From Mycobacteroides saopaulense (GTDB lineage Bacteria > Actinomycetota > Actinomycetes > Mycobacteriales > Mycobacteriaceae): a DNA stretch of 64,000 bases. Shown piece after piece: positions 1 through 64,000 of the stretch. Position 1 is the stretch's first letter. Each line of letters opens with the position of its first letter. Position numbers and translations under genes: made by a program. The notes beneath the pieces are model-generated. The model was not told the origin of the DNA. It did no database searches and worked only from the letters and a program-made list of their open reading frames with translations. The DNA is taken from positions 4,464,001 through 4,528,000 of the forward strand of contig NZ_CP010271.1 of the NCBI RefSeq assembly GCF_001456355.1. The letters run 5' to 3'.

Positions 1-3000
1 AGGGAGGTGTTGATCGCGGCGATCAGGCGCATCGCGGACAGCGAGTCCCCACCTAGATCGAAGAACGAGTCATCGACTCCGACACGTTCACGCCCGAGGA
101 CGCGCGCATAGACATCGGCCAGGATCTGCTCTACCGGATTACCCGGAGCCCGGTAATGACCGGCATCGACGTAGTCCGGTGCGGGCAGCGCACGTCTGTC
201 GAGCTTGCCGTTGACGGTAAGCGGCACCGCGTCGATCACCATCACCGTGGCAGGCACCATATAGCCGGGAAGCCGCTCGGCCAGCTGTGTACGAATCCAG
301 CCGGGATCTACTGTGCCAGTGACGTAGCCGACCAGACGTGGTGTGCCGGGCCCGTCCTCGCGGGCGATCACGACGGCTTGAGTTACTCCGTCGAGTGCGG
401 CCAGCGCCGCCTGGATCTCGCCCAGTTCAACGCGGTACCCACGGATCTTGACTTGTTCGTCGGCCCGTCCCAGATACTGCAGTTGCCCATCGGCATCCCA
501 CCGCACCAGATCACCCGTGCGATACATGCGCGCGCCGGGACCACCGAACGGGCACGCCACAAACCTCGAGGACGTCAGCCCGCCTCTACGCCAATAGCCG
601 ATACCCACACCACGGCCGGCCACATACAACTCACCGACAACGCCCGGCTGTACCGGCCGCAGCCAGCCATCCAGGACGAACAACGCCGATCCCGGTGACG
701 GAACTCCAATCGACACCGGCGACCCTGCGGCCAGCGGTGTACTCATCGTCGCGTATACCGTGGCCTCGGTAGGACCGTAGGCGTTGATCATCATGCGCCC
801 ACGCGCCCAGCGGTCCACCAGCTCGGGCGGACAGGCTTCCCCCGCCACCACCAACGCCATTGATTCCAATCCCTCCGGCGCGATCATTCCTGCTGCCGAG
901 GGTGTTTGGCTCAACACACTGACGCGCCGCGCCATGAGCAATTCATGGAATTCATCGGGCGACGCCGCGATGGTCTCGGGTACTACCAGCAGCTCCGCTC
1001 CATGCAGCAGCGCACCGAAGATCTCCCACACCGAGACATCGAAGCTGTACGAGTGCCACTGCGTCCACACCTGCCCGGGTCCAGAAGGCACACTCTTGCC
1101 CAGCACACCAAACAACCCGGGAACGTTGCGATGCGCAATGGCAACGCCTTTCGGCACACCTGTGGTTCCCGAGGTGTAAATGATGTAAGCGATGTCATCA
1201 GGCGCCGGGCCCGGCAGGGTCGCGCTGGGCTGTGCCTCGATGGTCGGGGCATTGATATCGACGACGGTGAGACCGGGCCGGTCCAGGCGCGATCGGCGAT
1301 CGGCCGTGGTAACCGCAAGGATCGGATTCGCATCGGCCACCATGAACTCGATGCGGGCCGCCGGCAGCGCCGGGTCCACCGGTAGGTACGCCGCACCGGT
1401 TTTCAGCACCGCCAGAATGGCCACTATGGCCTCTGCCGACCTGGAAAACAGCAACGCCACAACCTCGCCCGGGCCTGCTCCCGCCGCGGACAACACGTGC
1501 GCGAACCGGGTAGCGGCCTCATCGAGTTCCCGATAGGTCATCGACGATCCGTCGACGGTCACCGCCGGAGCATCGGGCGTGCGTATCACCTGCTCGGCGA
1601 ACAAGACCGGAATCGACCTCGCCACATCGGGTTCGGCCAGACTCGTTCGATTGCTCCACGCGTCCAGATGTGAACGTGCGGCCTCGTCCAGCAGGTCGAT
1701 CGACGCCACCGGATTCTCCGGCGTGGCGATCATCGCCGACAGCACTGCCGTCATTCGTTCGAAGAGCGCCGCGACAGCTCCAGGGCCGAAGACCTCGGAG
1801 TCGTACTCGACGCGCAGGCCCAATTCGGGGCCCGGCAGGGCCTGCACCGCCAGTGGATAATGGTTGGATTCACGGAAATCGAACTCCGTGACGGTCAGAC
1901 CGTCGACTTCCAACCGTGTGGTTGCATCGATCGGATAGTTCTCGAACACCATGAGGGTGTCGAACAGCCTGTCCTGGCCGGTGATGCGGTGGATGTCGCT
2001 GAGCGCCAGGTGCTGATGCTCGAGGGTGTCGTTGTGCGTATTTTGCAACTGCCGCAACAGGTCCGCGGTGGTGGTGGTCGGTGTGAGAGTCGCGCGCACC
2101 GGGATGGTGTTGATCAGCAGGCCCACCATCGATTCCGCGCCGAGCACCTCGGCCGGTCGCCCCGAGACCGTGGTACCGAATGCGATATCGGACTGGCCGG
2201 TCAGCGAGCTCAGCAGCAGCGCCCAGGCCCCCTGCAGCACGATGCTGACCGTGGTCTGATGCGAGCGCGCCAGATCGCCAAGCGCCGCGGTGATCTCACT
2301 GGGCAGCTGGAATAGCTCAATTCCCCTGCACCCCGGCTTTTCTCGACCGATCGGAGCCACCAGGGTCGGGGTGTCCAAACCCGCCAACGCCGCGCGCCAC
2401 ACGCCATGAGCCGCATCGACATCTCGTTCGGCCAGCCAGCCGACAAAGCTTCGATACGACGGGGCCACGGGCAGCCGCTGCCCTGTCAGGCCGGCGAAGA
2501 TCTCCTGCAGCAAGATCGGCATCGACCAGCCGTCGAGCACGATGTGATGGGTCGTCAGCACAAACCGATACCGCTGGTCCGCAACACGAATGAGCATGGC
2601 CCGAATCGCGGATTGATTCGCCAGGTCACACACGGCGGCGCGTTCGTCGGCATGGAACTGCTCGATCTGCTTGTCGACATCCGGGCTGTCCACGTCCACT
2701 TCGATGTACTGCCACGGCACCGCGGGATCGGCGAGGATGACCTGTACCGGTACTTGGAACTGCTCGCAGAAACGGGCCGCCAAGTGAGGGTGCCGGGCAA
2801 CTACCGCCTGCACGGCGGCGCACAGTCGGTCCGGGTCCAGCGCTCCGCCCAACGCGATGCTCAGTTGCATCGCGTAGACGTCATCGGCACCCTGGGGCGC
2901 GCCCGCGTGATAGAGGAGTCCCTGCTGCAGAGGGGTCAGCGGCAGGATACCGGCAATGCGGTGCTGCTGGCTCAGCTCATCGATCTGCCCCTGACTGAGT

Positions 3001-6000
3001 ATCGCTGGGGCCACATCCGAGGGAGTCAATCCGCCTCCGCCCCTTCGCACATGGGCGCAGATTCCGGCCAGGGCATCGAACCACAGCTGGTTCAATCGGC
3101 TGACCTGATCCCGATCGAGCACCGATGACGCCCACGTCCAGTCGGCCTCCAGCCGTATGCCGGCATCGGTATCGAGGGCGGCGGCATTGAGCTCCAGGGT
3201 GTGTCCGAGAGGAGTAGGAACCATGCGGGCCGTGTGGGTCGCCGATGAGTCCTCGGGGTGCATCCGCCAGACATCACCGAAGATCCCACCGAGTCGTCCG
3301 AGGTAGTTGAATCCGATGGCGGGGTCGGTTTCGGGAAGATCCACCTCGGGATTCAGATAACGCAACAACCCATAGGTCAGGCCATCAGGCAGAGCCCGCA
3401 GCTGCTCCTTGGCATCCTTGATCACCGCACCCAAGGCCGCATCCCCGGCCACCACCTGCGTCCAACGCAACCCACCCACAGCCAACGACACCGGATACTT
3501 CGTGGTGAACCACCCCACCGTGCGCGACAAATCCACACCGCCATCGCCGGCCCCACCCAGCCGCGCCAACTCCTCCTGACGACCATGGCCTTCCACATCA
3601 ATCGCAATCGGGGCCGCGCCAGTTCCCAGGTGTTGTGCCCACGCCAAAGCAAAGGCAATCAAAAGAATCTCGTGTACGCCTGCGTGGAACGCCGCGGGCA
3701 CCTCACCGAGCAGCATCTGCGTGGTCTCGGTATCCAGCGACACCGACAGTCGCCCAGCGGTCTCATAGGTATCGAGCTCAACGTGCGCTGTCGGCAACAC
3801 CGCCGGGGTCGCCGACACCTGCCGCCACCGCTGGGCCTGCTCCACGATGCGAGCGGTTCGAGCCGCGTGAGACAGCAGTTCGGCCCACCTCTGGAACGAC
3901 GTACCCGCCGGTGCGAGAGCGACTGGTTGCCCGTCGCGGTGTTGTGCCCAAGAAACATTGATGTCTTCCAGGAGGATTCGCCAGGAGACGCCGTCGACGG
4001 CCAGGTGGTGCACAACCAGCACCAGCTGACTCGTCGATGCCACCCACAGCGCACTGAGCATCACCCCGGCCGCCGGATCCAACCGCGACCGCGCCGCCAC
4101 CACAGCCTCATCACCCAGCACATCCACCGTCTGCACACACCCAGCGGCATCCACCGACCCCGGCTCAGGAACCGTCAACAACCAGCCACCAACACCGTCA
4201 TCCTCAGCACGCAACCGCAACATCGCATGCCGATCAAGCAACGCCTGCAACAAGATGACCACCGCAGCCTCAGTCACCCCACCAGGAGCCTGCAACACCA
4301 CCGTCTGATTGAACTCACCAATCGGCCCCTCAATCCCCCTGAGCCACCGCATAATCGGCGTCGCAACCACCGAACCAACACCCTCATCAGCCGGCTCATC
4401 TACGCCACGGGACGCCGCGACCACGTGTGCCAGTCTCGCCACTGTCTGCTGCACGAAGATGTCGCGGGGGCGGCACACCAATCCCGCCATACGCATTGCC
4501 GAAGAGACCTGCATCGCAAGGATGCTGTCCCCGCCCAGCTCGAAGAACGAGTCGTCGACACCAACACGTTCTAGGCCCAACACCTGCGCATAGATGCCTG
4601 CCAGGATCTCCTCGATGCCGCTCGACGGGGCGCGGTAATGATCCAGGCTCTGGTATTCCGGCGCCGGCAGCGCCTTCCTGTCGAGTTTTCCATTGACGGT
4701 CAACGGCATCGCCGCCAGGACCACAATCGCCGCCGGCACCATGTACGACGGCAGAGCACCGGCGAGAACGGCGCGCAGCTCCACCGGGTCGGCCGCCCCG
4801 GTGACATAGCCGACCAATCGCTTGTCGCCGGCACGATCCTCTCGGGCGATCACCGCCGCCTGCTCGACCCCGTCCAGAGCCATCAACGCCGACTGGATCT
4901 CACCGAGCTCGATGCGATGGCCCCGGATCTTGACCTGCTCATCTCCGCGGCCCACATACCGCAGCTGACCGTCGGGCCCCCAGCACACGAGGTCGCCCGT
5001 GCGATACATCCGCGTTCCACGTCCGCCGAAGGGACAGGCCACAAATCTCGTCGAGGTCAGCGGTGCTCGGCCCACATAGCCATAACCCAAACCCGCACCG
5101 GCCACATACAACTCGCCGACCACACCGGCAGACACCGGGCGTAACCAGTCATCGAGCACGAAGAAGCCCAGATCTGCCAACGGCACCCCGATCGGACTGG
5201 CGGAGCTATCCAGATCGGCGGCGACGATCTCACGGAACGAGGCATGCACCGTCGTCTCGGTAATCCCATACATATTGATCAAACGTGGAGATCCCGGATG
5301 ATCGGTCAACCATGGCCGGAGTCGCGCCGGCTCCAAGGCCTCCCCGCCGAACACCACCACCTCCAGACCCAGCTGTCCGAGCGGCTCAACAGCCAGCGCG
5401 TCCACGGTCTGCAGCGCATAGAACGCCGACGGCGTCTGACTCAGCACACTGACGCGTTCGCGCCTGAGTAGAGCGTGGAGCTCTTCGGGGGCTCGCGTGA
5501 CGGCCTCGGGAACCACGACCAGACGTCCACCGTGGAGCAGGGCGCCGAAGATCTCCCATACCGAATAGTCAAATGCCAGTGAGTGACACTGCGACCACGC
5601 CTGACCCGCCGAAAGCTCCACATCGGCGTCGATTGCCTCCAGCAGATGCGTGACGTTATGGTGCGCAATGGCCACGCCTTTCGGTGCACCGGTGGTGCCC
5701 GAGGTGTAAATCATGTAAGCGACGTCATCGGGGTCTGGCGTCGTCGGCAAGGCCGAACTCGGGCTGCCGTACACGGCACGATCGGCAATGTCGATCACCG
5801 TCAATCCACATCCAGACAGTCGATCTGCCAGCTCGTCGGTGGTCACCGCGACAACCGGCTCGGCGTCGGACAGCACGAACTCCAGCCGCGCATCGGGCAC
5901 CGAGGGATCGATCGGCACATACGCCGCACCGGTCTTCAGCACACCCATGATGGCCACGACAGCCTCGATCGACCGGGAGAAAAGCAACGCCACCCGCTCC

Positions 6001-7526
6001 CCCGGACCCGCTCCGCATCCGATAAGCAAGTGTGCCAGCCGATTCGACGCCTCATCCAGCCCGCGATACGTGATCGCACTGTCACCGAAACTGACCGCGA
6101 CGGCATCTGGTGCCGAGACCGCCCATTCACCGAAAGCCTCCGGAATCGAACGTGCCCGGGGCATGGGCCGAATCAATGCATCCTGATTACTCCAGGCGTC
6201 CAACTGTGGGCATTCGGCCTCATCGCGAACGGGAACCGCCCCCAGCGGTCGGCCCGGATCCGCGGTCATCGCCGACAACAGCCGCTCGAACCGGTCCGCC
6301 AGCGCCCTGGCGTCGCAGTCGACGAACAACTCCCCGACACCCGATGTGCTCAGGAAGAGCTCCTCGCCGTTCTTGATGAAGACCACACCAAACTGATCCA
6401 CGAGGCCCGTGTGCGTCACGGTCCCCGAACCCGCAGCGCCGGCGAAATCCGCCAGGCGGGTCGTGGGGATGAAGTTGATGGCTGCACGATGCGACACCCG
6501 TCCGCCGCGCTGGAAGCCGATCACGCTCTCAATGGCACGCAATGGAAAGCGCTGGTGCCGCAGTGCTTCCCGTATTCGCATATCAACATGTCCACAAAAG
6601 TCGGCCACCGTGGTAGCCGAAGACATTGCAAACCTCAACGGCACAACACCGGAACTCATGCCGGGAACCAACAGTGCCTCGGGGCGTACCCGCCGGCTCA
6701 CCGGGAAATCGAGCACAACGTCCCGTCCGCCAACCTCACCGTGCACCAGTAGCGCGCATGCCGCGGTGATCACCGCGGCACGGCGCACCCCCAGAGCCTG
6801 GGAGAGCTCGCGAGTCCTGGCGACAATGCAAGGATCCAACTGGATTGGCGCGGAAGGCTCGTATGTGCCCACCCGGCCTGTGGCGATGGGCCCCGAGCTG
6901 TGTCGCGATTCAGACTCTACGGGACCATAATTGGCCCAGTAGGACTCGTCCTCGGTGTAGTCATCGGACACCTCATACTCAGCCTCGCAGTCGATGAGGT
7001 CTCGCAACGATCCGAAGATGGGCGGCGGCACCGGCGCATCCGTGGCAAGTGCCGAGTAGACGGCCGCAATCCGATGACACAGAAGTCCCATGCCTATTCC
7101 GTCTGTCGCGATGTGGTGACAGCACACGAAAAAGTAGAAATCGTCGGGCCGCACCTGCATCAACGCAAACTTGAACAATGGGCCGTCCAGGGGCATGGGC
7201 GCCCGTTGGATCGAAGCCGCTATCCGATAGGCATCACCCATCGGATCCGAGGAACCCGACAAGTCATGGCGTGCGAGTTCGACATCCGGGTGATCGACCA
7301 CCGTCTGGAAAATTTGGCCGTCGAGTTCAGAAAAAGCAGCTCGCAGCGGTTCGGCTTCGTGCACCACCTGACGCACCGCCCGCTCGAGTACGCCGTGCTC
7401 GATGGCGCCGTCGATTCGGCCCAGCATGCCCAGATGCCACTTGGCGTCCGAACCACCAGCTTCCTCGGCGAGCCAGATGTCCAGCTGGCCCCGCGTAAGC
7501 GGAAGCGCCCCATGATCACATTCCAT
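1..7526 (-). CDS. Non-ribosomal peptide synthetase, Mps1-like, C-A-T-E-C-A-T (3' end beyond window)
   Basis: Large modular NRPS; about 2,508 residues are visible and the C-terminus lies outside the window. Domains in order: condensation C1 (about 8-440, HHIATDG at 137), adenylation A1 (about 460-960, [10 protein letters not shown] at 608), carrier T1 (Ser1001 in GGDS), epimerization E (about 1045-1490, [10 protein letters not shown] at 1173, NYLGR near its end), C2 (about 1500-1930, HHIVLDG at 1660), A2 (about 1955-2440, [10 protein letters not shown] at 2118) and T2 (Ser2495). Aligned to GrsA, the nine pocket positions I can read are DYWSVGMVH in A1, close to threonine codes, and DVWSVAAVY in A2, not assignable by eye. 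A condensation domain at the very N-terminus fits loading of an acyl chain, and the E domain predicts a D residue at position 1. ATG at 7526 follows a GGGTGGGG ribosome binding site, 17 bases after mbtH. The layout matches Mps1 of glycopeptidolipid synthesis, but the A1 code differs from the D-Phe expected there. Confidence 0.95.
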
Positions 7527-7543
7527 TGGTCCCCACCCGCTGC

Positions 7544-7774
7544 CTATTGGCCAACAGTCCGACCCTGTGCCACCCTCTCGCGCAGACTCTTTGGCCGAAT
7601 GTCGACCCAATGCTGCTCAATGTTTTCGAGGCACGCGGCGCGGTCTGCTGCGCCGAAAGCCACTCGCCAACCGGCCGGAACATCGACAAACGCAGGCCAC
7701 AAGCTGTGCTGCTCTTCATCGTTGACCAAAACGAAAAAGCTGCCATTGTCGTCGTCAAATGGATTGATGCTCAA
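7544..7774 (-). CDS. mbtH: MbtH-like NRPS accessory protein
   Basis: Small protein of about 76 residues that binds adenylation domains and keeps them soluble and active. The family signature is clear: an N-terminal NPFDD segment, SLWPAF, PAGW near the middle and a C-terminal DIRPKSLR. I place the start at TTG 7774 because the family begins at SINPFDD and GGGAG lies five bases upstream; an upstream ATG at 7798 would add eight residues with no counterpart in the family. It is the first gene of the NRPS transcription unit, 17 bases before the synthetase start, so it almost certainly serves that enzyme. Confidence 0.93.
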
Positions 7775-8311
7775 CAGTTCTCCCGAAACCATCCACACAA
7801 GATAGGTGGAACCTGTTCTAAAACTAACCGAGAAAACGTCGCCGGTGCGCGTTTTTAGAGAAATCGCTAATACTTGCTACCGGTCAGTCACAACGTCGCG
7901 GCGACAGCTGGGATTGCCCGGAGCGACCGCCTCGATGAGGCGAAATTGGCTGCTAGTCGTAACCAAACCAGGCGTGAACAGCTCTACGCTGTGGTCGCGA
8001 CACAGGCGGGTCCGGTTGTCTCATAGTTTGCTGTAAGGTTCGTGGCACGCATCCTTCTGCAGTCGACGAGGTACCGGACGTGACCAGATTCCGCCGGTGG
8101 CGACAACGCACCATGCGACCAACCGGGGAAGCATCGGCCATACGCCCAACCACCGAAAGTGCCTGCGCGCACGGTTGAACAGCCGTACGGTTGACGGGCA
8201 CCGTAACGCCTCGGGACGAGTTATCTTTCGCGACAGGCAAACTCGTCTCCGCCGCCGCCGGGGCCATCTATATGTGAGCTGTAACATCATCTAGCCTTAG
8301 GATCACGCATA
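7775..8311. promoter_or_regulatory. Divergent intergenic region between mbtH-NRPS and P450
   Basis: About 540 bases separate the minus-strand mbtH-NRPS unit from the plus-strand P450 gene, so both promoters must lie here. The stretch next to mbtH (7805-7875) is more AT-rich than its surroundings. I found no convincing coding region and no clear repeat or known operator. The short open frames here lack ribosome binding sites and resemble no protein I know. Confidence 0.5.
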
Positions 8312-9715
8312 GTGAGCAAAACAGCGAAACTCGCACTGCCTCCCGGACCTCCACTCCCTTTGGCGGTGCAGTCCGTATTGATGGCAAGCTACGGCCTACG
8401 CTTTCTGGCCGGCTGCCAGCGCCGCTACGGCAACGTGTTCACGCTACGTATTCCCCTGTCGGGCAAGGTTGTCTACCTTGCAGACCCCGCCGATATCAAG
8501 ACCGTGTATGCCGGCGATCCGAAAGTCTTCCATTCCGGAGAGGCACACTGGTTCTTTCGTGGCCTGCTCGGCGACAGCTCGCTATTCGTGCTCGACGAGG
8601 AAGAGCACCATGACCAGCGCCGCCTACTCATGCCCGCCTTTCATCGCGATGCCGTCGCACACCAGGCCGCCCAGATGGCGGCGATCGCGGCCGCAAACAT
8701 AGCCGAATGGCCGGTAGGCGAAAACTTTTCCGTTGCTCCCAGGACGACTGACATCACGCTCGAGGTAATCCTGCGAACTGTCATCGGTGCTTCCGATCCG
8801 ACGCGGCTGGCCGCGCTCCGCAAGGTGGTGCCACGCCTGCTCTACATGAAGCCGTGGGAAACGCCGGCGATCACCAATCCCGGCCTGCGACGCTATCTGC
8901 CGTGGCAGGGCGTCGGTCGGCGCATGGCAGAGACCGACGCCCTGCTCTACGCCGAGATCGCGGAACGGCGCGCCGATCCAAACCTGGCAGAGCGCACCGA
9001 CGTACTGGCCATGCTGGTCCGCGCCACGGATGACAACGGCCGCACAATGTCCGACCAAGAACTACGTGATCACCTCTTGACCTCTATCGCGGCCGGGCAC
9101 GAAACCACCGCCACCGCGCTGTCCTGGGTATTGGAGCGCCTGACCCGTCACCCGGCAGCACTTGTCAAAGCCGTGCAGGCCGCCGACGCCAGTGCGGAGG
9201 GAGATCCGTCCGGCGATGAATACCTCGATGCGGTCATGAAGGAGACCCTGCGTATCCGACCGGTCATCTTCAGCTCGGGCAGGGTCCTCAAGGCACCCGT
9301 CGAGGTGGGTGGGTACCGATTGCCTGCCGGGATCATGGTCGATCCGGCGATCGGGCTCGTGCATGCCAGCGCCGCTGTGTATCGGGATCCGGACCGATTC
9401 GATCCAGACCGTATGCTCGGCACCACACTGAGCCCGACGACATGGCTGCCATTCGGCGGCGGCAATCGCCGTTGTCTCGGTGCCACTTTCGCCATGGTCG
9501 AGATTCGGGTCGTGTTGCGCGAGATCCTTCGGCGCGTCGAGCTGGACACCACCACAGCGCCCGATGAAAAGCAGCAGGCCAAGCACGTCACCTTCGTTCC
9601 ACATCGCGGCGGCGTCATCCGAGTTCGGACGGTCAGAGATTGTCCACCCGCGATCGCACCGACATGCCCGGCAGGTGCCCAAGGCGCCGCCCGTGCGCCC
9701 GACACACGGCGTTAG
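8312..9715 (+). CDS. Cytochrome P450
   Basis: A 467-residue heme monooxygenase. All three core P450 signatures are present: the I-helix oxygen-binding AGHETT (near 262), the K-helix ExxR in KETLR (near 310), and the heme loop FGGGNRRCLGA with the thiolate Cys near 388. An N-terminal LPPGPPLP segment resembles the proline-rich entry of the CYP135/CYP138-type mycobacterial P450s. No membrane anchor is obvious. The GTG start is preceded by a weak ribosome binding site. It is transcribed away from the NRPS and converges on the glycosyltransferases, so by context it may hydroxylate the acyl chain or peptide of the lipopeptide. The substrate is not visible in the sequence. The last 30 or so residues, rich in Ala and Pro, look like a non-conserved tail. 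Confidence 0.93.
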   Translation: MSKTAKLALPPGPPLPLAVQSVLMASYGLRFLAGCQRRYGNVFTLRIPLSGKVVYLADPADIKTVYAGDPKVFHSGEAHWFFRGLLGDSSLFVLDEEEHHDQRRLLMPAFHRDAVAHQAAQMAAIAAANIAEWPVGENFSVAPRTTDITLEVILRTVIGASDPTRLAALRKVVPRLLYMKPWETPAITNPGLRRYLPWQGVGRRMAETDALLYAEIAERRADPNLAERTDVLAMLVRATDDNGRTMSDQELRDHLLTSIAAGHETTATALSWVLERLTRHPAALVKAVQAADASAEGDPSGDEYLDAVMKETLRIRPVIFSSGRVLKAPVEVGGYRLPAGIMVDPAIGLVHASAAVYRDPDRFDPDRMLGTTLSPTTWLPFGGGNRRCLGATFAMVEIRVVLREILRRVELDTTTAPDEKQQAKHVTFVPHRGGVIRVRTVRDCPPAIAPTCPAGAQGAARAPDTRR

Positions 9716-9732
9716 CGGACGTTTCGGGCTGA

Positions 9733-10998
9733 TCAACCGCGACGGCGGCTGGCCAAGTGTTCTACGAGATCAACTGTGGTCGAGATGCTTTCGGCGGGTT
9801 TGGTCATGCGGGTTGCCACCTCGCGGGCCCTGGCGACACATTGCGGATCGAGAATGGTGCGCAGATCGGCGACCAGAGACTTCTGCGTGGTCGCCGAAAA
9901 ACGCCGGGCAGTACCCACTTTGAGTCGCTTCACCCGCGCGCCCCACAAGGTCTGATCCAGGTCCGTAGAAAGGACCAACGTAGGCACCCCCGCACGCATG
10001 CTCGCCGCGGTGGTACCAGCTCCGCCATGGTGCACCACGGCGCGGCAGACCGGGAAGGCAGCCGAATAGTTCATCTCATTCACCACTTTGAGATGCCCAC
10101 TATCAGGCATACGGCCGAAGTCAGATCCGGCCGAGCACACCAAGGCTCGCTCACCCAGCTGGTCACAGGCACCACTGATCATGGCGAGGGTCTCCGCAGC
10201 GGATTCGACCGGCAAGCTTCCAAATCCGAAGAAGACGGGGGGAGTACCCGCGGCTATCCAGGACGCCACCTCGTCATCGGAATCCGTTGGCAAATCCAAT
10301 GTCAACGCACCCACAAACGGCCGCCGAGGTGCGAACCGGGCCCATTCGGTCGCCAAACCGGGGAAGCAGACCGCGTCGTAGGCCTGGATCTCCAGCGCAC
10401 CACGTTCGGTAATCCGCCACGGCGAAGGCCGGGCGGCCTTCGCCAGCGCAAGTTCACCGCGCTGCACCCGCTCGACCTTCTTCGCGTTCTGCCAGGCCAG
10501 CCACTCCCCTGCCGTCATCGCCGCACGGCCCAGCGGGGCAGGCAGAAACGGTAGGAACCGACCATTGGCACGTAGCGGGAAGAAATGCAGCGTGGCCAGC
10601 GGAATGTCATAGTACTCCGCGACATTGCCCGCAGCATCCTCGAAGTTGACTCCCGTGAAGAGCAAGTCGGCCCCGTCGGCCAGCGACGTCAACGTGGCGA
10701 CGATGTCCTTCCAACATTGCACAAAGGGCTCCACCACTTCGCGCCGCATCTCGATCAGATCCCGGACCTTCCAGAAATTCCGGAAGAAGTGCGTCCAGAA
10801 ATCACGATGCGCATCCAGCACATGCTGCAGATCCGGGCCGTAGGGCACGGCTACCGGCCCGGCGGCCTCGACAAACCCCAGCAGGTCAGGTGGGACGGCC
10901 ATACACACATCGTGGCCGCGTCGCAGTAGCTCCCGGCCCACGGCCACGCACGGCTCGATATCGCCGCGGGTCCCATAACTTGCCAAAACAAACTTCAT
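9733..10998 (-). CDS. GT1-family glycosyltransferase (second of tandem pair)
   Basis: A 421-residue UDP/TDP-sugar glycosyltransferase of the GT1 (GT-B fold) type found in glycopeptidolipid loci. It begins MKFVLASYGTRGDIEP, the usual N-terminal acceptor-side motif, and carries the C-terminal donor-binding motif HHGGAGTT near 323. The start at 10998 lies 14 bases after the stop of the upstream paralog, with AGGAT as ribosome binding site; a longer in-frame extension would overlap that gene and shows no family similarity. The donor half is almost identical in DNA to the neighbouring gene while the N-terminal half has diverged. This suggests the same sugar donor and a different acceptor position. 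Confidence 0.92.
   Translation of the reverse strand: MKFVLASYGTRGDIEPCVAVGRELLRRGHDVCMAVPPDLLGFVEAAGPVAVPYGPDLQHVLDAHRDFWTHFFRNFWKVRDLIEMRREVVEPFVQCWKDIVATLTSLADGADLLFTGVNFEDAAGNVAEYYDIPLATLHFFPLRANGRFLPFLPAPLGRAAMTAGEWLAWQNAKKVERVQRGELALAKAARPSPWRITERGALEIQAYDAVCFPGLATEWARFAPRRPFVGALTLDLPTDSDDEVASWIAAGTPPVFFGFGSLPVESAAETLAMISGACDQLGERALVCSAGSDFGRMPDSGHLKVVNEMNYSAAFPVCRAVVHHGGAGTTAASMRAGVPTLVLSTDLDQTLWGARVKRLKVGTARRFSATTQKSLVADLRTILDPQCVARAREVATRMTKPAESISTTVDLVEHLASRRRG
9787..10307. repeat. Direct repeat copy 1, glycosyltransferase 3' half (pairs with 11070-11590)
   Basis: Compared at a constant offset of 1,283 bases with the neighbouring gene. Bases 9787-10065 are identical over 279 positions, 10135-10214 over 80 positions and 10251 to about 10305 over some 55 positions. 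The segments between are clearly diverged but free of indels. Blocks of identity alternating with divergence are the pattern expected from gene conversion rather than uniform ageing of a duplication. Confidence 0.9.
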
Positions 10999-11012
10999 CG
11001 CAAATCCTGCGA

Positions 11013-12293
11013 TCAGCCGGCCTGTTTGAGGCGAGCGAAGTTCTCCAACAAATCCGCAGCGGTCACCGGGCTTTCGGCGGGTTTGGTCATGCGGGTTGCC
11101 ACCTCGCGGGCCCTGGCGACACATTGCGGATCGAGAATGGTGCGCAGATCGGCGACCAGAGACTTCTGCGTGGTCGCCGAAAAACGCCGGGCAGTACCCA
11201 CTTTGAGTCGCTTCACCCGCGCGCCCCACAAGGTCTGATCCAGGTCCGTAGAAAGGACCAACGTAGGCACCCCCGCACGCATGCTCGCCGCGGTGGTACC
11301 AGCTCCGCCATGGTGCACCACGGCGCGGCAGACCGGGAAGGCAGCCGAGTAGTTCATCACGGCAACCACTTTGACATTCTCGTAATGTGGGACATGGTTG
11401 AAATCACTTCCGCCTGCGCACACCAAGGCTCGCTCACCCAGCTGGTCACAGGCACCACTGATCATGGCGAGGGTCTCCGCAGCGGATTCGACCGGCATGC
11501 TGCCGAAGCCGAAGCAAATCGGTGGCTTTCCGGCGGCTATCCAGGACGCCACCTCGTCATCGGAATCCGTTGGCAAATCCAATGTCAATGCCCCCACAAA
11601 CGGCCGCCGTCCCTCGTATTCCGCCCATTCGGCTGCCAGCCCGGGCATGCAGGCCTCGTCGTAGGCCTGGATCTCCAGCGCACCGCGTTCGGTAATCCGC
11701 CATGGCGAAGGCCGGGTGGCTTTGGGAAGTCCCAGTTCTCGGCGTTGAGGATCCTCAAGCCTTTTGAATAGCGGCCAACCGAGCCACTCCGAAAATCTCA
11801 TGATGGAGCGGCCCAACCGCGCCGGCATCCCCGGCACCAGCTGACCGTTGGCGCGAATGGGAAACACATGAAGGGTGGCGAACGGGAGGTTGTAGAACTC
11901 GGCGACGTTGCCCGCCGACTCCTCCCCGAGAACCCCGGTGAAAAGTAGATCGGCGTCCTGAGCTTGGGACCTGAGCGTCGAGCTGACGTCCTCCCAACAC
12001 TGCGTGAGAAACCGCCAGTCTTCGCGCAGCAGCTCTTTGAGATCGCGGATCCTCCAGAAGTTTCTCCAGAAGTTCCGTAGGAATCGTGCCCAGAAGTCGC
12101 GATTCACGTCCTGCCACACCCGAACATCCGGTCCACAGGCGACGGCAGCCAGACCGGCCGCCTCGGCGAAACCGACCAAGTCCGGTGGTACAACCATGCG
12201 CACGTCATGTCCGCGACGCCGTAATTCGCGGCCGACCGCGACACCGGGCTCGACATCACCACGTGTTCCATAGAATGACAGTACGAATTTCAT
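11013..12293 (-). CDS. GT1-family glycosyltransferase (first of tandem pair)
   Basis: A 426-residue paralog of the following gene, with the same architecture: N-terminal MKFVLSFYGTRGDVEP, a variable acceptor half, and the donor-binding HHGGAGTT motif near 327. GT1 enzymes of this kind attach deoxysugars to the threonine or alaninol of mycobacterial glycopeptidolipids; the sugar used here cannot be read from sequence. The ATG lies about 140 bases after the end of an upstream methyltransferase gene on the same strand, so the three genes may be co-transcribed. Both glycosyltransferases lie in the middle of the lipopeptide locus and are probably its decorating enzymes. Confidence 0.92.
   Translation of the reverse strand: MKFVLSFYGTRGDVEPGVAVGRELRRRGHDVRMVVPPDLVGFAEAAGLAAVACGPDVRVWQDVNRDFWARFLRNFWRNFWRIRDLKELLREDWRFLTQCWEDVSSTLRSQAQDADLLFTGVLGEESAGNVAEFYNLPFATLHVFPIRANGQLVPGMPARLGRSIMRFSEWLGWPLFKRLEDPQRRELGLPKATRPSPWRITERGALEIQAYDEACMPGLAAEWAEYEGRRPFVGALTLDLPTDSDDEVASWIAAGKPPICFGFGSMPVESAAETLAMISGACDQLGERALVCAGGSDFNHVPHYENVKVVAVMNYSAAFPVCRAVVHHGGAGTTAASMRAGVPTLVLSTDLDQTLWGARVKRLKVGTARRFSATTQKSLVADLRTILDPQCVARAREVATRMTKPAESPVTAADLLENFARLKQAG
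11070..11590. repeat. Direct repeat copy 2, glycosyltransferase 3' half (pairs with 9787-10307)
   Basis: Second copy of the repeat within the upstream glycosyltransferase. It covers the C-terminal donor-binding domain including HHGGAGTT. The shared blocks stop where the N-terminal acceptor domain begins. Confidence 0.9.
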
Positions 12294-12436
12294 CGCGGAT
12301 CAGCCCTTCACTTCCCGTGTTCCTGCGGAATGAAAGCGGGAGCCTTGCCACGGCTCGACCGCCCGGCAGCATATCCCGGTCGTAGAGCTATTGACTTGAA
12401 ATCCAAGAGATTTGGGGAATGCGTTCAGATTTCATA

Positions 12437-13417
12437 TCACTTGGCACGCAAGACAAAACCAGTCTGGTCACCACGGTTCTGCTGATTCAGACGTTTCGCG
12501 CGCTTCTCCCACTCCCAGATCTGCCTGGGTCGAAACATCGTAAGGATCTTCGGGTCGGTGACCGAGACATCACCCCGATAGGCCTCGCTTCCGCTGAACT
12601 GACCGAACGTCGAGTCGTCGAATGTCCGCTCCACGCGCAGTCCGGCTCGGTCAGCGGCCAGCGCCATGCCCTGACGCGACGGGATGACCATGTGCCGTGG
12701 TGCATCTGCCTGCACCCAGTCGGCGCCATAGATGGACCATGCCTCGGACGAGGTCGTGGGCACCCGCGCCAGACACCTACCCCCTGCTGCGAGTCGGCGT
12801 GCCGCCATCTTGAGCGTGGACACCGGATCGGGCATGTGTTCGAGTGAATGGTTGAACATGATGAGATCGAATTCGCCTGCCACATCGCCCAAATACCGCT
12901 TCTGCAGGGGAATGCCCGCGCGCGACTCACCATCACTCATGATGAATGGGTCGGCACCGATCAAGCTACTGAATCCGACCCTTGCGAGCCGATCCAACAA
13001 TGCACCGCTTCCGCAGCCGACATCCAAGATCCGCGCACCACGTTCAATTCCGAGCTCCGCGAGCATCCCGACTGCGTCACCGCCGAGCAGCACACGAAAG
13101 ACGCCCTCGGGCAGCGGGGCCGACATCACGGATCCGAATATCCTTCCTCCGCTTCGCAATCTAAACCGGTCACGCTGGGTGACCAGCCATTGGAGCAGCC
13201 TCGGCTGAGCGGCCCCGTTATGGGAGTAGTACGTCGCGGGGTAGTGCCGCATGAGTGAATCGCCTTCAAGCGGACTCACCATCTGCAACGTCTCGCATGC
13301 GACGCAGCTGAAATATTCGAACACCTCGCGGGTTCCGAACATCATCTCGCGGATCTCGAGCGTGGGATGTGGCCCAGTCGAATCGCAGAGTCGGCATTCA
13401 CTGGTAACCGCCGTCAT
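12437..13417 (-). CDS. Zinc-ribbon class I SAM-dependent methyltransferase
   Basis: A 326-residue protein. The N-terminus has a four-cysteine zinc ribbon (C8, C11, C38, C41), followed by a Rossmann methyltransferase domain with SAM motif I ILDVGCGSGALL near 134. This layout is typical of C- or O-methyltransferases acting on sugars or on peptide and polyketide intermediates. No membrane segment is apparent. It lies upstream of, and on the same strand as, the two glycosyltransferases, so I infer that it methylates a sugar or the peptide core of the lipopeptide. It is not obviously one of the known rhamnosyl methyltransferases of GPL loci. The start fits an ATG with no shorter conserved alternative. 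Confidence 0.85.
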   Translation of the reverse strand: MTAVTSECRLCDSTGPHPTLEIREMMFGTREVFEYFSCVACETLQMVSPLEGDSLMRHYPATYYSHNGAAQPRLLQWLVTQRDRFRLRSGGRIFGSVMSAPLPEGVFRVLLGGDAVGMLAELGIERGARILDVGCGSGALLDRLARVGFSSLIGADPFIMSDGESRAGIPLQKRYLGDVAGEFDLIMFNHSLEHMPDPVSTLKMAARRLAAGGRCLARVPTTSSEAWSIYGADWVQADAPRHMVIPSRQGMALAADRAGLRVERTFDDSTFGQFSGSEAYRGDVSVTDPKILTMFRPRQIWEWEKRAKRLNQQNRGDQTGFVLRAK

Positions 13418-13494
13418 TCAGATCTCCACATGCTTGTGACAGGCCGCCACAGAACAACTTTCAAAGGAACCACAGAGGACGAACCTACCGCGTA

Positions 13495-14298
13495 GTGTCT
13501 CCGAACGTGTGGGGATCAGTACTAGCGCTCGTGGTACTGGTGGCCCTCAACCCCATACGCCTCGGCATCACACTCCTCGTGATCTCCCGACCACGGCCCG
13601 CGCAGAACCTGCTCGTCTATTGGGCAGGGTGCCTTATAGGTTGCATCCCCGCGGTCGCGCTTCCGCTGACGCTGTTACATATCACGCCGGTGTTCAGGTC
13701 ATTCGCCGAAGGTGTGGCGGGCAGCCCCACCATTCGGCACATTCAGCTCGGTATGGGCTTGCTCGCGCTGTCGGTTGCCGCGCTGATAACCGTACGTCCC
13801 CTGCTGCGGCGCCGTCAGCCACAGGCGGTGTCGAGTGCCAACACCTCGGGTGCAGAACTCAATCCCCAGGCAACAAACCCGATCTCACGGCTATTGGGCA
13901 ACGCCGACAATGACCCCTCGGGCAGTGATGGCTCCTCCATTCGACGTCTGCTGCGCCGGGCGACCGGCGCCTGGGAAAACGGAACGCTGTGGGTCGCGTT
14001 CTTGATCGGCCTGCTGCTGGGAGGAATCGAACCCGACGCGGGCCTATTCCTGATCGCCATTCTGGTGACCTCGGGGGCCGCGCTGGGGACACAGATCATC
14101 GTCGCCGTGGTCTTCGCCATCGGAGTACTGGCGATTGTCGAACTCACCCTGGTGAGCTATCTGGTCGCGCCCGCCAAGACCCAGACTGTGGTGCAGCTAC
14201 TGCACGACTGGGCATTGGCTCACCGCCGGAAAATTCTGATAGCCATGTGCATAGTGGCCGGGGTATCACTTCTGCTCCACGGCCTGGGTGGCATCTGA
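13495..14298 (+). CDS. Gap-like (GPL/sulfolipid-addressing family) membrane protein, copy 1
   Basis: A 267-residue integral membrane protein with about six hydrophobic helices in two groups of three, separated by a polar Ser/Asn/Arg-rich loop of roughly 60 residues (about 100-160). The pattern ALNPIRLGITLLVISRPRPAQN near the N-terminus and ELTLVSYLVAP near the C-terminus are features of the Gap/Sap (SfLAP) family, which is required for moving glycopeptidolipids and sulfolipids to the mycobacterial surface. The GTG at 13495 is the only start that keeps the first helix. It is followed after 42 bases by a paralog on the same strand. It probably works with the MmpS-MmpL system in this locus. Confidence 0.85.
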   Translation: MSPNVWGSVLALVVLVALNPIRLGITLLVISRPRPAQNLLVYWAGCLIGCIPAVALPLTLLHITPVFRSFAEGVAGSPTIRHIQLGMGLLALSVAALITVRPLLRRRQPQAVSSANTSGAELNPQATNPISRLLGNADNDPSGSDGSSIRRLLRRATGAWENGTLWVAFLIGLLLGGIEPDAGLFLIAILVTSGAALGTQIIVAVVFAIGVLAIVELTLVSYLVAPAKTQTVVQLLHDWALAHRRKILIAMCIVAGVSLLLHGLGGI

Positions 14299-14340
14299 GA
14301 ACTCTCCGTCAAGTTCCTGAGTGAAAACCATTCGGGCACA

Positions 14341-15219
14341 ATGATTCGCCAGAATCAAAGGTTGATACTGCTGCCCGAATCCGGTCTTCAATTCGCCCAA
14401 GAAAGCAGTCCTGTCTCGGTAGTGTTCGGGGCCGTGTGGGGTCTACTTTTCGTGATGGCGACCATGTTCGCGGTCAATCCGGTGCTACTGGCCATCATCG
14501 TCTTGATGATCTCGCGGCCTCAACCCGTGCAGAACCTGGCGGCATACTGGCTCGGCAGCATGATCGTGAGTCTCGCGGGCCTGCTGATACCGCTGACGGT
14601 CCTACACCTAGCGCCGTCATTCCGTTCCTTCGTCGAGGGGATGGCCGCGCCGGGCAGCAGCACCACCACAAGGTTGGTCAACCTGGGGATGGGTGTTCTG
14701 ATGCTGTCGATAGCGGCGCTGATGGTGGCGCGCTCGATCCGCAATCGAACCGGCCTGCCGGTACCGGTCGGCAACACCTCTACCCAGCCCCGGGACAACG
14801 CGGCGCCCAGCCCCGTCACATCGCCGTTCGGTGTGCCGAGCGTGGCGGTGGCGCAGGGCGAATCGCTACCCCGGCGAATAGTGCGGCGCCTCCAAAATGC
14901 CTGGGAAGATGGAGCTTTGTGGGTCGCGTTCGTGTTCGGCCTCTGCGGGCTACCGCCGCCCATGTTGGTAATCTTCGTACTCACACCCATCGTTGCCTCG
15001 GGTAACCCGATCGGCACGCAGGTGGTCGCCGTCATCGTGTTTGTCTTCGGAATGTTCACCGTGGTCGAGTTGACCCTCGTCAGTTATCTGCTCGCGCCAG
15101 CGAAAACCCTTGCCGTACTACGGCCCTTGCATGACTGGGCGCTGGCGCACCGCAGGCGGATGCTGATCACCATCTTCTCAATCGCCGGAATCATTCAGGT
15201 GGTCAACGGCATCGCCTGA
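14341..15219 (+). CDS. Gap-like membrane protein, copy 2
   Basis: A 292-residue paralog of the preceding gene with the same helix arrangement and shared motifs (AVNPVLLAIIVLMISRPQPVQN, ELTLVSYLLAPAKT, HDWALAHRR). It carries an N-terminal extension of about 25 residues before the first helix. That extension has no good ribosome binding site, and an in-frame GTG near 14432 would give a start nearer the family's usual N-terminus, so the true start is uncertain. The cytoplasmic loop between helix groups is longer and richer in Pro and Thr than in copy 1. Tandem Gap genes suggest a heteromeric exporter or two related cargoes. Confidence 0.85.
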   Translation: MIRQNQRLILLPESGLQFAQESSPVSVVFGAVWGLLFVMATMFAVNPVLLAIIVLMISRPQPVQNLAAYWLGSMIVSLAGLLIPLTVLHLAPSFRSFVEGMAAPGSSTTTRLVNLGMGVLMLSIAALMVARSIRNRTGLPVPVGNTSTQPRDNAAPSPVTSPFGVPSVAVAQGESLPRRIVRRLQNAWEDGALWVAFVFGLCGLPPPMLVIFVLTPIVASGNPIGTQVVAVIVFVFGMFTVVELTLVSYLLAPAKTLAVLRPLHDWALAHRRRMLITIFSIAGIIQVVNGIA

Positions 15220-15239
15220 CCGTGTAGTGCGGGCGCGAT

Positions 15240-16292
15240 TCAGGCCCACGTTCCTCGGCGCCCGTTGGCGGTCGCCATGACCTCGTAGATAAGTTTCATC
15301 ATCGAGGGGCGGGTGCGCCGGCTGAGCTTCTGGAATCTGTGGAAATCTTCGATCATCGCCCGAAACCCACGCTCGCTGATTCGGTAGTCCGCCAGCACGT
15401 CGTCAAGTGCCGATGGATCCCAGGGCTCATCGCAGGCGGCTGCGCAAAGCGTCTCGTAAACCACGGAAATCCACTCGGTACCAAAGGGCTCCGTGACCGG
15501 TCCGCAGTATTTCTGGCGCCGAAGATCGGTTTCGAGGAACTCGTCGATCGCTACCTCGTCGCGGTTGTCCAGCGCCAGACCCAACGCCACCGAGATTCGC
15601 TTCATTTCCCGGCGCCAGTCCTCCAATAGGTTGGTGTATCCGACGAATACCCGAGGTACCTGTCGGGTACGCGCCTCGGCCAACAGATTGAACTTGAGCC
15701 ACAACGCACTCGAAAACTCGGGGGAGGCGGCCGCCTGGGCCGCGACCGAGGCGATGACCTCGGTCGGGTGACGCACTGCTATCACCGTCGCCACATCGAA
15801 TCCGGTGAGCCGCGCGGCCTCAAACCACATGTCGGACAGTAGATTTATCCTTGGATCCTTGACGACCAGCAACGGCGCGGTTGGTAACGTGGCCAGGTAG
15901 GCTCGAATCTCGGCGATGCAGGCAGTCTTCTCCGCGGCGTCGAACGCACCTTCCTCCTGCAGGCGCAATGTCGTATCGAACCGCGAGCTACCGTTGCGGT
16001 GCAGGATTCTCTCGTTGAGGATGATCGCCTTGCGCGGTTCCCAATAGCCACGCGGATTGGCCGGGTTGGCACCGGCGAGTGCCGGAGGAAGTGCGCCGCC
16101 ACACAGCGAGAGAGCACGGGTGATCGCCGATGTGCCAGAGCGGGCCATTCCTAGGACAAACAGAAGGACTGGACGGCTCGGGGAGGCGCCGTGCTGCACC
16201 ATGAAATCCTCCAGCGATATGCCGCCCGGTCCTGATGGGGATCCGATCAGAAGGAGTCCCAAGGCGTAATTGACTGTCGCACATTGAATCAT
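15240..16292 (-). CDS. PAPS-dependent sulfotransferase
   Basis: A protein of up to 350 residues with the two PAPS-binding elements of sulfotransferases. These are the 5'-phosphosulfate loop GMARSGTS (48-55) and a 3'-phosphate-binding stretch beginning AVRHPTEVIASV near 180. The rest resembles glycan- and lipid-directed bacterial sulfotransferases. The first 30 residues are poorly conserved, and an ATG at residue 31 (MVQHGASPSRP) is a credible alternative start. It lies tail-to-tail with the Gap genes and about 90 bases downstream of a methyltransferase on the same strand. By context it would sulfate the sugar or peptide of the exported lipopeptide; sulfated glycopeptidolipids are known from other rapid growers. 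Confidence 0.88.
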   Translation of the reverse strand: MIQCATVNYALGLLLIGSPSGPGGISLEDFMVQHGASPSRPVLLFVLGMARSGTSAITRALSLCGGALPPALAGANPANPRGYWEPRKAIILNERILHRNGSSRFDTTLRLQEEGAFDAAEKTACIAEIRAYLATLPTAPLLVVKDPRINLLSDMWFEAARLTGFDVATVIAVRHPTEVIASVAAQAAASPEFSSALWLKFNLLAEARTRQVPRVFVGYTNLLEDWRREMKRISVALGLALDNRDEVAIDEFLETDLRRQKYCGPVTEPFGTEWISVVYETLCAAACDEPWDPSALDDVLADYRISERGFRAMIEDFHRFQKLSRRTRPSMMKLIYEVMATANGRRGTWA

Positions 16293-16381
16293 GGGTCCGC
16301 GAAGGATGTGACGACATCGAGATGCTTTTCCAATGTGGTAACGGCGGTGGTATCAAGGAACTTTTCGCATTCTCAATCGGT

Positions 16382-17155
16382 TTACCTAGCGCGACTGGCA
16401 ACGACCACCGTCGGCCCGAGCCCCCGGCGGCTGCGGAATTCGAGGGTAATAGCCGGATCCGCATGATGTGCCAGCGAACGCAGCGCCGACGGACTGTAGG
16501 CACGGAGGGAACTGATGAATCCATCGTGCTGCAGCGGCGAGATGCCCACGAGCGGCAGCGTCACCGCCAACAGCGCAATATGCAGGGGCACCGGCGGGCG
16601 GGGCAGGTCGACGATCAACAACTTGCGCGCCGCGCGTGTTCCCGCCGCAAATACTCGAGCAGCAGCTTCGGGCGGTAAGTGGTGCAACGACAGCGCAAAC
16701 ACCGCCAGGTCGTAATAACCTCCCGGGGAATCGATCTCGGTGGCATCCATCTTTCGCACAGTTGCGCGCGGGTGGCTGCCGATTTCACCGGCGGCAGCAG
16801 CGGCCACAAAGCTGGGATCGATATCCGTGACCGTCACCTCGGCAGTGGCGTGCATGTCCAGCAGTTTGTGCGACAACCCACCGAGCCCTGCACCGAGTTC
16901 AAGGATCTTCGGAGAACCCACGTCGGCCACCTCCCGAAGCACCATCCGGGCACATTTCTCATGGATGCCGATCCATCGCCGCCGGCCGGCGCGATCAAGC
17001 GAGGACATGACCTTACGTTTCAGATCGTCGACATCGTCGCGGTCCAGGTATTCGAGCCGGTCGGTCTGCAAACGCCGGTCCAGCCAGGACGCATCCGGTC
17101 CGCCCCTGGGCATGCTCGAAATATCGCGGGTCTTGTTCTCCACGTTGAACATCAT
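16382..17155 (-). CDS. Class I SAM-dependent methyltransferase
   Basis: A 257-residue methyltransferase with SAM motif I KILELGAGLGGLSHKL near 80, an acidic motif II (VTDIDPSF) and a post-motif region LAVFALSLHHLPPEA. The C-terminal half has a hydrophobic stretch near residues 175-195 (PLHIALLAVTLPLVG), unusual for a purely soluble enzyme and suggestive of membrane or lipid contact. It is divergent from the acyltransferase gene and upstream of the sulfotransferase, and the latter two could form one transcription unit. The substrate is unknown; within this locus a sugar or acyl O-methylation is likely. Confidence 0.85.
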   Translation of the reverse strand: MMFNVENKTRDISSMPRGGPDASWLDRRLQTDRLEYLDRDDVDDLKRKVMSSLDRAGRRRWIGIHEKCARMVLREVADVGSPKILELGAGLGGLSHKLLDMHATAEVTVTDIDPSFVAAAAAGEIGSHPRATVRKMDATEIDSPGGYYDLAVFALSLHHLPPEAAARVFAAGTRAARKLLIVDLPRPPVPLHIALLAVTLPLVGISPLQHDGFISSLRAYSPSALRSLAHHADPAITLEFRSRRGLGPTVVVASRAR

Positions 17156-17439
17156 GAATCACCGTGACGTTGTCCGGCGTACCTGTTGCGAAATCAAAAG
17201 CCGTGCGGCGCAGAAAAAGTGCAATACCCATGCAGATAATCCGCCACACTGCCGCCATGAAACAATTTCGCCACGACATCCCCGCCAAGCAGCTAGGCTC
17301 CGGACCTATTCGGCCGGTTGAGCCCCGTCGAGCGGCCGGCAGAGACACGTTGACAACTGGGGCACGCGCATCTCCAAAACTATTGCCGCCCAAAGCGAGC
17401 AACTGTCATCGCGCGGCCGGGAACGAAGGAGTTTGATCG

Positions 17440-18855
17440 GTGCCTGGGCAGATGCGTCGTCTTCGCGATTCCCTGAGCCGACGTCGAGCTTCCAAAGGTG
17501 TTACGCAGAAGGATAATCGGCTCGCATTGGCAGACGAGGCACTGCTCGCGGAACACCACGCCGCCGGCATGAACGTGGTTATCCAGGTTACGTGGCTGTA
17601 CAGCGCGGCCGTCGACTTCGACGCGTTACAGAGCTTTCGGCGCAACCTGGGCCAGGGTCTGTTAGGGCGGCGCATCGAGCGTCCGGCGCTGCCCATCGCC
17701 CGGCATCGCTGGGTGGTAGATCGGGGGCAGCTGGACATCGACATCGCACCGAACACCCGTCCACGTGCCGAATTCAGCGATTGGGTCGACGAGCGTTCTC
17801 AGTTGCGCATCGACCCGGAATCGGGCCCGGGGTGGCACCTGGGGGTTCTTCCTCTCGAAGACGGCACCACCGCGATCAGTCTGGTGCTCTCCCACAACCT
17901 GATCGACGGTCTCGGGCTCGCCCTTGTGATAGTCGAGGCGGTACTCGGCAAGACCCGCGACCTTGGTTACCCACCGCCGTCTTCCCGCAAGCGACTACGT
18001 GCCCTGGCACAGGACACCAGACAGACTGCGCGGGACGTGCCGGAGGTCACCAGAGCGCTGATTTCGGCGGTGAAGCTGGGCAGAAAGCAGGCCCGCGAGA
18101 AGGCCGCATCGGGAAGATCACCGGCCCCAGCACCAGCCACGCGTGTCGCGGTCGTACCCGATGACGTTGTGCTTGTACCGGCCATCACGATCTACGTGAG
18201 TCTGAAGGATTGGGATGCCTGCGCCGAAACCCTTGGTGGAGCCAGTCATACACTCGCTGCCGCCTTCGCGGCTCGGTTCGGCGAGCGCATCGGGCGTCGA
18301 CGCTCCGACGATGGTGCGGTCACCCTGCAGATTCCCATCAGTGACCGGGCCCAGGACGACACACGTGCGATGGCTCTTTCCTACGCTCGCGTCAGCATCG
18401 ACCCGACGTCGCTCACCACTGATCTGCGGGAGGTGCGGGCTGCCATCAAGCAGACGCTGAGGACCTTGAAGGAAACACCCGACGAGTCCAAGCAACTCCT
18501 CTGGCTGCCATCGTTCGCGCCGGAACGTTCCCTGAAACGGATGGTTGCCAGGATGCCGGCCGACCCCGATCAGTCGGTGTTCTGTTCTTATCTAGGCGAT
18601 CTCAACTCGATGATCGGCTACCCCGCAGGTTCAATCGCCGACTTCCAGAATGCGCGAGCAACCGGGCAGCGCGAAAGACGGCAGTTGCTTGAACGCACCG
18701 GTGGCAGAATGTTCATTCTGTCTGGGCGCCTCAACGGCAAGATCTTCATCAGTGTCGGCGCTTACCAACCGGGTGCGACAAACACCAAGCAGGCACTGTG
18801 CGATCTGGCTGAACTCACGTTGGCGGATTTCGGCCTCACCGGCGAGATTCACTGA
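17440..18855 (+). CDS. HxxxDG acyltransferase (condensation/PapA-like fold)
   Basis: A 471-residue protein with the catalytic HxxxDG motif of the condensation/PapA/wax-ester-synthase superfamily (SHNLIDGLG, H152 to G157). A second-half segment, CSYLGDLNSMIG near 388, resembles the structural Asp/Asn motif of that fold. A basic linker rich in Arg and Lys (about 180-225) separates the two halves. No membrane anchor is evident. The GTG at 17440 is chosen; an ATG four codons later is equally possible. It converges on the MHB protein gene four bases away. Mycobacterial members acylate trehalose, glycerol, phthiocerol or sugar hydroxyls, so I infer an acyl decoration of the lipopeptide. Confidence 0.8.
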   Translation: MPGQMRRLRDSLSRRRASKGVTQKDNRLALADEALLAEHHAAGMNVVIQVTWLYSAAVDFDALQSFRRNLGQGLLGRRIERPALPIARHRWVVDRGQLDIDIAPNTRPRAEFSDWVDERSQLRIDPESGPGWHLGVLPLEDGTTAISLVLSHNLIDGLGLALVIVEAVLGKTRDLGYPPPSSRKRLRALAQDTRQTARDVPEVTRALISAVKLGRKQAREKAASGRSPAPAPATRVAVVPDDVVLVPAITIYVSLKDWDACAETLGGASHTLAAAFAARFGERIGRRRSDDGAVTLQIPISDRAQDDTRAMALSYARVSIDPTSLTTDLREVRAAIKQTLRTLKETPDESKQLLWLPSFAPERSLKRMVARMPADPDQSVFCSYLGDLNSMIGYPAGSIADFQNARATGQRERRQLLERTGGRMFILSGRLNGKIFISVGAYQPGATNTKQALCDLAELTLADFGLTGEIH

Positions 18856-18859
18856 CAGA

Positions 18860-19198
18860 TCAGAAGTTGTGGCAGGTCCTGTAGGCCTGTTCCATCACGC
18901 CGAGATACGGCTGGAATGCCGGAGCGTTAGCCACATCTTGAGCAGTCTGCGCCCGCTTTTCCGGCCCGGCCGCGAGGAATTCGCGCAGACCGCGTTGCAG
19001 TATGGGCGACTGAGAAAATGCCTTACCGAACTGCGGATCTTGCGCATTCAGCGCCGCCACCACTTGTGGATAGCTGCACGTCGTGTTGATGGCCAAGTCC
19101 AGGTCCGGGTCCGCGGAAGCGATCCCCGTGCCGACGGTCAATGACACCGCCAGCCCTCCCAGTCCAACGGATAATGCGGTTAGCGACAAGCGAAACAT
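18860..19198 (-). CDS. Secreted heme-binding-type (MHB) protein
   Basis: A 112-residue secreted protein. The ATG at 19198 is preceded by an AGGAAG ribosome binding site. It opens with a signal peptide of about 29 residues ending ASA, then a mature domain with two cysteines (NTTCSYPQV and YRTCHNF) that probably pair. The mature part has the helical pattern of the mycobacterial haemophore family (MHB domain, Rv0203-like). It lies 55 bases downstream of the second mmpL gene and is probably the last gene of the mmpS-mmpL-mmpL operon. Rv0203 is known to pass heme to MmpL3 and MmpL11, so a periplasmic partner for these MmpLs is plausible, carrying heme or a lipid. Confidence 0.8.
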   Translation of the reverse strand: MFRLSLTALSVGLGGLAVSLTVGTGIASADPDLDLAINTTCSYPQVVAALNAQDPQFGKAFSQSPILQRGLREFLAAGPEKRAQTAQDVANAPAFQPYLGVMEQAYRTCHNF

Positions 19199-19253
19199 GT
19201 GTACTTCCTTTCTTCCTAATACTTTTGGTGCAGAATCGGCCCTAACGGACGAG

Positions 19254-22115
19254 TCAGGCATCTTGCAACACCCGCTCCCCGCGGTCGGCGAACTGTCGTG
19301 ACCTTCTGATGGGACGCTGAAGCACTCGTTGGGGCCACCAGAACCACCGCCCCAGCAGCGCCGCGATCGACGGGGTCATGAACGCGCGCACCACCAGGGT
19401 GTCGAACAACAATCCGATACCGATGGTCGAACCGACTTGTCCGATAACGCGCAGATCACTGACCACCATGGACATCATGGTGAAGGCGAACACCAGACCC
19501 GCCGAGGTGACCACCTTGCCGGTACCACCCATGGCCCGAATGATGCCCGTATTGATCCCGGCGCCTATCTCCTCCTTCATCCGTGACACCAACAGCAGGT
19601 TGTAGTCCGAACCCACCGCCAACAAGATGATCACCGACATCGCAAGCACGAGCCAGTGCAGTTCTATGCCGAGGATGTTCTGCCAGATCAGCACCGACAA
19701 CCCGAATGCGGCGCCCAGCGAAAGTGCCACTGTCCCAACGATTACCAGAGAAGCGACAAAACTACGCGTCATCACCAGCATGATGCCGAAGATCAGACAC
19801 AGCGCCGCCACGCCTGCGATCAACAGATCGTAGGCGGAGCCGTCGCGTAGGTCCTTGAACGTCGCCGCGGTGCCCGCGAGATGAATCTTGGCGTTCTCCA
19901 GGGGCGTCACCTTGAGCGCCTCCTCCGCCGCCGACCGCACGGCATCCACCCGGGAGAGACTCTCCGGTGTCCCGGGGTCACCGCGGTACGTGAGAATCAG
20001 CCGGACGGCCTTCCCGTCCGGCGAAAAGAACAGGGACATGGCACGTTTGAAGTCCTCGTTCTCGAACACCTCCGGCGGCAGATAGAACGAATCGTCATTC
20101 TGGGCGCCGTCGTAGATCTTTCCCATCTCGCTGGCATTGGCGGCCGTCTGGTCGATGAGCGAGAAGATCCCCGACATGGTGCTGTGCATCGTCAGCATCA
20201 TGGCCCGCATCGACTTCATCGTCGAGATCATCGGCGGGAACAAGTTGATCAGCTCCCGCTGATACAGGTTCATCTCCTCCACGCGCTCGAGGATCCGATG
20301 AGTCCGCTCGCTGAGCAGGTCGGTGCCGTCGAGTGCCTGGAAAACGGATCTGATGGCGAAGCAGATCGGGATGGTCTCGCAGTGCTTCTCCCAGTACAGA
20401 TAGTTCCGCAGCGGCTTGAAGAAGTCGTCGAAATTGGCGATGTAATCGCGCAGTCTGTCCACGGTCGCCGTCAGCTCCCGGTTCATGACGACGGTCTCGT
20501 TGGTGATGTCCGAGATGTTGCGCATCAGCTCATAGGTGTGCTGCATCTGGTTGATCATCTTTGTCGTGTCTTCTGCCTGTTTCAGCATGTCGTCCACACG
20601 TTCTTTCCCGAACGGCAGAATCTGCAACATGCCGGCGCTCTGCAGGCTGATCTGAAACGGTATGGATGTCCGCTCGATCGGACTGCCCTCCGGGCGAGTG
20701 ATGCTCTGCACCATGGAGATACCCGGCACAGCGAAAAGACCCTTTGCCAACTTGTGTAGCACCACGAAGTCCGCGGGATTGCGCATATCGTGGTCTGCTT
20801 CGAGAACCATGACGTCCGGCGTCATGCGCGACTCGGGGAAGTGCCGCTGCGCGGCCGCATAGCCGATGTTAGCCGGAATATCCTGGGGCACATACAGTCT
20901 GTCGTCGTAGCTGGTCCGGTAGCCCGGTAATGTCAGCAGTCCGATCAGCCCGACCGCGCACGCCCCGGCCAAAATGGGGCCTGGCCACCGGACAATCGCC
21001 GTGCCGATCCACCGCCACCGGCGGACCATCATCTTTCGCTTCGGCTCGAATAGTCCGAAACGACTACCGAAACCTATGACGGCCGGGACCAGCGTCACTG
21101 CGACGGCAACCGCCACCGCCATGCCGATAGCAGCGGGTACGCCCATCGTCTGGAAGTAGGGCAGGCGAGTGAAACTGAGACAAAATATCGCGCCCGCAAT
21201 CGTGAGCCCGGAGGCCACGACAACCTTCGCGACACTGCTATAGGTGATGTAGAAGGCCGCCTGGCGATCTTCGCCGGACTGGCGTGCCTCCTGATACCGC
21301 CCGGTGAAGAATATGCCGTAATCCGTTCCCACCGCGATGCCCAGCGATACCAACAGGTTGACCGAGAAAGTCGAAAGCCCAATGACCCCATGGTCACCCA
21401 GAAGCGCGACGATTCCCCGGGCCGCCTGTACCTGCATCCCCACCATGATCAGCAGCAGCACGACGGTGACCACCGAGCGGTACACGAAAAGCAACATCGT
21501 GAAGATCACCACGAGTGTGACGACGGTGATCTTCACGATGGACGAGTTGCCCGCATGGTTCATATCCGTCACCAACGGCGCGGGCCCCGTGACGTAGGCC
21601 TGCACCCCGGGCGGCGGAGCAGTGCGGTCCACGATGCTCCGGACCGCCTCCACGGATTTGTTCGCCAGGGCCTGCCCTTGGTTACCCGCGAGGTTCAGCT
21701 GCACGTACACGCTCTTGCCGTCGGCGCTCTGCACACCTGTCGCCGTGAGCGGATCGCCCCAATAGTCTTGAACGTGCTGCACATGGGTCGTATCGGCCCT
21801 CAGTTGCCGAACCAGGCCGTCGTAGTAAGCGTGAGCGTCGTCCCCGAGGGGTTGCTGCCCCTCCAACACAACCATCGCCACGCTATCGGAATTGGATTCA
21901 CCGAAAACCGCGCCCATGCGCTGCATGGCCTGAAACGACGGCGCCGCTTGAGGAACCAGGGACACCGAGCTCTCACGTCCGACCTGTTCCAACGACGGAA
22001 CGGCGAAGGTGACGATGGCGACGACCATCAGCCAGCCCACGATGATCGGCACAGAGAGCTTACGGATCAGCCCGGCTGCGAACGGCGGCCTGGCCGGCAT
22101 CCGGTGGATACTCAT
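19254..22115 (-). CDS. mmpL: MmpL-family RND transporter (second copy)
   Basis: A 953-residue inner-membrane RND lipid exporter. It has an N-terminal helix, a first periplasmic domain, TM2-6 with the proton-relay GTDYG motif near 263, and a long periplasmic segment. That segment contains a predicted coiled-coil hairpin (about 470-680) with two cysteines (CETIPIC). TM8-12 follow, with the matching GSDYN near 835. The coiled-coil insert places it with the MmpL4/MmpL5 class that works with MmpS proteins. It starts 40 bases after its paralog. Paired MmpL proteins are needed for glycopeptidolipid export in M. smegmatis and M. abscessus, so this pair is the likely exporter for the NRPS product. Confidence 0.93.
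19314..19802. repeat. Direct repeat copy 1, mmpL 3' region (pairs with 22231-22719)
   Basis: At a constant offset of 2,917 bases the two mmpL genes share three uninterrupted identity blocks: 19314-19435 (122 bases), 19456-19645 (190 bases) and 19679-19802 (124 bases). Short diverged segments lie between them. The encoded region is the C-terminal membrane bundle (TM8-12 with GSDYN). The pattern matches that of the glycosyltransferase pair and suggests recent gene conversion. Confidence 0.9.
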
Positions 22116-22155
22116 GCGGTTGTCACCCCGCGACAGACAAAGACACTCATCGCGT

Positions 22156-25059
22156 TTAGCGCTCTTCCTTCTGGAGAAGGAAGCTCACCAGCGGTCGTGG
22201 GCCGGCCGAAGCCCGGATTGTTCTGGCCGGACGCTGAAGCACTCGTTGGGGCCACCAGAACCACCGCCCCAGCAGCGCCGCGATCGACGGGGTCATGAAC
22301 GCGCGCACCACCAGGGTGTCGAACAACAATCCGATACCGATGGTCGAACCGAGCTGCCCGATGGTCACGAGGTCACTGACCACCATGGACATCATGGTGA
22401 AGGCGAACACCAGACCCGCCGAGGTGACCACCTTGCCGGTACCACCCATGGCCCGAATGATGCCCGTATTGATCCCGGCGCCTATCTCCTCCTTCATCCG
22501 TGACACCAACAGCAGGTTGTAGTCCGAACCCACCGCCAACAAGATGATCACCGACATCGCAAGGACCACCCAGTTCAACGGGATACCCAGGATGCTCTGC
22601 CAGATCAGCACCGACAACCCGAATGCGGCGCCCAGCGAAAGTGCCACTGTCCCAACGATTACCAGAGAAGCGACAAAACTACGCGTCATCACCAGCATGA
22701 TGCCGAAGATCAGACACAGGGCGGCCGTCGCCGCGATCAACAGATCGTATGTGGAACCGTCGACGATGTCCTTCACTGATGCCGCAGTGCCTGTCATGTA
22801 AATCTTGGCGTTTCGTAGCGGAGTGCCCTTGAGCGCTTCCGCCGCCGCCGTCTCTATCGGCTGAACCAGTGACATGCCCTCACGTGTCGCGGGATCACCA
22901 CGCTGTGAAATCAGTAGTCGAGCGGCCTTCCCGTCCGGTGACAGGAAGATGTTCATCATGCGTTTGAAATCTTCGTTCTCGAATACCTCGGGAGGCAGAT
23001 AGAACGAGTCGTCGTTCTGCGCGGCGTCGAAAGCCTTACCCATGGCAGTCGAGTTATTGGTCGTTTGTTCCATCTGGTCGAAGATCCCCGACATGGTGCT
23101 GTGCATGGACAGCATCATTTTTCGTGTGGACTCCATCGTCTCGATCATCACCGGGAACTGCTCGGCCATTTGCGGGAGCAGTTCATCCAGACGGTCCAGA
23201 TTCGCGACCAGATCACTCAGCTTGTCGGAGACCTCATCGACGCCGTCGAGCGTGTCGAAAACCGAACGGATGGCTTGACATACCGGAATGTCATAGCAGT
23301 GCTTTTCCCAATAGAGGTAGTTGCGAATCGGCCTGATGAAGTCATCGAAATCCATCACGTGATCCCGCAGGTCATTCATGATGTCCTCGAGCTCATGGGT
23401 GGTCCCGACCATGTCGTGGGTCGTGCCGACCATCTGCTCGGTCAGCGCTTGCATGCGCTTCATGATCGCTATCGTCTTCAGCATGTCGTCGGCCTGTACC
23501 AGGAGGTCGTCCATGCGATTCCGCTGAAACGGCATCAAATGCGATTGGCTGGCGCTGCTCATGCTGAGCATGTACGGAATGGTGGTGTGTTTGAGAGGTT
23601 CGCCGCCAGGTCGCGTGACCGCCTGGACCCGCGAAACACCGGGGACGGCTTGCACTCCCCTGGCCAGCTTGTTCAGTACCAGAAAATCGGTCGGATTGCG
23701 CATATCGTGGTCCGCTTCGACCAACAGAATGTCGGGGGCCATCATCAACGACTGCGGGAAATGTCTTGATGCAGCGGCATATCCAACATTGGCGGGAATA
23801 TCTTGGGGTATGTACTTCTGATCGTTATAGCTTGGCTGGTACACCGGCAACGTCAAGAGTCCGACCAGCGCCACCGCACACGTCGCGACGAGAATCGGTG
23901 CCGGCCATCGCACGATCGCGGTGCCGATCTGTCGCCACCGGCGGACCGCGACCTTTCGTTTGGGTTCAAACAATCCGTAACGGCTACCGACGGCGATGAC
24001 CGCCGGGACGAGCGTGATGGCGACCGCCACCGCGACGACCATGCCGACAGCGGTAGCCACGCCCAGCGTTTGATACACGGGTAGCCGCGTGAAGTGCAGG
24101 CAGAGAACGGCGCCGGCAATCGTCAGACCCGAACCCAGGACCACCTTGGCGACACTACGAAAGGTGGTGTAGAAGGCGGCTTCCCGGTCCTCGCCGGCCT
24201 GACGCGCCTCCTGATACCGCCCGGTGAAGAATATGCCGTAATCGGTTCCGGCCGCGATGGCGAGCGCCACAAGCAGGTTGACGACGAACGTGGTGATACC
24301 GATGAGTCCGAGATTCCCGAGGAGCGCCACAAACCCCCGTGCCACCGTCAACTCTATTCCGACGACTACCAACATGAGGATGACGGAAACAATCGATCGG
24401 TACACCAGGAGGAGCATCGTGAAGATCACCGCCAGGCTCAGCCCCGTCACCAGCAGGACGGTCCTGTTGCCGGCCGGACCCAGATCCGCCGCGAAGGCGG
24501 CCGGACCCGTAACGTAGGCATTGACTCCGGGCGGGGCCGGTGTCCTGCCCACAATCGCACGTACGGCTTCGACGGACTGGTTAGCCGAGGCCCCTTGCCG
24601 GGGATCGGTAAGGGCCACTTGCACATAGGTGGCTTTGCCGTCGAGGCTCTGCGCGGCGGCCTGCGTCATCTGATCGCCCCAGAAATCCTGCACATGCTGC
24701 ACATGTGTCGCGTCGGCCTTCAGCTGGCGAATCAGGTCGTCGTAGTAACGATGTGTGTCGTCGCCAAGGGGCTGTTGTCCCTCCACCACGATCATCGCGA
24801 CAATGCTGGAATTCGACTCGTCGAACAGCTTGCCCATCCGCTGTGTCGCCTGAAACGACGGAGCCGCGTCGGGGTTCATCGCGACCGCGTGCTCCTTCTC
24901 GACCTGTTCGAGTGAGGGAACGCTGATGCTCAGGATGACAGCGATCGCCAGCCAACCAAGGATGATCGGAATCGACAGACGACGGATCGTCCGCGCCAGG
25001 AACGGTGGACGGCCCACCACCGGCAACGGCTCTGTCGGGGGTTCGCCGGGAGTACTCAT
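22156..25059 (-). CDS. mmpL: MmpL-family RND transporter (first copy)
   Basis: A 967-residue RND transporter with the same plan as the following gene: proton-relay GTDYG near 273 and GSDYN near 843, a coiled-coil hairpin between about 480 and 690 containing CYDIPVC, and about twelve membrane helices. The start is the ATG at 25059, which overlaps the mmpS stop in an ATGA junction; an upstream in-frame extension inside mmpS is not credible. Translational coupling to mmpS implies a stoichiometric complex. Its last 200 codons are almost identical in DNA to those of the second mmpL. Confidence 0.94.
22231..22719. repeat. Direct repeat copy 2, mmpL 3' region (pairs with 19314-19802)
   Basis: Second copy of the homogenised mmpL segment. 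Identity is lost abruptly upstream, where the periplasmic coiled-coil domain begins. Confidence 0.9.
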
Positions 25060-25475
25060 GCAGCCTTCAGCATGCAGAAGGTCAACGCGCTGACGCCATA
25101 CCGGATTTTCTCGTCCTTGACTTTGTCGCCCACCAAGATGCGGCATCCGATGCTGTCGGCGTCGCCCTGCGCCGTGATGTTTCCCATCGCGGTCGCCTCG
25201 GTGATCGGAAACTCCACCGACCAGGGAAGTGCGGCCTGCTTGATGACCTGCGGTTCGGCATCTGCGTCGAAGTAGCTGATAGTGGCCACCGTGCCCGGCG
25301 GTCCGAACACTTCGTACACCAGATACTTGGGATCATGCGGTCGCTTCTCTTCGCGTTCAGCGCTGGCGTATTCGGGGCGACGTTCGTTACCAAAGACACC
25401 GTGCAGCCGCGACACCGTAAATCCGCCCGCAACTCCCACCACCACAAGGACCAACGGAATCCACACACGCTTCAA
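25056..25475 (-). CDS. mmpS: MmpS-family transport accessory protein
   Basis: A 139-residue protein with one N-terminal membrane helix (about 4-22) and a periplasmic beta-sandwich domain. The domain has MmpS hallmarks: [21 protein letters not shown], a central LPWSVEF, and a C-terminal paired-cysteine segment (GCRILVGD and TFCMLKAA). MmpS proteins partner MmpL4/5-type exporters. It is the first gene of the mmpS-mmpL-mmpL string and overlaps the first mmpL by four bases. Confidence 0.93.
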
Positions 25476-25809
25476 GATCCTGAAAATCTCGAGTCCCTCC
25501 GACTGTCATTCGCGCTTGGCAGCATGTCAGCTGCACAAACATGTATCTCCAGATCGGATGTGAACACAACGGATAACCGAACCTCGAATGCAGCGGCACC
25601 CATGCTCGGTCTTGTGCGAAGCACCGCCAACCTGCGGCACGCCTCGTCGCGCGCGACCCGATTCCGACGAGTAAATCATGTCGTTGCGTACCGAAGGGCA
25701 CAATCAGAAATCTAGGTCTGGCAACGTCTAATGCCTTGATATCAACCGATTTTGGGAATGGACTGCTCGTCCAGAAATTCGCCTTGTGCCGTGCCGCCGG
25801 CTCGCTGCA
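25476..25809. promoter_or_regulatory. Intergenic region upstream of the mmpS operon
   Basis: About 330 bases without a convincing gene. It must contain the promoter of the minus-strand mmpS-mmpL-mmpL operon and the end of the DoxX-like remnant. A short palindrome TTGATATCAA lies at 25736-25745 but is too small to interpret. Nothing else was recognised. Confidence 0.4.
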
Positions 25810-26241
25810 CTATTCGTCCGCAGCCACCGAATCCGGATCGATCTCCGGCTGGATCCATCGGAATCCCGACTTGTCACGATCCATGAATCGGCGCTCGTAT
25901 GTCCCGTGGATCTGCTTGCCGTCCACCTCGCCGCTGAGTACCAGCAGGTCGGCACTGGGCTGTCGTACGTCAATCACCTGTTGCGGCGCATCGGATTTGC
26001 GCTTACGTAACTCCAGCCGGTCGCCGTTGACCTCCAGCATCCACCGCGAGATGCGGCCGTCGGGTGTCTGAGAAACAAATGTCTCCACACCGAACTCCTG
26101 CACCTTGTCGCGATGGGCGATGGCGATGTTGGTCCACGGCCCGGGGTTAGCCTGATTCAACGTGGCCTCGCGCCCGTCCACAGTGAATGACGTTGCGTGC
26201 CAAACACCGTCGAGTGTCGAGGTCGGAGTCTTGTAGGTCGA
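25810..26241 (-). pseudogene. C-terminal soluble domain of the interrupted DoxX-like gene
   Basis: It is in frame with the membrane part and directly downstream of its TAA codon. The residues include LDGVWHATSFTVDG, an alternation of beta-type segments, LVLSGEVDGKQI and SGFRWIQ. These match the extracytoplasmic domain that normally ends such proteins. Without the stop, the joined frame would have 444 codons, the family's usual length. An internal GTG at 26181 could allow separate translation but would give a cytoplasmic fragment with no signal. This is either a nonsense mutation or a sequencing error. Confidence 0.65.
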
Positions 26242-27144
26242 TTACACGAGGACGCTCTGATAGACGCAGAGGATCGTCAAGGCCGATGCCAGACCGAACT
26301 TCAGCACGATGCCCGTCTTCAACAGCCACCGTCGGCCCGAGCCCAGTGGCGACCACAGCTGTACCGGCTGGGTCTCTCTGTTGAAGACCACCCGGACTAG
26401 ATTCGGCCAGAGCGGCGCGGTGATGGCCACCGCAATCAGGAAGAGCTCACCGGACACCTGCTTGACCTGTACGTCATAGGTCATGTTGAGCAGGAATACC
26501 TGACCCATGGCGAAGACCGATCCCAAGGCGCCCAAGATCCACGTACGGTTCCACAGCAAGAGTAATCCGGATACCAGTTCCACGAGACCCGTGGCTATCG
26601 AGTAGGGCTCCGAAGCTCCCATGAACCCCCATAGTGTGGTGAAAAGACTTGTATCGCCCACTAATTGGAGTTGACGATCCGGCAGGGCCATGAATCCCAT
26701 TTGCGTGGGGATGGTCTTGGCCATCCCATACAGGATCATCGACAGCGCCAATCCGTATCGCGCGAACACCCACAGCGAGGCATCCAGTGATCGGTAGTTG
26801 GACCGATCACGATCCAACAGCGTCCATATCGCGGTGATCGCCAGTGCCACCACTATCCATCCGAGGTGATAGCACCACATCCACAGCAGGTCACCACCCG
26901 CCGACACGGTCAGTTCGATGCCCCGGCCGCGGACGAGGAGGCTTCCGATCTGAGCAGTCAGCCACAGTGCCGGCTCGAACACACCGAACAATCCGAGGTT
27001 GTCGTATACGGACAGCAGCAGGATGCCGCCGCCCACCGTGAACAGCAGGCGAAATCCACACTTCTGCAACGGAGTCCATCGCGCTGCAGTTTCGGCTCCA
27101 TCGCCTTCGGCGGTGCCGGGTTGTTCGGGCGCAACGGTTGTCAT
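26242..27144 (-). CDS. DoxX-like membrane protein, N-terminal part of a gene interrupted by TAA
   Basis: A 300-residue polytopic membrane protein with about seven or eight hydrophobic segments, starting at ATG 27144. It resembles the actinobacterial and proteobacterial DoxX-like proteins of about 440 residues that carry a soluble C-terminal domain. Here the reading frame stops at TAA 26244-26242, directly after the last membrane helix (CVYQSVLV). The frame then continues open for another 143 codons that encode the expected soluble domain. The membrane part alone may still be made. Upstream on the same strand, 75 bases away, is the lipase gene. Confidence 0.75.
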   Translation of the reverse strand: MTTVAPEQPGTAEGDGAETAARWTPLQKCGFRLLFTVGGGILLLSVYDNLGLFGVFEPALWLTAQIGSLLVRGRGIELTVSAGGDLLWMWCYHLGWIVVALAITAIWTLLDRDRSNYRSLDASLWVFARYGLALSMILYGMAKTIPTQMGFMALPDRQLQLVGDTSLFTTLWGFMGASEPYSIATGLVELVSGLLLLWNRTWILGALGSVFAMGQVFLLNMTYDVQVKQVSGELFLIAVAITAPLWPNLVRVVFNRETQPVQLWSPLGSGRRWLLKTGIVLKFGLASALTILCVYQSVLV

Positions 27145-27219
27145 GCAAGCGAGCCTAGTCGTCCGCCGGGCACGTGCGCCTCCGGGAAAACCCTGAGACA
27201 CATCCTGATTCGATGAGCG

Positions 27220-28488
27220 CTAGTCCCCCAGTGCGCTTCGTATCCAACGCAGGACGCTGGGCATGGCCCAGCCGGCCGCAATCAGATGTTCGCCGGGCAC
27301 CGGCAGGTAGTCCACCATCGCGCCCTGTGATCGCCAGCTCTCGGCGAGCTCGGTGGCGCCCTCCTCCGGAATGAACTGGTCGCCCATGAAACGATCACGC
27401 GAACCGTGGTACAGGAGCACCGGCATGATCGGCGCCGAGGCACCCGGCTTGTTCGCGGCGATCACATCCTGCGCGATCTCAGAATCGAAAGGTGCCGGGA
27501 TCGCGGCCAACACGTCCAGATCGATGCGTGCCACCCCGGCCGCTGCCAGTGCGGGCTGCGGCAGGTCCTTGATACGGGTCGCCATGTAGAAGGCGAAGTC
27601 ACCGAAGAGCTCCATCATGCCCGGGTACTCGCGTGCCTGGCCGATCGTGGCCGCAGCGAACAGGCCAGAACCCAACGCCGCGTTCATACTGCGATACAGC
27701 AGGGCGTAATCCGTGGGCGTTCCACCGGCGACGGCACCACTGAATCTCAGCTCCGGCGCATAGGTCGGCTGCTCCTGCGCGGCCCATACCGTCGCGATGG
27801 CTCCACCGCTGTACCCATCCATCACCATGGGCGATTCGAGGAGATCCGTTCGCAATCGCTGCATTCCGCGCACCGAGTCCAGCACCGCGTGCGCAGCCAT
27901 GATGCCCGCCGAATACGCCATCCGCGGTCCCTCATGGTCGGGTATGAGCACCGCATAGTTGCGGGCTAGCAGTAAGGGCGCCAGCGGCGGGACATCGATG
28001 TACATGCCTCGTTCGATCCGGTAGGAAGGCGCCGCCTTGAATCCCAGTGAGTTGATCGGCTGGTTGCGCACGACCACCGGCCGTGCGCCCGGGCCTCGCC
28101 ACGGACGACTCGGCTCGATCAGCGTCGCCGTCACGGGAACAGAGTTGCCTGCAGTGTCGGTCGAGCGCACCATGAATCGTTCAATGGTGGTCCCTGGCAA
28201 AGGGACACGCGGCAGCACATACTGCCGACGGACGACTTCTCCGTTGACATGACCGGTGAGGTCACCCGGGCTCGAGTAGAAGTCAAGCCCAGGGATCGGA
28301 GTCGGCAGGATGGCGGCATGCCGGTCCGCTCGCTGTTCATCGGTCAACCGGCGGGCGGCCCAACTGTTCAGCCGCCGCAGCACCGCAGGACTACGCAGGG
28401 CCGCGGCCGAACCCGCGACCCCGGCGACGGCGGTCCCCACACTAGCCAGTGCGGTTCCACCGAGTACCGCCATGGGACTCCTTGCCAT
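27220..28488 (-). CDS. Secretory lipase (LIP family alpha/beta hydrolase)
   Basis: A 422-residue alpha/beta hydrolase. The nucleophile elbow is GYSGG (Ser near 226), with an Asp in LLYHGSRDRF and a His in VPGEHL completing a plausible triad. The order and spacing fit the secretory LIP-type lipases common in mycobacteria, which hydrolyse lipid or polyester substrates. The N-terminus has a hydrophobic, Ala- and Gly-rich stretch (about 6-32) that may be a signal or anchor. It lies 48 bases downstream of the UvrA-like gene on the same strand, so it may be read from the same transcript. Confidence 0.85.
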   Translation of the reverse strand: MARSPMAVLGGTALASVGTAVAGVAGSAAALRSPAVLRRLNSWAARRLTDEQRADRHAAILPTPIPGLDFYSSPGDLTGHVNGEVVRRQYVLPRVPLPGTTIERFMVRSTDTAGNSVPVTATLIEPSRPWRGPGARPVVVRNQPINSLGFKAAPSYRIERGMYIDVPPLAPLLLARNYAVLIPDHEGPRMAYSAGIMAAHAVLDSVRGMQRLRTDLLESPMVMDGYSGGAIATVWAAQEQPTYAPELRFSGAVAGGTPTDYALLYRSMNAALGSGLFAAATIGQAREYPGMMELFGDFAFYMATRIKDLPQPALAAAGVARIDLDVLAAIPAPFDSEIAQDVIAANKPGASAPIMPVLLYHGSRDRFMGDQFIPEEGATELAESWRSQGAMVDYLPVPGEHLIAAGWAMPSVLRWIRSALGD

Positions 28489-28536
28489 GAGTTACCTCCT
28501 GGGTCACACAGAGTAGATCTGCGGCCTTGTCTTCCC

Positions 28537-30915
<2,379 letters not shown>

Positions 30916-31326
30916 TCAGGACAGTTCCTGTATGCGGACGGTACATCCCGCCGGATCCCGGAATGCACAGTCCCGCGATCCCCAGGGCTGATCGGTGGGT
31001 TCCTGCATGACCTCGGCGCCGGTGGCCTGGACACGCTCGAACAGACCGTTCAGATCGTCGGTGGCCAGCATGATGCCGGCGTAGGTGCCCTTGGCCATCA
31101 TCTCGGTGATGGTCCGACGCTCCTCATCGGTGACTCCGGGATCTGCGGCGGGTGGCGTCAGCACGATGTTCATCTCGGGACGTCCGGCAGGTCCCAGGGT
31201 GATCCACCGCATCCCTTCATATCCGACGTCTTTACGGACCTCGAATCCGAGGGCGTCACGATAGAAGGCCAGAGATGCCTCGGGATCGGTGTGGGGAAGA
31301 AAGCTCGCATTGATCGTGATGTCCAT
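30916..31326 (-). CDS. VOC (glyoxalase/bleomycin-resistance) family protein
   Basis: A 136-residue protein starting MDITINASFLPHTDPEASLAFYRDALGF, with the repeated beta-alpha-beta-beta-beta units of the vicinal oxygen chelate fold. Candidate metal ligands include the His near the N-terminus and C-terminal Glu residues (QEPTDQPWGSRDCAFRDPAG). Such proteins bind and sequester or modify small molecules. The start at 31326 lies 10 bases after the AraC gene. It is adjacent to the UvrA-like gene, a pairing I have seen in actinobacteria, which supports a role in resistance to a DNA-active compound. Confidence 0.85.
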   Translation of the reverse strand: MDITINASFLPHTDPEASLAFYRDALGFEVRKDVGYEGMRWITLGPAGRPEMNIVLTPPAADPGVTDEERRTITEMMAKGTYAGIMLATDDLNGLFERVQATGAEVMQEPTDQPWGSRDCAFRDPAGCTVRIQELS

Positions 31327-31336
31327 GCCGGTCACG

Positions 31337-31777
31337 CTAGCCGTGCCCCGCAGGGGTTGCTTCTCGATTCCTGATCGGTCTGGTGACTTGTTTGGCGACA
31401 CAGGAGGGGATTCCGACGATGTGCTCGACGGCGCGTTCCCGGTAGACGCTCGGCGGAACACCGACCAGCTCGGAAAAACGGGTGCTGAAGGTACCCAGCG
31501 ATGAGCATCCGACCGCGAAGCAGACTTCGGTAACGCTCATGTCCCCGCGGCGCAGCAGCATCATGGCGCGCTCTATGCGCCGCGTCATCAAATAGGAGTA
31601 CGGCGACTCTCCGTAGGCGCTCTTGAACTGTCGACTGAGATGGCCCGCCGACATGTGTGCGTCGCGAGCCAGCGCTTCGACGTTCAACGGTTGGGCGTAC
31701 TCGCGGTCAATGCGGTCGCGCACCCGGCGTAACCGAGCGAGGTCGCGCAGCCGCTGCCCCTCGCCTGCATTGGTCAC
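31337..31777 (-). CDS. AraC-family transcriptional regulator
   Basis: A 146-residue regulator that is essentially only a DNA-binding domain. It has two helix-turn-helix units (LNVEALARDAHMSAGHLSRQFK and MSVTEVCFAVGCSSLGTFSTRF in shortened reading) within residues 20-115, followed by a short basic tail. It lacks a ligand-binding domain, as in SoxS/MarA-type activators. GTG start at 31777. Placed between TetR and VOC genes with about 10-base gaps, it probably regulates the VOC-UvrA genes. Confidence 0.88.
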   Translation of the reverse strand: MTNAGEGQRLRDLARLRRVRDRIDREYAQPLNVEALARDAHMSAGHLSRQFKSAYGESPYSYLMTRRIERAMMLLRRGDMSVTEVCFAVGCSSLGTFSTRFSELVGVPPSVYRERAVEHIVGIPSCVAKQVTRPIRNREATPAGHG

Positions 31778-31787
31778 AGCGCCAAGA

Positions 31788-32354
31788 TTAGTCCCGGCGG
31801 TCCAGAAGTCCTGCCACTATTCGCATCACGCTTCGCCTCTGCGAATCTTCGTCCACCACCCCACGAACCGCATAGGCCAATGCCAGTCCATCAAGACACG
31901 CGATGAGATCGGCGGTGCGCTCGGTGGCCTCGCGAATTCCCAGCGCCTGCACCCGTTGCTCCACGAGCGCTCTGATGTGTTCGGTCGCGGCATCGAGAAT
32001 GCGCCGCGTCTCGGGATGATGCGCGGATTCCAGCAGCAGTTCATGGCGCGCGAGGACCAACACGCCGCCGTTGGCCGTCCACGTCTGCGCGGCCAGTACC
32101 GCCAGTTGCGCCAATTCGGAGTCGTCGAGGTCCGCGCCGGCAGCCAGTGGATTCACCACTGTCATCGTCCGCTCCCCGAGACGGACGGCGCAGGCTCGCA
32201 ACAGCGCGGCCCGGGTCCGAAAGTAGTAGGAGGTGGAACCCTCCGGCAGTGCGGCGGCCCTGTCGACCGCGCGATGAGTCAGACCCCGCGCGCCGGCGGC
32301 TGCGAGCACACTCAACGCGGCGTCAGCCAACTGAAGTCGCCGGTCGTCGATCAT
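31788..32354 (-). CDS. TetR-family repressor
   Basis: A 188-residue TetR regulator. The N-terminal helix-turn-helix (about 5-50) includes LTHRAVDRAAALPEGSTSYYFRTRAALL, a typical recognition-helix region. The C-terminal part is all-helical. The start at ATG 32354 is chosen because upstream residues have no similarity and run through the operator. It is divergent from the epimerase gene. Two 16-base palindromes lie in the 57-base gap, so it probably represses both that gene and itself. Confidence 0.9.
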   Translation of the reverse strand: MIDDRRLQLADAALSVLAAAGARGLTHRAVDRAAALPEGSTSYYFRTRAALLRACAVRLGERTMTVVNPLAAGADLDDSELAQLAVLAAQTWTANGGVLVLARHELLLESAHHPETRRILDAATEHIRALVEQRVQALGIREATERTADLIACLDGLALAYAVRGVVDEDSQRRSVMRIVAGLLDRRD

Positions 32355-32362
32355 CTTGCCTC

Positions 32363-32378
32363 CTCTACATTCGTAGAG
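32363..32378. promoter_or_regulatory. TetR operator 1 (CTCTAC-N4-GTAGAG)
   Basis: A 16-base palindrome with perfect six-base arms, eight bases upstream of the TetR start. The same arms recur 24 bases further on. Two equal operators on the same helical face range are typical of TetR autoregulation. Confidence 0.8.
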
Positions 32379-32386
32379 TACCGTCC

Positions 32387-32402
32387 CTCTACAAATGTAG
32401 AG
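32387..32402. promoter_or_regulatory. TetR operator 2 (CTCTAC-N4-GTAGAG)
   Basis: Second copy of the palindrome with perfect six-base arms. It extends to within nine bases of the epimerase ATG and touches that gene's GAGGGAG ribosome binding site, so binding should block its expression. Confidence 0.8.
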
Positions 32403-32411
32403 GGAGCTGTC

Positions 32412-33533
32412 ATGGGCATACACGTCGTGGTGGGCGGCAACGGAGCAACCGGAACCGTTCTCTGCAGGGAGCTGCTGGCCGCCGGTCACACCGTGCGCGC
32501 AGTCAGCCGGACCGGGAAAGGCGCGCCCACAGGAATCGACGCGATCGCGGCGGATGCGACGGATACCTCACGGATGATCGAGATCAGCTCCGGCGCCGTC
32601 AGCATCTATCACTGCGCGCTGCCGCCGATGCAGTCGTGGCTCCCGACTTATGTCGATATCACGCGTTCATTGATCGCGACGGCCGGCAGCGTCGGAGCAC
32701 GACTCGTCTACGCCGACGACACCTGGATGTACGGCAGGGTCGACGGCCCGATGCGCGAGGACAGCCCGATCCGTCCGGTGGTCTACAAAGGTGCGCTGCG
32801 CGCACTCGCCGCCGAGATGATCCAGTCGGCCCATTCGCGAGGGCAAACCGAGACCGTGATCGGGCGGGCGGCCGAACTGTACGGCCCACGGGTCGAATCG
32901 TTACTCGGCGCAGCGCTGTTCACCGCCGGGTTGAGCGGCCGAAGGGCAACGTGGCCGGGCGATCCCGATCTTCCGATGACGGCGACCTTCATCGAGGACT
33001 TCGGCCGTGCGCTGGCCGACCTCGGCCAGCACCCGCCGGCAGCGGGGCAGGTCTTCCATGTTCCGGTCGCGCCCGCCATCACCGGAAGAGAATTCATCGA
33101 GACCATCGGCAAGATCGCCGGCACGTCACCCCGCGTCGGCCGGCTCACCCCGCGACTGATCGGGCTCCTCAAGTTGATAGCGCCCATAGCACGCGAAGGT
33201 GCCGAACTGCTCTATCAATTCGAGCGGCCATTCCTGGTGGACGACACCCGGTTTCGTGCGCTCACCGGGCGCGGCGCCACCAGTTGGGAGGTCGGCATCG
33301 GCCGGACCCTCGATTGGTACCGCGCCGATCCCGACCCTGCCCGATATCGGCTGCTTCCGGAAGACGCCGGTAGCGCCCCGAACGGATACCGACTAGATCA
33401 GACCCAACAGTTCGATGTCGGTGGCGTACTTCAAGATCAGGTCCTTGGTGACATGCGGTATCTCGCCCGGTGTCTGGTCCAACCCGCCGACCTTCGCCTC
33501 ACGCACAGCACCACTGAATTCTGCTGTGGGTAG
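32412..33533 (+). CDS. NAD(P)-dependent epimerase/dehydratase (extended SDR)
   Basis: A 373-residue short-chain dehydrogenase-like protein with the N-terminal nucleotide motif GGNGATGTVL and a Rossmann domain. The active-site tyrosine region is modified: a YxxxK-like segment is VVYKGALRALAAEMI, giving Y-K spacing unlike the classic YxxxK, so it may be an atypical SDR. ATG at 32412 follows GAGGGAG. The last 47 codons run antisense into the 3' end of the carboxylic acid reductase gene, an overlap of 141 bases. The end of the conserved domain lies near the start of that overlap, so the tail is probably a read-on extension. It is controlled by the divergent TetR. Confidence 0.8.
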   Translation: MGIHVVVGGNGATGTVLCRELLAAGHTVRAVSRTGKGAPTGIDAIAADATDTSRMIEISSGAVSIYHCALPPMQSWLPTYVDITRSLIATAGSVGARLVYADDTWMYGRVDGPMREDSPIRPVVYKGALRALAAEMIQSAHSRGQTETVIGRAAELYGPRVESLLGAALFTAGLSGRRATWPGDPDLPMTATFIEDFGRALADLGQHPPAAGQVFHVPVAPAITGREFIETIGKIAGTSPRVGRLTPRLIGLLKLIAPIAREGAELLYQFERPFLVDDTRFRALTGRGATSWEVGIGRTLDWYRADPDPARYRLLPEDAGSAPNGYRLDQTQQFDVGGVLQDQVLGDMRYLARCLVQPADLRLTHSTTEFCCG

Positions 33534-36500
33534 GGCGGATCCATCGATCGCACGCTGCGGCTTCTGGTACATCTTCAACAACGGCAGCACGGATTGTTGG
33601 CGCTGCTGCTCCGGCAGGCTCTTAAGGGCCGTCTCGAATCGTGCGAGCCACTGCCCGTAGTCGTCGATCCGCGCGATCCTGTACCCGGCTTCGATCAGCC
33701 AGTCCACGAAGGTGTCCATCGAGACGCCGTCGTGGTGCGGGTTGAACACGTCGAAGCTGCGGTAGCCATCGGTCACATTCACACCGCCGATCGCGGTGAT
33801 CGACGCTGCGGTGAAATCACCTGGCACACCGTCGTAGTGGGCCCGCTGACGATTTCCATCGGCGTCCAGCTCGTAGAAGCTGAACGGTGCGACACCGGTG
33901 AGCAGCAGGCTCTGAATGGTTCGGGTAAACACGTCGGTGACATTGAGCTGGCCACGGTAGTCGCTGTGGGCCAGGATCATGTCGGAGCGGAACACGCGCA
34001 CCGGCAGCCCTACCGAGTCGTGGGCCTCGCGCAGCAAGACCTCGCCTGCCCACTTCGAGTTGCCGTATCCGTTCGCGTACCCGTCATTGATCTGGCGCTG
34101 CGCGGACATCACGCGAACGTCGGAGTCCTCTTCGAACTGTGTCACCGGTATCTGGTCGGCGATACCGACCGTCGACAGGTATGTCACCGGCTTGAGCCGC
34201 TCGGAGATCGCCAGCTTGATGATCTCGGCAGTACCCGCCACGTTGGGGCCGAAGAGCTGGCTGTACGGCAGTACGTGATTCACCAAGGCGCCGGAGTGGA
34301 CAATCAGATCCACATCCTTGGCCAGCTTCTGCCATACATCCTGAGACAGGCCCAGATCCCGGTCGCCGAAATCACCGGCGATCACCTCAAGGCCCTTGTC
34401 CGCCAACTGGCGGAAGTGCGCAGACAGCTTGGGGTCACCCGACTCGTAGACGGCGTCCAGCCGCGCGCGCGCCGACTCGGCGTCGGCACCGCGAATCAGC
34501 GCGTAGACCTTTCCACCCTCGGGCACCAGCCGTTCGAGCCAATCCAGCACCAGCCACCGCCCAAGCCAGCCGTTGCCACCGGTCACCAGCACCGTACGTA
34601 CGTCGGCGGTCGGTGCCGCAGCATTCTCGGCAGCCTTCAACAGAGACTCGTCGATGAACTTGTCCAACGTGAGCTCGGCCGCGGTGATGGTCGTGGCGTC
34701 TTTACCGTGCACCGATGCGAACGTCGGCTGGGTTGCGGCCCCTGACTGCTGTGCCTCGATGTGCCGGGCGATCGCCGCGAGGTCGTTTGCGGCGCTGTTG
34801 ATGACACCCACCGGCACGTCCACCTCGAAGATGTCGCGCAACAGCTCCGAATACGACAGCGCCGACAACGAGTCACCGCCGAGGTCGATGAATCGCACAT
34901 CGGGAGCCAGGTCGGAAGATGAAGCACCCAGCAGCGCGGCCGCCGCGTCAGTGACCGTGTCCAGCACCGGACGATCGGAAGCCTCCCGCGCCAGCTGACG
35001 CAGGCGCTCATTCTGGCTTTCCGCCAGCTCGACGTACAGGGCCTCCAGACGCTCGCCGTAGTGATCCTTGAGTTTGGGGCGCAATAGCTTTCGGGCATCC
35101 GACAACAATCCGGACTCGACCGTGAACGGCACGGTCTCGACAATGAAGTCGCGCGGGATCTCGTACGACTGCAGCTCCGCGTCCTTGGCAACCTGCTGCA
35201 GCGAGTCTTGGATCAACGGCTTGAGCGCATCGGGTGAATCCGCATACCGCTCAAGTGCTTCCGGTGTCGGGACCACGACGGCGAGCAGGAACGAGCGCTC
35301 GCTGTTGCCGTAGACGAAGATCTGGCGAACCAGCGGGCTACTGGTGTAGGCGGCCTCCAACTTCGACACCGCGATGAACTCGCCCTGGGCAAGCTTCAGC
35401 ACGTTCTTCACACGATCGAGGTATTTAAGGTGATCCGGACCGAGCTCGGCGACCACGTCGCCGGTCTTGTAGTACCCGTCCTCGTCGAAGACGTCGGCCG
35501 TGGTTTCTGGGCGCTTGTAATAGCCCGGGAACATAGTCTCCGACTTCAGCCGCAACTCGCCGCGCGGGTGCGGGGAATCTGTTGTGAAATAACCCAGTTC
35601 GGGCACATCCACCAGCTTGTAGTCGGTGACGGGCGGGCGCTGCAGCACTCCGTCACGCCACACCCCGCCAGCCTCAGTGGAGCCGTAACCGTCACGCAGC
35701 GGAATCTGCAACAGAGACTCCATGAACTCGGTCATCTCCGGGGACAACGGCGCCGAGCCGGAACCTGCGCTCAATACCCGTCCGCCGAAGTCCTCCTCGC
35801 GGATGCGGACTTTGATCTGCTCGGCAACATCGGCATCGCTCTGTCCCGGGGCAAGGTTGCGATCCAATTCGGCCTGATAACGCTGGAAGACCATCTCCAC
35901 CACGCGGGGCACGAACAGCACCTCGGTGGGGCGGATAAGCGCGATGTCCTCGAAGAACGTCGACAGGTCACTGGAAGCGATGTAGTACGCCGCCCCTCCG
36001 CCGGAGAGCGTCCCCATGAGAGTCAGACGGCCCGCCAGGTGACTCATCGGCATGAAGTTCACACCGATTGACGGGATCACGTCATCGGTGAGCCACTTCT
36101 TCTGCCACAGGTTGGCAACCAGCCACTGCGGGTACATGGCGCCCTTGGGGGTTCCGGTGCTACCGGAGGTGTAGATCAGCAGGCGCAGCGCGTCAGGGTC
36201 AGCATTGGGCAGCGGTGCCGGAGCCAGCTCGCGTCCCCGTGCAAGAGCCTCGTTCAGGGTTTCGATGGTGATGGTCCGGCCCGCGGCCGCCAGGCGAGTG
36301 CGCACAGCGTCCAGCGCCTCGCGGTGGCCATCCAGCTCAGGGTGGTAATCGAACACGGAAAGCAGGCGCACCGACGGCGTCGCGAGCACCGATTCCACTG
36401 CGGCGTCGAGGTATTCGACGCTGGCCGCGAAGACTGTGGGCTGCGTCTCTTCCAGGATCGCATTGCGCTGCTGCAGTGAGGCGCCGGTCTGCAGCGGTAC

Positions 36501-36944
36501 CGAGACGGTGCCGTGCCGCAATCCGGCAACATCCAGGGAGGCGAAGTCCGTGCTGGTGAAGCCGAGCTGGGCGACGAAGTCACCGTCGCGGATTCCGTGG
36601 TCTTCCCAGGCCGCGGCGATGGCTTCGGCACGGTTCCACAGTTCGCGATAAGAAACGGTGGCGTATTCGGGCTTGAGTACGAGCACGGTCGCGCCGCTGT
36701 CGCCGGTGACGAATTCGTAGGCGCGCTGTCCCAGGGCCGGGCGATCCCCATAGCCCTCCAGTAACCGGCGAATCACCTCGACGAGGGGCAAATTAGGCTC
36801 GTTGACAGCGGCGGTGACCGCCCCATCGGGAAGCAGCGCCTGCAGCTGCGGGTCGCCGGACACGACCTCCGCAATGCGTCGTCGCACCTGCTCCTCGAGA
36901 TCCGGCGTGGTCGGGACAGCTGTGGTGGAGATCGTTTCAGTCAT
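33393..36944 (-). CDS. car: Carboxylic acid reductase
   Basis: A 1,183-residue, full-length aryl/fatty carboxylic acid reductase (FadD9-like). It activates an acid with ATP, loads it on a phosphopantetheine arm and reduces it with NADPH to the aldehyde. The adenylation domain covers about 40-640 (YTSGSTGTPKGAMYP, YGSTEAGGVW). The carrier domain has the attachment Ser692 in LGGDSLSAL. The reductase domain runs from about 780 with VTGGNGWLGR and a YxxxK-type active site in GYGNSKWAGE. It ends LGLI at the usual position. It has its own 200-base upstream region. No obvious partner gene is adjacent. Confidence 0.96.
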   Translation of the reverse strand: MTETISTTAVPTTPDLEEQVRRRIAEVVSGDPQLQALLPDGAVTAAVNEPNLPLVEVIRRLLEGYGDRPALGQRAYEFVTGDSGATVLVLKPEYATVSYRELWNRAEAIAAAWEDHGIRDGDFVAQLGFTSTDFASLDVAGLRHGTVSVPLQTGASLQQRNAILEETQPTVFAASVEYLDAAVESVLATPSVRLLSVFDYHPELDGHREALDAVRTRLAAAGRTITIETLNEALARGRELAPAPLPNADPDALRLLIYTSGSTGTPKGAMYPQWLVANLWQKKWLTDDVIPSIGVNFMPMSHLAGRLTLMGTLSGGGAAYYIASSDLSTFFEDIALIRPTEVLFVPRVVEMVFQRYQAELDRNLAPGQSDADVAEQIKVRIREEDFGGRVLSAGSGSAPLSPEMTEFMESLLQIPLRDGYGSTEAGGVWRDGVLQRPPVTDYKLVDVPELGYFTTDSPHPRGELRLKSETMFPGYYKRPETTADVFDEDGYYKTGDVVAELGPDHLKYLDRVKNVLKLAQGEFIAVSKLEAAYTSSPLVRQIFVYGNSERSFLLAVVVPTPEALERYADSPDALKPLIQDSLQQVAKDAELQSYEIPRDFIVETVPFTVESGLLSDARKLLRPKLKDHYGERLEALYVELAESQNERLRQLAREASDRPVLDTVTDAAAALLGASSSDLAPDVRFIDLGGDSLSALSYSELLRDIFEVDVPVGVINSAANDLAAIARHIEAQQSGAATQPTFASVHGKDATTITAAELTLDKFIDESLLKAAENAAAPTADVRTVLVTGGNGWLGRWLVLDWLERLVPEGGKVYALIRGADAESARARLDAVYESGDPKLSAHFRQLADKGLEVIAGDFGDRDLGLSQDVWQKLAKDVDLIVHSGALVNHVLPYSQLFGPNVAGTAEIIKLAISERLKPVTYLSTVGIADQIPVTQFEEDSDVRVMSAQRQINDGYANGYGNSKWAGEVLLREAHDSVGLPVRVFRSDMILAHSDYRGQLNVTDVFTRTIQSLLLTGVAPFSFYELDADGNRQRAHYDGVPGDFTAASITAIGGVNVTDGYRSFDVFNPHHDGVSMDTFVDWLIEAGYRIARIDDYGQWLARFETALKSLPEQQRQQSVLPLLKMYQKPQRAIDGSALPTAEFSGAVREAKVGGLDQTPGEIPHVTKDLILKYATDIELLGLI

Positions 36945-37149
36945 GCCTAGATACCTCGGGAGAATTAGGTGTTACGTGAGGGGCGCCACTGCCCACATGA
37001 TGAAAGTACATACCTAAGCTAACTATTCCCTGTGAGCGTCGACGGACTCACCCCCGGCCAGTGGACATTCATGCTGGTCTTCGGCCGCGGCCACCCCCAT
37101 GAGTGTCATCTCGACGTGAGCAGGATCACCACCGCTTGACGCGAAAGTG

Positions 37150-37800
37150 TCAACTGGTCACCGTGATTCGCCACAGTCGACGCGGCAAATCACCTTCTTC
37201 GAATGCGTGCACTTCGTGGAGGGTCCACCCCGCAGCCAGGTCCTCCACGAGTTCACGCGGGAAGAAGTGCACCGCGAATCCGCCGTGCTCGAAAATGTCG
37301 TCGCCACGCGATTCGCCGGCGCAGTAGTGCGCATCACCGGTGTGGCGAACCGTGTAGATGAGTGTTCCGCCTGGGCGCAACACCCGACGAATCTCAGCCA
37401 TGGCGCGCTGAATCTCGGCTGTGGAGAAGGCCATGCACAACGCCATGTGCGCGAAGACCGCGTCAAATGCGCCATCGTCCACCGGCAGTGGCTGACGCAG
37501 GTCATGCACCGTCGCCACGAGATTGGCGGCGACACCCTGAACCTGGGCGGTGTGCCGGATCTGCTCGACCGCAACCTCGCTGAAATCGGTGGCCACCACC
37601 GAGAATCCCTCCCGCGCGAAGTAGAGCGCGTCACGACCGTGCCCGGCCGCCAACTCGAGCACCGATTCGACGCCGGCGTCCTTGAACACCTGCGCCGCAT
37701 GCACTGCCGGTGACGAAGGCTCGGTGCCGTACATAGCGGGGTGCGCCTGATAGGTGCCATCCCAATGTTCGCGCTGAGCGGCGGCCAAGTCCGCCTGCAT
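37150..37800 (-). CDS. SAM-dependent methyltransferase (type 11/TehB-like)
   Basis: A 216-residue methyltransferase with motif I VLELAAGHGRDALYF, acidic VVATDFSE and a post-motif FDAVFAHMALCMAF. The N-terminal HWDGTYQAHPAMYGTEPS resembles tellurite/thiol-type methyltransferases. I choose ATG 37800 because GAAAGGGG lies five bases upstream; a TTG at 37836 would place the start inside the ArsR palindrome. It is divergent from the ArsR-rhodanese fusion and shares the operator region with it, so it may be part of the same sulfur or metalloid response. Confidence 0.85.
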   Translation of the reverse strand: MQADLAAAQREHWDGTYQAHPAMYGTEPSSPAVHAAQVFKDAGVESVLELAAGHGRDALYFAREGFSVVATDFSEVAVEQIRHTAQVQGVAANLVATVHDLRQPLPVDDGAFDAVFAHMALCMAFSTAEIQRAMAEIRRVLRPGGTLIYTVRHTGDAHYCAGESRGDDIFEHGGFAVHFFPRELVEDLAAGWTLHEVHAFEEGDLPRRLWRITVTS

Positions 37801-37831
37801 ATCGGCCCCTTTCATGCCCTCTAAGTCAGTT

Positions 37832-37849
37832 TTCAATAATTCTATTGAA
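37832..37849. promoter_or_regulatory. ArsR-type operator (TTCAATA-N4-TATTGAA)
   Basis: Perfect inverted repeat with seven-base arms and a four-base spacer. It is AT-rich in GC-rich surroundings and of the form bound by ArsR/SmtB repressors. It includes the TTGAAT that serves as the -35 element of the ArsR-rhodanese gene, so it is a plausible autoregulatory site. Confidence 0.8.
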
Positions 37850-37872
37850 TAGTGGATCCGAGGATCTATAGT
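37845..37872 (+). promoter_or_regulatory. Promoter of the ArsR-rhodanese gene, leaderless
   Basis: TTGAAT (37845-37850), a 16-base spacer and TATAGT (37867-37872), followed by six bases and the GTG at 37879. This geometry puts the transcription start at the GTG itself, giving a leaderless mRNA, which is common in mycobacteria. Confidence 0.65.
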
Positions 37873-37878
37873 AATCCC

Positions 37879-38568
37879 GTGCCCGTTGCACCAGAGGTCA
37901 AACGCGACTTCAAAAACCGGCTGTACGGCGAGTTCTCTCGCATCGGCAAGGCCCTGTCGAGCGGGCCCCGGCTAGAGATTCTCGACGTGCTGGCGCAGGG
38001 GGCACGGACCGTCGAGTCACTGGCAGTCGAGACCGCGCTCTCCGTCGCCAACACCTCGCGCCACCTCCAGGTACTGCGCCAGGTGCAGCTTGTGACGTCC
38101 CAAAGGGACGGGACATATGTCCGCTACCAGCTTTCCGGTCCGGAGGTCACCGCTGTCGTGTTGGCGCTGCGGCACACCGCCGAGCAGCACCTGGCCGAGG
38201 TGGACCGGGTGGTGCGTGACTACCTGGGCGACCGCGACAGCCTTGAGCCGATAACCCCGGACGAGCTAGCCCGTCGCATGGCGCACGACGACGTCGTGCT
38301 GCTTGATGTGCGCCCCGCCCAGGAGTATGCGGCCGGTCATATCGACGGGGCGGTGTCCCTACCCGTCGACAAGCTTCACGAACGACTCGCTGCACTCCCC
38401 CGCGACAAGCATTACATCGCCTATTGCCGCGGCCCGTACTGCGTGTACGCCGACGAAGCCGTTGACCTACTGCAGTCCAGCGGCATTCGTGCACAACGTC
38501 TTACCGAGGGATATCCGGAATGGAGGTTGGCCGGACGCCCGGTGAGTCCCATTAGGAGGCCAGCATGA
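37879..38568 (+). CDS. ArsR-family regulator fused to a rhodanese domain
   Basis: A 229-residue fusion. Residues about 15-95 form an ArsR winged helix (HTH SVANTSRHLQVLRQ). About 125-225 form a rhodanese domain with the loop YCRGPYC, which holds the candidate sulfur-accepting cysteine and a second cysteine three residues on. Such fusions sense reactive sulfur or thiols. The GTG at 37879 is supported by its promoter geometry; an upstream GTG at 37852 would fall between the promoter elements. It overlaps the following MddA-like gene by four bases (ATGA), so the two are translationally coupled. Confidence 0.92.
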   Translation: MPVAPEVKRDFKNRLYGEFSRIGKALSSGPRLEILDVLAQGARTVESLAVETALSVANTSRHLQVLRQVQLVTSQRDGTYVRYQLSGPEVTAVVLALRHTAEQHLAEVDRVVRDYLGDRDSLEPITPDELARRMAHDDVVLLDVRPAQEYAAGHIDGAVSLPVDKLHERLAALPRDKHYIAYCRGPYCVYADEAVDLLQSSGIRAQRLTEGYPEWRLAGRPVSPIRRPA

Positions 38569-39305
38569 AACGCGTGGTGATCGTCGGATACGGAGTCATC
38601 TCCTACCTGATATTCCTTGCGGCATTTCTCTATTCGATTGGGTTCGTCGGAAATTTCGTGGTGCCGCGTACCGTCGACAACGGCCTGCCGGCATCGACCG
38701 CCACTGCCCTGGCGATCGACGTCGTGCTGCTCGGACTGTTCGCCGTGCCGCACAGTGTGATGGCCCGCCCCGGCTTCAAGCTCTGGTGGACTCGGCTGAT
38801 TCCCGACACCATCGAGCGCAGTACCTACGTGCTGGTGTCGAGCCTTCTTCTGATCCTTCTGTTCTGGCAGTGGCGGACGCTCCCCGCACCTGTCTGGGAG
38901 ATCGGCTGGACACCAGGACGCATCGCCCTACACGCCCTCTTCTGGATCGGGTGGGCCATCGTGCTTGCGTCGACCTTCATGATCAACCATTTCGACCTGT
39001 TCGGGCTACGTCAGGTCTACCTCGTATGGCAGGCAAAGCCTTACAGCCACCTTCCATTTCGCGCGACCATGCTCTATCGGCTGGTGCGCCACCCCTTGAT
39101 GTTCGGTTTCCTCATCGCCTTCTGGGCAACCCCGTCGATGTCCGCCGGTCACCTTCTCTTCTCGGTGGCGACCACGGCCTACGTATTGATAGCCCTGCGC
39201 TTCGAGGAGCGTGATCTGCGCGCGGCCCTGGGCGAGCCGTACCGGGAGTACAGCGCTCGGGTACCCATGTTGGTCCCGGGCCTACGCCCTCATAAGTCGT
39301 CGTAA
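38565..39305 (+). CDS. MddA-like methanethiol S-methyltransferase (isoprenylcysteine methyltransferase fold)
   Basis: A 246-residue integral membrane methyltransferase with about five helices. The C-terminal half has the RLVRHPLMFGFLIAFW and FEERDLRAALGEPYREY motifs of the ICMT/NnrU/MddA family. MddA methylates methanethiol to dimethylsulfide. Coupling to a rhodanese-containing ArsR regulator makes a thiol or sulfide detoxification role likely. The stop lies four bases before the end of the convergent mycoredoxin gene. Confidence 0.85.
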   Translation: MKRVVIVGYGVISYLIFLAAFLYSIGFVGNFVVPRTVDNGLPASTATALAIDVVLLGLFAVPHSVMARPGFKLWWTRLIPDTIERSTYVLVSSLLLILLFWQWRTLPAPVWEIGWTPGRIALHALFWIGWAIVLASTFMINHFDLFGLRQVYLVWQAKPYSHLPFRATMLYRLVRHPLMFGFLIAFWATPSMSAGHLLFSVATTAYVLIALRFEERDLRAALGEPYREYSARVPMLVPGLRPHKSS

Positions 39306-39308
39306 TAT

Positions 39309-39590
39309 TCAGTGCTGCAATGCTTGTGGTACGAACTCCCGTGCCGCCGCGAGCACCTGACGCTTCGACGGATTGACCATGGCCCGGCCCGCGACGCTGA
39401 CGGTCGGGACGGTCTCATTGCCGTCGGCGACGGAGCGTACATAAGCGGCCGCGTCCGGCGATTCCCAGATGTTCACCTCCGAGTAGCGCAGTCGAGTAAA
39501 GCGCAACTGAGCCCTCAGCTTGATGCAGTACGGACACCCGGGCCGCCAGTACACGACGACCTCATCCGGGCCTGGAACAGAACTCGTCAT
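39309..39590 (-). CDS. Mycoredoxin / glutaredoxin-like protein
   Basis: A 93-residue thioredoxin-fold protein with the active site CPYC (Cys19, Cys22), then VPTVSVAG with the conserved cis-proline, and the C-terminal helix. Mycoredoxin-1 reduces mixed disulfides with mycothiol. The ATG at 39590 is the usual start for the family; upstream codons are not conserved. It lies 10 bases after the flavin-type oxidoreductase gene on the same strand. Confidence 0.9.
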   Translation of the reverse strand: MTSSVPGPDEVVVYWRPGCPYCIKLRAQLRFTRLRYSEVNIWESPDAAAYVRSVADGNETVPTVSVAGRAMVNPSKRQVLAAAREFVPQALQH

Positions 39591-39600
39591 GACTCCCTGT

Positions 39601-40290
39601 CTACACGCGCGTGCCCGCGGTAGCACCGGGCTTGAGCGTGTAGACGTCGTCGACGGCGATCACCACGGCGCACCGAGGGGGCTTCATGCCGCGCTCCTCG
39701 GCGAACGCGATGGCATCGTCGAAGGCCGGGCCCGATTCGAAAATCCGCGCCCGACCGACGAATCGATAACCGTCGAGCGCCTCACGGTCGATGACCGCCA
39801 CCGAAACCCTCGACCCCGCAAGGATGTTGGCCAACGTCTGCCCACCGGTGTTCTCGTTGAATATGAGCGAGTGGTCGTCATAGACCCGCAGCGAGCGCTT
39901 GGGGCCGATGTTGGGAGTTTGGCCATCCGTCACCGTAGCCAGCACCGCAAGCTGTGCACCCAGCATCCGCTTCATGTCGTCGGTAAGAGCAGGCATGGTA
40001 TCGATGGACTCCTGGACTAGTTGTGCTGGAACAAATTCGGGTATGCATGGCGGAGCAGCCGAGGCCCGGGCGATATCGATCAATCGCCGGATGCCGGGTA
40101 GCGGTGCCGCCCGAATCAACACCGACAGCAGATGCAGTAGCCCCTCGGACACCAACAACTGCTGACCGCTCGTGCGCAATATGTGCGCCGCCGAAACCTT
40201 GTCGCCGGTCGAGACCGCCTGAACCACCGCCACGGTCTCCAACCATGCCGCCTCGCGTAGCTCCACCTCGCGTCCATGATTTCGGGTCAC
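39601..40290 (-). CDS. Pyridoxamine 5'-phosphate oxidase-like FMN-binding protein
   Basis: A 229-residue protein. The C-terminal half (about 105-215) has the split-barrel pattern LATVTDGQTPNIGPKRSLRVYDDHSL of PPOX-like flavin or F420 proteins. The N-terminal 90 residues are helical and Ala-rich and are not part of that fold. The GTG at 40290 is chosen because a clear promoter places the transcription start there. The product probably reduces or binds a small molecule; the substrate is unknown. Confidence 0.78.
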   Translation of the reverse strand: MTRNHGREVELREAAWLETVAVVQAVSTGDKVSAAHILRTSGQQLLVSEGLLHLLSVLIRAAPLPGIRRLIDIARASAAPPCIPEFVPAQLVQESIDTMPALTDDMKRMLGAQLAVLATVTDGQTPNIGPKRSLRVYDDHSLIFNENTGGQTLANILAGSRVSVAVIDREALDGYRFVGRARIFESGPAFDDAIAFAEERGMKPPRCAVVIAVDDVYTLKPGATAGTRV

Positions 40291-40296
40291 CGAACT

Positions 40297-40326
40297 ATTA
40301 TATTCGTAACTCCAAAAATGAATCAA
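40297..40326 (-). promoter_or_regulatory. Promoter for the PPOX-like gene, leaderless
   Basis: Reading on the minus strand: TTGATT (40326-40321), an 18-base spacer, TATAAT (40302-40297), six bases, then the GTG at 40290. The spacing predicts a leaderless transcript. The -35 element touches the whiB stop codon, so this gene can be expressed independently of whiB. Confidence 0.7.
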
Positions 40327-40562
40327 CACCTTCGTTCTTGCCGCTCACGGGGAGTAGTGGCTCCCCAGACTCCGTAGGGCTCGCGCGCGTCGATGGCGTG
40401 GCGGCCGCACGGCTCGCGCACCGGACACTGATGGCATATCTGTTTTGCGCGTCGCTCCCTGACCAACCGCGCGTTGCCACGTTCATGATCAGGCGAGTAG
40501 AAGACCTCCGAGGGCATGCCCCGGCACAACGCTTCCTCGTGCCATGTGATGAATATCTGCAT
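40323..40562 (-). CDS. WhiB-family iron-sulfur regulator
   Basis: A 79-residue WhiB-like protein. Four cysteines expected to bind a [4Fe-4S] cluster are at 13, 43, 46 and 52 (C, then CHQC, then C), followed by a GVWGA turn at 64-68 and a basic tail ending in an extra cysteine. WhiB proteins bind the primary sigma factor and control redox or drug-response genes. The ATG at 40562 is taken because upstream codons are not conserved. Which WhiB subfamily it belongs to is not clear. Confidence 0.9.
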   Translation of the reverse strand: MQIFITWHEEALCRGMPSEVFYSPDHERGNARLVRERRAKQICHQCPVREPCGRHAIDAREPYGVWGATTPRERQERRC

Positions 40563-40602
40563 GGTGTCATTCCCGTTGCTGCACAATGCTATTGGCCGGG
40601 CG

Positions 40603-42339
40603 CTACCCGATAATGGTCTGCGCGACCTTGACGCCGACCAGCACCACAGCCACCACAAGATACCCGCGCAGGGCGATCATCCCCGCGGTCCGCAACGGCG
40701 ACCACGCGGGACGCTCCAACGTGTCAAGTGCCGGCGTACGCCAGGTTTCACGTTGCTGCCGCAGGACTTCCCGGCGCAGGGCGCGATCACGCGGTGCAGA
40801 TTCCAGGTCCTCCACCTGCTCTGGATCCAACCCACCGAGATCCGCGGCGGTAACACGGGCGGCGGCGCGATCGGCCCGCTTCCTTGCGGCATAGATCACC
40901 GCACCACCGAGAAGCCCGACAACCGCGCCGACCACGAAGAATGCCTTGAGCTGGGCCGTGCTCAGGTCGGGAAAGAAGGTCGCCGCGGTCAGCGACAACG
41001 ACAGCAGTACCAGGGCCCAGACAATCAGTCCCGCAACGACATTCTGACGTGCCGTATTGACCCATGGACCCAGAACCGCTTTGTCGTTGCAGAGCAGCAC
41101 CAAGAAGACCGTTGCGGACGGCAAGAGCACACCGGCCAGCGCCTGCACACCCTGAGTGAGCACGCCCAACACCGGATCGGGGCTGAACGACACCGCGGCG
41201 GCGACCGCGAGCAGCACGCCGTAGCCCAGGTAGAAGGCCGGCGCCTCACTCAGCTTCCAGTGCAGTGAGTGACGCTTGCCGAAGGTGTCCCCCAGCGCGT
41301 AGGTAGTGGCCAGGCCCACTGCGTTGGCACCGATGAGAGAGGCATCCAGTAACAGGATGGCGAACAGTGCCCCGACCGTGGGGCTAACATGCTCATGCAG
41401 CAGCCGTGCCACGGCACCGGCGTCGGTGAAGTTTCCGACGGCATCGGTGCCCGCCAGCCCGAACGCCGCCGCCCCCATGATGCAGACCGCACCAATCATC
41501 ACCACGACGATCCCCACTGCGAGATCGATTCGCTCGTAACGGATCCAGCGCGGTGTCAGTCGCTTGTCGACGATGTTGGACTGCTGGAAGAACAACTGCC
41601 ATGGTGCCACCGTGGTGCCCACGATCGCGACGATCAGCATCAGTAGTTCGGCATTGAGGCCACCCGGGAAGGACGGCACGAACCCGGACGCCGTGGTGGT
41701 GAGCGATGGGCGTACCAGGATCACCATGGGAACCATCACTACGTTGAGTGCGATGAGCGCGAAGAGGAATCGCTCCCAACGCCGGAACGAACCACCGGCG
41801 ACCACCGCGAACAACAGCACCGCGGCCAGCGGCACCGAGATCCAGCGGGGCAGACCGAAGTAGCTCAATGCCATTGCCACCCCGATGAATTCGGTGACAA
41901 TGGTCAATGCGTTGACCACAAACAGGTCACCGACGCTGAAAGCGCCCCAAAAACGTCCGAACCGGCTGAAGATGAGCCGCGCATGGCCCACCCCGGCGAC
42001 CGCTCCCAGCCGGACCACCATCTCCTGGTTGACGTAGAGCACGGGAATCAGCAGCGCCAACGTCCAGAGCAGCGCCATGCCGTAGTTCTGGCCGGCCTGC
42101 GCGTAGGTGGCCACCCCACCCGCGTCGTTGTCGCCGACCATGACGATGAGACCGGGACCCAAGACCGCCAACAACATCCGGAACCGCTGCCAGCGGCTGC
42201 GACCTTCGGTGCTCTCGTGTTGTCCGATGGTGCCCAGCGCGCCGACGATGTCGCCGACATGCGCACTGTCCATCACAGCGCCGTTGGGCGCATGCCCGTC
42301 GCCGTCGTATCGGCGTGGGACGCCGTTGAAGAATGCCAT
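40603..42339 (-). CDS. Nramp-family divalent metal transporter, probably Mg2+ (NrmT-type)
   Basis: A 578-residue membrane protein with about eleven helices and a long cytoplasmic C-terminal tail. In place of the canonical Nramp DPGN in TM1 it has GDNDAGG. The TM6 region reads LLLDASLIGANAVG rather than the classic Met-containing AxxM, which argues against Mn/Fe specificity. An M-box riboswitch lies in its leader, so Mg2+ is the likely substrate; Nramp-related Mg2+ transporters (NrmT) under M-box control are known in clostridia. ATG at 42339 follows AAAGGGCGG. Downstream on the same strand are whiB and the flavin-type gene. Confidence 0.88.
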   Translation of the reverse strand: MAFFNGVPRRYDGDGHAPNGAVMDSAHVGDIVGALGTIGQHESTEGRSRWQRFRMLLAVLGPGLIVMVGDNDAGGVATYAQAGQNYGMALLWTLALLIPVLYVNQEMVVRLGAVAGVGHARLIFSRFGRFWGAFSVGDLFVVNALTIVTEFIGVAMALSYFGLPRWISVPLAAVLLFAVVAGGSFRRWERFLFALIALNVVMVPMVILVRPSLTTTASGFVPSFPGGLNAELLMLIVAIVGTTVAPWQLFFQQSNIVDKRLTPRWIRYERIDLAVGIVVVMIGAVCIMGAAAFGLAGTDAVGNFTDAGAVARLLHEHVSPTVGALFAILLLDASLIGANAVGLATTYALGDTFGKRHSLHWKLSEAPAFYLGYGVLLAVAAAVSFSPDPVLGVLTQGVQALAGVLLPSATVFLVLLCNDKAVLGPWVNTARQNVVAGLIVWALVLLSLSLTAATFFPDLSTAQLKAFFVVGAVVGLLGGAVIYAARKRADRAAARVTAADLGGLDPEQVEDLESAPRDRALRREVLRQQRETWRTPALDTLERPAWSPLRTAGMIALRGYLVVAVVLVGVKVAQTIIG

Positions 42340-42429
42340 TGCAGTTGCCGCCCTTTCTCAGGGTTTGGTCCGCTGCGCGCATATCCGGGCACGCCAAATT
42401 AGGCCTGGCGCAAAGATTCTCGCGGCAGG

Positions 42430-42534
42430 TCAGGCGTGTGCGGTGTCGCAGCGGAAGGCTGGGAACACGTGTATGTGCTGGCTTAAGCCAGGTTTTCGAT
42501 CCGGACTGGGATACGGACTATCGCCGGACTGCAT
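42430..42534 (-). CDS. Proline-rich leader peptide in the Nramp gene leader
   Basis: A 34-codon frame starting at ATG 42534. It is preceded by a strong ribosome binding site (GAGGAGGTGAGG, 6 bases before the start) and ends at TGA 42432-42430, 90 bases before the transporter ATG. Prolines are at 7, 9, 11, 15 and 25. A rare TTA leucine codon lies inside a perfect palindrome within the frame. It lies between the M-box and the transporter. Its role would be analogous to MgtL of the Salmonella mgtA leader, where proline codon supply couples to Mg2+ control. No homolog is known to me, so the function is inference. Confidence 0.55.
   Translation of the reverse strand: MQSGDSPYPSPDRKPGLSQHIHVFPAFRCDTAHA
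42478..42491. repeat. Perfect palindrome CTGGCTTAAGCCAG inside the leader ORF
   Basis: A 14-base perfect palindrome that could form a short hairpin in the leader RNA or serve as a protein site. It lies within the leader peptide frame and contains its TTA codon. Confidence 0.6.
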
Positions 42535-42669
42535 GTCGTCCCTCACCTCCTCGCTGCCAGGGCGGTTGTGCCGCAAAGGTTTCACGTCAGCACACGTCAA
42601 GCGCGCTCAGACAGGAGAGACCACCCACCACCAGACGGGTTTACACCTCTCTCGTCAGAGCTTCGGCAC

Positions 42670-42805
42670 TGCACGACGTGATCCCGGTAGGGAAGCCACC
42701 TCGGATCACCCCTTAAGCCGGGGAGATCTGTCCTAACCCTGGGCGTCTCTCGACGTCGTCGGATCAGTGGCCTGTGTTCGTGCAGGAGCCTCGCCTAGCG
42801 AGGTG
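42670..42805 (-). ncRNA. M-box (ykoK-type) Mg2+ riboswitch
   Basis: On the minus strand the conserved M-box segments occur in order. They are AGGCGAGGCTCCT with GAACACAGGCCACTG, then GTCGAGAGACGCCC, then AGGGTTAGGACAGA and TTAAGGGGTGATCCGAGG. Spacing matches the family, and the sequence begins about 10 bases after a predicted transcription start. Mg2+ binding compacts this RNA and turns expression off. It precedes the Nramp-family gene by about 330 bases. The expression platform is not obvious; a GAGAGAG to TCTCTC pairing just downstream is one candidate. The end coordinate is approximate. Confidence 0.9.
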
Positions 42806-42817
42806 CTGACGTTCCGT

Positions 42818-42847
42818 ACTGTATGCCCGAGTGGTGCTGTGCGTCAA
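42818..42847 (-). promoter_or_regulatory. Promoter of the M-box/Nramp leader
   Basis: Minus strand: TTGACG (42847-42842), an 18-base spacer and TACAGT (42823-42818), putting the start near 42811, just before the M-box. The transcript leader to the transporter ATG is then about 470 bases. Confidence 0.65.
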
Positions 42848-42901
42848 CGCTCCTGGTTAATGGATAGCCCCAAGGCCGATGCACCTGAAAAAATGCCGAT
42901 C

Positions 42902-43519
42902 ATGTACGTACCGAAGAACTTCGCAATGAACGACCGTGAAACCGCGGTCGCTTTGACTGAGGCGCGTCTCGCCCAACTCGTCAGCCATGGTTCCGCAGGC
43001 TTCATGGTGACGCCGCTGCCCCTGCTCTACCGACCGGCGAGCCATACTCTTGTGGGGCACGTCTCGCGCGCCAATCCACATTGGCAGCAAGCCGGTGACT
43101 GCGTCGCGATCTTCTCCGGTCCGCAGGCATACATCTCGCCCAGTTTCTATGCCACCAAGTCGGAAACCGGCAAAGTCGTGCCTACGTGGAACTACGAAGT
43201 GGTTACCGTGTACGGCGAGCTCACCGCGCGCGACGATCCTCATTGGGTCCACGCCCTCGTCACCGAGCTCACCGCGCACCTCGAGCGAGGCAGGCCCAAG
43301 CCATGGGGAATCGACGATGCTCCAAGGGAATTCACAGCTGCGCAAATCCGGGCCATCGTCGGGGTGGAATTGAGCATCGACCGCATCGAAGGCAAAGCAA
43401 AGATGTCTCAGAACCAACCCGAACGGAACCGGGTTGGTGTCATCGACGGATTGCGCCGCTCCCCCGACCCGTCCGACCATCGCGCTGCGGATTGTGTGGA
43501 GACTTTCAACACTCGGTGA
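42902..43519 (+). CDS. PaiB-like FMN-binding protein
   Basis: About 205 residues, beginning MYVPKNFAMND, which matches the N-terminus of the PaiB family (FMN-binding split barrel). Inner segments GFMVTPLPLLYRP, LVGHVSRANPHWQ, FSGPQAYISPSFY and VPTWNYEVVTVYG are typical. Family members act as regulators or flavoproteins in polyamine or sporulation control in Bacillus, but the mycobacterial role is unknown. In-frame ATGs at 42860 and 42893 are alternative starts; no ribosome binding site separates them. It is divergent from the M-box promoter. Confidence 0.8.
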   Translation: MYVPKNFAMNDRETAVALTEARLAQLVSHGSAGFMVTPLPLLYRPASHTLVGHVSRANPHWQQAGDCVAIFSGPQAYISPSFYATKSETGKVVPTWNYEVVTVYGELTARDDPHWVHALVTELTAHLERGRPKPWGIDDAPREFTAAQIRAIVGVELSIDRIEGKAKMSQNQPERNRVGVIDGLRRSPDPSDHRAADCVETFNTR

Positions 43520-43528
43520 GTCCGACGA

Positions 43529-45025
43529 TCAGCCCACGTCCCCGTATTCGTCGAACCAGTAGGCGAGCTTGCCGCGTCTGCTCACCGCGCGCAGCCGCGA
43601 CTCGGTCAATGCCCTGGTCTTGCTGGTAGTGACGATCATCAGTTCGTCGTCCGACTCGATTCGGGTATCCGGCAGCGGGACGAAGGTGTGGCCCTGCCGG
43701 ATGATCAGCGTGACGACGGCAGGATCGGGCAGCCTAAGTTCGAGGATGGTGACGTTGCGCAGCCGAGATCCCGGTTGCACTTTCATGGTGAGTAGCTCGG
43801 CATCCAGCACATCCAAAGGAGCTGCCTCGACCTGGATCTCACGCGTGGCCTCGCGGGTGATCAACCCCAGCAGATGCGCGACGGGCCGCAGGCTCGGTCC
43901 CTGCACCAGGGTGAACACCACCACCAGGACGAACACGATGTTCAGCAGGCGATAACTGTTCGGCACGCCCTCCACGATCGGGAAAGTCGCCAGCACCACC
44001 GGGACCGCCCCGCGTAAACCGGCCCAGGACAGAAATGCTTGCTCGCGCCATGGAACACCAAATCCAACAAGCGATCCCAGCACGGACAACGGCCTGGCGG
44101 CCAGTAGCAGCACCAGACCCACCACGATCGCGGGAACCAGATCGTCCAGCAGCTCACTGGGATTGACCAGCAATCCCAGCAGGACGAAGAGCCCGATCTG
44201 CGCCAGCCAACCCAAACCCTCGGCGAAAGAGCGGGTGGCAGAGCGGTGCGGCAGACCTGAGTTGGCGAGCACCACCGCCGCCAGGTAGGCGGCGATGAAG
44301 CCGCTGGCATGCACGCTGCCGGAGGCTGCGAACGCCACCAGACCGATGCCGAAGGTCGCGATGGGATACAGCCCCGAGGCGGGCAGGGCGACGCGGCGCA
44401 GCGCCATCGCGCCGAGGAAGCCGCACACCAGGCCTATGGCCGATCCGGCCAGCAGTTCGTACACGATCTGAACCACCGCGCTCTTCGGCTCGAATACGAA
44501 GGGCACGATGCTGAACATCAACACCAAGATCACCGCAGGTGCGTCGTTGAATCCGGACTCCGCCTCGAGTAGACCGGCCAACCGCCTCGGCAGCGGAAGC
44601 ACTCGCAGCACCGAGAAGACCGCAGCGGCGTCCGTGGACGACACGATCGCCCCGAGAAGCAGTGCCAGCTGCCAGTCCATCCGCAGCAGAACGTGCGCGC
44701 CGACCGCGGTCACCAGCGTGCTGATCACGACACCGACCGTCGCCATCGCACCGGCAGGGGCGAGCACCTTTCGGATATCGGAGAACCGTGTGGTCAGACC
44801 GCCCTCGACAAGGATGACCGCGAGCGCGGCGGTACACACATTGCGGGCCAGCTCCACATTGTCGAACTCCAGACCCAGCCCATCCTCACCGAGCACGACG
44901 CCGACCAGGAGGAAGAACAGCAGGCTGGGAAATCCGATGCGCGTGGCCACCCGGGTGCCGACGATGCTGGCGAGCAGCACCAGCCCACCGATGAGCAAGG
45001 CCAGGTACAGCTGGTGCAGGCTCAC
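43529..45025 (-). CDS. Cation/proton antiporter with C-terminal TrkA-C domain (NhaP2/CvrA-like)
   Basis: A 498-residue CPA1 antiporter with about 12 membrane helices, containing the paired-acid region SSTDAAAVFSVLR and ESGFNDAPAVILVL that mark NhaP-type exchangers. Residues about 390-490 form a TrkA-C domain for ligand gating (LLTMKVQPGSRLRNVTI). It is probably K+/H+ exchange. It is divergent from a KTN/TrkA-type NAD-binding gene 60 bases away, likely its regulatory subunit. Confidence 0.9.
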   Translation of the reverse strand: MSLHQLYLALLIGGLVLLASIVGTRVATRIGFPSLLFFLLVGVVLGEDGLGLEFDNVELARNVCTAALAVILVEGGLTTRFSDIRKVLAPAGAMATVGVVISTLVTAVGAHVLLRMDWQLALLLGAIVSSTDAAAVFSVLRVLPLPRRLAGLLEAESGFNDAPAVILVLMFSIVPFVFEPKSAVVQIVYELLAGSAIGLVCGFLGAMALRRVALPASGLYPIATFGIGLVAFAASGSVHASGFIAAYLAAVVLANSGLPHRSATRSFAEGLGWLAQIGLFVLLGLLVNPSELLDDLVPAIVVGLVLLLAARPLSVLGSLVGFGVPWREQAFLSWAGLRGAVPVVLATFPIVEGVPNSYRLLNIVFVLVVVFTLVQGPSLRPVAHLLGLITREATREIQVEAAPLDVLDAELLTMKVQPGSRLRNVTILELRLPDPAVVTLIIRQGHTFVPLPDTRIESDDELMIVTTSKTRALTESRLRAVSRRGKLAYWFDEYGDVG

Positions 45026-45085
45026 TTCGTTCCCGTCGGTCGACTCCGGTTAATAGGGCACGATAGCGGGGTGGTGGAACGGAAG

Positions 45086-45763
45086 ATGCGAGTCGCGATC
45101 GCCGGGGCAGGCAAGGTCGGCCGTTCCGTGGCGCGCGAGCTGCTCGACTACGGCCACAAAATCCTGCTGATCGAACGTGAGCGCACCAACTTCGAACCCC
45201 CAGCGGTACCCGGGGCCGACTGGCTCAACGCCGACGCCTGCGAGCTGGACACCCTGGAGGAAGCGGGAATACAAACCTGCGACGTCATGGTCGCCGCCAC
45301 CGGAGACGACAAGGCCAACCTCGTCGTGGGGCTACTGACCAAGACCGAGTTCGGCGTACCGCGAGTGGTCGCTCGCATCAACGACATCCGCAACCAATGG
45401 CTCTTCGGCCAGGCCTGGGGGGTCGACGTCGCGGTCTCCACACCCGGGGCCATGGTGGCGGGAATCGAGGGCGCGATCGACATCGGACACCTGGTGCGCC
45501 TGATGGGGTTGCGCGGAGGCCACGCGGATCTGACAAAACTGACTCTGCCCCAAGATAATCCGCTGGTGGGTCGGCGCGTGGCAGACCTGGATATGCCGCC
45601 GAACGCCGCGTTGGTCACCGTGGTTCGCAGCGGCACGGTGCTACTGCCCACCCCCGAAGATGTCTTGGAGGCGGGCGACGAGATGCTGTTCGTCGCGAAC
45701 AGTGCGGCCGAACTCGCGATTCGCGCCGCGATTCACGGCGCCGGCGCATCGCCCGACCAATAG
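45086..45763 (+). CDS. TrkA/KTN-type NAD-binding potassium channel or transporter regulator
   Basis: A 225-residue protein with the N-terminal GAGKVGRSVAREL dinucleotide-binding motif, an acidic LIERE strand end, then a TrkA-C domain in the last 80 residues. Such RCK/KTN proteins gate K+ transporters through NAD(H) or cyclic-di-AMP binding. ATG at 45086 is chosen, with GGAACGGAAG upstream; a GTG at 45071 is possible. The neighbouring CPA1 antiporter is the obvious partner, since no TrkG/TrkH is in the window. Confidence 0.88.
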   Translation: MRVAIAGAGKVGRSVARELLDYGHKILLIERERTNFEPPAVPGADWLNADACELDTLEEAGIQTCDVMVAATGDDKANLVVGLLTKTEFGVPRVVARINDIRNQWLFGQAWGVDVAVSTPGAMVAGIEGAIDIGHLVRLMGLRGGHADLTKLTLPQDNPLVGRRVADLDMPPNAALVTVVRSGTVLLPTPEDVLEAGDEMLFVANSAAELAIRAAIHGAGASPDQ

Positions 45764-45767
45764 CTCG

Positions 45768-45968
45768 CTACACGCTGAGCAGGGCAAGTTCCTCGCGTGC
45801 GCGCCGCTCAACCAGCAGCGGAACGTAATCGCGCAGTGGACTGTCGTCGAAGCGGGAGTGCTCGGCGCGAACCACTGCCTCCACGATGTCGCGGGTCAGA
45901 CCGGGATGCCGACCATGTAACTGCTCCACCAGGTCACTGATCCCTGCCTGCTCACTGAGTACCGCCAC
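45768..45968 (-). CDS. Small three-helix-bundle protein
   Basis: A 66-residue, highly charged, all-helical protein (MAVLSEQAGISDLVEQLHG to ELALLSV in abbreviated form). It matches the small actinobacterial three-helix-bundle dimerization proteins of unknown role. It converges with the KTN gene four bases away. No known function. Confidence 0.65.
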   Translation of the reverse strand: MAVLSEQAGISDLVEQLHGRHPGLTRDIVEAVVRAEHSRFDDSPLRDYVPLLVERRAREELALLSV

Positions 45969-46168
45969 AGGGACAAAATTTGCACCACGTTTACAGTTTC
46001 GTCAACTGCCCGTCGTGGCGCTAGAGGCGGCCAGCCAAGCTTCCGACAATCGGGTTTGTACACTTTGGTGACGGACCCGACGGAGGTGGATGCCACGGTG
46101 CAGGTCGGCTGTAATACGTTTATCGCCTGCGACTTTCGTGATAGCTATATGCGCGCCACGGTGGCCCG

Positions 46169-47587
46169 ATGAGCAGGGCCACTGTCGTCGGCAGCGGACC
46201 CAACGGTCTGGCCGCAGCAATTACTCTCGCGCGCGCGGGGATCTCGGTCACAGTGTTGGAGGCCACTGACACGCCGGGCGGTGGATGTCGTTCCTCGGAG
46301 ATGCTGGCACCCGGACTGATCCACGACGACTGCGCTGCCACGCACCCGATGGCCATCGGCTCGTCCTTCCTGACGAGTCTTGACCTGGCTCGTCGCGGAG
46401 TGCGTTGGCTGCTGCCTGAAGTCGACTGCGTTCACCCGCTCGATGACGGCTCTGCAGGCGTCCTGTACCGGTCGATCGATCGCACGGCCCTCCAGATGGG
46501 ACGTGACGGCAATCGTTGGCGTGCCCTGTTCGGCTATCCCTCGAGACACTTTGACACCCTTGCTCAGGACATCACGGCACCGCTGTTGCGCGTGCCCCGC
46601 CACCCGATCCAGATGGCCCGATTCGGACTGCCGGCTGCCCTGCCCGCATCCGCGGTCGGCAGACTGCTTCGCACCGAATCTGCCCGGGCCCTGTACGGCG
46701 GTGTCGCCGCGCACGCCTTCCGCCCCCTGCACTACCCGATGACGGCAGCGGTGGGCCTGGGAATCATGACGGCCGGACACCGCTACGGCTGGCCCGTGGT
46801 CTCTGGCGGCACCGGATCCCTCGTCGGGGCCATGACCGCAGCCCTCACCGAACTCGGCGCGACAGTCCACACTGGGGTCCGCATTGACAACGCCGCGCAA
46901 CTGCCCGATGCCGATGTGACGCTATTCGACCTCGAACCCGGCTCTGTGGCAAAGATTCTTGGCGAGCGGCTGCCTGCACGGGTCTTCCGTGCATTGACGC
47001 GGTTTCGTCACGGTCCCGGCGCTTTCAAGGTCGACTTCGCGATCGACGGCGGGGTCCCGTGGACCAATGTCGATGCCAGCCAGGCCGGCACAGTGCACCT
47101 CGGCGGCCCCTACGCTGAGCTCGCCTCCACCGAACGGCAGATCCACGCCGGCACCATGCCCGAGCGACCATTCGTACTCGTCGGCCAGCAGTATCTGGCC
47201 GATCCGCAACGTTCGGCCGGCACGATCCACCCGCTATGGACCTACGCGCACGTGCCTTCCGGATATACCGGAGATGCGACCGAAGCGATCATCGGCCAGA
47301 TAGAACGATTCGCCCCCGGTTTCCGTGAGCGCATAGTCGGCACGGCGGTGCGCTCGACGACCGAACTGTCCCGATACAACGCCAACTACGTCGGCGGAGA
47401 CATCATGACGGGCGCCAAAGACATTCGGCAGCTGGTGTTCGGTCCCCGCATCACGCTCACCCCTTATGGCCTCGGCACCCGCGGGATGTTCATCTGCTCG
47501 GCAGCAACCCCGCCCGGACCCGGGGCTCACGGCATGTGCGGGGTGCACGCCGCCAACGCCGCACTCGCGGAAATCAGCAGACGCTGA
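46169..47587 (+). CDS. FAD-dependent oxidoreductase (phytoene desaturase-like)
   Basis: A 472-residue flavoprotein with the N-terminal dinucleotide motif VVGSGPNGLAAAITLARAG and the following GGGCRSSEM typical of carotenoid-desaturase-like oxidoreductases. The C-terminal FAD contact is GLGTRGMFICSAATPPGPGAHGMCG. There is no signal peptide. It is flanked by small genes of unrelated type, and the substrate is not evident. The ribosome binding site is weak, but no better start is visible. Confidence 0.85.
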   Translation: MSRATVVGSGPNGLAAAITLARAGISVTVLEATDTPGGGCRSSEMLAPGLIHDDCAATHPMAIGSSFLTSLDLARRGVRWLLPEVDCVHPLDDGSAGVLYRSIDRTALQMGRDGNRWRALFGYPSRHFDTLAQDITAPLLRVPRHPIQMARFGLPAALPASAVGRLLRTESARALYGGVAAHAFRPLHYPMTAAVGLGIMTAGHRYGWPVVSGGTGSLVGAMTAALTELGATVHTGVRIDNAAQLPDADVTLFDLEPGSVAKILGERLPARVFRALTRFRHGPGAFKVDFAIDGGVPWTNVDASQAGTVHLGGPYAELASTERQIHAGTMPERPFVLVGQQYLADPQRSAGTIHPLWTYAHVPSGYTGDATEAIIGQIERFAPGFRERIVGTAVRSTTELSRYNANYVGGDIMTGAKDIRQLVFGPRITLTPYGLGTRGMFICSAATPPGPGAHGMCGVHAANAALAEISRR

Positions 47588-47774
47588 CTTCGACAAGCTT
47601 ATAGTGATCATCAATTCCATTGTCGGGCAACCAGTTAGCGGAGCCCAAGCGCCCAGCCCAGGCGGCCGGGTGCTGATTCTTCAACTTCTCCCCCAAAGAC
47701 ACTGTGCGGCGTATAGTTGACGTCGTAAACAAATGCATCACGCGTGAAAACCGGCATTGGGATAGGTGAGGGCC

Positions 47775-47930
47775 ATGATCATCCTCGGAGCCATCGCGCT
47801 GGCAGCCGGTTTCTTCCTCGACATCGGGTGGCTATGGACCGGCGGGGTGGTACTCATCGTCATCGGCCTGATCTTGATGGTCGCGGGCCGGATGGGACAC
47901 GCCATCGGCGGCCGCCGCCACTACTACTGA
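47775..47930 (+). CDS. Small membrane protein (DUF6131-type)
   Basis: A 51-residue protein with two hydrophobic stretches (residues about 1-16 and 22-39) and a basic GGRRHYY tail. The pattern matches the short DUF6131 membrane proteins of actinobacteria. The ATG at 47775 follows GGTGAGGGCC. Function unknown. Confidence 0.75.
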   Translation: MIILGAIALAAGFFLDIGWLWTGGVVLIVIGLILMVAGRMGHAIGGRRHYY

Positions 47931-47956
47931 CCCGCGACCGAAAACTGGGAGACACC

Positions 47957-48157
47957 ATGCGATACGCCGGAATACTGTTGGCCATCTGGTTGATCGTGGG
48001 GGCGATCGCGGTGGCCCAGCGCGGGTACTTCACCAGCAGTCCGCAGACCTGCGCCAGCGCGGGAACAATCGCACTGACCGTCATCGCCGGCCCCCTCAAC
48101 TATGCGGGACTCAATCCGACGGTCAATCAGTGCAATATCCCTCAGCCCAGTCCCTGA
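47957..48157 (+). CDS. Small membrane-anchored or secreted protein
   Basis: A 66-residue protein with an N-terminal hydrophobic helix (about 4-20) and two cysteines in the rest (SPQTCASAG and VNQCNIP), perhaps a disulfide pair. It starts 27 bases after the previous small gene, with GGGAGA before the ATG. Its 3' end overlaps the convergent MerR gene by 16 bases. Not recognised. Confidence 0.65.
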   Translation: MRYAGILLAIWLIVGAIAVAQRGYFTSSPQTCASAGTIALTVIAGPLNYAGLNPTVNQCNIPQPSP

Positions 48158-48906
48158 TCCCCGCGCAGCGCCGCACCTACGCGAACCAGTACGTCGAGCT
48201 GGGCGGGATTGAACAGATCCCACAGTGCCTGCGCCACGGTTCGTTCAGCGAACTGTTGCCCCCGGGGGGCGTCCGCGGTCGAGTCCAGCATCCCCGGATG
48301 CTCGGCGTACAACTTGCGGGCGTGCAGGGCCATCCGCTGGGCAAGATCGGCTCGTGTCGGCTCGTCGGCATCGGTGGGCAGACTTTCCAGTTCATGATCG
48401 AGGTCGCGGTCCTGCTGGTCCAGGAACATCCCGATGAATGCCTGCATACCGATGGGACCGAGCACCCTGGACATGACGAACGCGAGCGAGCGGTCCGTAT
48501 CGGATAGCTCCATATTGACTGCAGCCGAACCGAATTCGGGCGGTAGGTCAGCCGCCATCTCGCTGGAGAGTATCTGCCCCAGCTCGTCGCGCACCCGCTG
48601 TAGCCGCTCGATGGTGGCGGCCAGCTCCTCATCGAGCGCCCTAAGCGCCTCGTGCGGATCCTCATCGGCCTCGTCCATCTCCGCAATCTGCTTCAAGGAA
48701 AGGCCCAGCCCAGTAAGGCGTTTGATCTGCAAGACCCGGACCAAATGCGCGACGCCGTAACTCTTGTAACCGTTGGAACGACGTTCGGGCTCGCCGAGCA
48801 GTCCGATGTCGTGATAGTGACGCACAGTGCGCAGGCTGGTGCCGGCGAGCTCAGCAAGCTCCCGAGTACTCCAGCCCACCGTCACTCCTTCTGCATTCGC
48901 CTGCAC
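48142..48906 (-). CDS. MerR-family transcriptional regulator
   Basis: A 254-residue regulator. The N-terminal MerR helix-turn-helix is STRELAELAGTSLRTVRHYHDIGLL followed by the wing (SYGVAHLVRVLQIKRLTGLG). A coiled-coil dimerization helix spans about 75-115, and a C-terminal helical domain of 130 residues may bind a ligand. There are no cysteine ligands for metal. It is divergent from a cation antiporter gene, with an IdeR-like box between. Confidence 0.88.
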   Translation of the reverse strand: MQANAEGVTVGWSTRELAELAGTSLRTVRHYHDIGLLGEPERRSNGYKSYGVAHLVRVLQIKRLTGLGLSLKQIAEMDEADEDPHEALRALDEELAATIERLQRVRDELGQILSSEMAADLPPEFGSAAVNMELSDTDRSLAFVMSRVLGPIGMQAFIGMFLDQQDRDLDHELESLPTDADEPTRADLAQRMALHARKLYAEHPGMLDSTADAPRGQQFAERTVAQALWDLFNPAQLDVLVRVGAALRGDQGLG

Positions 48907-49008
48907 ACCTTCTACTGGACACTATGCCGCCGCGGCATGGTCAATTCGCGAAACCCTCGCCCCATCAGCCATGACGCGCAACCTCACACCATGTGGTTTG
49001 CCATACAT

Positions 49009-49027
49009 TCAGGTTAGGTTAGCCGAA
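49009..49027. promoter_or_regulatory. IdeR/DtxR-like iron box, candidate
   Basis: The site reads TCAGGTTAGGTTAGCCGAA. Compared with the IdeR consensus TTAGGTTAGGCTAACCTAA it matches at 15 of 19 positions. It lies 100 bases upstream of the MerR gene and 130 bases upstream of the antiporter. Half-sites are conserved but the centre is imperfect, so binding is plausible rather than certain. Confidence 0.5.
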
Positions 49028-49157
49028 GAATTCATAAAGGGCGCCACTACCTGCTAGTTTTCCGATCACATGTGTGTCACGCAGGGTTATCAATGTGTTG
49101 CTGAGGGCGTGTGGCGGTGCTAGCTTGTGTCTGCGACCCGATGTGCAGGGCTCACCC

Positions 49158-50441
49158 ATGTCCCTGCCCTACCCAAGAGAGGAAGCCGTGCAGACCATCG
49201 CGAGTACGCCCGACGTGGTTCGTGAACTGCGTCGGCGGCTTCTCCGGTCGGTGTGCATCACCGCGCTGTTCATGGCGCCCGCACTGGTCACACGGATCGG
49301 CGGGCTACATCCGAATCCGGTGGCGGCACTCGTCATCTACGGCGCTGCCGTGGTGGCCGCGAGTTTCATCCTGGCCTGGGCTGCGGAAGCCGCGCAGATG
49401 GACGTATCCGGCGGCTTGGCCATCGCGGTACTGGCCCTGATCGCGGTACTACCCGAGTACGCCGTCGACCTCTACTACGCCTACATCTCCGGCCGAGTTC
49501 CCGAGTACAGCCAATACGCGGCGGCGAACATGACCGGATCAAACCGGCTGCTGATGGGCCTGGGCTGGCCTGTTGTCGTCCTCATTGCACTCGCGGTGGC
49601 CCGCAAGACATCCGGACGTCCTACCAACCTGCTGTCGCTGGAGCCGTCCAACCGCATCGAGCTGGGGTTCCTGATGGTGGCCGGTGTGGTGGCATTTGTC
49701 ATCCCGGCAAGCGGTCACATTCACCTTGTGCTGGGCATCGCCTTGCTGGCCTGGTTCGGGTTCTACCTGTTCACGATCAGTCACGGCGAGGCCGAGGAGC
49801 CCGACTTGGTGGGCACAGCGGCGGCCATCGGCATGCTGCCCAAGCACATGCGCCGCAGCACCGTCGTCACGATGTTCATTATGGCCGCGTCGGTCATCCT
49901 TTTGTGTGCCGAGCCCTTTGCCAACAGCCTGGTAAGTGCCGGAACACAATTGGGCGTCGATCAGTTCCTCCTGGTGCAGTGGCTCGCACCGCTGGCATCT
50001 GAAGCGCCAGAGTTCATCATCGCCGCGATCTTCGCCGCCCGAGGCAAGGGAACCGCCGCCATCGCCACGTTGATCTCGTCCAAGGTCAACCAGTGGACTC
50101 TCTTGATCGGTTCGCTGCCGATCGCCCATCTCGTGGGCGGTGGCGGTTACTCACTGGTTCTGGACTCCCGTCAGATCGAAGAAACCCTGCTGACCGCAAC
50201 GCAAACCATGATGGGCGTGGCCCTGATCCTGGCCCTGCGATTCCATCGCGGCACCGCATGGGCTCTGTTGGCGCTGTTCATCATCCAGTTCCCGATCACC
50301 TCTACCCACGGCCGGCTCATCCTCTGCGGGGTGTACGGCGTACTGGCGATCGTCGGCTTGATCGTCAACCGCCGCCACGTCATCGCGACAATCCGTGCAC
50401 CGTTTAGCAGGTCAGCGCACCTGCACTTGACTGTGCCGTAG
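49158..50441 (+). CDS. Calcium/cation-proton antiporter (CaCA family, ChaA-like)
   Basis: A 427-residue membrane protein with about eleven helices in two homologous halves. It contains the acidic alpha-repeat motifs LPEYAVDLYYAY (first half) and LASEAPEFIIAAIF (second half) characteristic of CaCA exchangers. I start at ATG 49158; a GTG at 49189 behind AGAGAGGAAG is a strong alternative and would shorten the cytoplasmic tail by about 10 residues. Ca2+ or Na+ specificity is not decided by sequence. Confidence 0.85.
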   Translation: MSLPYPREEAVQTIASTPDVVRELRRRLLRSVCITALFMAPALVTRIGGLHPNPVAALVIYGAAVVAASFILAWAAEAAQMDVSGGLAIAVLALIAVLPEYAVDLYYAYISGRVPEYSQYAAANMTGSNRLLMGLGWPVVVLIALAVARKTSGRPTNLLSLEPSNRIELGFLMVAGVVAFVIPASGHIHLVLGIALLAWFGFYLFTISHGEAEEPDLVGTAAAIGMLPKHMRRSTVVTMFIMAASVILLCAEPFANSLVSAGTQLGVDQFLLVQWLAPLASEAPEFIIAAIFAARGKGTAAIATLISSKVNQWTLLIGSLPIAHLVGGGGYSLVLDSRQIEETLLTATQTMMGVALILALRFHRGTAWALLALFIIQFPITSTHGRLILCGVYGVLAIVGLIVNRRHVIATIRAPFSRSAHLHLTVP

Positions 50442-50487
50442 CGGCATAGTTTCTCCTGGTGTTACCCGACACCGAGAGGAACTTCCC

Positions 50488-52356
50488 ATGGCGCTGCCCG
50501 CGCTCATCACCGTCGAAGAATTCTTCGATCCGCCCGTCCGTGCCTCCGCGTCGATCTCACCGGATGGCACCAAGATCGGATACCTGGCGCCGCGCGACAA
50601 TCGCCTCAACGTGTGGGTACAGAGTCTCGATTCGGACGACGCCCGCTGTGTCACCCATGACGAAACTCGAAGCGTCACAGGTTTTCTCTGGACAGACGAT
50701 CCGCGCTGGCTGCTCTACGTGCAGGACTCCGGGGGCGACGAGAACTGGCATCTGTATCGGGTGAACTTGGACGACCCTGACACGCCGCCACTGGATCTGA
50801 CGCCGTACCCCGATGTGCGCCTGCTGGGCCTGGAGCGCCCGCACGGGCGACCCGGGAAGCTTTTCGTCCAGCTCAACCACCGCAAGATCGACGAAATCGA
50901 CTTGTACGAACTCGATATCGCATCCGGTGAGCTGACCATGCTCGCCGAGAATCCCGGCGGCGTCATGGCCTGGTTCTGCGGACCGAACCACGAGGTGTTC
51001 ACGCAGTCGCTGACACGCGAAGGCGATATCGAGTTCTCCCGATACGAGTCCGGAACCCTGCATCCTCTCGTCGTCTACAACGGTGCGGACTACCCGGTCG
51101 GCATGCACCCGACGCAGATCACACCGGATGGCACCGGGTTGTGGATGGGATCCAGCCGCGACACCGATCGCACACGTCTGGTCCGACTAGACCTGTCCAG
51201 CGGTGAGGAATCCGAGGTCGACAGCCACCCCACCTTCGACCTATCCGCAGCACTGGGTCTGGCCCCGGCCCTGATCCGGCATCGGAGAACCGGTGAACTA
51301 CTGGCAGTTCGATATCTGGGCGAGCGACAGGAGATCCGGGTACTCGATCCAGATTTCGCTCCGGTGCTGACGAAACTTGAGGGGCTTTCGGAGGGAGACC
51401 TCGCGGAGATCTCCTCCGACGAGGACGGCCGACGTTGGGTGGTCAGTTTTACGCATGACCGCGATCCAGGGGTCACGTACTTCTACGACCATGCCACGGG
51501 CGAGAGCAGACAGCTCTTCCGGCCGTTCCCCCACCTGGACCCGGCGACTCTGGCGCCGATGGCTCCGGTCACCATCACCTCACGTGACGGCCTGAGCCTG
51601 CATTCCTATCTGACGCTGCCCGTCGGGGTGGAGCCCGCGGGGTTGCCGCTGGTGCTCGTCGTCCACGGTGGTCCGTGGCATCGCGACAGTTGGTGCTTCG
51701 ATCCGGCGGTGCAGTTCCTCGCGAACCGCGGATACGCGGTGTTACAGGTCAACTTCCGTGGATCTACTGGTTACGGAAAGGCCTTCACGAAGGCCGCTAT
51801 CGGAGAGTTCGCCGGCAAGATGCACGACGACCTGATCGATGCGGTGGACTGGGCGGTCAAGCAGGGCTACGCCGATCCCAGCCGCGTAGCGATATTCGGA
51901 GGCTCGTACGGCGGATACTCGGCGCTGGTGGGGGTCGCCTTTACGCCAGATGTCTTCGCGGGCGCTATCGACTACGTGGGCATCTCCAATCTGGCGAATT
52001 TCATGCGTACCCTCCCGCCGTTCGTGCGGCCGAACCTGGCCAACAACTGGTACCGCTACGTCGGCGACCCTGCGGTGCCGGAACAAGAGGCGGACATGCT
52101 GGCTCGATCCCCCATCAGCCGGGTGGACCAGATCCGCACTCCGCTACTGGTTGCCCAGGGCGCCAACGATGTACGCGTAGTGCAAGCTGAATCCGACAAC
52201 ATCGTGGCGGCCCTGCGTGCCCGGGGTGTCGAGGTCGAATACATGGTCAAGGCGGATGAGGGCCACGGATTCCTCAACCCGGAGAATCAGATCGACCTGT
52301 ACCGTGCGACGGAAAGATTTCTGTCCGAGCATCTAGGCGGACGGCAGGTCCTGTGA
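50488..52356 (+). CDS. S9-family serine peptidase (prolyl oligopeptidase-like)
   Basis: A 622-residue peptidase. The N-terminal half is a beta-propeller of WD-like repeats (about 30-350). The C-terminal half is an alpha/beta hydrolase with GGSYGG (Ser near 472), an Asp in [10 protein letters not shown] and a His in DEGHGF. There is no signal peptide, so it is cytoplasmic. It overlaps the following gene by four bases (GTGA), so the two form an operon. Substrates are probably short peptides. Confidence 0.92.
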
Positions 52357-53018
52357 CCGGGGTTTCCGAACCTTCCGAACCGACCGAACGCAAACTGACA
52401 CTGCTCGAACAAGCCGGTGGGCTCCCCGGGCTCATCTACGCTGGCCTGCCGAGCGTGACGTTCGCGTTGGGCAACAGCGCTTTTGGCCTGGCTGGTGCCA
52501 TCTGGATCTCCACCGCGACCGCAGCGGCAATCGCCGCATGGCGGTGGTTACGCAGCCAGCCATTGCAACCGGCTGTGTCCGGACTGTTCGGGGTGGTGAT
52601 CTCGGCGGCAATCGCCTACCAGATCGGTTCGGCCAAAGGCTTCTTTCTCATGGGCATCTGGACCAACCTCATCGCCGCGATCGTCTTCACGGGCTCGGTG
52701 TTCATGGGTTGGCCGCTCGCGGGCGTGATATGGCACGGTTTCACCGGCACTGGGCAGCGCTGGCGCGACGACAAGCCGTCACGGTTCGCCTTTTCGGTGG
52801 CGACCTTGTCGCTGGCCACGGTGTTCTTATCCAGATTCATTGTGCAAGAGTGGCTATACACCCAAGATTCGGTGGGCTGGCTGGCCTTCACGCGGATCGC
52901 CATGGGATACCCGCTCTTCGGTATCGCGTTGCTCGTGGTCATCTGGGCTGTGCGGCGTTCGAAACGGCGGGCATATCGCTCTGATTCAGCCAGCGCGGCA
53001 GACGATCCCGCCCGATGA
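52353..53018 (+). CDS. DUF3159 membrane protein
   Basis: A 221-residue integral membrane protein with about six helices and an N-terminal soluble stretch (LTLLEQAGGLPGLIYAGLPS) typical of the DUF3159 family of actinobacteria. GTG start overlapping the peptidase stop. The last 27 codons overlap the convergent Mrr-like gene. Function unknown. Confidence 0.82.
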   Translation: MTGVSEPSEPTERKLTLLEQAGGLPGLIYAGLPSVTFALGNSAFGLAGAIWISTATAAAIAAWRWLRSQPLQPAVSGLFGVVISAAIAYQIGSAKGFFLMGIWTNLIAAIVFTGSVFMGWPLAGVIWHGFTGTGQRWRDDKPSRFAFSVATLSLATVFLSRFIVQEWLYTQDSVGWLAFTRIAMGYPLFGIALLVVIWAVRRSKRRAYRSDSASAADDPAR

Positions 53019-53634
53019 GCTCACACCTACTGGTCACGGCCAGTGCTTGGGCCTGGCGGGTGAAGTCCTGGTTGCTGACCACCATGGCGCGGGTGCAGTC
53101 GTAGTGCCGCGCGCCCGCGACGGCCTCCTGAACCGCCCTGACACCGACCGTTCTCGAATAGCGTTTGCACTGCACGGCAACGACATCGCGCCGATTCGTG
53201 GCTATCAGATCGACCCCGTAGTCACTGGACGCCGGGGTGATTTCGACATGCCATCCGGCATTCTGCATGCGCGCCGCCACGAAGGTCTCGAAATCGACGC
53301 CGGACATCTCGTCGATCTCCGCAAGCCCGGATAGCGTCGTATACCTTCGCAGTTGGGCATCGTATCGGCGCTCGGCCACAACCTCGCCCAGGCCTCGCAG
53401 ACCCCACCCGGCAGCGCGCAGGAGCAGGTATACAGCGTAGGGCGCGGCGAGGTAGGCCACCTGCGCCAACGCCGCCAGCAGTGGGTCCCCGGTGTTCCGA
53501 TACACGAGGATGCCTGGCCAGATGAGCAGCGCGACAACGGGCCCGGCCAGCACCACGACCAGAAACGTAACCAATGCGCGCGACAAACGGCGGCGCGCTC
53601 GAAGCGCTCTACGCCTCCACCTCCGCAGCATCAT
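52939..53634 (-). CDS. Membrane-linked Mrr-type restriction endonuclease-like protein
   Basis: About 231 residues. An Arg-rich N-terminus is followed by two hydrophobic segments (about 16-38 and 50-75), then an Mrr-type nuclease domain. The domain has the catalytic motif DYGVDLI...VAVQCKRY (Asp and QxK) and a C-terminal AMVVSNQDFTRQA. Restriction_endonuclease-like Mrr proteins cut modified DNA; the membrane-anchored version is common in actinobacteria and its role is not known. The start is ATG 53634, since longer frames would run into the Nei2 gene. It overlaps the 3' end of the DUF3159 gene by 80 bases. Confidence 0.8.
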   Translation of the reverse strand: MMLRRWRRRALRARRRLSRALVTFLVVVLAGPVVALLIWPGILVYRNTGDPLLAALAQVAYLAAPYAVYLLLRAAGWGLRGLGEVVAERRYDAQLRRYTTLSGLAEIDEMSGVDFETFVAARMQNAGWHVEITPASSDYGVDLIATNRRDVVAVQCKRYSRTVGVRAVQEAVAGARHYDCTRAMVVSNQDFTRQAQALAVTSRCELIGRDRLPRWLNQSDMPAVSNAAQPR

Positions 53635-53668
53635 CGAGTCGAACCTTAGGCCAACCCTCCGACATCGA

Positions 53669-54433
53669 TCATCGCTGGCAGCTAGGGCACCAATAGGCCA
53701 CACGCGGAGAACTCTGGTCGCGTGCGATCGGAGTTCCGCAGCGGCGACACGGTTTTCCATGGCGACCGTAGACCCATAACTCACGCCCGGGCCGCCGGTC
53801 ACCAGTCGTTGTCCGGTGGTAGTCATTCTTGTTCGCCTGCAGCAACGTGTGGGCGTGCGCGACGAGGCGCTCGGGGTCTGCCAGGTTCTTCACCGGCGTG
53901 GTGGGCACCACACCCGCCAGAAAGCACAGTTCGTTGCAGTACACGTTGCCAATGCCTGCCATGACCCTCTGATCGAGCAGCACCACGCTCAGCGGATCCT
54001 CCGACCGCACGATCAATCGCTCTACCGCGACGGCTGAATCCCAATCCGGCCCAAGTAGATCCGGGCCCAGATGCCCTACTACGTCGCCTTCACGTGCACG
54101 CTCGACCACATTCAAGACACCCAGGCTTATTCCGAGCGCTACGGACTCTTCCGTCATCAGTATGGCTCTGACTCGATGGTCCCAGGTAGGGACGGGCCGC
54201 TGGGCGGACACGATCCGCCAGCTGCCATCCATTTTCAGATGGGAGTGAATGCTGGCCCAGCCCACACGAATCAAGAGATGCTTTCCACGCGCAACCACAC
54301 CGTCGACGCGTTCCCCGCTCACATCGACTGTGGCGAAACGCGGAACCCGGATATCGCAACCCGTGAGTATCCGACCGGTCAGCGCATCGTCCAGGCGCTG
54401 TGCTGTCCGGAAGACCGTGTCGCCCTCTGGCAT
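53669..54433 (-). CDS. nei2: Endonuclease VIII-like DNA glycosylase (Nei2)
   Basis: A 254-residue Fpg/Nei glycosylase. It begins MPEGDTV with the catalytic Pro2-Glu3 and has a helix-two-turn-helix ([14 protein letters not shown]) and a C-terminal zinc finger ([12 protein letters not shown]). It removes oxidised bases and cuts the backbone. It resembles the actinobacterial Nei2 (Rv3297 type). A 34-base gap separates it from the downstream Mrr-like gene. Confidence 0.93.
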
Positions 54434-54472
54434 TCCGACGACCTCCTCGCAATAGCGATCATAGTGCGCAGG

Positions 54473-55480
54473 TCAGACAGCGGACGGAATCTCACGTCCC
54501 GTGCTCGGCGCAGCCGAGCTCTCGGCACGACCCCAACGCCCCGCCAGGGCGGCGCAGGTGATCAGCTGGATTTGATGGAAGATCATCAGCGGCAGCACGA
54601 TCAGACCGACCGGATGTCCTGCGAAGAGCACCGTGGCCATCGGCAAGCCCGTCGCCAGGCTCTTCTTGGAGCCGCAGAAGATCACGACAATGCGGTCGGC
54701 CCTGTCGAACCGCAGCAGCCGCGCCACGCCCGCCGTGACACCCAGCACCACCGCCAGTAGCACGATGCTGACCGCGACGACGGCCAACAGCCGGGAGATC
54801 TGTAGGTCCTGCCAGACGTGTTCGACCATCCCGGCGCTGAACGCCGCGTAGACCACCAGGTAGACCGAACCACGGTCGACGACCTTGGTGAGCGTGGTGT
54901 GCGACAGCACCCGATACAGCTTGGGCCGCAACAACTGACCGGCGACAAATGGCAGCAGCAACTGCACCACGATCTCGAGAATCGCGGTGGGTGAGACCGT
55001 CGCCTCCCCGGTGGTCTGCATCAACAGCATCACCAGCGCGGGGGTCAGGAAGACGCCCAGCATGTTGGACACCGACGCGCTGACCACCGCTGCCGCGACA
55101 TTGCCGCGGGCGATGGAGGTGAAGGCGATGGAAGACTGCACCGTCGAGGGCAACAGGCACAGGTACAGCACACCCGTATAGAGATCATCCGTCAGCACGG
55201 AGGGCACCAGCAGTCGCATCGCCAGCCCGAGCAGCGGGAATAGCACGTATGTCGCAGCCAGCACCGTGGTGTGCAGTTTCCAGTGTTTGAGACCCTCGAG
55301 TGCCTCGCGCGGCTCCAGCCGCGTTCCGTAGAGGAAGAACAGCACCGCGATGGCGATCTTGGTCGCCCAGCCCAGCACGTCGGCGGCCTCACCCCGCGCG
55401 GGGATCAGCAGACCGATCCCCATCGCGACGAACAGTCCCAACAGGAACGCGTCAATACGGAGTTTGGCCAGCCACTTCAC
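54473..55480 (-). CDS. Bile acid:sodium symporter-like membrane protein
   Basis: A 335-residue membrane protein with about ten helices in the SBF-like pattern (PSTVQSSIAFTSIARGNVAAAVVSAS and CGSKKSLATGLPMA are its hallmark segments). Bacterial members (YfeH-like) transport organic acids or pantoate-type compounds; the substrate is unknown. It is divergent from a LysR regulator, the usual arrangement for this family. Confidence 0.88.
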   Translation of the reverse strand: MKWLAKLRIDAFLLGLFVAMGIGLLIPARGEAADVLGWATKIAIAVLFFLYGTRLEPREALEGLKHWKLHTTVLAATYVLFPLLGLAMRLLVPSVLTDDLYTGVLYLCLLPSTVQSSIAFTSIARGNVAAAVVSASVSNMLGVFLTPALVMLLMQTTGEATVSPTAILEIVVQLLLPFVAGQLLRPKLYRVLSHTTLTKVVDRGSVYLVVYAAFSAGMVEHVWQDLQISRLLAVVAVSIVLLAVVLGVTAGVARLLRFDRADRIVVIFCGSKKSLATGLPMATVLFAGHPVGLIVLPLMIFHQIQLITCAALAGRWGRAESSAAPSTGREIPSAV

Positions 55481-55548
55481 TATGCCACCGTACGAGGACC
55501 AATACTGATTACAAAAGCCGATAGAAACGATATCTATAAACGCGTATC

Positions 55549-56406
55549 GTGATGGGGATGCTGGACCCTGAGTTGTTGCGGACTTTTCTGACCGTTGAAC
55601 GCGCAGGAGGATTCACCGCGGCCGGCCGCATTCTGGGACTGCGTCAATCCACCGTCAGCGGGCATATCGCGCGATTGGAGCAGTCGGTCGGCCGTGAGCT
55701 GTTCCGCCGCGATACCCGCAACCTGGCGCTGACCGCCGACGGCGCGGCGATGGTCGGCTTCGCCCGCTCGATCCTGGACGCCCAGGCCCAGGCCGATCGG
55801 TACTTCGCGAGTTCGGAGCTGACCGGGCTCATCCGGCTGGGCGCATCCGATGACCTGGTGGCCCGGGAGCTGCCCGATGTACTGGTGGAGTTCCAGAACT
55901 CCCATCCAGGCGTGGATTTAGAGCTCGTCGTCGGACTGAGCGAGTACCTCAAGACACGGATGACCGCGGGTGAGCTGGACCTGATGGTGGCCAAACGCAT
56001 GCCAGGTGAAACACACGGCGAACTGCTCTGGCGCGACCGGCTGGTGTGGGCGGGGCGCCCCAATACCCAAGACGTGCGGGACCCGGTGCCCATCGTCACC
56101 TACCCGCCGCCCAGCCTGACTCGTCATGCGGCCCTTCGCGCCCTCGAACGCGAGGGCCGCACCTGGCGCATCACCTGCGTCAGCGACAGCCAGTTGGGCC
56201 TGCGGGCGGCCGCGCTCGCAGGCATGGGCGTGATCGCACACGCCGAATCTCTTTTGCCCGCAGGCCTTGTCCGGGTCAGCGACGACAGCCTGCCTGATCT
56301 GGGTGAGCTGGAATTCGTGCTGTTGCGCCGACGCAGCGTCCTCTCCGAACCCGAGCAGGCCCTCTGCGAGGCCATCATCGCGGGTACCCATCGGCTACAC
56401 CGGTGA
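55549..56406 (+). CDS. LysR-family transcriptional regulator
   Basis: A 285-residue LysR protein: winged helix-turn-helix (LLRTFLTVERAGGFTAAGRI and STVSGHIARLE, about 5-65), then a periplasmic-binding-like effector domain. Three starts (GTG 55549, ATG 55552, ATG 55558) lie within nine bases and give nearly the same protein. It probably regulates the divergent symporter. Confidence 0.9.
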   Translation: MMGMLDPELLRTFLTVERAGGFTAAGRILGLRQSTVSGHIARLEQSVGRELFRRDTRNLALTADGAAMVGFARSILDAQAQADRYFASSELTGLIRLGASDDLVARELPDVLVEFQNSHPGVDLELVVGLSEYLKTRMTAGELDLMVAKRMPGETHGELLWRDRLVWAGRPNTQDVRDPVPIVTYPPPSLTRHAALRALEREGRTWRITCVSDSQLGLRAAALAGMGVIAHAESLLPAGLVRVSDDSLPDLGELEFVLLRRRSVLSEPEQALCEAIIAGTHRLHR

Positions 56407-56425
56407 ACTCGGCAGCTCGTCAGCG

Positions 56426-56791
56426 CTAGGCGGTCGGCAGCGCGAAGTAGGCGACGGACCCCACGGCCAGCGCGAGGAAGACGCCCGGAAATGCGATGTT
56501 GTACAACACCTTGGCGCGAACGTGCACGGCGATGGCGACGATGAAGAACACCACCAAGCCAATCGCCGCCGCCAGACCCAGCTGCCGCACACCGGCGAGT
56601 CCGATGACCAGACCCACCACCCCGGCACCCTCGATCACCGCGAGATAGGGAAGCCAGCGTGGCGCCACTCCCACCTCACCCGAGTTCTTCAGTACGGCTT
56701 CGGCCTTCACCGCCTTCGCACCCACCTCGAACCCATTGGCGAGGACGCACAGAACGGTCGTGACCAACAGCACCACTTGGAGAATCGACAT
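56426..56791 (-). CDS. DoxX-family membrane protein
   Basis: A 121-residue protein with four membrane helices and the DoxX pattern (ANGFEVGAKA, PRWLPYLAVIEGAG). It starts inside the stop of a short upstream frame (TGATG junction). It lies beside an ECF sigma factor, the context in which DoxX and oxidoreductase genes are usually found with ECF41-type factors. Confidence 0.82.
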   Translation of the reverse strand: MSILQVVLLVTTVLCVLANGFEVGAKAVKAEAVLKNSGEVGVAPRWLPYLAVIEGAGVVGLVIGLAGVRQLGLAAAIGLVVFFIVAIAVHVRAKVLYNIAFPGVFLALAVGSVAYFALPTA

Positions 56792-56898
56792 CAGCCCTCG
56801 TACCTTCCCAACACGGTGAACAGCTGGGGAGCTACCGCGGTCTGCACCTCATCCACCCGTTCCTTGTCGGTGCTGAACCGGACCATCTGTACGCTCAT
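56791..56898 (-). CDS. Short, probably truncated protein upstream of DoxX
   Basis: A 35-residue frame with an excellent ribosome binding site (AGGAGG, five bases before ATG) and translational coupling to doxX. Its start MSVQMVRFSTDKERVDEVQTA looks like the N-terminus of ABM-like monooxygenase-fold proteins that are about 100 residues long; here it stops after about 35. It could be a remnant of such a gene or a short coupling peptide. Not recognised beyond that. Confidence 0.55.
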   Translation of the reverse strand: MSVQMVRFSTDKERVDEVQTAVAPQLFTVLGRYEG

Positions 56899-56973
56899 GT
56901 TTGCCTCCTATCTAGTCGGTTTCGTTGACCTCATCTCTCTTGACGACCGACATGACGGAAAGGTGACCTCCTC

Positions 56974-57822
56974 GTGGACCTGATCCAAGAATTCGACGCC
57001 GCGCGTCCCCGGCTGTTGTCCATCGCCCACCGAATTCTGGGCTCGGTTCACGACGCGGAGGACGCCGTACAAGCGGCCTGGATCCGCGCTCAGTCCGCGA
57101 ACCCGGAGCAGCTTCGCAATCCGGATGGGTGGCTCACGACGGTGACCGCTCGCCTGTGTCTGGATCAGCTCCGGTCCCGCGAACGCCGCGGAGAACTTCC
57201 GCTGACCGCCGCGCACATTCCGGGTGCACAGCTCGCGGCCGACGAGGAAGTCCTGCGCCGCGAAGATGTTTCGCGCGCGATGCTGGTGGTGCTTGACGAG
57301 CTGTCTCCCAGGCAGCGTGTGGCCTACGTGCTGCACGACCTGTTCGCGGTGCCGTTCGAGGACATCGCCGCGATACTCGACACCACGGTCGTCTCCGCGA
57401 AGAAGCTTGCCAGCCGGGCACGCGTGCGGCTGGACGACGCCGATCCCGAAGAATCGCGCGATATGGCAGGCCAGCTGGAAATCATCGACGCATTCCTGTC
57501 GGCGGCGCGCGGCGGCGACATCCAGCGACTGATCACCCTGATGGCACCCGATGTGATCCGCACGGTTGACCCCACACTCATCCCCCAGGGCGCGGCGACG
57601 CTCGTGCGGGGCGCCACGGCCGTCGCCGAGGAGACACAGACCTTCATCGACCGTATCGCCGTCGCGGCCACGCTGTTGGTCGACGGTCGTGCGGGAGCCG
57701 TCATCGCGCCCGGTGGGCATCCCTTCGCGATCATCAGGATGGACATCCACGACGGACTGGTCACGCGCATAGACATCGCTCCGCACATAGTCGGTAGCGC
57801 CGAACTGGCTCTGGCGCATTAG
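56974..57822 (+). CDS. ECF sigma factor with C-terminal SnoaL-like domain (SigJ/ECF41-like)
   Basis: A 282-residue ECF sigma factor. Sigma-2 is about 10-70 (ARPRLLSIAHRILGSVHDAEDAVQ) and sigma-4 about 110-165. A C-terminal SnoaL/NTF2-like extension (about 170-280) characterises the SigJ/ECF41 group. That extension controls activity in place of an anti-sigma factor. The GTG start is preceded by AAAGGTGA. It is divergent from the DoxX pair, which is likely a target. Confidence 0.88.
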   Translation: MDLIQEFDAARPRLLSIAHRILGSVHDAEDAVQAAWIRAQSANPEQLRNPDGWLTTVTARLCLDQLRSRERRGELPLTAAHIPGAQLAADEEVLRREDVSRAMLVVLDELSPRQRVAYVLHDLFAVPFEDIAAILDTTVVSAKKLASRARVRLDDADPEESRDMAGQLEIIDAFLSAARGGDIQRLITLMAPDVIRTVDPTLIPQGAATLVRGATAVAEETQTFIDRIAVAATLLVDGRAGAVIAPGGHPFAIIRMDIHDGLVTRIDIAPHIVGSAELALAH

Positions 57823-57911
57823 AAAACCGCTGCCGCGCGTAGTGCTTGCATTTAGGCTCCGGGAGCTACGATCTGCCTGCCGCACACCTCCAGCCCCAGG
57901 AACGAGAAACC

Positions 57912-59855
57912 GTGCAACAACAAGACTCCACGAACGCGTCCACGCACGGCCCTACCGGCCTGTCACACGGCATCCGGTTGGCCGTCGTGGTCGCCGCGCT
58001 GGGCGTGGTGTTCGGCGATATCGGCACAAGCCCGATCTACACCATCCAGACCGTGTTCAACCCCGCCGATCCGCACCCGGTGCCCTTGAACGTCAACAAT
58101 GTTTACGGCATTGTCTCGCTTATCTTTTGGTCAGTCATGTTGATCGTGACGCTTACCTACGTCACCCTGGTGATGCGGGCAGACAACGACGGTGAAGGCG
58201 GCATCATGGCGCTTATCACCCTGCTCAAGCGATGGAGCGGAGCCCGGGGCCGTGGCGCCGCGACCGTCCTGGCAGGATTCGGACTATTCGGCGCTGCACT
58301 GTTTTTCGGTGACAGCATGATCACCCCTGCCATCTCAGTACTCTCGGCGGTCGAGGGCATCAAGGTCATTCAGCCGGATCTCGAGGCGTGGATCGTGCCG
58401 ATCACCGCCGTGATCATCATCGGGCTTTTCATGGTGCAACGCCACGGCACCGCCGCCGTGGGACGGTTCTTCGGTCCGGTGATGATGCTGTGGTTCACCG
58501 CGATTGGCGCCTGCGGAGTGTCGGGGATATCGGCACACCCCGAAATCCTCAAGGCGCTCTCTCCCACCTATGCCATCGGCTTCATGGCCGGGCACTTCCA
58601 CATCGCCTTTTTCGCCCTCGCCGCCGTGGTGCTTTCGGTGACGGGCGCAGAAGCGTTGTACGCCGATATGGGTCACTTCGGACGCAAAGCCATCACCTAC
58701 GGCTGGCTCGGCCTGGCGCTTCCGGCATTGACGCTCAGCTACTTCGGCCAGGGCGCGCTGATCCTGGGCGACGAGGCGACCATCAGTGCGCCCTTCTTCC
58801 TACTGACACCGGAATGGGCCCGCCTCCCCATGGTGCTGTTGGCTACCGCAGCAACGGTAATCGCGTCGCAAGCGGTAATCACCGGTGCGTACTCGGTGGC
58901 GTCGCAGGCCGCCCAGCTCGGGTACCTACCGCGCCTGCGCATCGATCACACCTCCGAGTCGACGATCGGCCAGATCTACGTGCCGTGGATCAACTGGGTG
59001 CTGATGGTGTCCGTCCTCACCCTGGTATTCGCGTTTCGCAGCTCCGCCGCGTTGGCCTACGCGTTCGGCATGGCAGTGACCGGCACCATCACCATCACCA
59101 CCCTGCTGTTCTTCTACGTCGCCCGCATCCGTTGGAACACCCCGCTGTGGCTGGTGGTGCTCAGTGCCGGCGCACTTCTGTCCGTCGACCTGCTCTTCCT
59201 CGCCGCGAACATGACCAAGCTGGTGCACGGAGCCTGGCTGCCACTCCTGATCGCGCTCACCGCATTCACCGTGATGACCACGTGGCAGCGTGGCCGCGCC
59301 ATAGTCACACCCGCGCGCGAGGAGGCCGAGGGCCCCCTGCGCCCGTTCGTGGACGCACTTCACAACGCTCCCCCACAGGTCGTGCGGGTTCCCGGTACCG
59401 TGGTCTTCCTCAACCGGGGAAGCGAGACAACGCCGTTGGCCATGCGCGCGAACGTCGAGCACAATCACGTCCTGCACGAGCACGTCGTCATCCTCGCCAT
59501 AGAGACACCCCCGGTACCACGGGTCGCGGATGCGGACCGCACCACCATCGATCACCTCGGCTATGCCAAGGACGGAATCATCCATGTGACAGCACGTTTC
59601 GGATACATGGAGACGCCCAACGTGCCACACGCACTGAGCCTGCTCGATGCCTCCGAGACCGAAGGTCCGGTCCAATTCGACGACGCCACCTATTTCCTGT
59701 CAAAGCTGGAGCTGACCAAGGGGAACGAACCGACCATGGCACGCTGGCGCAAGAGTCTGTTCGTCGCGACATCGCACATCACTGCCGATGCCGCCGAATT
59801 CTTCAGCCTGCCGCGGGACCGCACCGTGATCATGGGCTCCCGCATCGAGGTCTAG
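57912..59855 (+). CDS. kup: Low-affinity potassium transporter Kup
   Basis: A 647-residue Kup/HAK transporter with 12 membrane helices and motifs GVVFGDIGTSPIYT, MRADNDGEGGIMAL and GAYSVASQAAQLGYLPRL, followed by a cytoplasmic C-terminal domain of about 170 residues. GTG at 57912 is chosen (GGAACGAG upstream); an extension to 57846 is not conserved. It mediates K+ uptake with protons. Confidence 0.95.
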   Translation: MQQQDSTNASTHGPTGLSHGIRLAVVVAALGVVFGDIGTSPIYTIQTVFNPADPHPVPLNVNNVYGIVSLIFWSVMLIVTLTYVTLVMRADNDGEGGIMALITLLKRWSGARGRGAATVLAGFGLFGAALFFGDSMITPAISVLSAVEGIKVIQPDLEAWIVPITAVIIIGLFMVQRHGTAAVGRFFGPVMMLWFTAIGACGVSGISAHPEILKALSPTYAIGFMAGHFHIAFFALAAVVLSVTGAEALYADMGHFGRKAITYGWLGLALPALTLSYFGQGALILGDEATISAPFFLLTPEWARLPMVLLATAATVIASQAVITGAYSVASQAAQLGYLPRLRIDHTSESTIGQIYVPWINWVLMVSVLTLVFAFRSSAALAYAFGMAVTGTITITTLLFFYVARIRWNTPLWLVVLSAGALLSVDLLFLAANMTKLVHGAWLPLLIALTAFTVMTTWQRGRAIVTPAREEAEGPLRPFVDALHNAPPQVVRVPGTVVFLNRGSETTPLAMRANVEHNHVLHEHVVILAIETPPVPRVADADRTTIDHLGYAKDGIIHVTARFGYMETPNVPHALSLLDASETEGPVQFDDATYFLSKLELTKGNEPTMARWRKSLFVATSHITADAAEFFSLPRDRTVIMGSRIEV

Positions 59856-59866
59856 AAACCTCCATT

Positions 59867-59887
59867 TTTCTGGAATGATTCCAGAAA
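59867..59887. promoter_or_regulatory. 21-base palindrome upstream of dps, possible FurA/PerR-type box
   Basis: Perfect inverted repeat, arms TTTCTGGAAT and ATTCCAGAAA around one G, ending 19 bases before the dps start. The right arm with its preceding TG resembles the half-site I remember from the mycobacterial furA-katG promoter. The 1-base loop and AT-rich arms do not fit a terminator, so a repressor site for dps is the better reading. Confidence 0.6.
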
Positions 59888-59906
59888 TTGTCTGGTTGCA
59901 CCTGAC

Positions 59907-60398
59907 ATGACCACTACAGCTCGAATCTCCGAATCGGACGTCACTCCCTTCCAGGCCTCGCCGGAACTGGCCGGAAGCCTGCAACGCGTGTTGGTGGACC
60001 TCATCGAACTGCACCTACAAGGCAAGCAGGCGCACTGGAACGTCGTGGGAAGCAACTTCCGCGATCTGCATCTACAGCTCGACGAGCTGGTGGACTTCGC
60101 CCGCGAGGGCAGCGACACCGTCGCCGAGCGGATGCGTGCGCTCTACGCGGTGCCCGACGGCCGATCGGACACCGTGGCGGCGAACACCACCCTGCCCGAA
60201 TTCCCGGCGTACGAACGCAGCACCGGCGATGTCGTCGACCTCGTCACCACCCGAATCCACGCGGCCATCAACACCCTGCGCGGCGTACACGATGCGGTCG
60301 ATGACGAGGACCCCACCACCGCCGACATCCTGCATCAGTTGATCGACGGTCTGGAGAAGCTCGCCTGGCTGATCGCCTCGGAGAACCGCAAGGTCTGA
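59907..60398 (+). CDS. dps: Dps-family ferroxidase/DNA-protecting protein
   Basis: A 163-residue ferritin-like protein. It has the helix motifs KQAHWNVVGSNFRDLHLQLDEL and DTVAERMRAL, with His and Asp/Glu positions for the inter-subunit ferroxidase centre. Dps dodecamers oxidise and store iron and shield DNA from peroxide. The N-terminal tail has one Arg and no Lys, so DNA binding may be weak. Preceded by a perfect palindrome. Confidence 0.94.
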   Translation: MTTTARISESDVTPFQASPELAGSLQRVLVDLIELHLQGKQAHWNVVGSNFRDLHLQLDELVDFAREGSDTVAERMRALYAVPDGRSDTVAANTTLPEFPAYERSTGDVVDLVTTRIHAAINTLRGVHDAVDDEDPTTADILHQLIDGLEKLAWLIASENRKV

Positions 60399-60529
60399 CG
60401 GTATCGGTCCTAGACTCGGCCCAACAATCGAGTCACGGACAGTCAGGCATAACGCTGAACAGCACACCACCACCGCCGGCATCGTCGGTTCTGGACGCCC
60501 TTCCGGTCAGCCGATGGCACTGGCGGCTG

Positions 60530-61813
60530 GTGGTGCTGATCGGCCTGGGATCGTTCTTCGACCTCTACGAGGTGTTCCTCGGCGGAGTGCTCGCACCCGT
60601 CCTTGCGGCACAGTTCCACCTGGACGTCACGGGAAAGGCGGCGGTGATCTCCGCCGGATTCGCCGGGATGTTCCTGGGCGCGAACCTGCTTTCCATGGCC
60701 GCGGACCGGTTCGGGCGCCGACGAATATTCATTGCGAATCTGTTGATGTACTCCCTGTTTTCGTTGGCGGCTGCGTTCTCGCCCAACATCGAGACGTTTC
60801 TGGTGCTGCGGCTGCTATCGGGCATCGGGCTGGGCGCCGAGTTGGTGCTTGTCGACACCTATCTGGCCGAGTTCGTGCCCGCCCGGGTCCGCGGACGAAT
60901 GACCGCGTGGGCGTACACCATCGGATTCCTGGGTGTGCCGTTGGCGGCACTCCTCGGCGGGAAGCTGGTCGCGCGTCACACCCTGTTGGGTATCGACGGG
61001 TGGCGTTGGCTGTTGGTGTTCGGTGGGCTCGGTGCCGTCTTCGTGCTGGCGATACGCACGGTGCTCCCGGAGTCGGCGCGTTGGCTGGAGAGTCGTGGCC
61101 GACACACCGAGGCACGTGCTGTGGTGGCCGCCGTGGCGGCCAAGGTCGCTCCGGGCACCCCTATCCCCGCGGCACGCAGTGTCACCGATTCCACGCGCGC
61201 TGCCCCCAATGTCGCCGAGGTAATCGGGATCGCCTTTCGCGACTACCGCACCCGCACCCTCATGCTCCTGGCCTTCCAGGTGCTCCAGACTGTGGCCTAC
61301 TACGGTTTTGCCACTCTGGCCCCGCTGGTACTGGTCGGCAAGGGATTCACCGTCACGGAATCGCTGGGCTATGCGGCACTGAGCTTCGCGGGATATCCGC
61401 TGGGGTCACTGCTGTCCGTCCAGCTGGTCGAGCGGTTCGAGCGCAAGTATCTGATCATCGCCTCGGCCCTGGGAATAGCCTTGTGCGGCATCATTTTCGC
61501 CGCTGCGGGCAACGTCGTGACCATCGTCGTCGCAGGATTCCTACTCACCGCGGTATCCAATGTGTTCTCCAACAGCTACCACATCTACCAGGCAGAGATA
61601 TTTCCCACCGCGATACGGACCACCGCAGGTGGCGTGGCCTATTCGCTCTCGCGCGCGACGTCGACGGTCCTGCCTTTCGTCGCGGTGCCGGCACTCTCGT
61701 CATTCGGACCGGTCGCGGTGTTCACCGGCTCGGCGGTGCTCATCGTGCTGTTGTGCCTCGATGTAGGCCTCTTCGGGCCCCGCAGCACCGGACTCCAGCT
61801 CGACCGTGTGTGA
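60530..61813 (+). CDS. MFS transporter
   Basis: A 427-residue major facilitator with 12 helices and the A-motif DRFGRRRIF after TM2 and LPESARWL near the middle. It belongs to the sugar/metabolite type (SP or aromatic-acid-like). The first canonical start is GTG 60530. The in-frame residues before it (DALPVSRWHWRLVV) look like the conserved entry to helix 1, and no ATG, GTG or TTG precedes them. A CTG at 60455 may be the true start. The substrate is unknown. Confidence 0.88.
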   Translation: MVLIGLGSFFDLYEVFLGGVLAPVLAAQFHLDVTGKAAVISAGFAGMFLGANLLSMAADRFGRRRIFIANLLMYSLFSLAAAFSPNIETFLVLRLLSGIGLGAELVLVDTYLAEFVPARVRGRMTAWAYTIGFLGVPLAALLGGKLVARHTLLGIDGWRWLLVFGGLGAVFVLAIRTVLPESARWLESRGRHTEARAVVAAVAAKVAPGTPIPAARSVTDSTRAAPNVAEVIGIAFRDYRTRTLMLLAFQVLQTVAYYGFATLAPLVLVGKGFTVTESLGYAALSFAGYPLGSLLSVQLVERFERKYLIIASALGIALCGIIFAAAGNVVTIVVAGFLLTAVSNVFSNSYHIYQAEIFPTAIRTTAGGVAYSLSRATSTVLPFVAVPALSSFGPVAVFTGSAVLIVLLCLDVGLFGPRSTGLQLDRV

Positions 61814-61831
61814 CTACGCCATGATGGACTG

Positions 61832-62482
61832 ATGCGCGCACTGAAACGGCTCACCACGCTCATCGGTCTCGTCGCCGCCGTCCTGGTCGTGGGGCCGACT
61901 ACCGCCCTGGCTCATGCCGCCGACGCCTCGCCCGCCGGAGACGTTCTCTCCCTCGGCGACCCCGCCGCGCCCGGACAGATCGACCTTTACCTGGACCCCC
62001 TGTGCCCGTACAGCGGCAAGATGGTCCAGGACCAAGGCGCGGAGATCGGCCGGCGCCTGGAATCCGGTACGTTACACATCAACCTGCGGTTCGTGGACTT
62101 CCTCGATAAGTACTCTGCCAGCGGCACTTACGACAGTCGGGCGATCTACGCGACATATGTCGTGGCCGACCAGTCACGGTCCAGCGACACCACCTGGCGG
62201 TTCATCCAGCAGATCTACACCCGGGGCCAGCAACCCGAAGAAGAGGGCGACACCGATCTGAGCAACGACCAGCTGGCGGAGTTGGCCGGGCGCGTCAACG
62301 CACCGCAGGGCGCCCAGGACCAGATCCGGCTGGGACTGCCGATTCCCTTCGACGCCCGTGCCATCGCGGCGAACAACCTTCCGATCCTGCGGCAGTTCCC
62401 CAAATCTGGTGTGCCGCTTGTTGCTATCGACAATCAGCCGGTGGACGGTGAGTCCGACTGGCTGAGTCGGATTCCCCGTTGA
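61832..62482 (+). CDS. Secreted DsbA-like thioredoxin-fold protein
   Basis: A 216-residue protein with a signal peptide of about 29 residues ending AHA, then a DsbA-like domain. The active-site position reads CPYS, so the second cysteine of CxxC is missing. The cis-proline loop SGVPLVAID is intact. It may be an isomerase or a binding protein rather than an oxidase. It starts 18 bases after the MFS stop. Confidence 0.85.
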   Translation: MRALKRLTTLIGLVAAVLVVGPTTALAHAADASPAGDVLSLGDPAAPGQIDLYLDPLCPYSGKMVQDQGAEIGRRLESGTLHINLRFVDFLDKYSASGTYDSRAIYATYVVADQSRSSDTTWRFIQQIYTRGQQPEEEGDTDLSNDQLAELAGRVNAPQGAQDQIRLGLPIPFDARAIAANNLPILRQFPKSGVPLVAIDNQPVDGESDWLSRIPR

Positions 62483-62493
62483 CGGGCGACACG

Positions 62494-63738
62494 CTAGGAA
62501 CCCAACCGTGACAACGCCGCCACGGTAAGTGCCTCCACGCCCGTGCGAAGTGTGGGCTCGAGCACGGGGGCGAACTCCGGAGAGTGATTGGAAGGCACCG
62601 GCTTTCCTGCTGCTGCGGCGTCTTCGAAGCGCTGTTGCTCGTATCCGCCCCAGAACCAGAAGGCGGTCGGGACGCCGGCGGTGGTCCCAAAGATTCCGAC
62701 ATCCTCGCTTCCGGTGAGCGGGGTCGGTAGCTCCATCACTCGGTCGGCCACGAAGTACTCGCGGAACACGCGAGCGATCTCCCGCATCGCCCCATCGTCG
62801 ACAACGGTGGCAGGAAGGGAGTACATAGAGGTAACAGCCGGTTCCCTGTCGGCGCCTGAGGCCCTCGCTTCGGCCTGAGCGATCCGAGTGATCGAGGCCA
62901 GTGTCTTGCTTCGGACATCCTCACTGAAGGTGCGGACATTGATGCCGAGCTCTGCCTCATCGCCGATGATGTTGTCCTTCGATCCGGCGTGCAGGTACCC
63001 GACGGTGACCACGGCCGGCTCGAAAGGAGACAGCTCGCGCGAGACGATGGTCTGCAGGCGCTGCACCACATTGGAGGCCATCACCACCGGATCGATCGTC
63101 GATTCCGGTTGCGAGCCATGCCCACCCCGCCCAAATAGTTGCATCTTGAGCCCATCCGCTGCCGCAAGCAACGTACCGGTCTTGTACCCAATCATCCCCG
63201 CGGGCAGCGGACCTACGTGCTGACCTATCACGATGTCAGGCTTGGGAAAGCGATCCAGGATCCCGTCGGCGATCATGGCGTTCGCGCCGCCGCCCACTTC
63301 CTCGGCGGGCTGGAACACCGCAACCACCGTTCCCGACCAGGTTCCCTTGAGTTCATTCAGCAACCGAAGGGCGCCCACCAACGCCGAGACGTGCATGTCA
63401 TGACCGCACGCGTGCATGACGGGCACGTCCTCACCGTCGGCGGTGGTGGCGCGCGCGGTACTCGCATACGGAAGACCGGTCTGCTCCTGCACCGGAAGCG
63501 CATCAAAGTCCGCGCGCAGCCACACAACCGGGCCAGATCCATTGTGCAGCACAGCCACAACCCCGGTGCCGCCGACGCCCGGCGTCACCTCCAACCCGAG
63601 TGGCGCGATGATCTCCTGGATCTTTTCCGCGGTGCGATGTTCCTGGAACGACAGCTCCGGATGCTGATGCAGATCGCGATAGAAATCAGCCAGATCGCCC
63701 AAGCTGTCAGCCCAGCTGTCGGGCAATGTGATCGGCAT
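62494..63738 (-). CDS. M20D-family amidohydrolase
   Basis: A 414-residue zinc or manganese amidohydrolase of the hippurate/IAA-amino acid hydrolase type. Metal ligands are in MHACGHDMHV, PAEEVGGG and IGQHVGPLPAG. A dimerization domain is inserted at about 190-300. It cleaves N-acyl amino acids. The start MPITLPDSWADSL is preceded by GGGGAGG. It is divergent from the following FAD gene. Confidence 0.92.
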   Translation of the reverse strand: MPITLPDSWADSLGDLADFYRDLHQHPELSFQEHRTAEKIQEIIAPLGLEVTPGVGGTGVVAVLHNGSGPVVWLRADFDALPVQEQTGLPYASTARATTADGEDVPVMHACGHDMHVSALVGALRLLNELKGTWSGTVVAVFQPAEEVGGGANAMIADGILDRFPKPDIVIGQHVGPLPAGMIGYKTGTLLAAADGLKMQLFGRGGHGSQPESTIDPVVMASNVVQRLQTIVSRELSPFEPAVVTVGYLHAGSKDNIIGDEAELGINVRTFSEDVRSKTLASITRIAQAEARASGADREPAVTSMYSLPATVVDDGAMREIARVFREYFVADRVMELPTPLTGSEDVGIFGTTAGVPTAFWFWGGYEQQRFEDAAAAGKPVPSNHSPEFAPVLEPTLRTGVEALTVAALSRLGS

Positions 63739-63846
63739 CCGGCCTCCCCGTTCGTTGGTCTACGACTCAGTGGAGACGATACGGCGGTTTACAAGACCTA
63801 CCCTCGAACTCAAGAGATCATCTCCCCACGCCGAGACGGAGGTCAC

Positions 63847-64000
63847 GTGAGCCACTCCATCGAGACCGAATTCTCCGTCGACGTCATCGTCGTCGGCGGC
63901 GGCATGTCGGGCGCGTCGATCGCCTACGAGATCGCCCAACATCGAACCGTCGCACTGCTGGAAAGAGAGTCGACCCTGGCCTTCCACACCACCGGCCGGT
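63847..64000 (+). CDS. FAD-dependent oxidoreductase, N-terminal fragment
   Basis: Only the first 51 codons are in the window. They contain VIVVGGGMSGASIAYEIA followed by LLERESTLAFHTTGR, the FAD-binding entry of DAO-type oxidoreductases (D-amino-acid or 2-hydroxyglutarate dehydrogenase-like). The GTG at 63847 is preceded by GACGGAGGTCAC. The rest lies beyond the window. Confidence 0.8.
   Translation, partial: MSHSIETEFSVDVIVVGGGMSGASIAYEIAQHRTVALLERESTLAFHTTGR

Follow-up and report, generated by a model that had tools for sequence, protein, structure and literature searches.

A GL8P-type lipooctapeptide locus with a conserved sulfotransferase in Mycobacteroides saopaulense

The window, which is the whole 64,000-nucleotide stretch analysed (positions 4464001-4528000 within the single-contig, 4.65-Mb genome of Mycobacteroides saopaulense), begins inside what is very probably the glycosylated lipooctapeptide (GL8P) locus of this species, the gene-by-gene counterpart of MAB_4689c-4705c of M. 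abscessus, an identity that was fitted through published locus tags and descriptions. Gene order, domain order, adenylation codes, conservation and the fold of the sulfotransferase were established in this analysis. A sequence-only reading of the same DNA had proposed a glycopeptidolipid (GPL)-like locus for a glycosylated lipopeptide with its own MmpS/MmpL export genes, distinct from the canonical GPL locus and starting with Thr, and this much is supported. That reading also regarded the lipopeptide as undescribed, which is wrong for the locus, as a GL8P-type system is already known and the M. abscessus counterpart was published in 2025, together with a mutant and with NMR and mass-spectrometric data (PMC11978893). 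What is new here is the octapeptide synthetase outside Mycobacteroides, the conserved C-T end that has no adenylation (A) domain, and the extra CH2 in the published formula.

In M. abscessus, the second GPL-like locus encodes a hexamodular and a bimodular nonribosomal peptide synthetase (NRPS), with D residues predicted at positions 1, 3, 6 and 8 (PMC11978893). The product, GL8P, has the sequence T-A-F-I-Y(OMe)-L-T-T, is N-stearoylated and bears either one rhamnose or two on Thr-8; its larger form has in addition a 2-O-methyl group and what is putatively hydroxylauric acid. GL8P is absent in a MAB_4690c mutant, which macrophage-like cells take up less and which is attenuated in mice (PMC11978893). 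MAB_4690c has elsewhere been annotated as PstA (PMC12455991). In the text on the M. abscessus locus, the sulfotransferase, the P450 and the acyltransferase are not named (PMC11978893).

Every gene listed in the sequence-only reading (NRPS, MbtH, glycosyltransferases, methyltransferases, sulfotransferase, acyltransferase, P450, Gap proteins, MHB protein and mmpS-mmpL-mmpL) was found, but the list was short of two members of the set, NRPS2 and a methyltransferase related to ICMT (Table 1). The stretch bounded by the ICMT-like gene and mmpS comprises exactly 17 genes, the same number as in MAB_4689c-4705c, and gene order and strands agree with every MAB tag named in the published sources, which assign 4692c to MbtH, 4693 to a P450, 4694c and 4695c to glycosyltransferases, 4696c to a methyltransferase, 4698 to a conserved hypothetical protein, 4702c to a TB8.4-like heme binder, 4703c and 4704c to MmpL, 4705c to MmpS and 4706c to DoxX (PMC12455991, PMC8526041, PMC13340314, PMC11925935), with 4707c as lipase and 4708c as glyoxalase (PMC11925935). 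Tags 4697, 4699c, 4700c and 4701 were placed by counting only; the published MAB_4691c primers were absent, with up to two mismatches allowed, from all loci tested, and the tags of the sulfotransferase, MT2 and the acyltransferase therefore rest on the count. The two loci are alike in their hexamodular and bimodular NRPSs, in epimerization (E) domains at 1, 3, 6 and 8, in order, strands and gene number, and in lying in genomes that also have a canonical GPL locus; they belong to different species, and the likeness is one to the published tags and description of the M. abscessus locus rather than to its sequence.

Table 1. Genes of the GL8P-type locus and its neighbours; positions are those of the window unless marked as genome positions.
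Gene	M. abscessus counterpart	Position	Strand	Remarks
NRPS1	MAB_4691c	1..7526; open frame 3-7610, on to genome 4447203 (window -16797)	-	likely ATG 7526; inside window: starter C, A1 (Thr), T, E, C, part of module 2
NRPS2	MAB_4690c	genome 4439065-4447206		2713 aa
ICMT-like methyltransferase		genome 4438376-4439068		230 aa; Pfam PEMT and ICMT matches; directly after NRPS2
MbtH-like	MAB_4692c	7544..7798	-	Pfam MbtH
Cytochrome P450	MAB_4693	8312..9715	+	Pfam p450, 198 bits
Glycosyltransferase GT_B	MAB_4694c	9733..11007	-	Pfam EryCIII-like_C and Glyco_transf_28
Glycosyltransferase GT_A	MAB_4695c	11013..12293	-	
Methyltransferase MT1	MAB_4696c	12437..13417	-	Pfam Methyltransf_23
SfLAP/Gap protein 1	MAB_4697 (by count)	13495..14298	+	Pfam SfLAP
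SfLAP/Gap protein 2	MAB_4698	14341..15219	+	Pfam SfLAP
Sulfotransferase	MAB_4699c (by count)	15240..16202; frame open to 16292	-	probable start 16202
Methyltransferase MT2	MAB_4700c (by count)	16382..17155	-	Pfam Methyltransf_25
HxxxDG acyltransferase	MAB_4701 (by count)	17440..18855	+	
MHB/hemophore-related secreted protein	MAB_4702c	18860..19198	-	NCBIfam MTB_hemophore
MmpL	MAB_4703c	19254..22115	-	Pfam MMPL
MmpL	MAB_4704c	22156..25146	-	Pfam MMPL
MmpS	MAB_4705c	25056..25475	-	Pfam Mycobact_memb
Membrane protein without family match		26242..27201	-	neighbour of locus, in the place of DoxX-like MAB_4706c
Secretory lipase	MAB_4707c	27220..28488	-	neighbour of locus; Pfam LIP

Extending the window to the left, as the sequence-only reading had suggested, completed NRPS1 16.8 kb past the edge, with NRPS2 following after an overlap of four bases. 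NRPS1 is hexamodular; counted from the ATG at window position 7526, just after MbtH, it has 8107 aa (8135 aa from the first TTG), and its motifs give the domain order C-A1-T-E, C-A2-T, C-A3-T-E, C-A4-T, C-A5-T, C-A6-T-E, C; the bimodular NRPS2 continues with A7-T, C-A8-T-E, C-T. The E domains thus lie in modules 1, 3, 6 and 8, in agreement with the published description of GL8P (PMC11978893). The synthetase of the canonical GPL locus in the same genome served to calibrate Thr and Phe. A1 (DYWSVGMVH) has the code of the GPL Thr module, and in its ten-letter form (DYWSVGMVHK) is identical to the second (Thr) module of that synthetase, which bears out the Thr-like A1 noted earlier; A7 and A8 (both DFWSVGMVH) are one residue off this code, and A3 (DVWTVVAMC) is one residue off the GPL Phe module. 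The remaining codes, A2 DVWSVAAVY, A4 DFWTVGVMW, A5 DAESLAAIC and A6 DFWTLGAVY, were assigned to Ala, Ile, Tyr and Leu solely by the place that each takes in GL8P; the codes as a whole are compatible with a predicted Thr-Ala-Phe-Ile-Tyr-Leu-Thr-Thr. A Lys-like reading of A5 was rejected, as the code is kept group-wide and occupies the O-methyl-Tyr position of GL8P.

There is next to no chance that the locus is simply the canonical GPL locus of the species, in spite of the fact that paralogues of its glycosyltransferases, MmpL, MmpS, Gap and MHB proteins are present in that locus at 38-67% identity (58-60% between GT_B and the GPL-locus glycosyltransferases; GT_A and GT_B are 74% identical to each other), and that the Thr code is shared and the Phe code near-identical. 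The species' own Mps1-Mps2 pair lies separately at 3858321-3876400 (3451 and 2575 aa), is tetramodular with four A domains, ends in a reductase-like domain recognized by motif, and belongs to a system whose product is a tetrapeptide, whereas the GL8P locus has eight A domains, a C-T end and no reductase. Moreover, the P450, the acyltransferase, the sulfotransferase and both methyltransferases found no counterpart in a 50-kb stretch of the GPL locus (E 1e-5, MbtH left out), in line with the earlier view that the first three lie outside the GPL set.

A different challenge to the GL8P identity would be that the locus directs a lipooctapeptide unlike GL8P in sequence or decoration, which would then itself be undescribed. 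One could point to the codes of A2, A4, A5 and A6, which are without independent calibration, to a sulfotransferase that the published GL8P structure does not account for, and to the fact that the product is known in M. abscessus whereas in this species only genes were read. Yet the codes are alike apart from single substitutions across 22 genomes and compatible with the published sequence, and the tailoring gene set is retained among relatives, all of which makes such a departure from GL8P very improbable.

The extent of this conservation was traced through the acyltransferase, which is at least 69% identical in 30 of 396 genomes of the genus, its own included, among the matches listed. In 22 of these 30 the NRPS region was read, and all 22 (nine of the Mycobacteroides group, the window included, and 13 others) have the same codes with single substitutions. 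G189 and G127 each have two positions unread in one domain and A7 of G230 was unreadable; there are frame breaks in G230 and G238, the genes of G299 and G127 lie on more than one contig, and in G242, G231 and G279 the reading covered part of NRPS2. Outside the 22 are G067 and G381, with no NRPS within the 40 kb read, G021, G176 and G336, where the contig end was reached, and G093, G134 and G192. Gene content and order are kept in eight Mycobacteroides-group genomes, except that G091 lacks one mmpL; the 13 others mostly have a different gene order where compared. Carriers include M. franklinii CV002, Mycobacteroides sp. LB1, Mycolicibacterium frederiksbergense AC80, M. setense DSM 45070 and Mycobacterium sp. 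DL99 and sp. URHD0025. On the basis of 42 strains, the locus has been described as conserved in the M. abscessus complex and a few related species such as M. immunogenum and nowhere else, and GL8P has been put forward as a marker that would detect infection selectively (PMC11978893). A GL8P-type octapeptide synthetase also occurs outside Mycobacteroides, for example in M. setense and M. frederiksbergense, a wider distribution than the main text of that paper states; if these and other species make GL8P, such a marker may discriminate less well than that text implies (PMC11978893).

Two of these genomes, M. setense DSM 45070 (G299) and G127, have an apparent fusion of 3143 or 3150 aa that joins the start of NRPS1 to the end of NRPS2. 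A natural dipeptide synthetase was considered and rejected, since the missing body of NRPS1 lies on short separate contigs that start inside the first Thr module, and the ends of these contigs match the fusion at 96-97% identity along 377 and 458 bases; the fusion is best explained as a draft-assembly collapse of near-identical Thr modules. In G091, whose single contig has 5,029,817 bases, NRPS2 breaks off within its last C domain and continues into the reading frame of an ABC transporter, the final T and the ICMT-like gene are missing and a single mmpL was found, through either a deletion or an assembly error.

The end of the assembly line differs from the annotation published for M. abscessus. 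That paper annotates a thioesterase domain (PMC11978893), whereas Pfam found none in the last 1944 aa of NRPS2, where it recognized condensation, AMP-binding and PP-binding domains. This difference counts against the GL8P identity, as do the silence of the paper's text on a sulfotransferase, a P450 and an acyltransferase and the ABC-transporter-like gene described below. Beyond its last C domain NRPS2 has no A-domain motif; all 18 of the 18 copies that were read to their end, the truncated one of G091 excepted, have a T domain there, complete with its Ser. By eye, the terminal module has remnants of A-domain edges, which suggests that its A domain was lost.

The published formulas bear on this same terminus. 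Those given for GL8P, C71H116N8O18 and C90H150N8O24, are both without sulfur (PMC11978893), and the free acids that we calculated from the stated building blocks are C70H114N8O18 and C89H148N8O24, so that each published formula equals the free acid plus one CH2. Likewise, the published fragment at m/z 1140 matches the core plus CH2 (calculated 1139.709; free acid 1125.693). The surplus fits a C-terminal methyl ester, which the GL8P text does not name (PMC11978893), as in L5P of M. avium subsp. paratuberculosis (PstA), another mycobacterial NRPS lipopeptide, set beside GL8P by description, which has five residues and such an ester (PMC8103206). The membrane methyltransferase of the ICMT/PEMT family after NRPS2 is a candidate for making it. 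Of 22 sequence sets, 17 (one of them partial) have the gene beside NRPS2. Eleven of these 17 come from outside Mycobacteroides, and there the gene keeps its place next to NRPS2 but is encoded on the opposite strand. In four of the five remaining sets the stretch ends before the gene, and in G091 it is absent. Together, the C-T end without an A domain and the ICMT-like gene provide a testable idea for the release and capping of lipopeptides.

The sulfotransferase of the locus is real and conserved, and its presence beside a published product free of sulfate is a concrete gap. The Pfam match is weak (27.3 bits against a cut-off of 27), and a search for sequence relatives in the PDB matched only unrelated proteins at E<=1, but the sulfotransferase fold was confirmed, and relatives align from about residue 33 of the open frame. 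The RSGTS motif (5'-phosphosulfate loop) is kept in 45 of the 45 rows that span it (the window and 44 homologues), in an alignment of 46 rows chosen by tblastn with one row cut; in rows L039 and L047 the upstream extension crosses a stop codon, and stop-free starts were used afterwards. Values of dN/dS of 0.071-0.088 indicate purifying selection, and the gene is present in all 20 of the relatives' loci compared. Among distant homologues, 18 of 21 stretches have a GPL-type glycosyltransferase nearby (there was no random control), which hints at a possible family of GPL-type sulfotransferases. Sulfated GPLs occur in the M. fortuitum group; a search of the open-access literature for a sulfated GPL or a GPL sulfotransferase returned nothing on point.

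What the enzyme acts on was weighed in two ways. We would put at about even odds that GL8P is never sulfated and that the sulfotransferase serves some other lipid of the envelope, or a precursor, or has taken on a different function: both published formulas contain zero sulfur (PMC11978893), the solved structures nearest by fold are distant, and some homologues do not conserve the His of the RHP motif. The force of the formulas is reduced by the fact that a sulfated form was not looked for, because the published spectra are positive-ion and the formula search was limited to C, H, N and O (PMC11978893), and the gene's constancy in 20 of 20 loci, its purifying selection and its distant homologues beside GPL-type glycosyltransferases speak against this reading, uncontrolled as that last count is. 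As a best guess, the enzyme may sulfate a GL8P-type product or its precursor, in a form yet unseen. On this reading, which is plausible though somewhat short of an even chance, a sulfated GL8P would arise through a GPL-type sulfotransferase constant in the locus in Mycobacteroides and in distant mycobacteria, with release by the C-T end lacking an A domain and a methyl-ester cap from the ICMT-like enzyme, and it would have been missed because of the ion mode and the restricted formulas of the published spectra. The calculated [M-H]- values are 1806.026 for sulfo-GL8Pb and 1447.790 for sulfo-GL8Pa.

The sulfolipid-1 locus of M. tuberculosis also brings together a sulfotransferase, a PapA-type acyltransferase, an SfLAP protein and MmpL, but differs in that its product is a trehalose lipid and that it has a polyketide synthase and no NRPS.

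From the genes and the GL8P structure we infer how enzymes may be assigned to steps, including release, methyl esterification and sulfation. The starter C domain of NRPS1 would join an activated fatty acid to Thr-1, NRPS1 and NRPS2 would assemble acyl-D-Thr-Ala-D-Phe-Ile-Tyr-D-Leu-Thr-D-Thr, and the chain would exit through the final C-T pair. GT_A and GT_B would put the rhamnoses on the last Thr, and MT1, MT2 and the ICMT-like enzyme would between them methylate Tyr, rhamnose and the C-terminal carboxyl, with no enzyme tied here to a particular one of these. The acyltransferase, perhaps with the P450, may place the hydroxyacyl chain on the first rhamnose; the former has a weak WS/DGAT match in NCBIfam, an HNLIDG motif seen by eye and no match in Pfam, and the latter matched only general P450 relatives in the PDB. 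Export of the product would fall to the Gap, MmpS and MmpL proteins.

Two further genes lie near the locus. Some 15 kb beyond NRPS2, an acyl-AMP-ligase-like gene (genome 4422327-4423988) is a candidate supplier of the N-acyl chain. On the other side, an ABC-transporter-like gene (window 28537-30915) stands between the lipase and the glyoxalase, as it does in G091, G087 and G309, unlike in M. abscessus, where the list for MAB_4707c-4708c has no such gene between the two.
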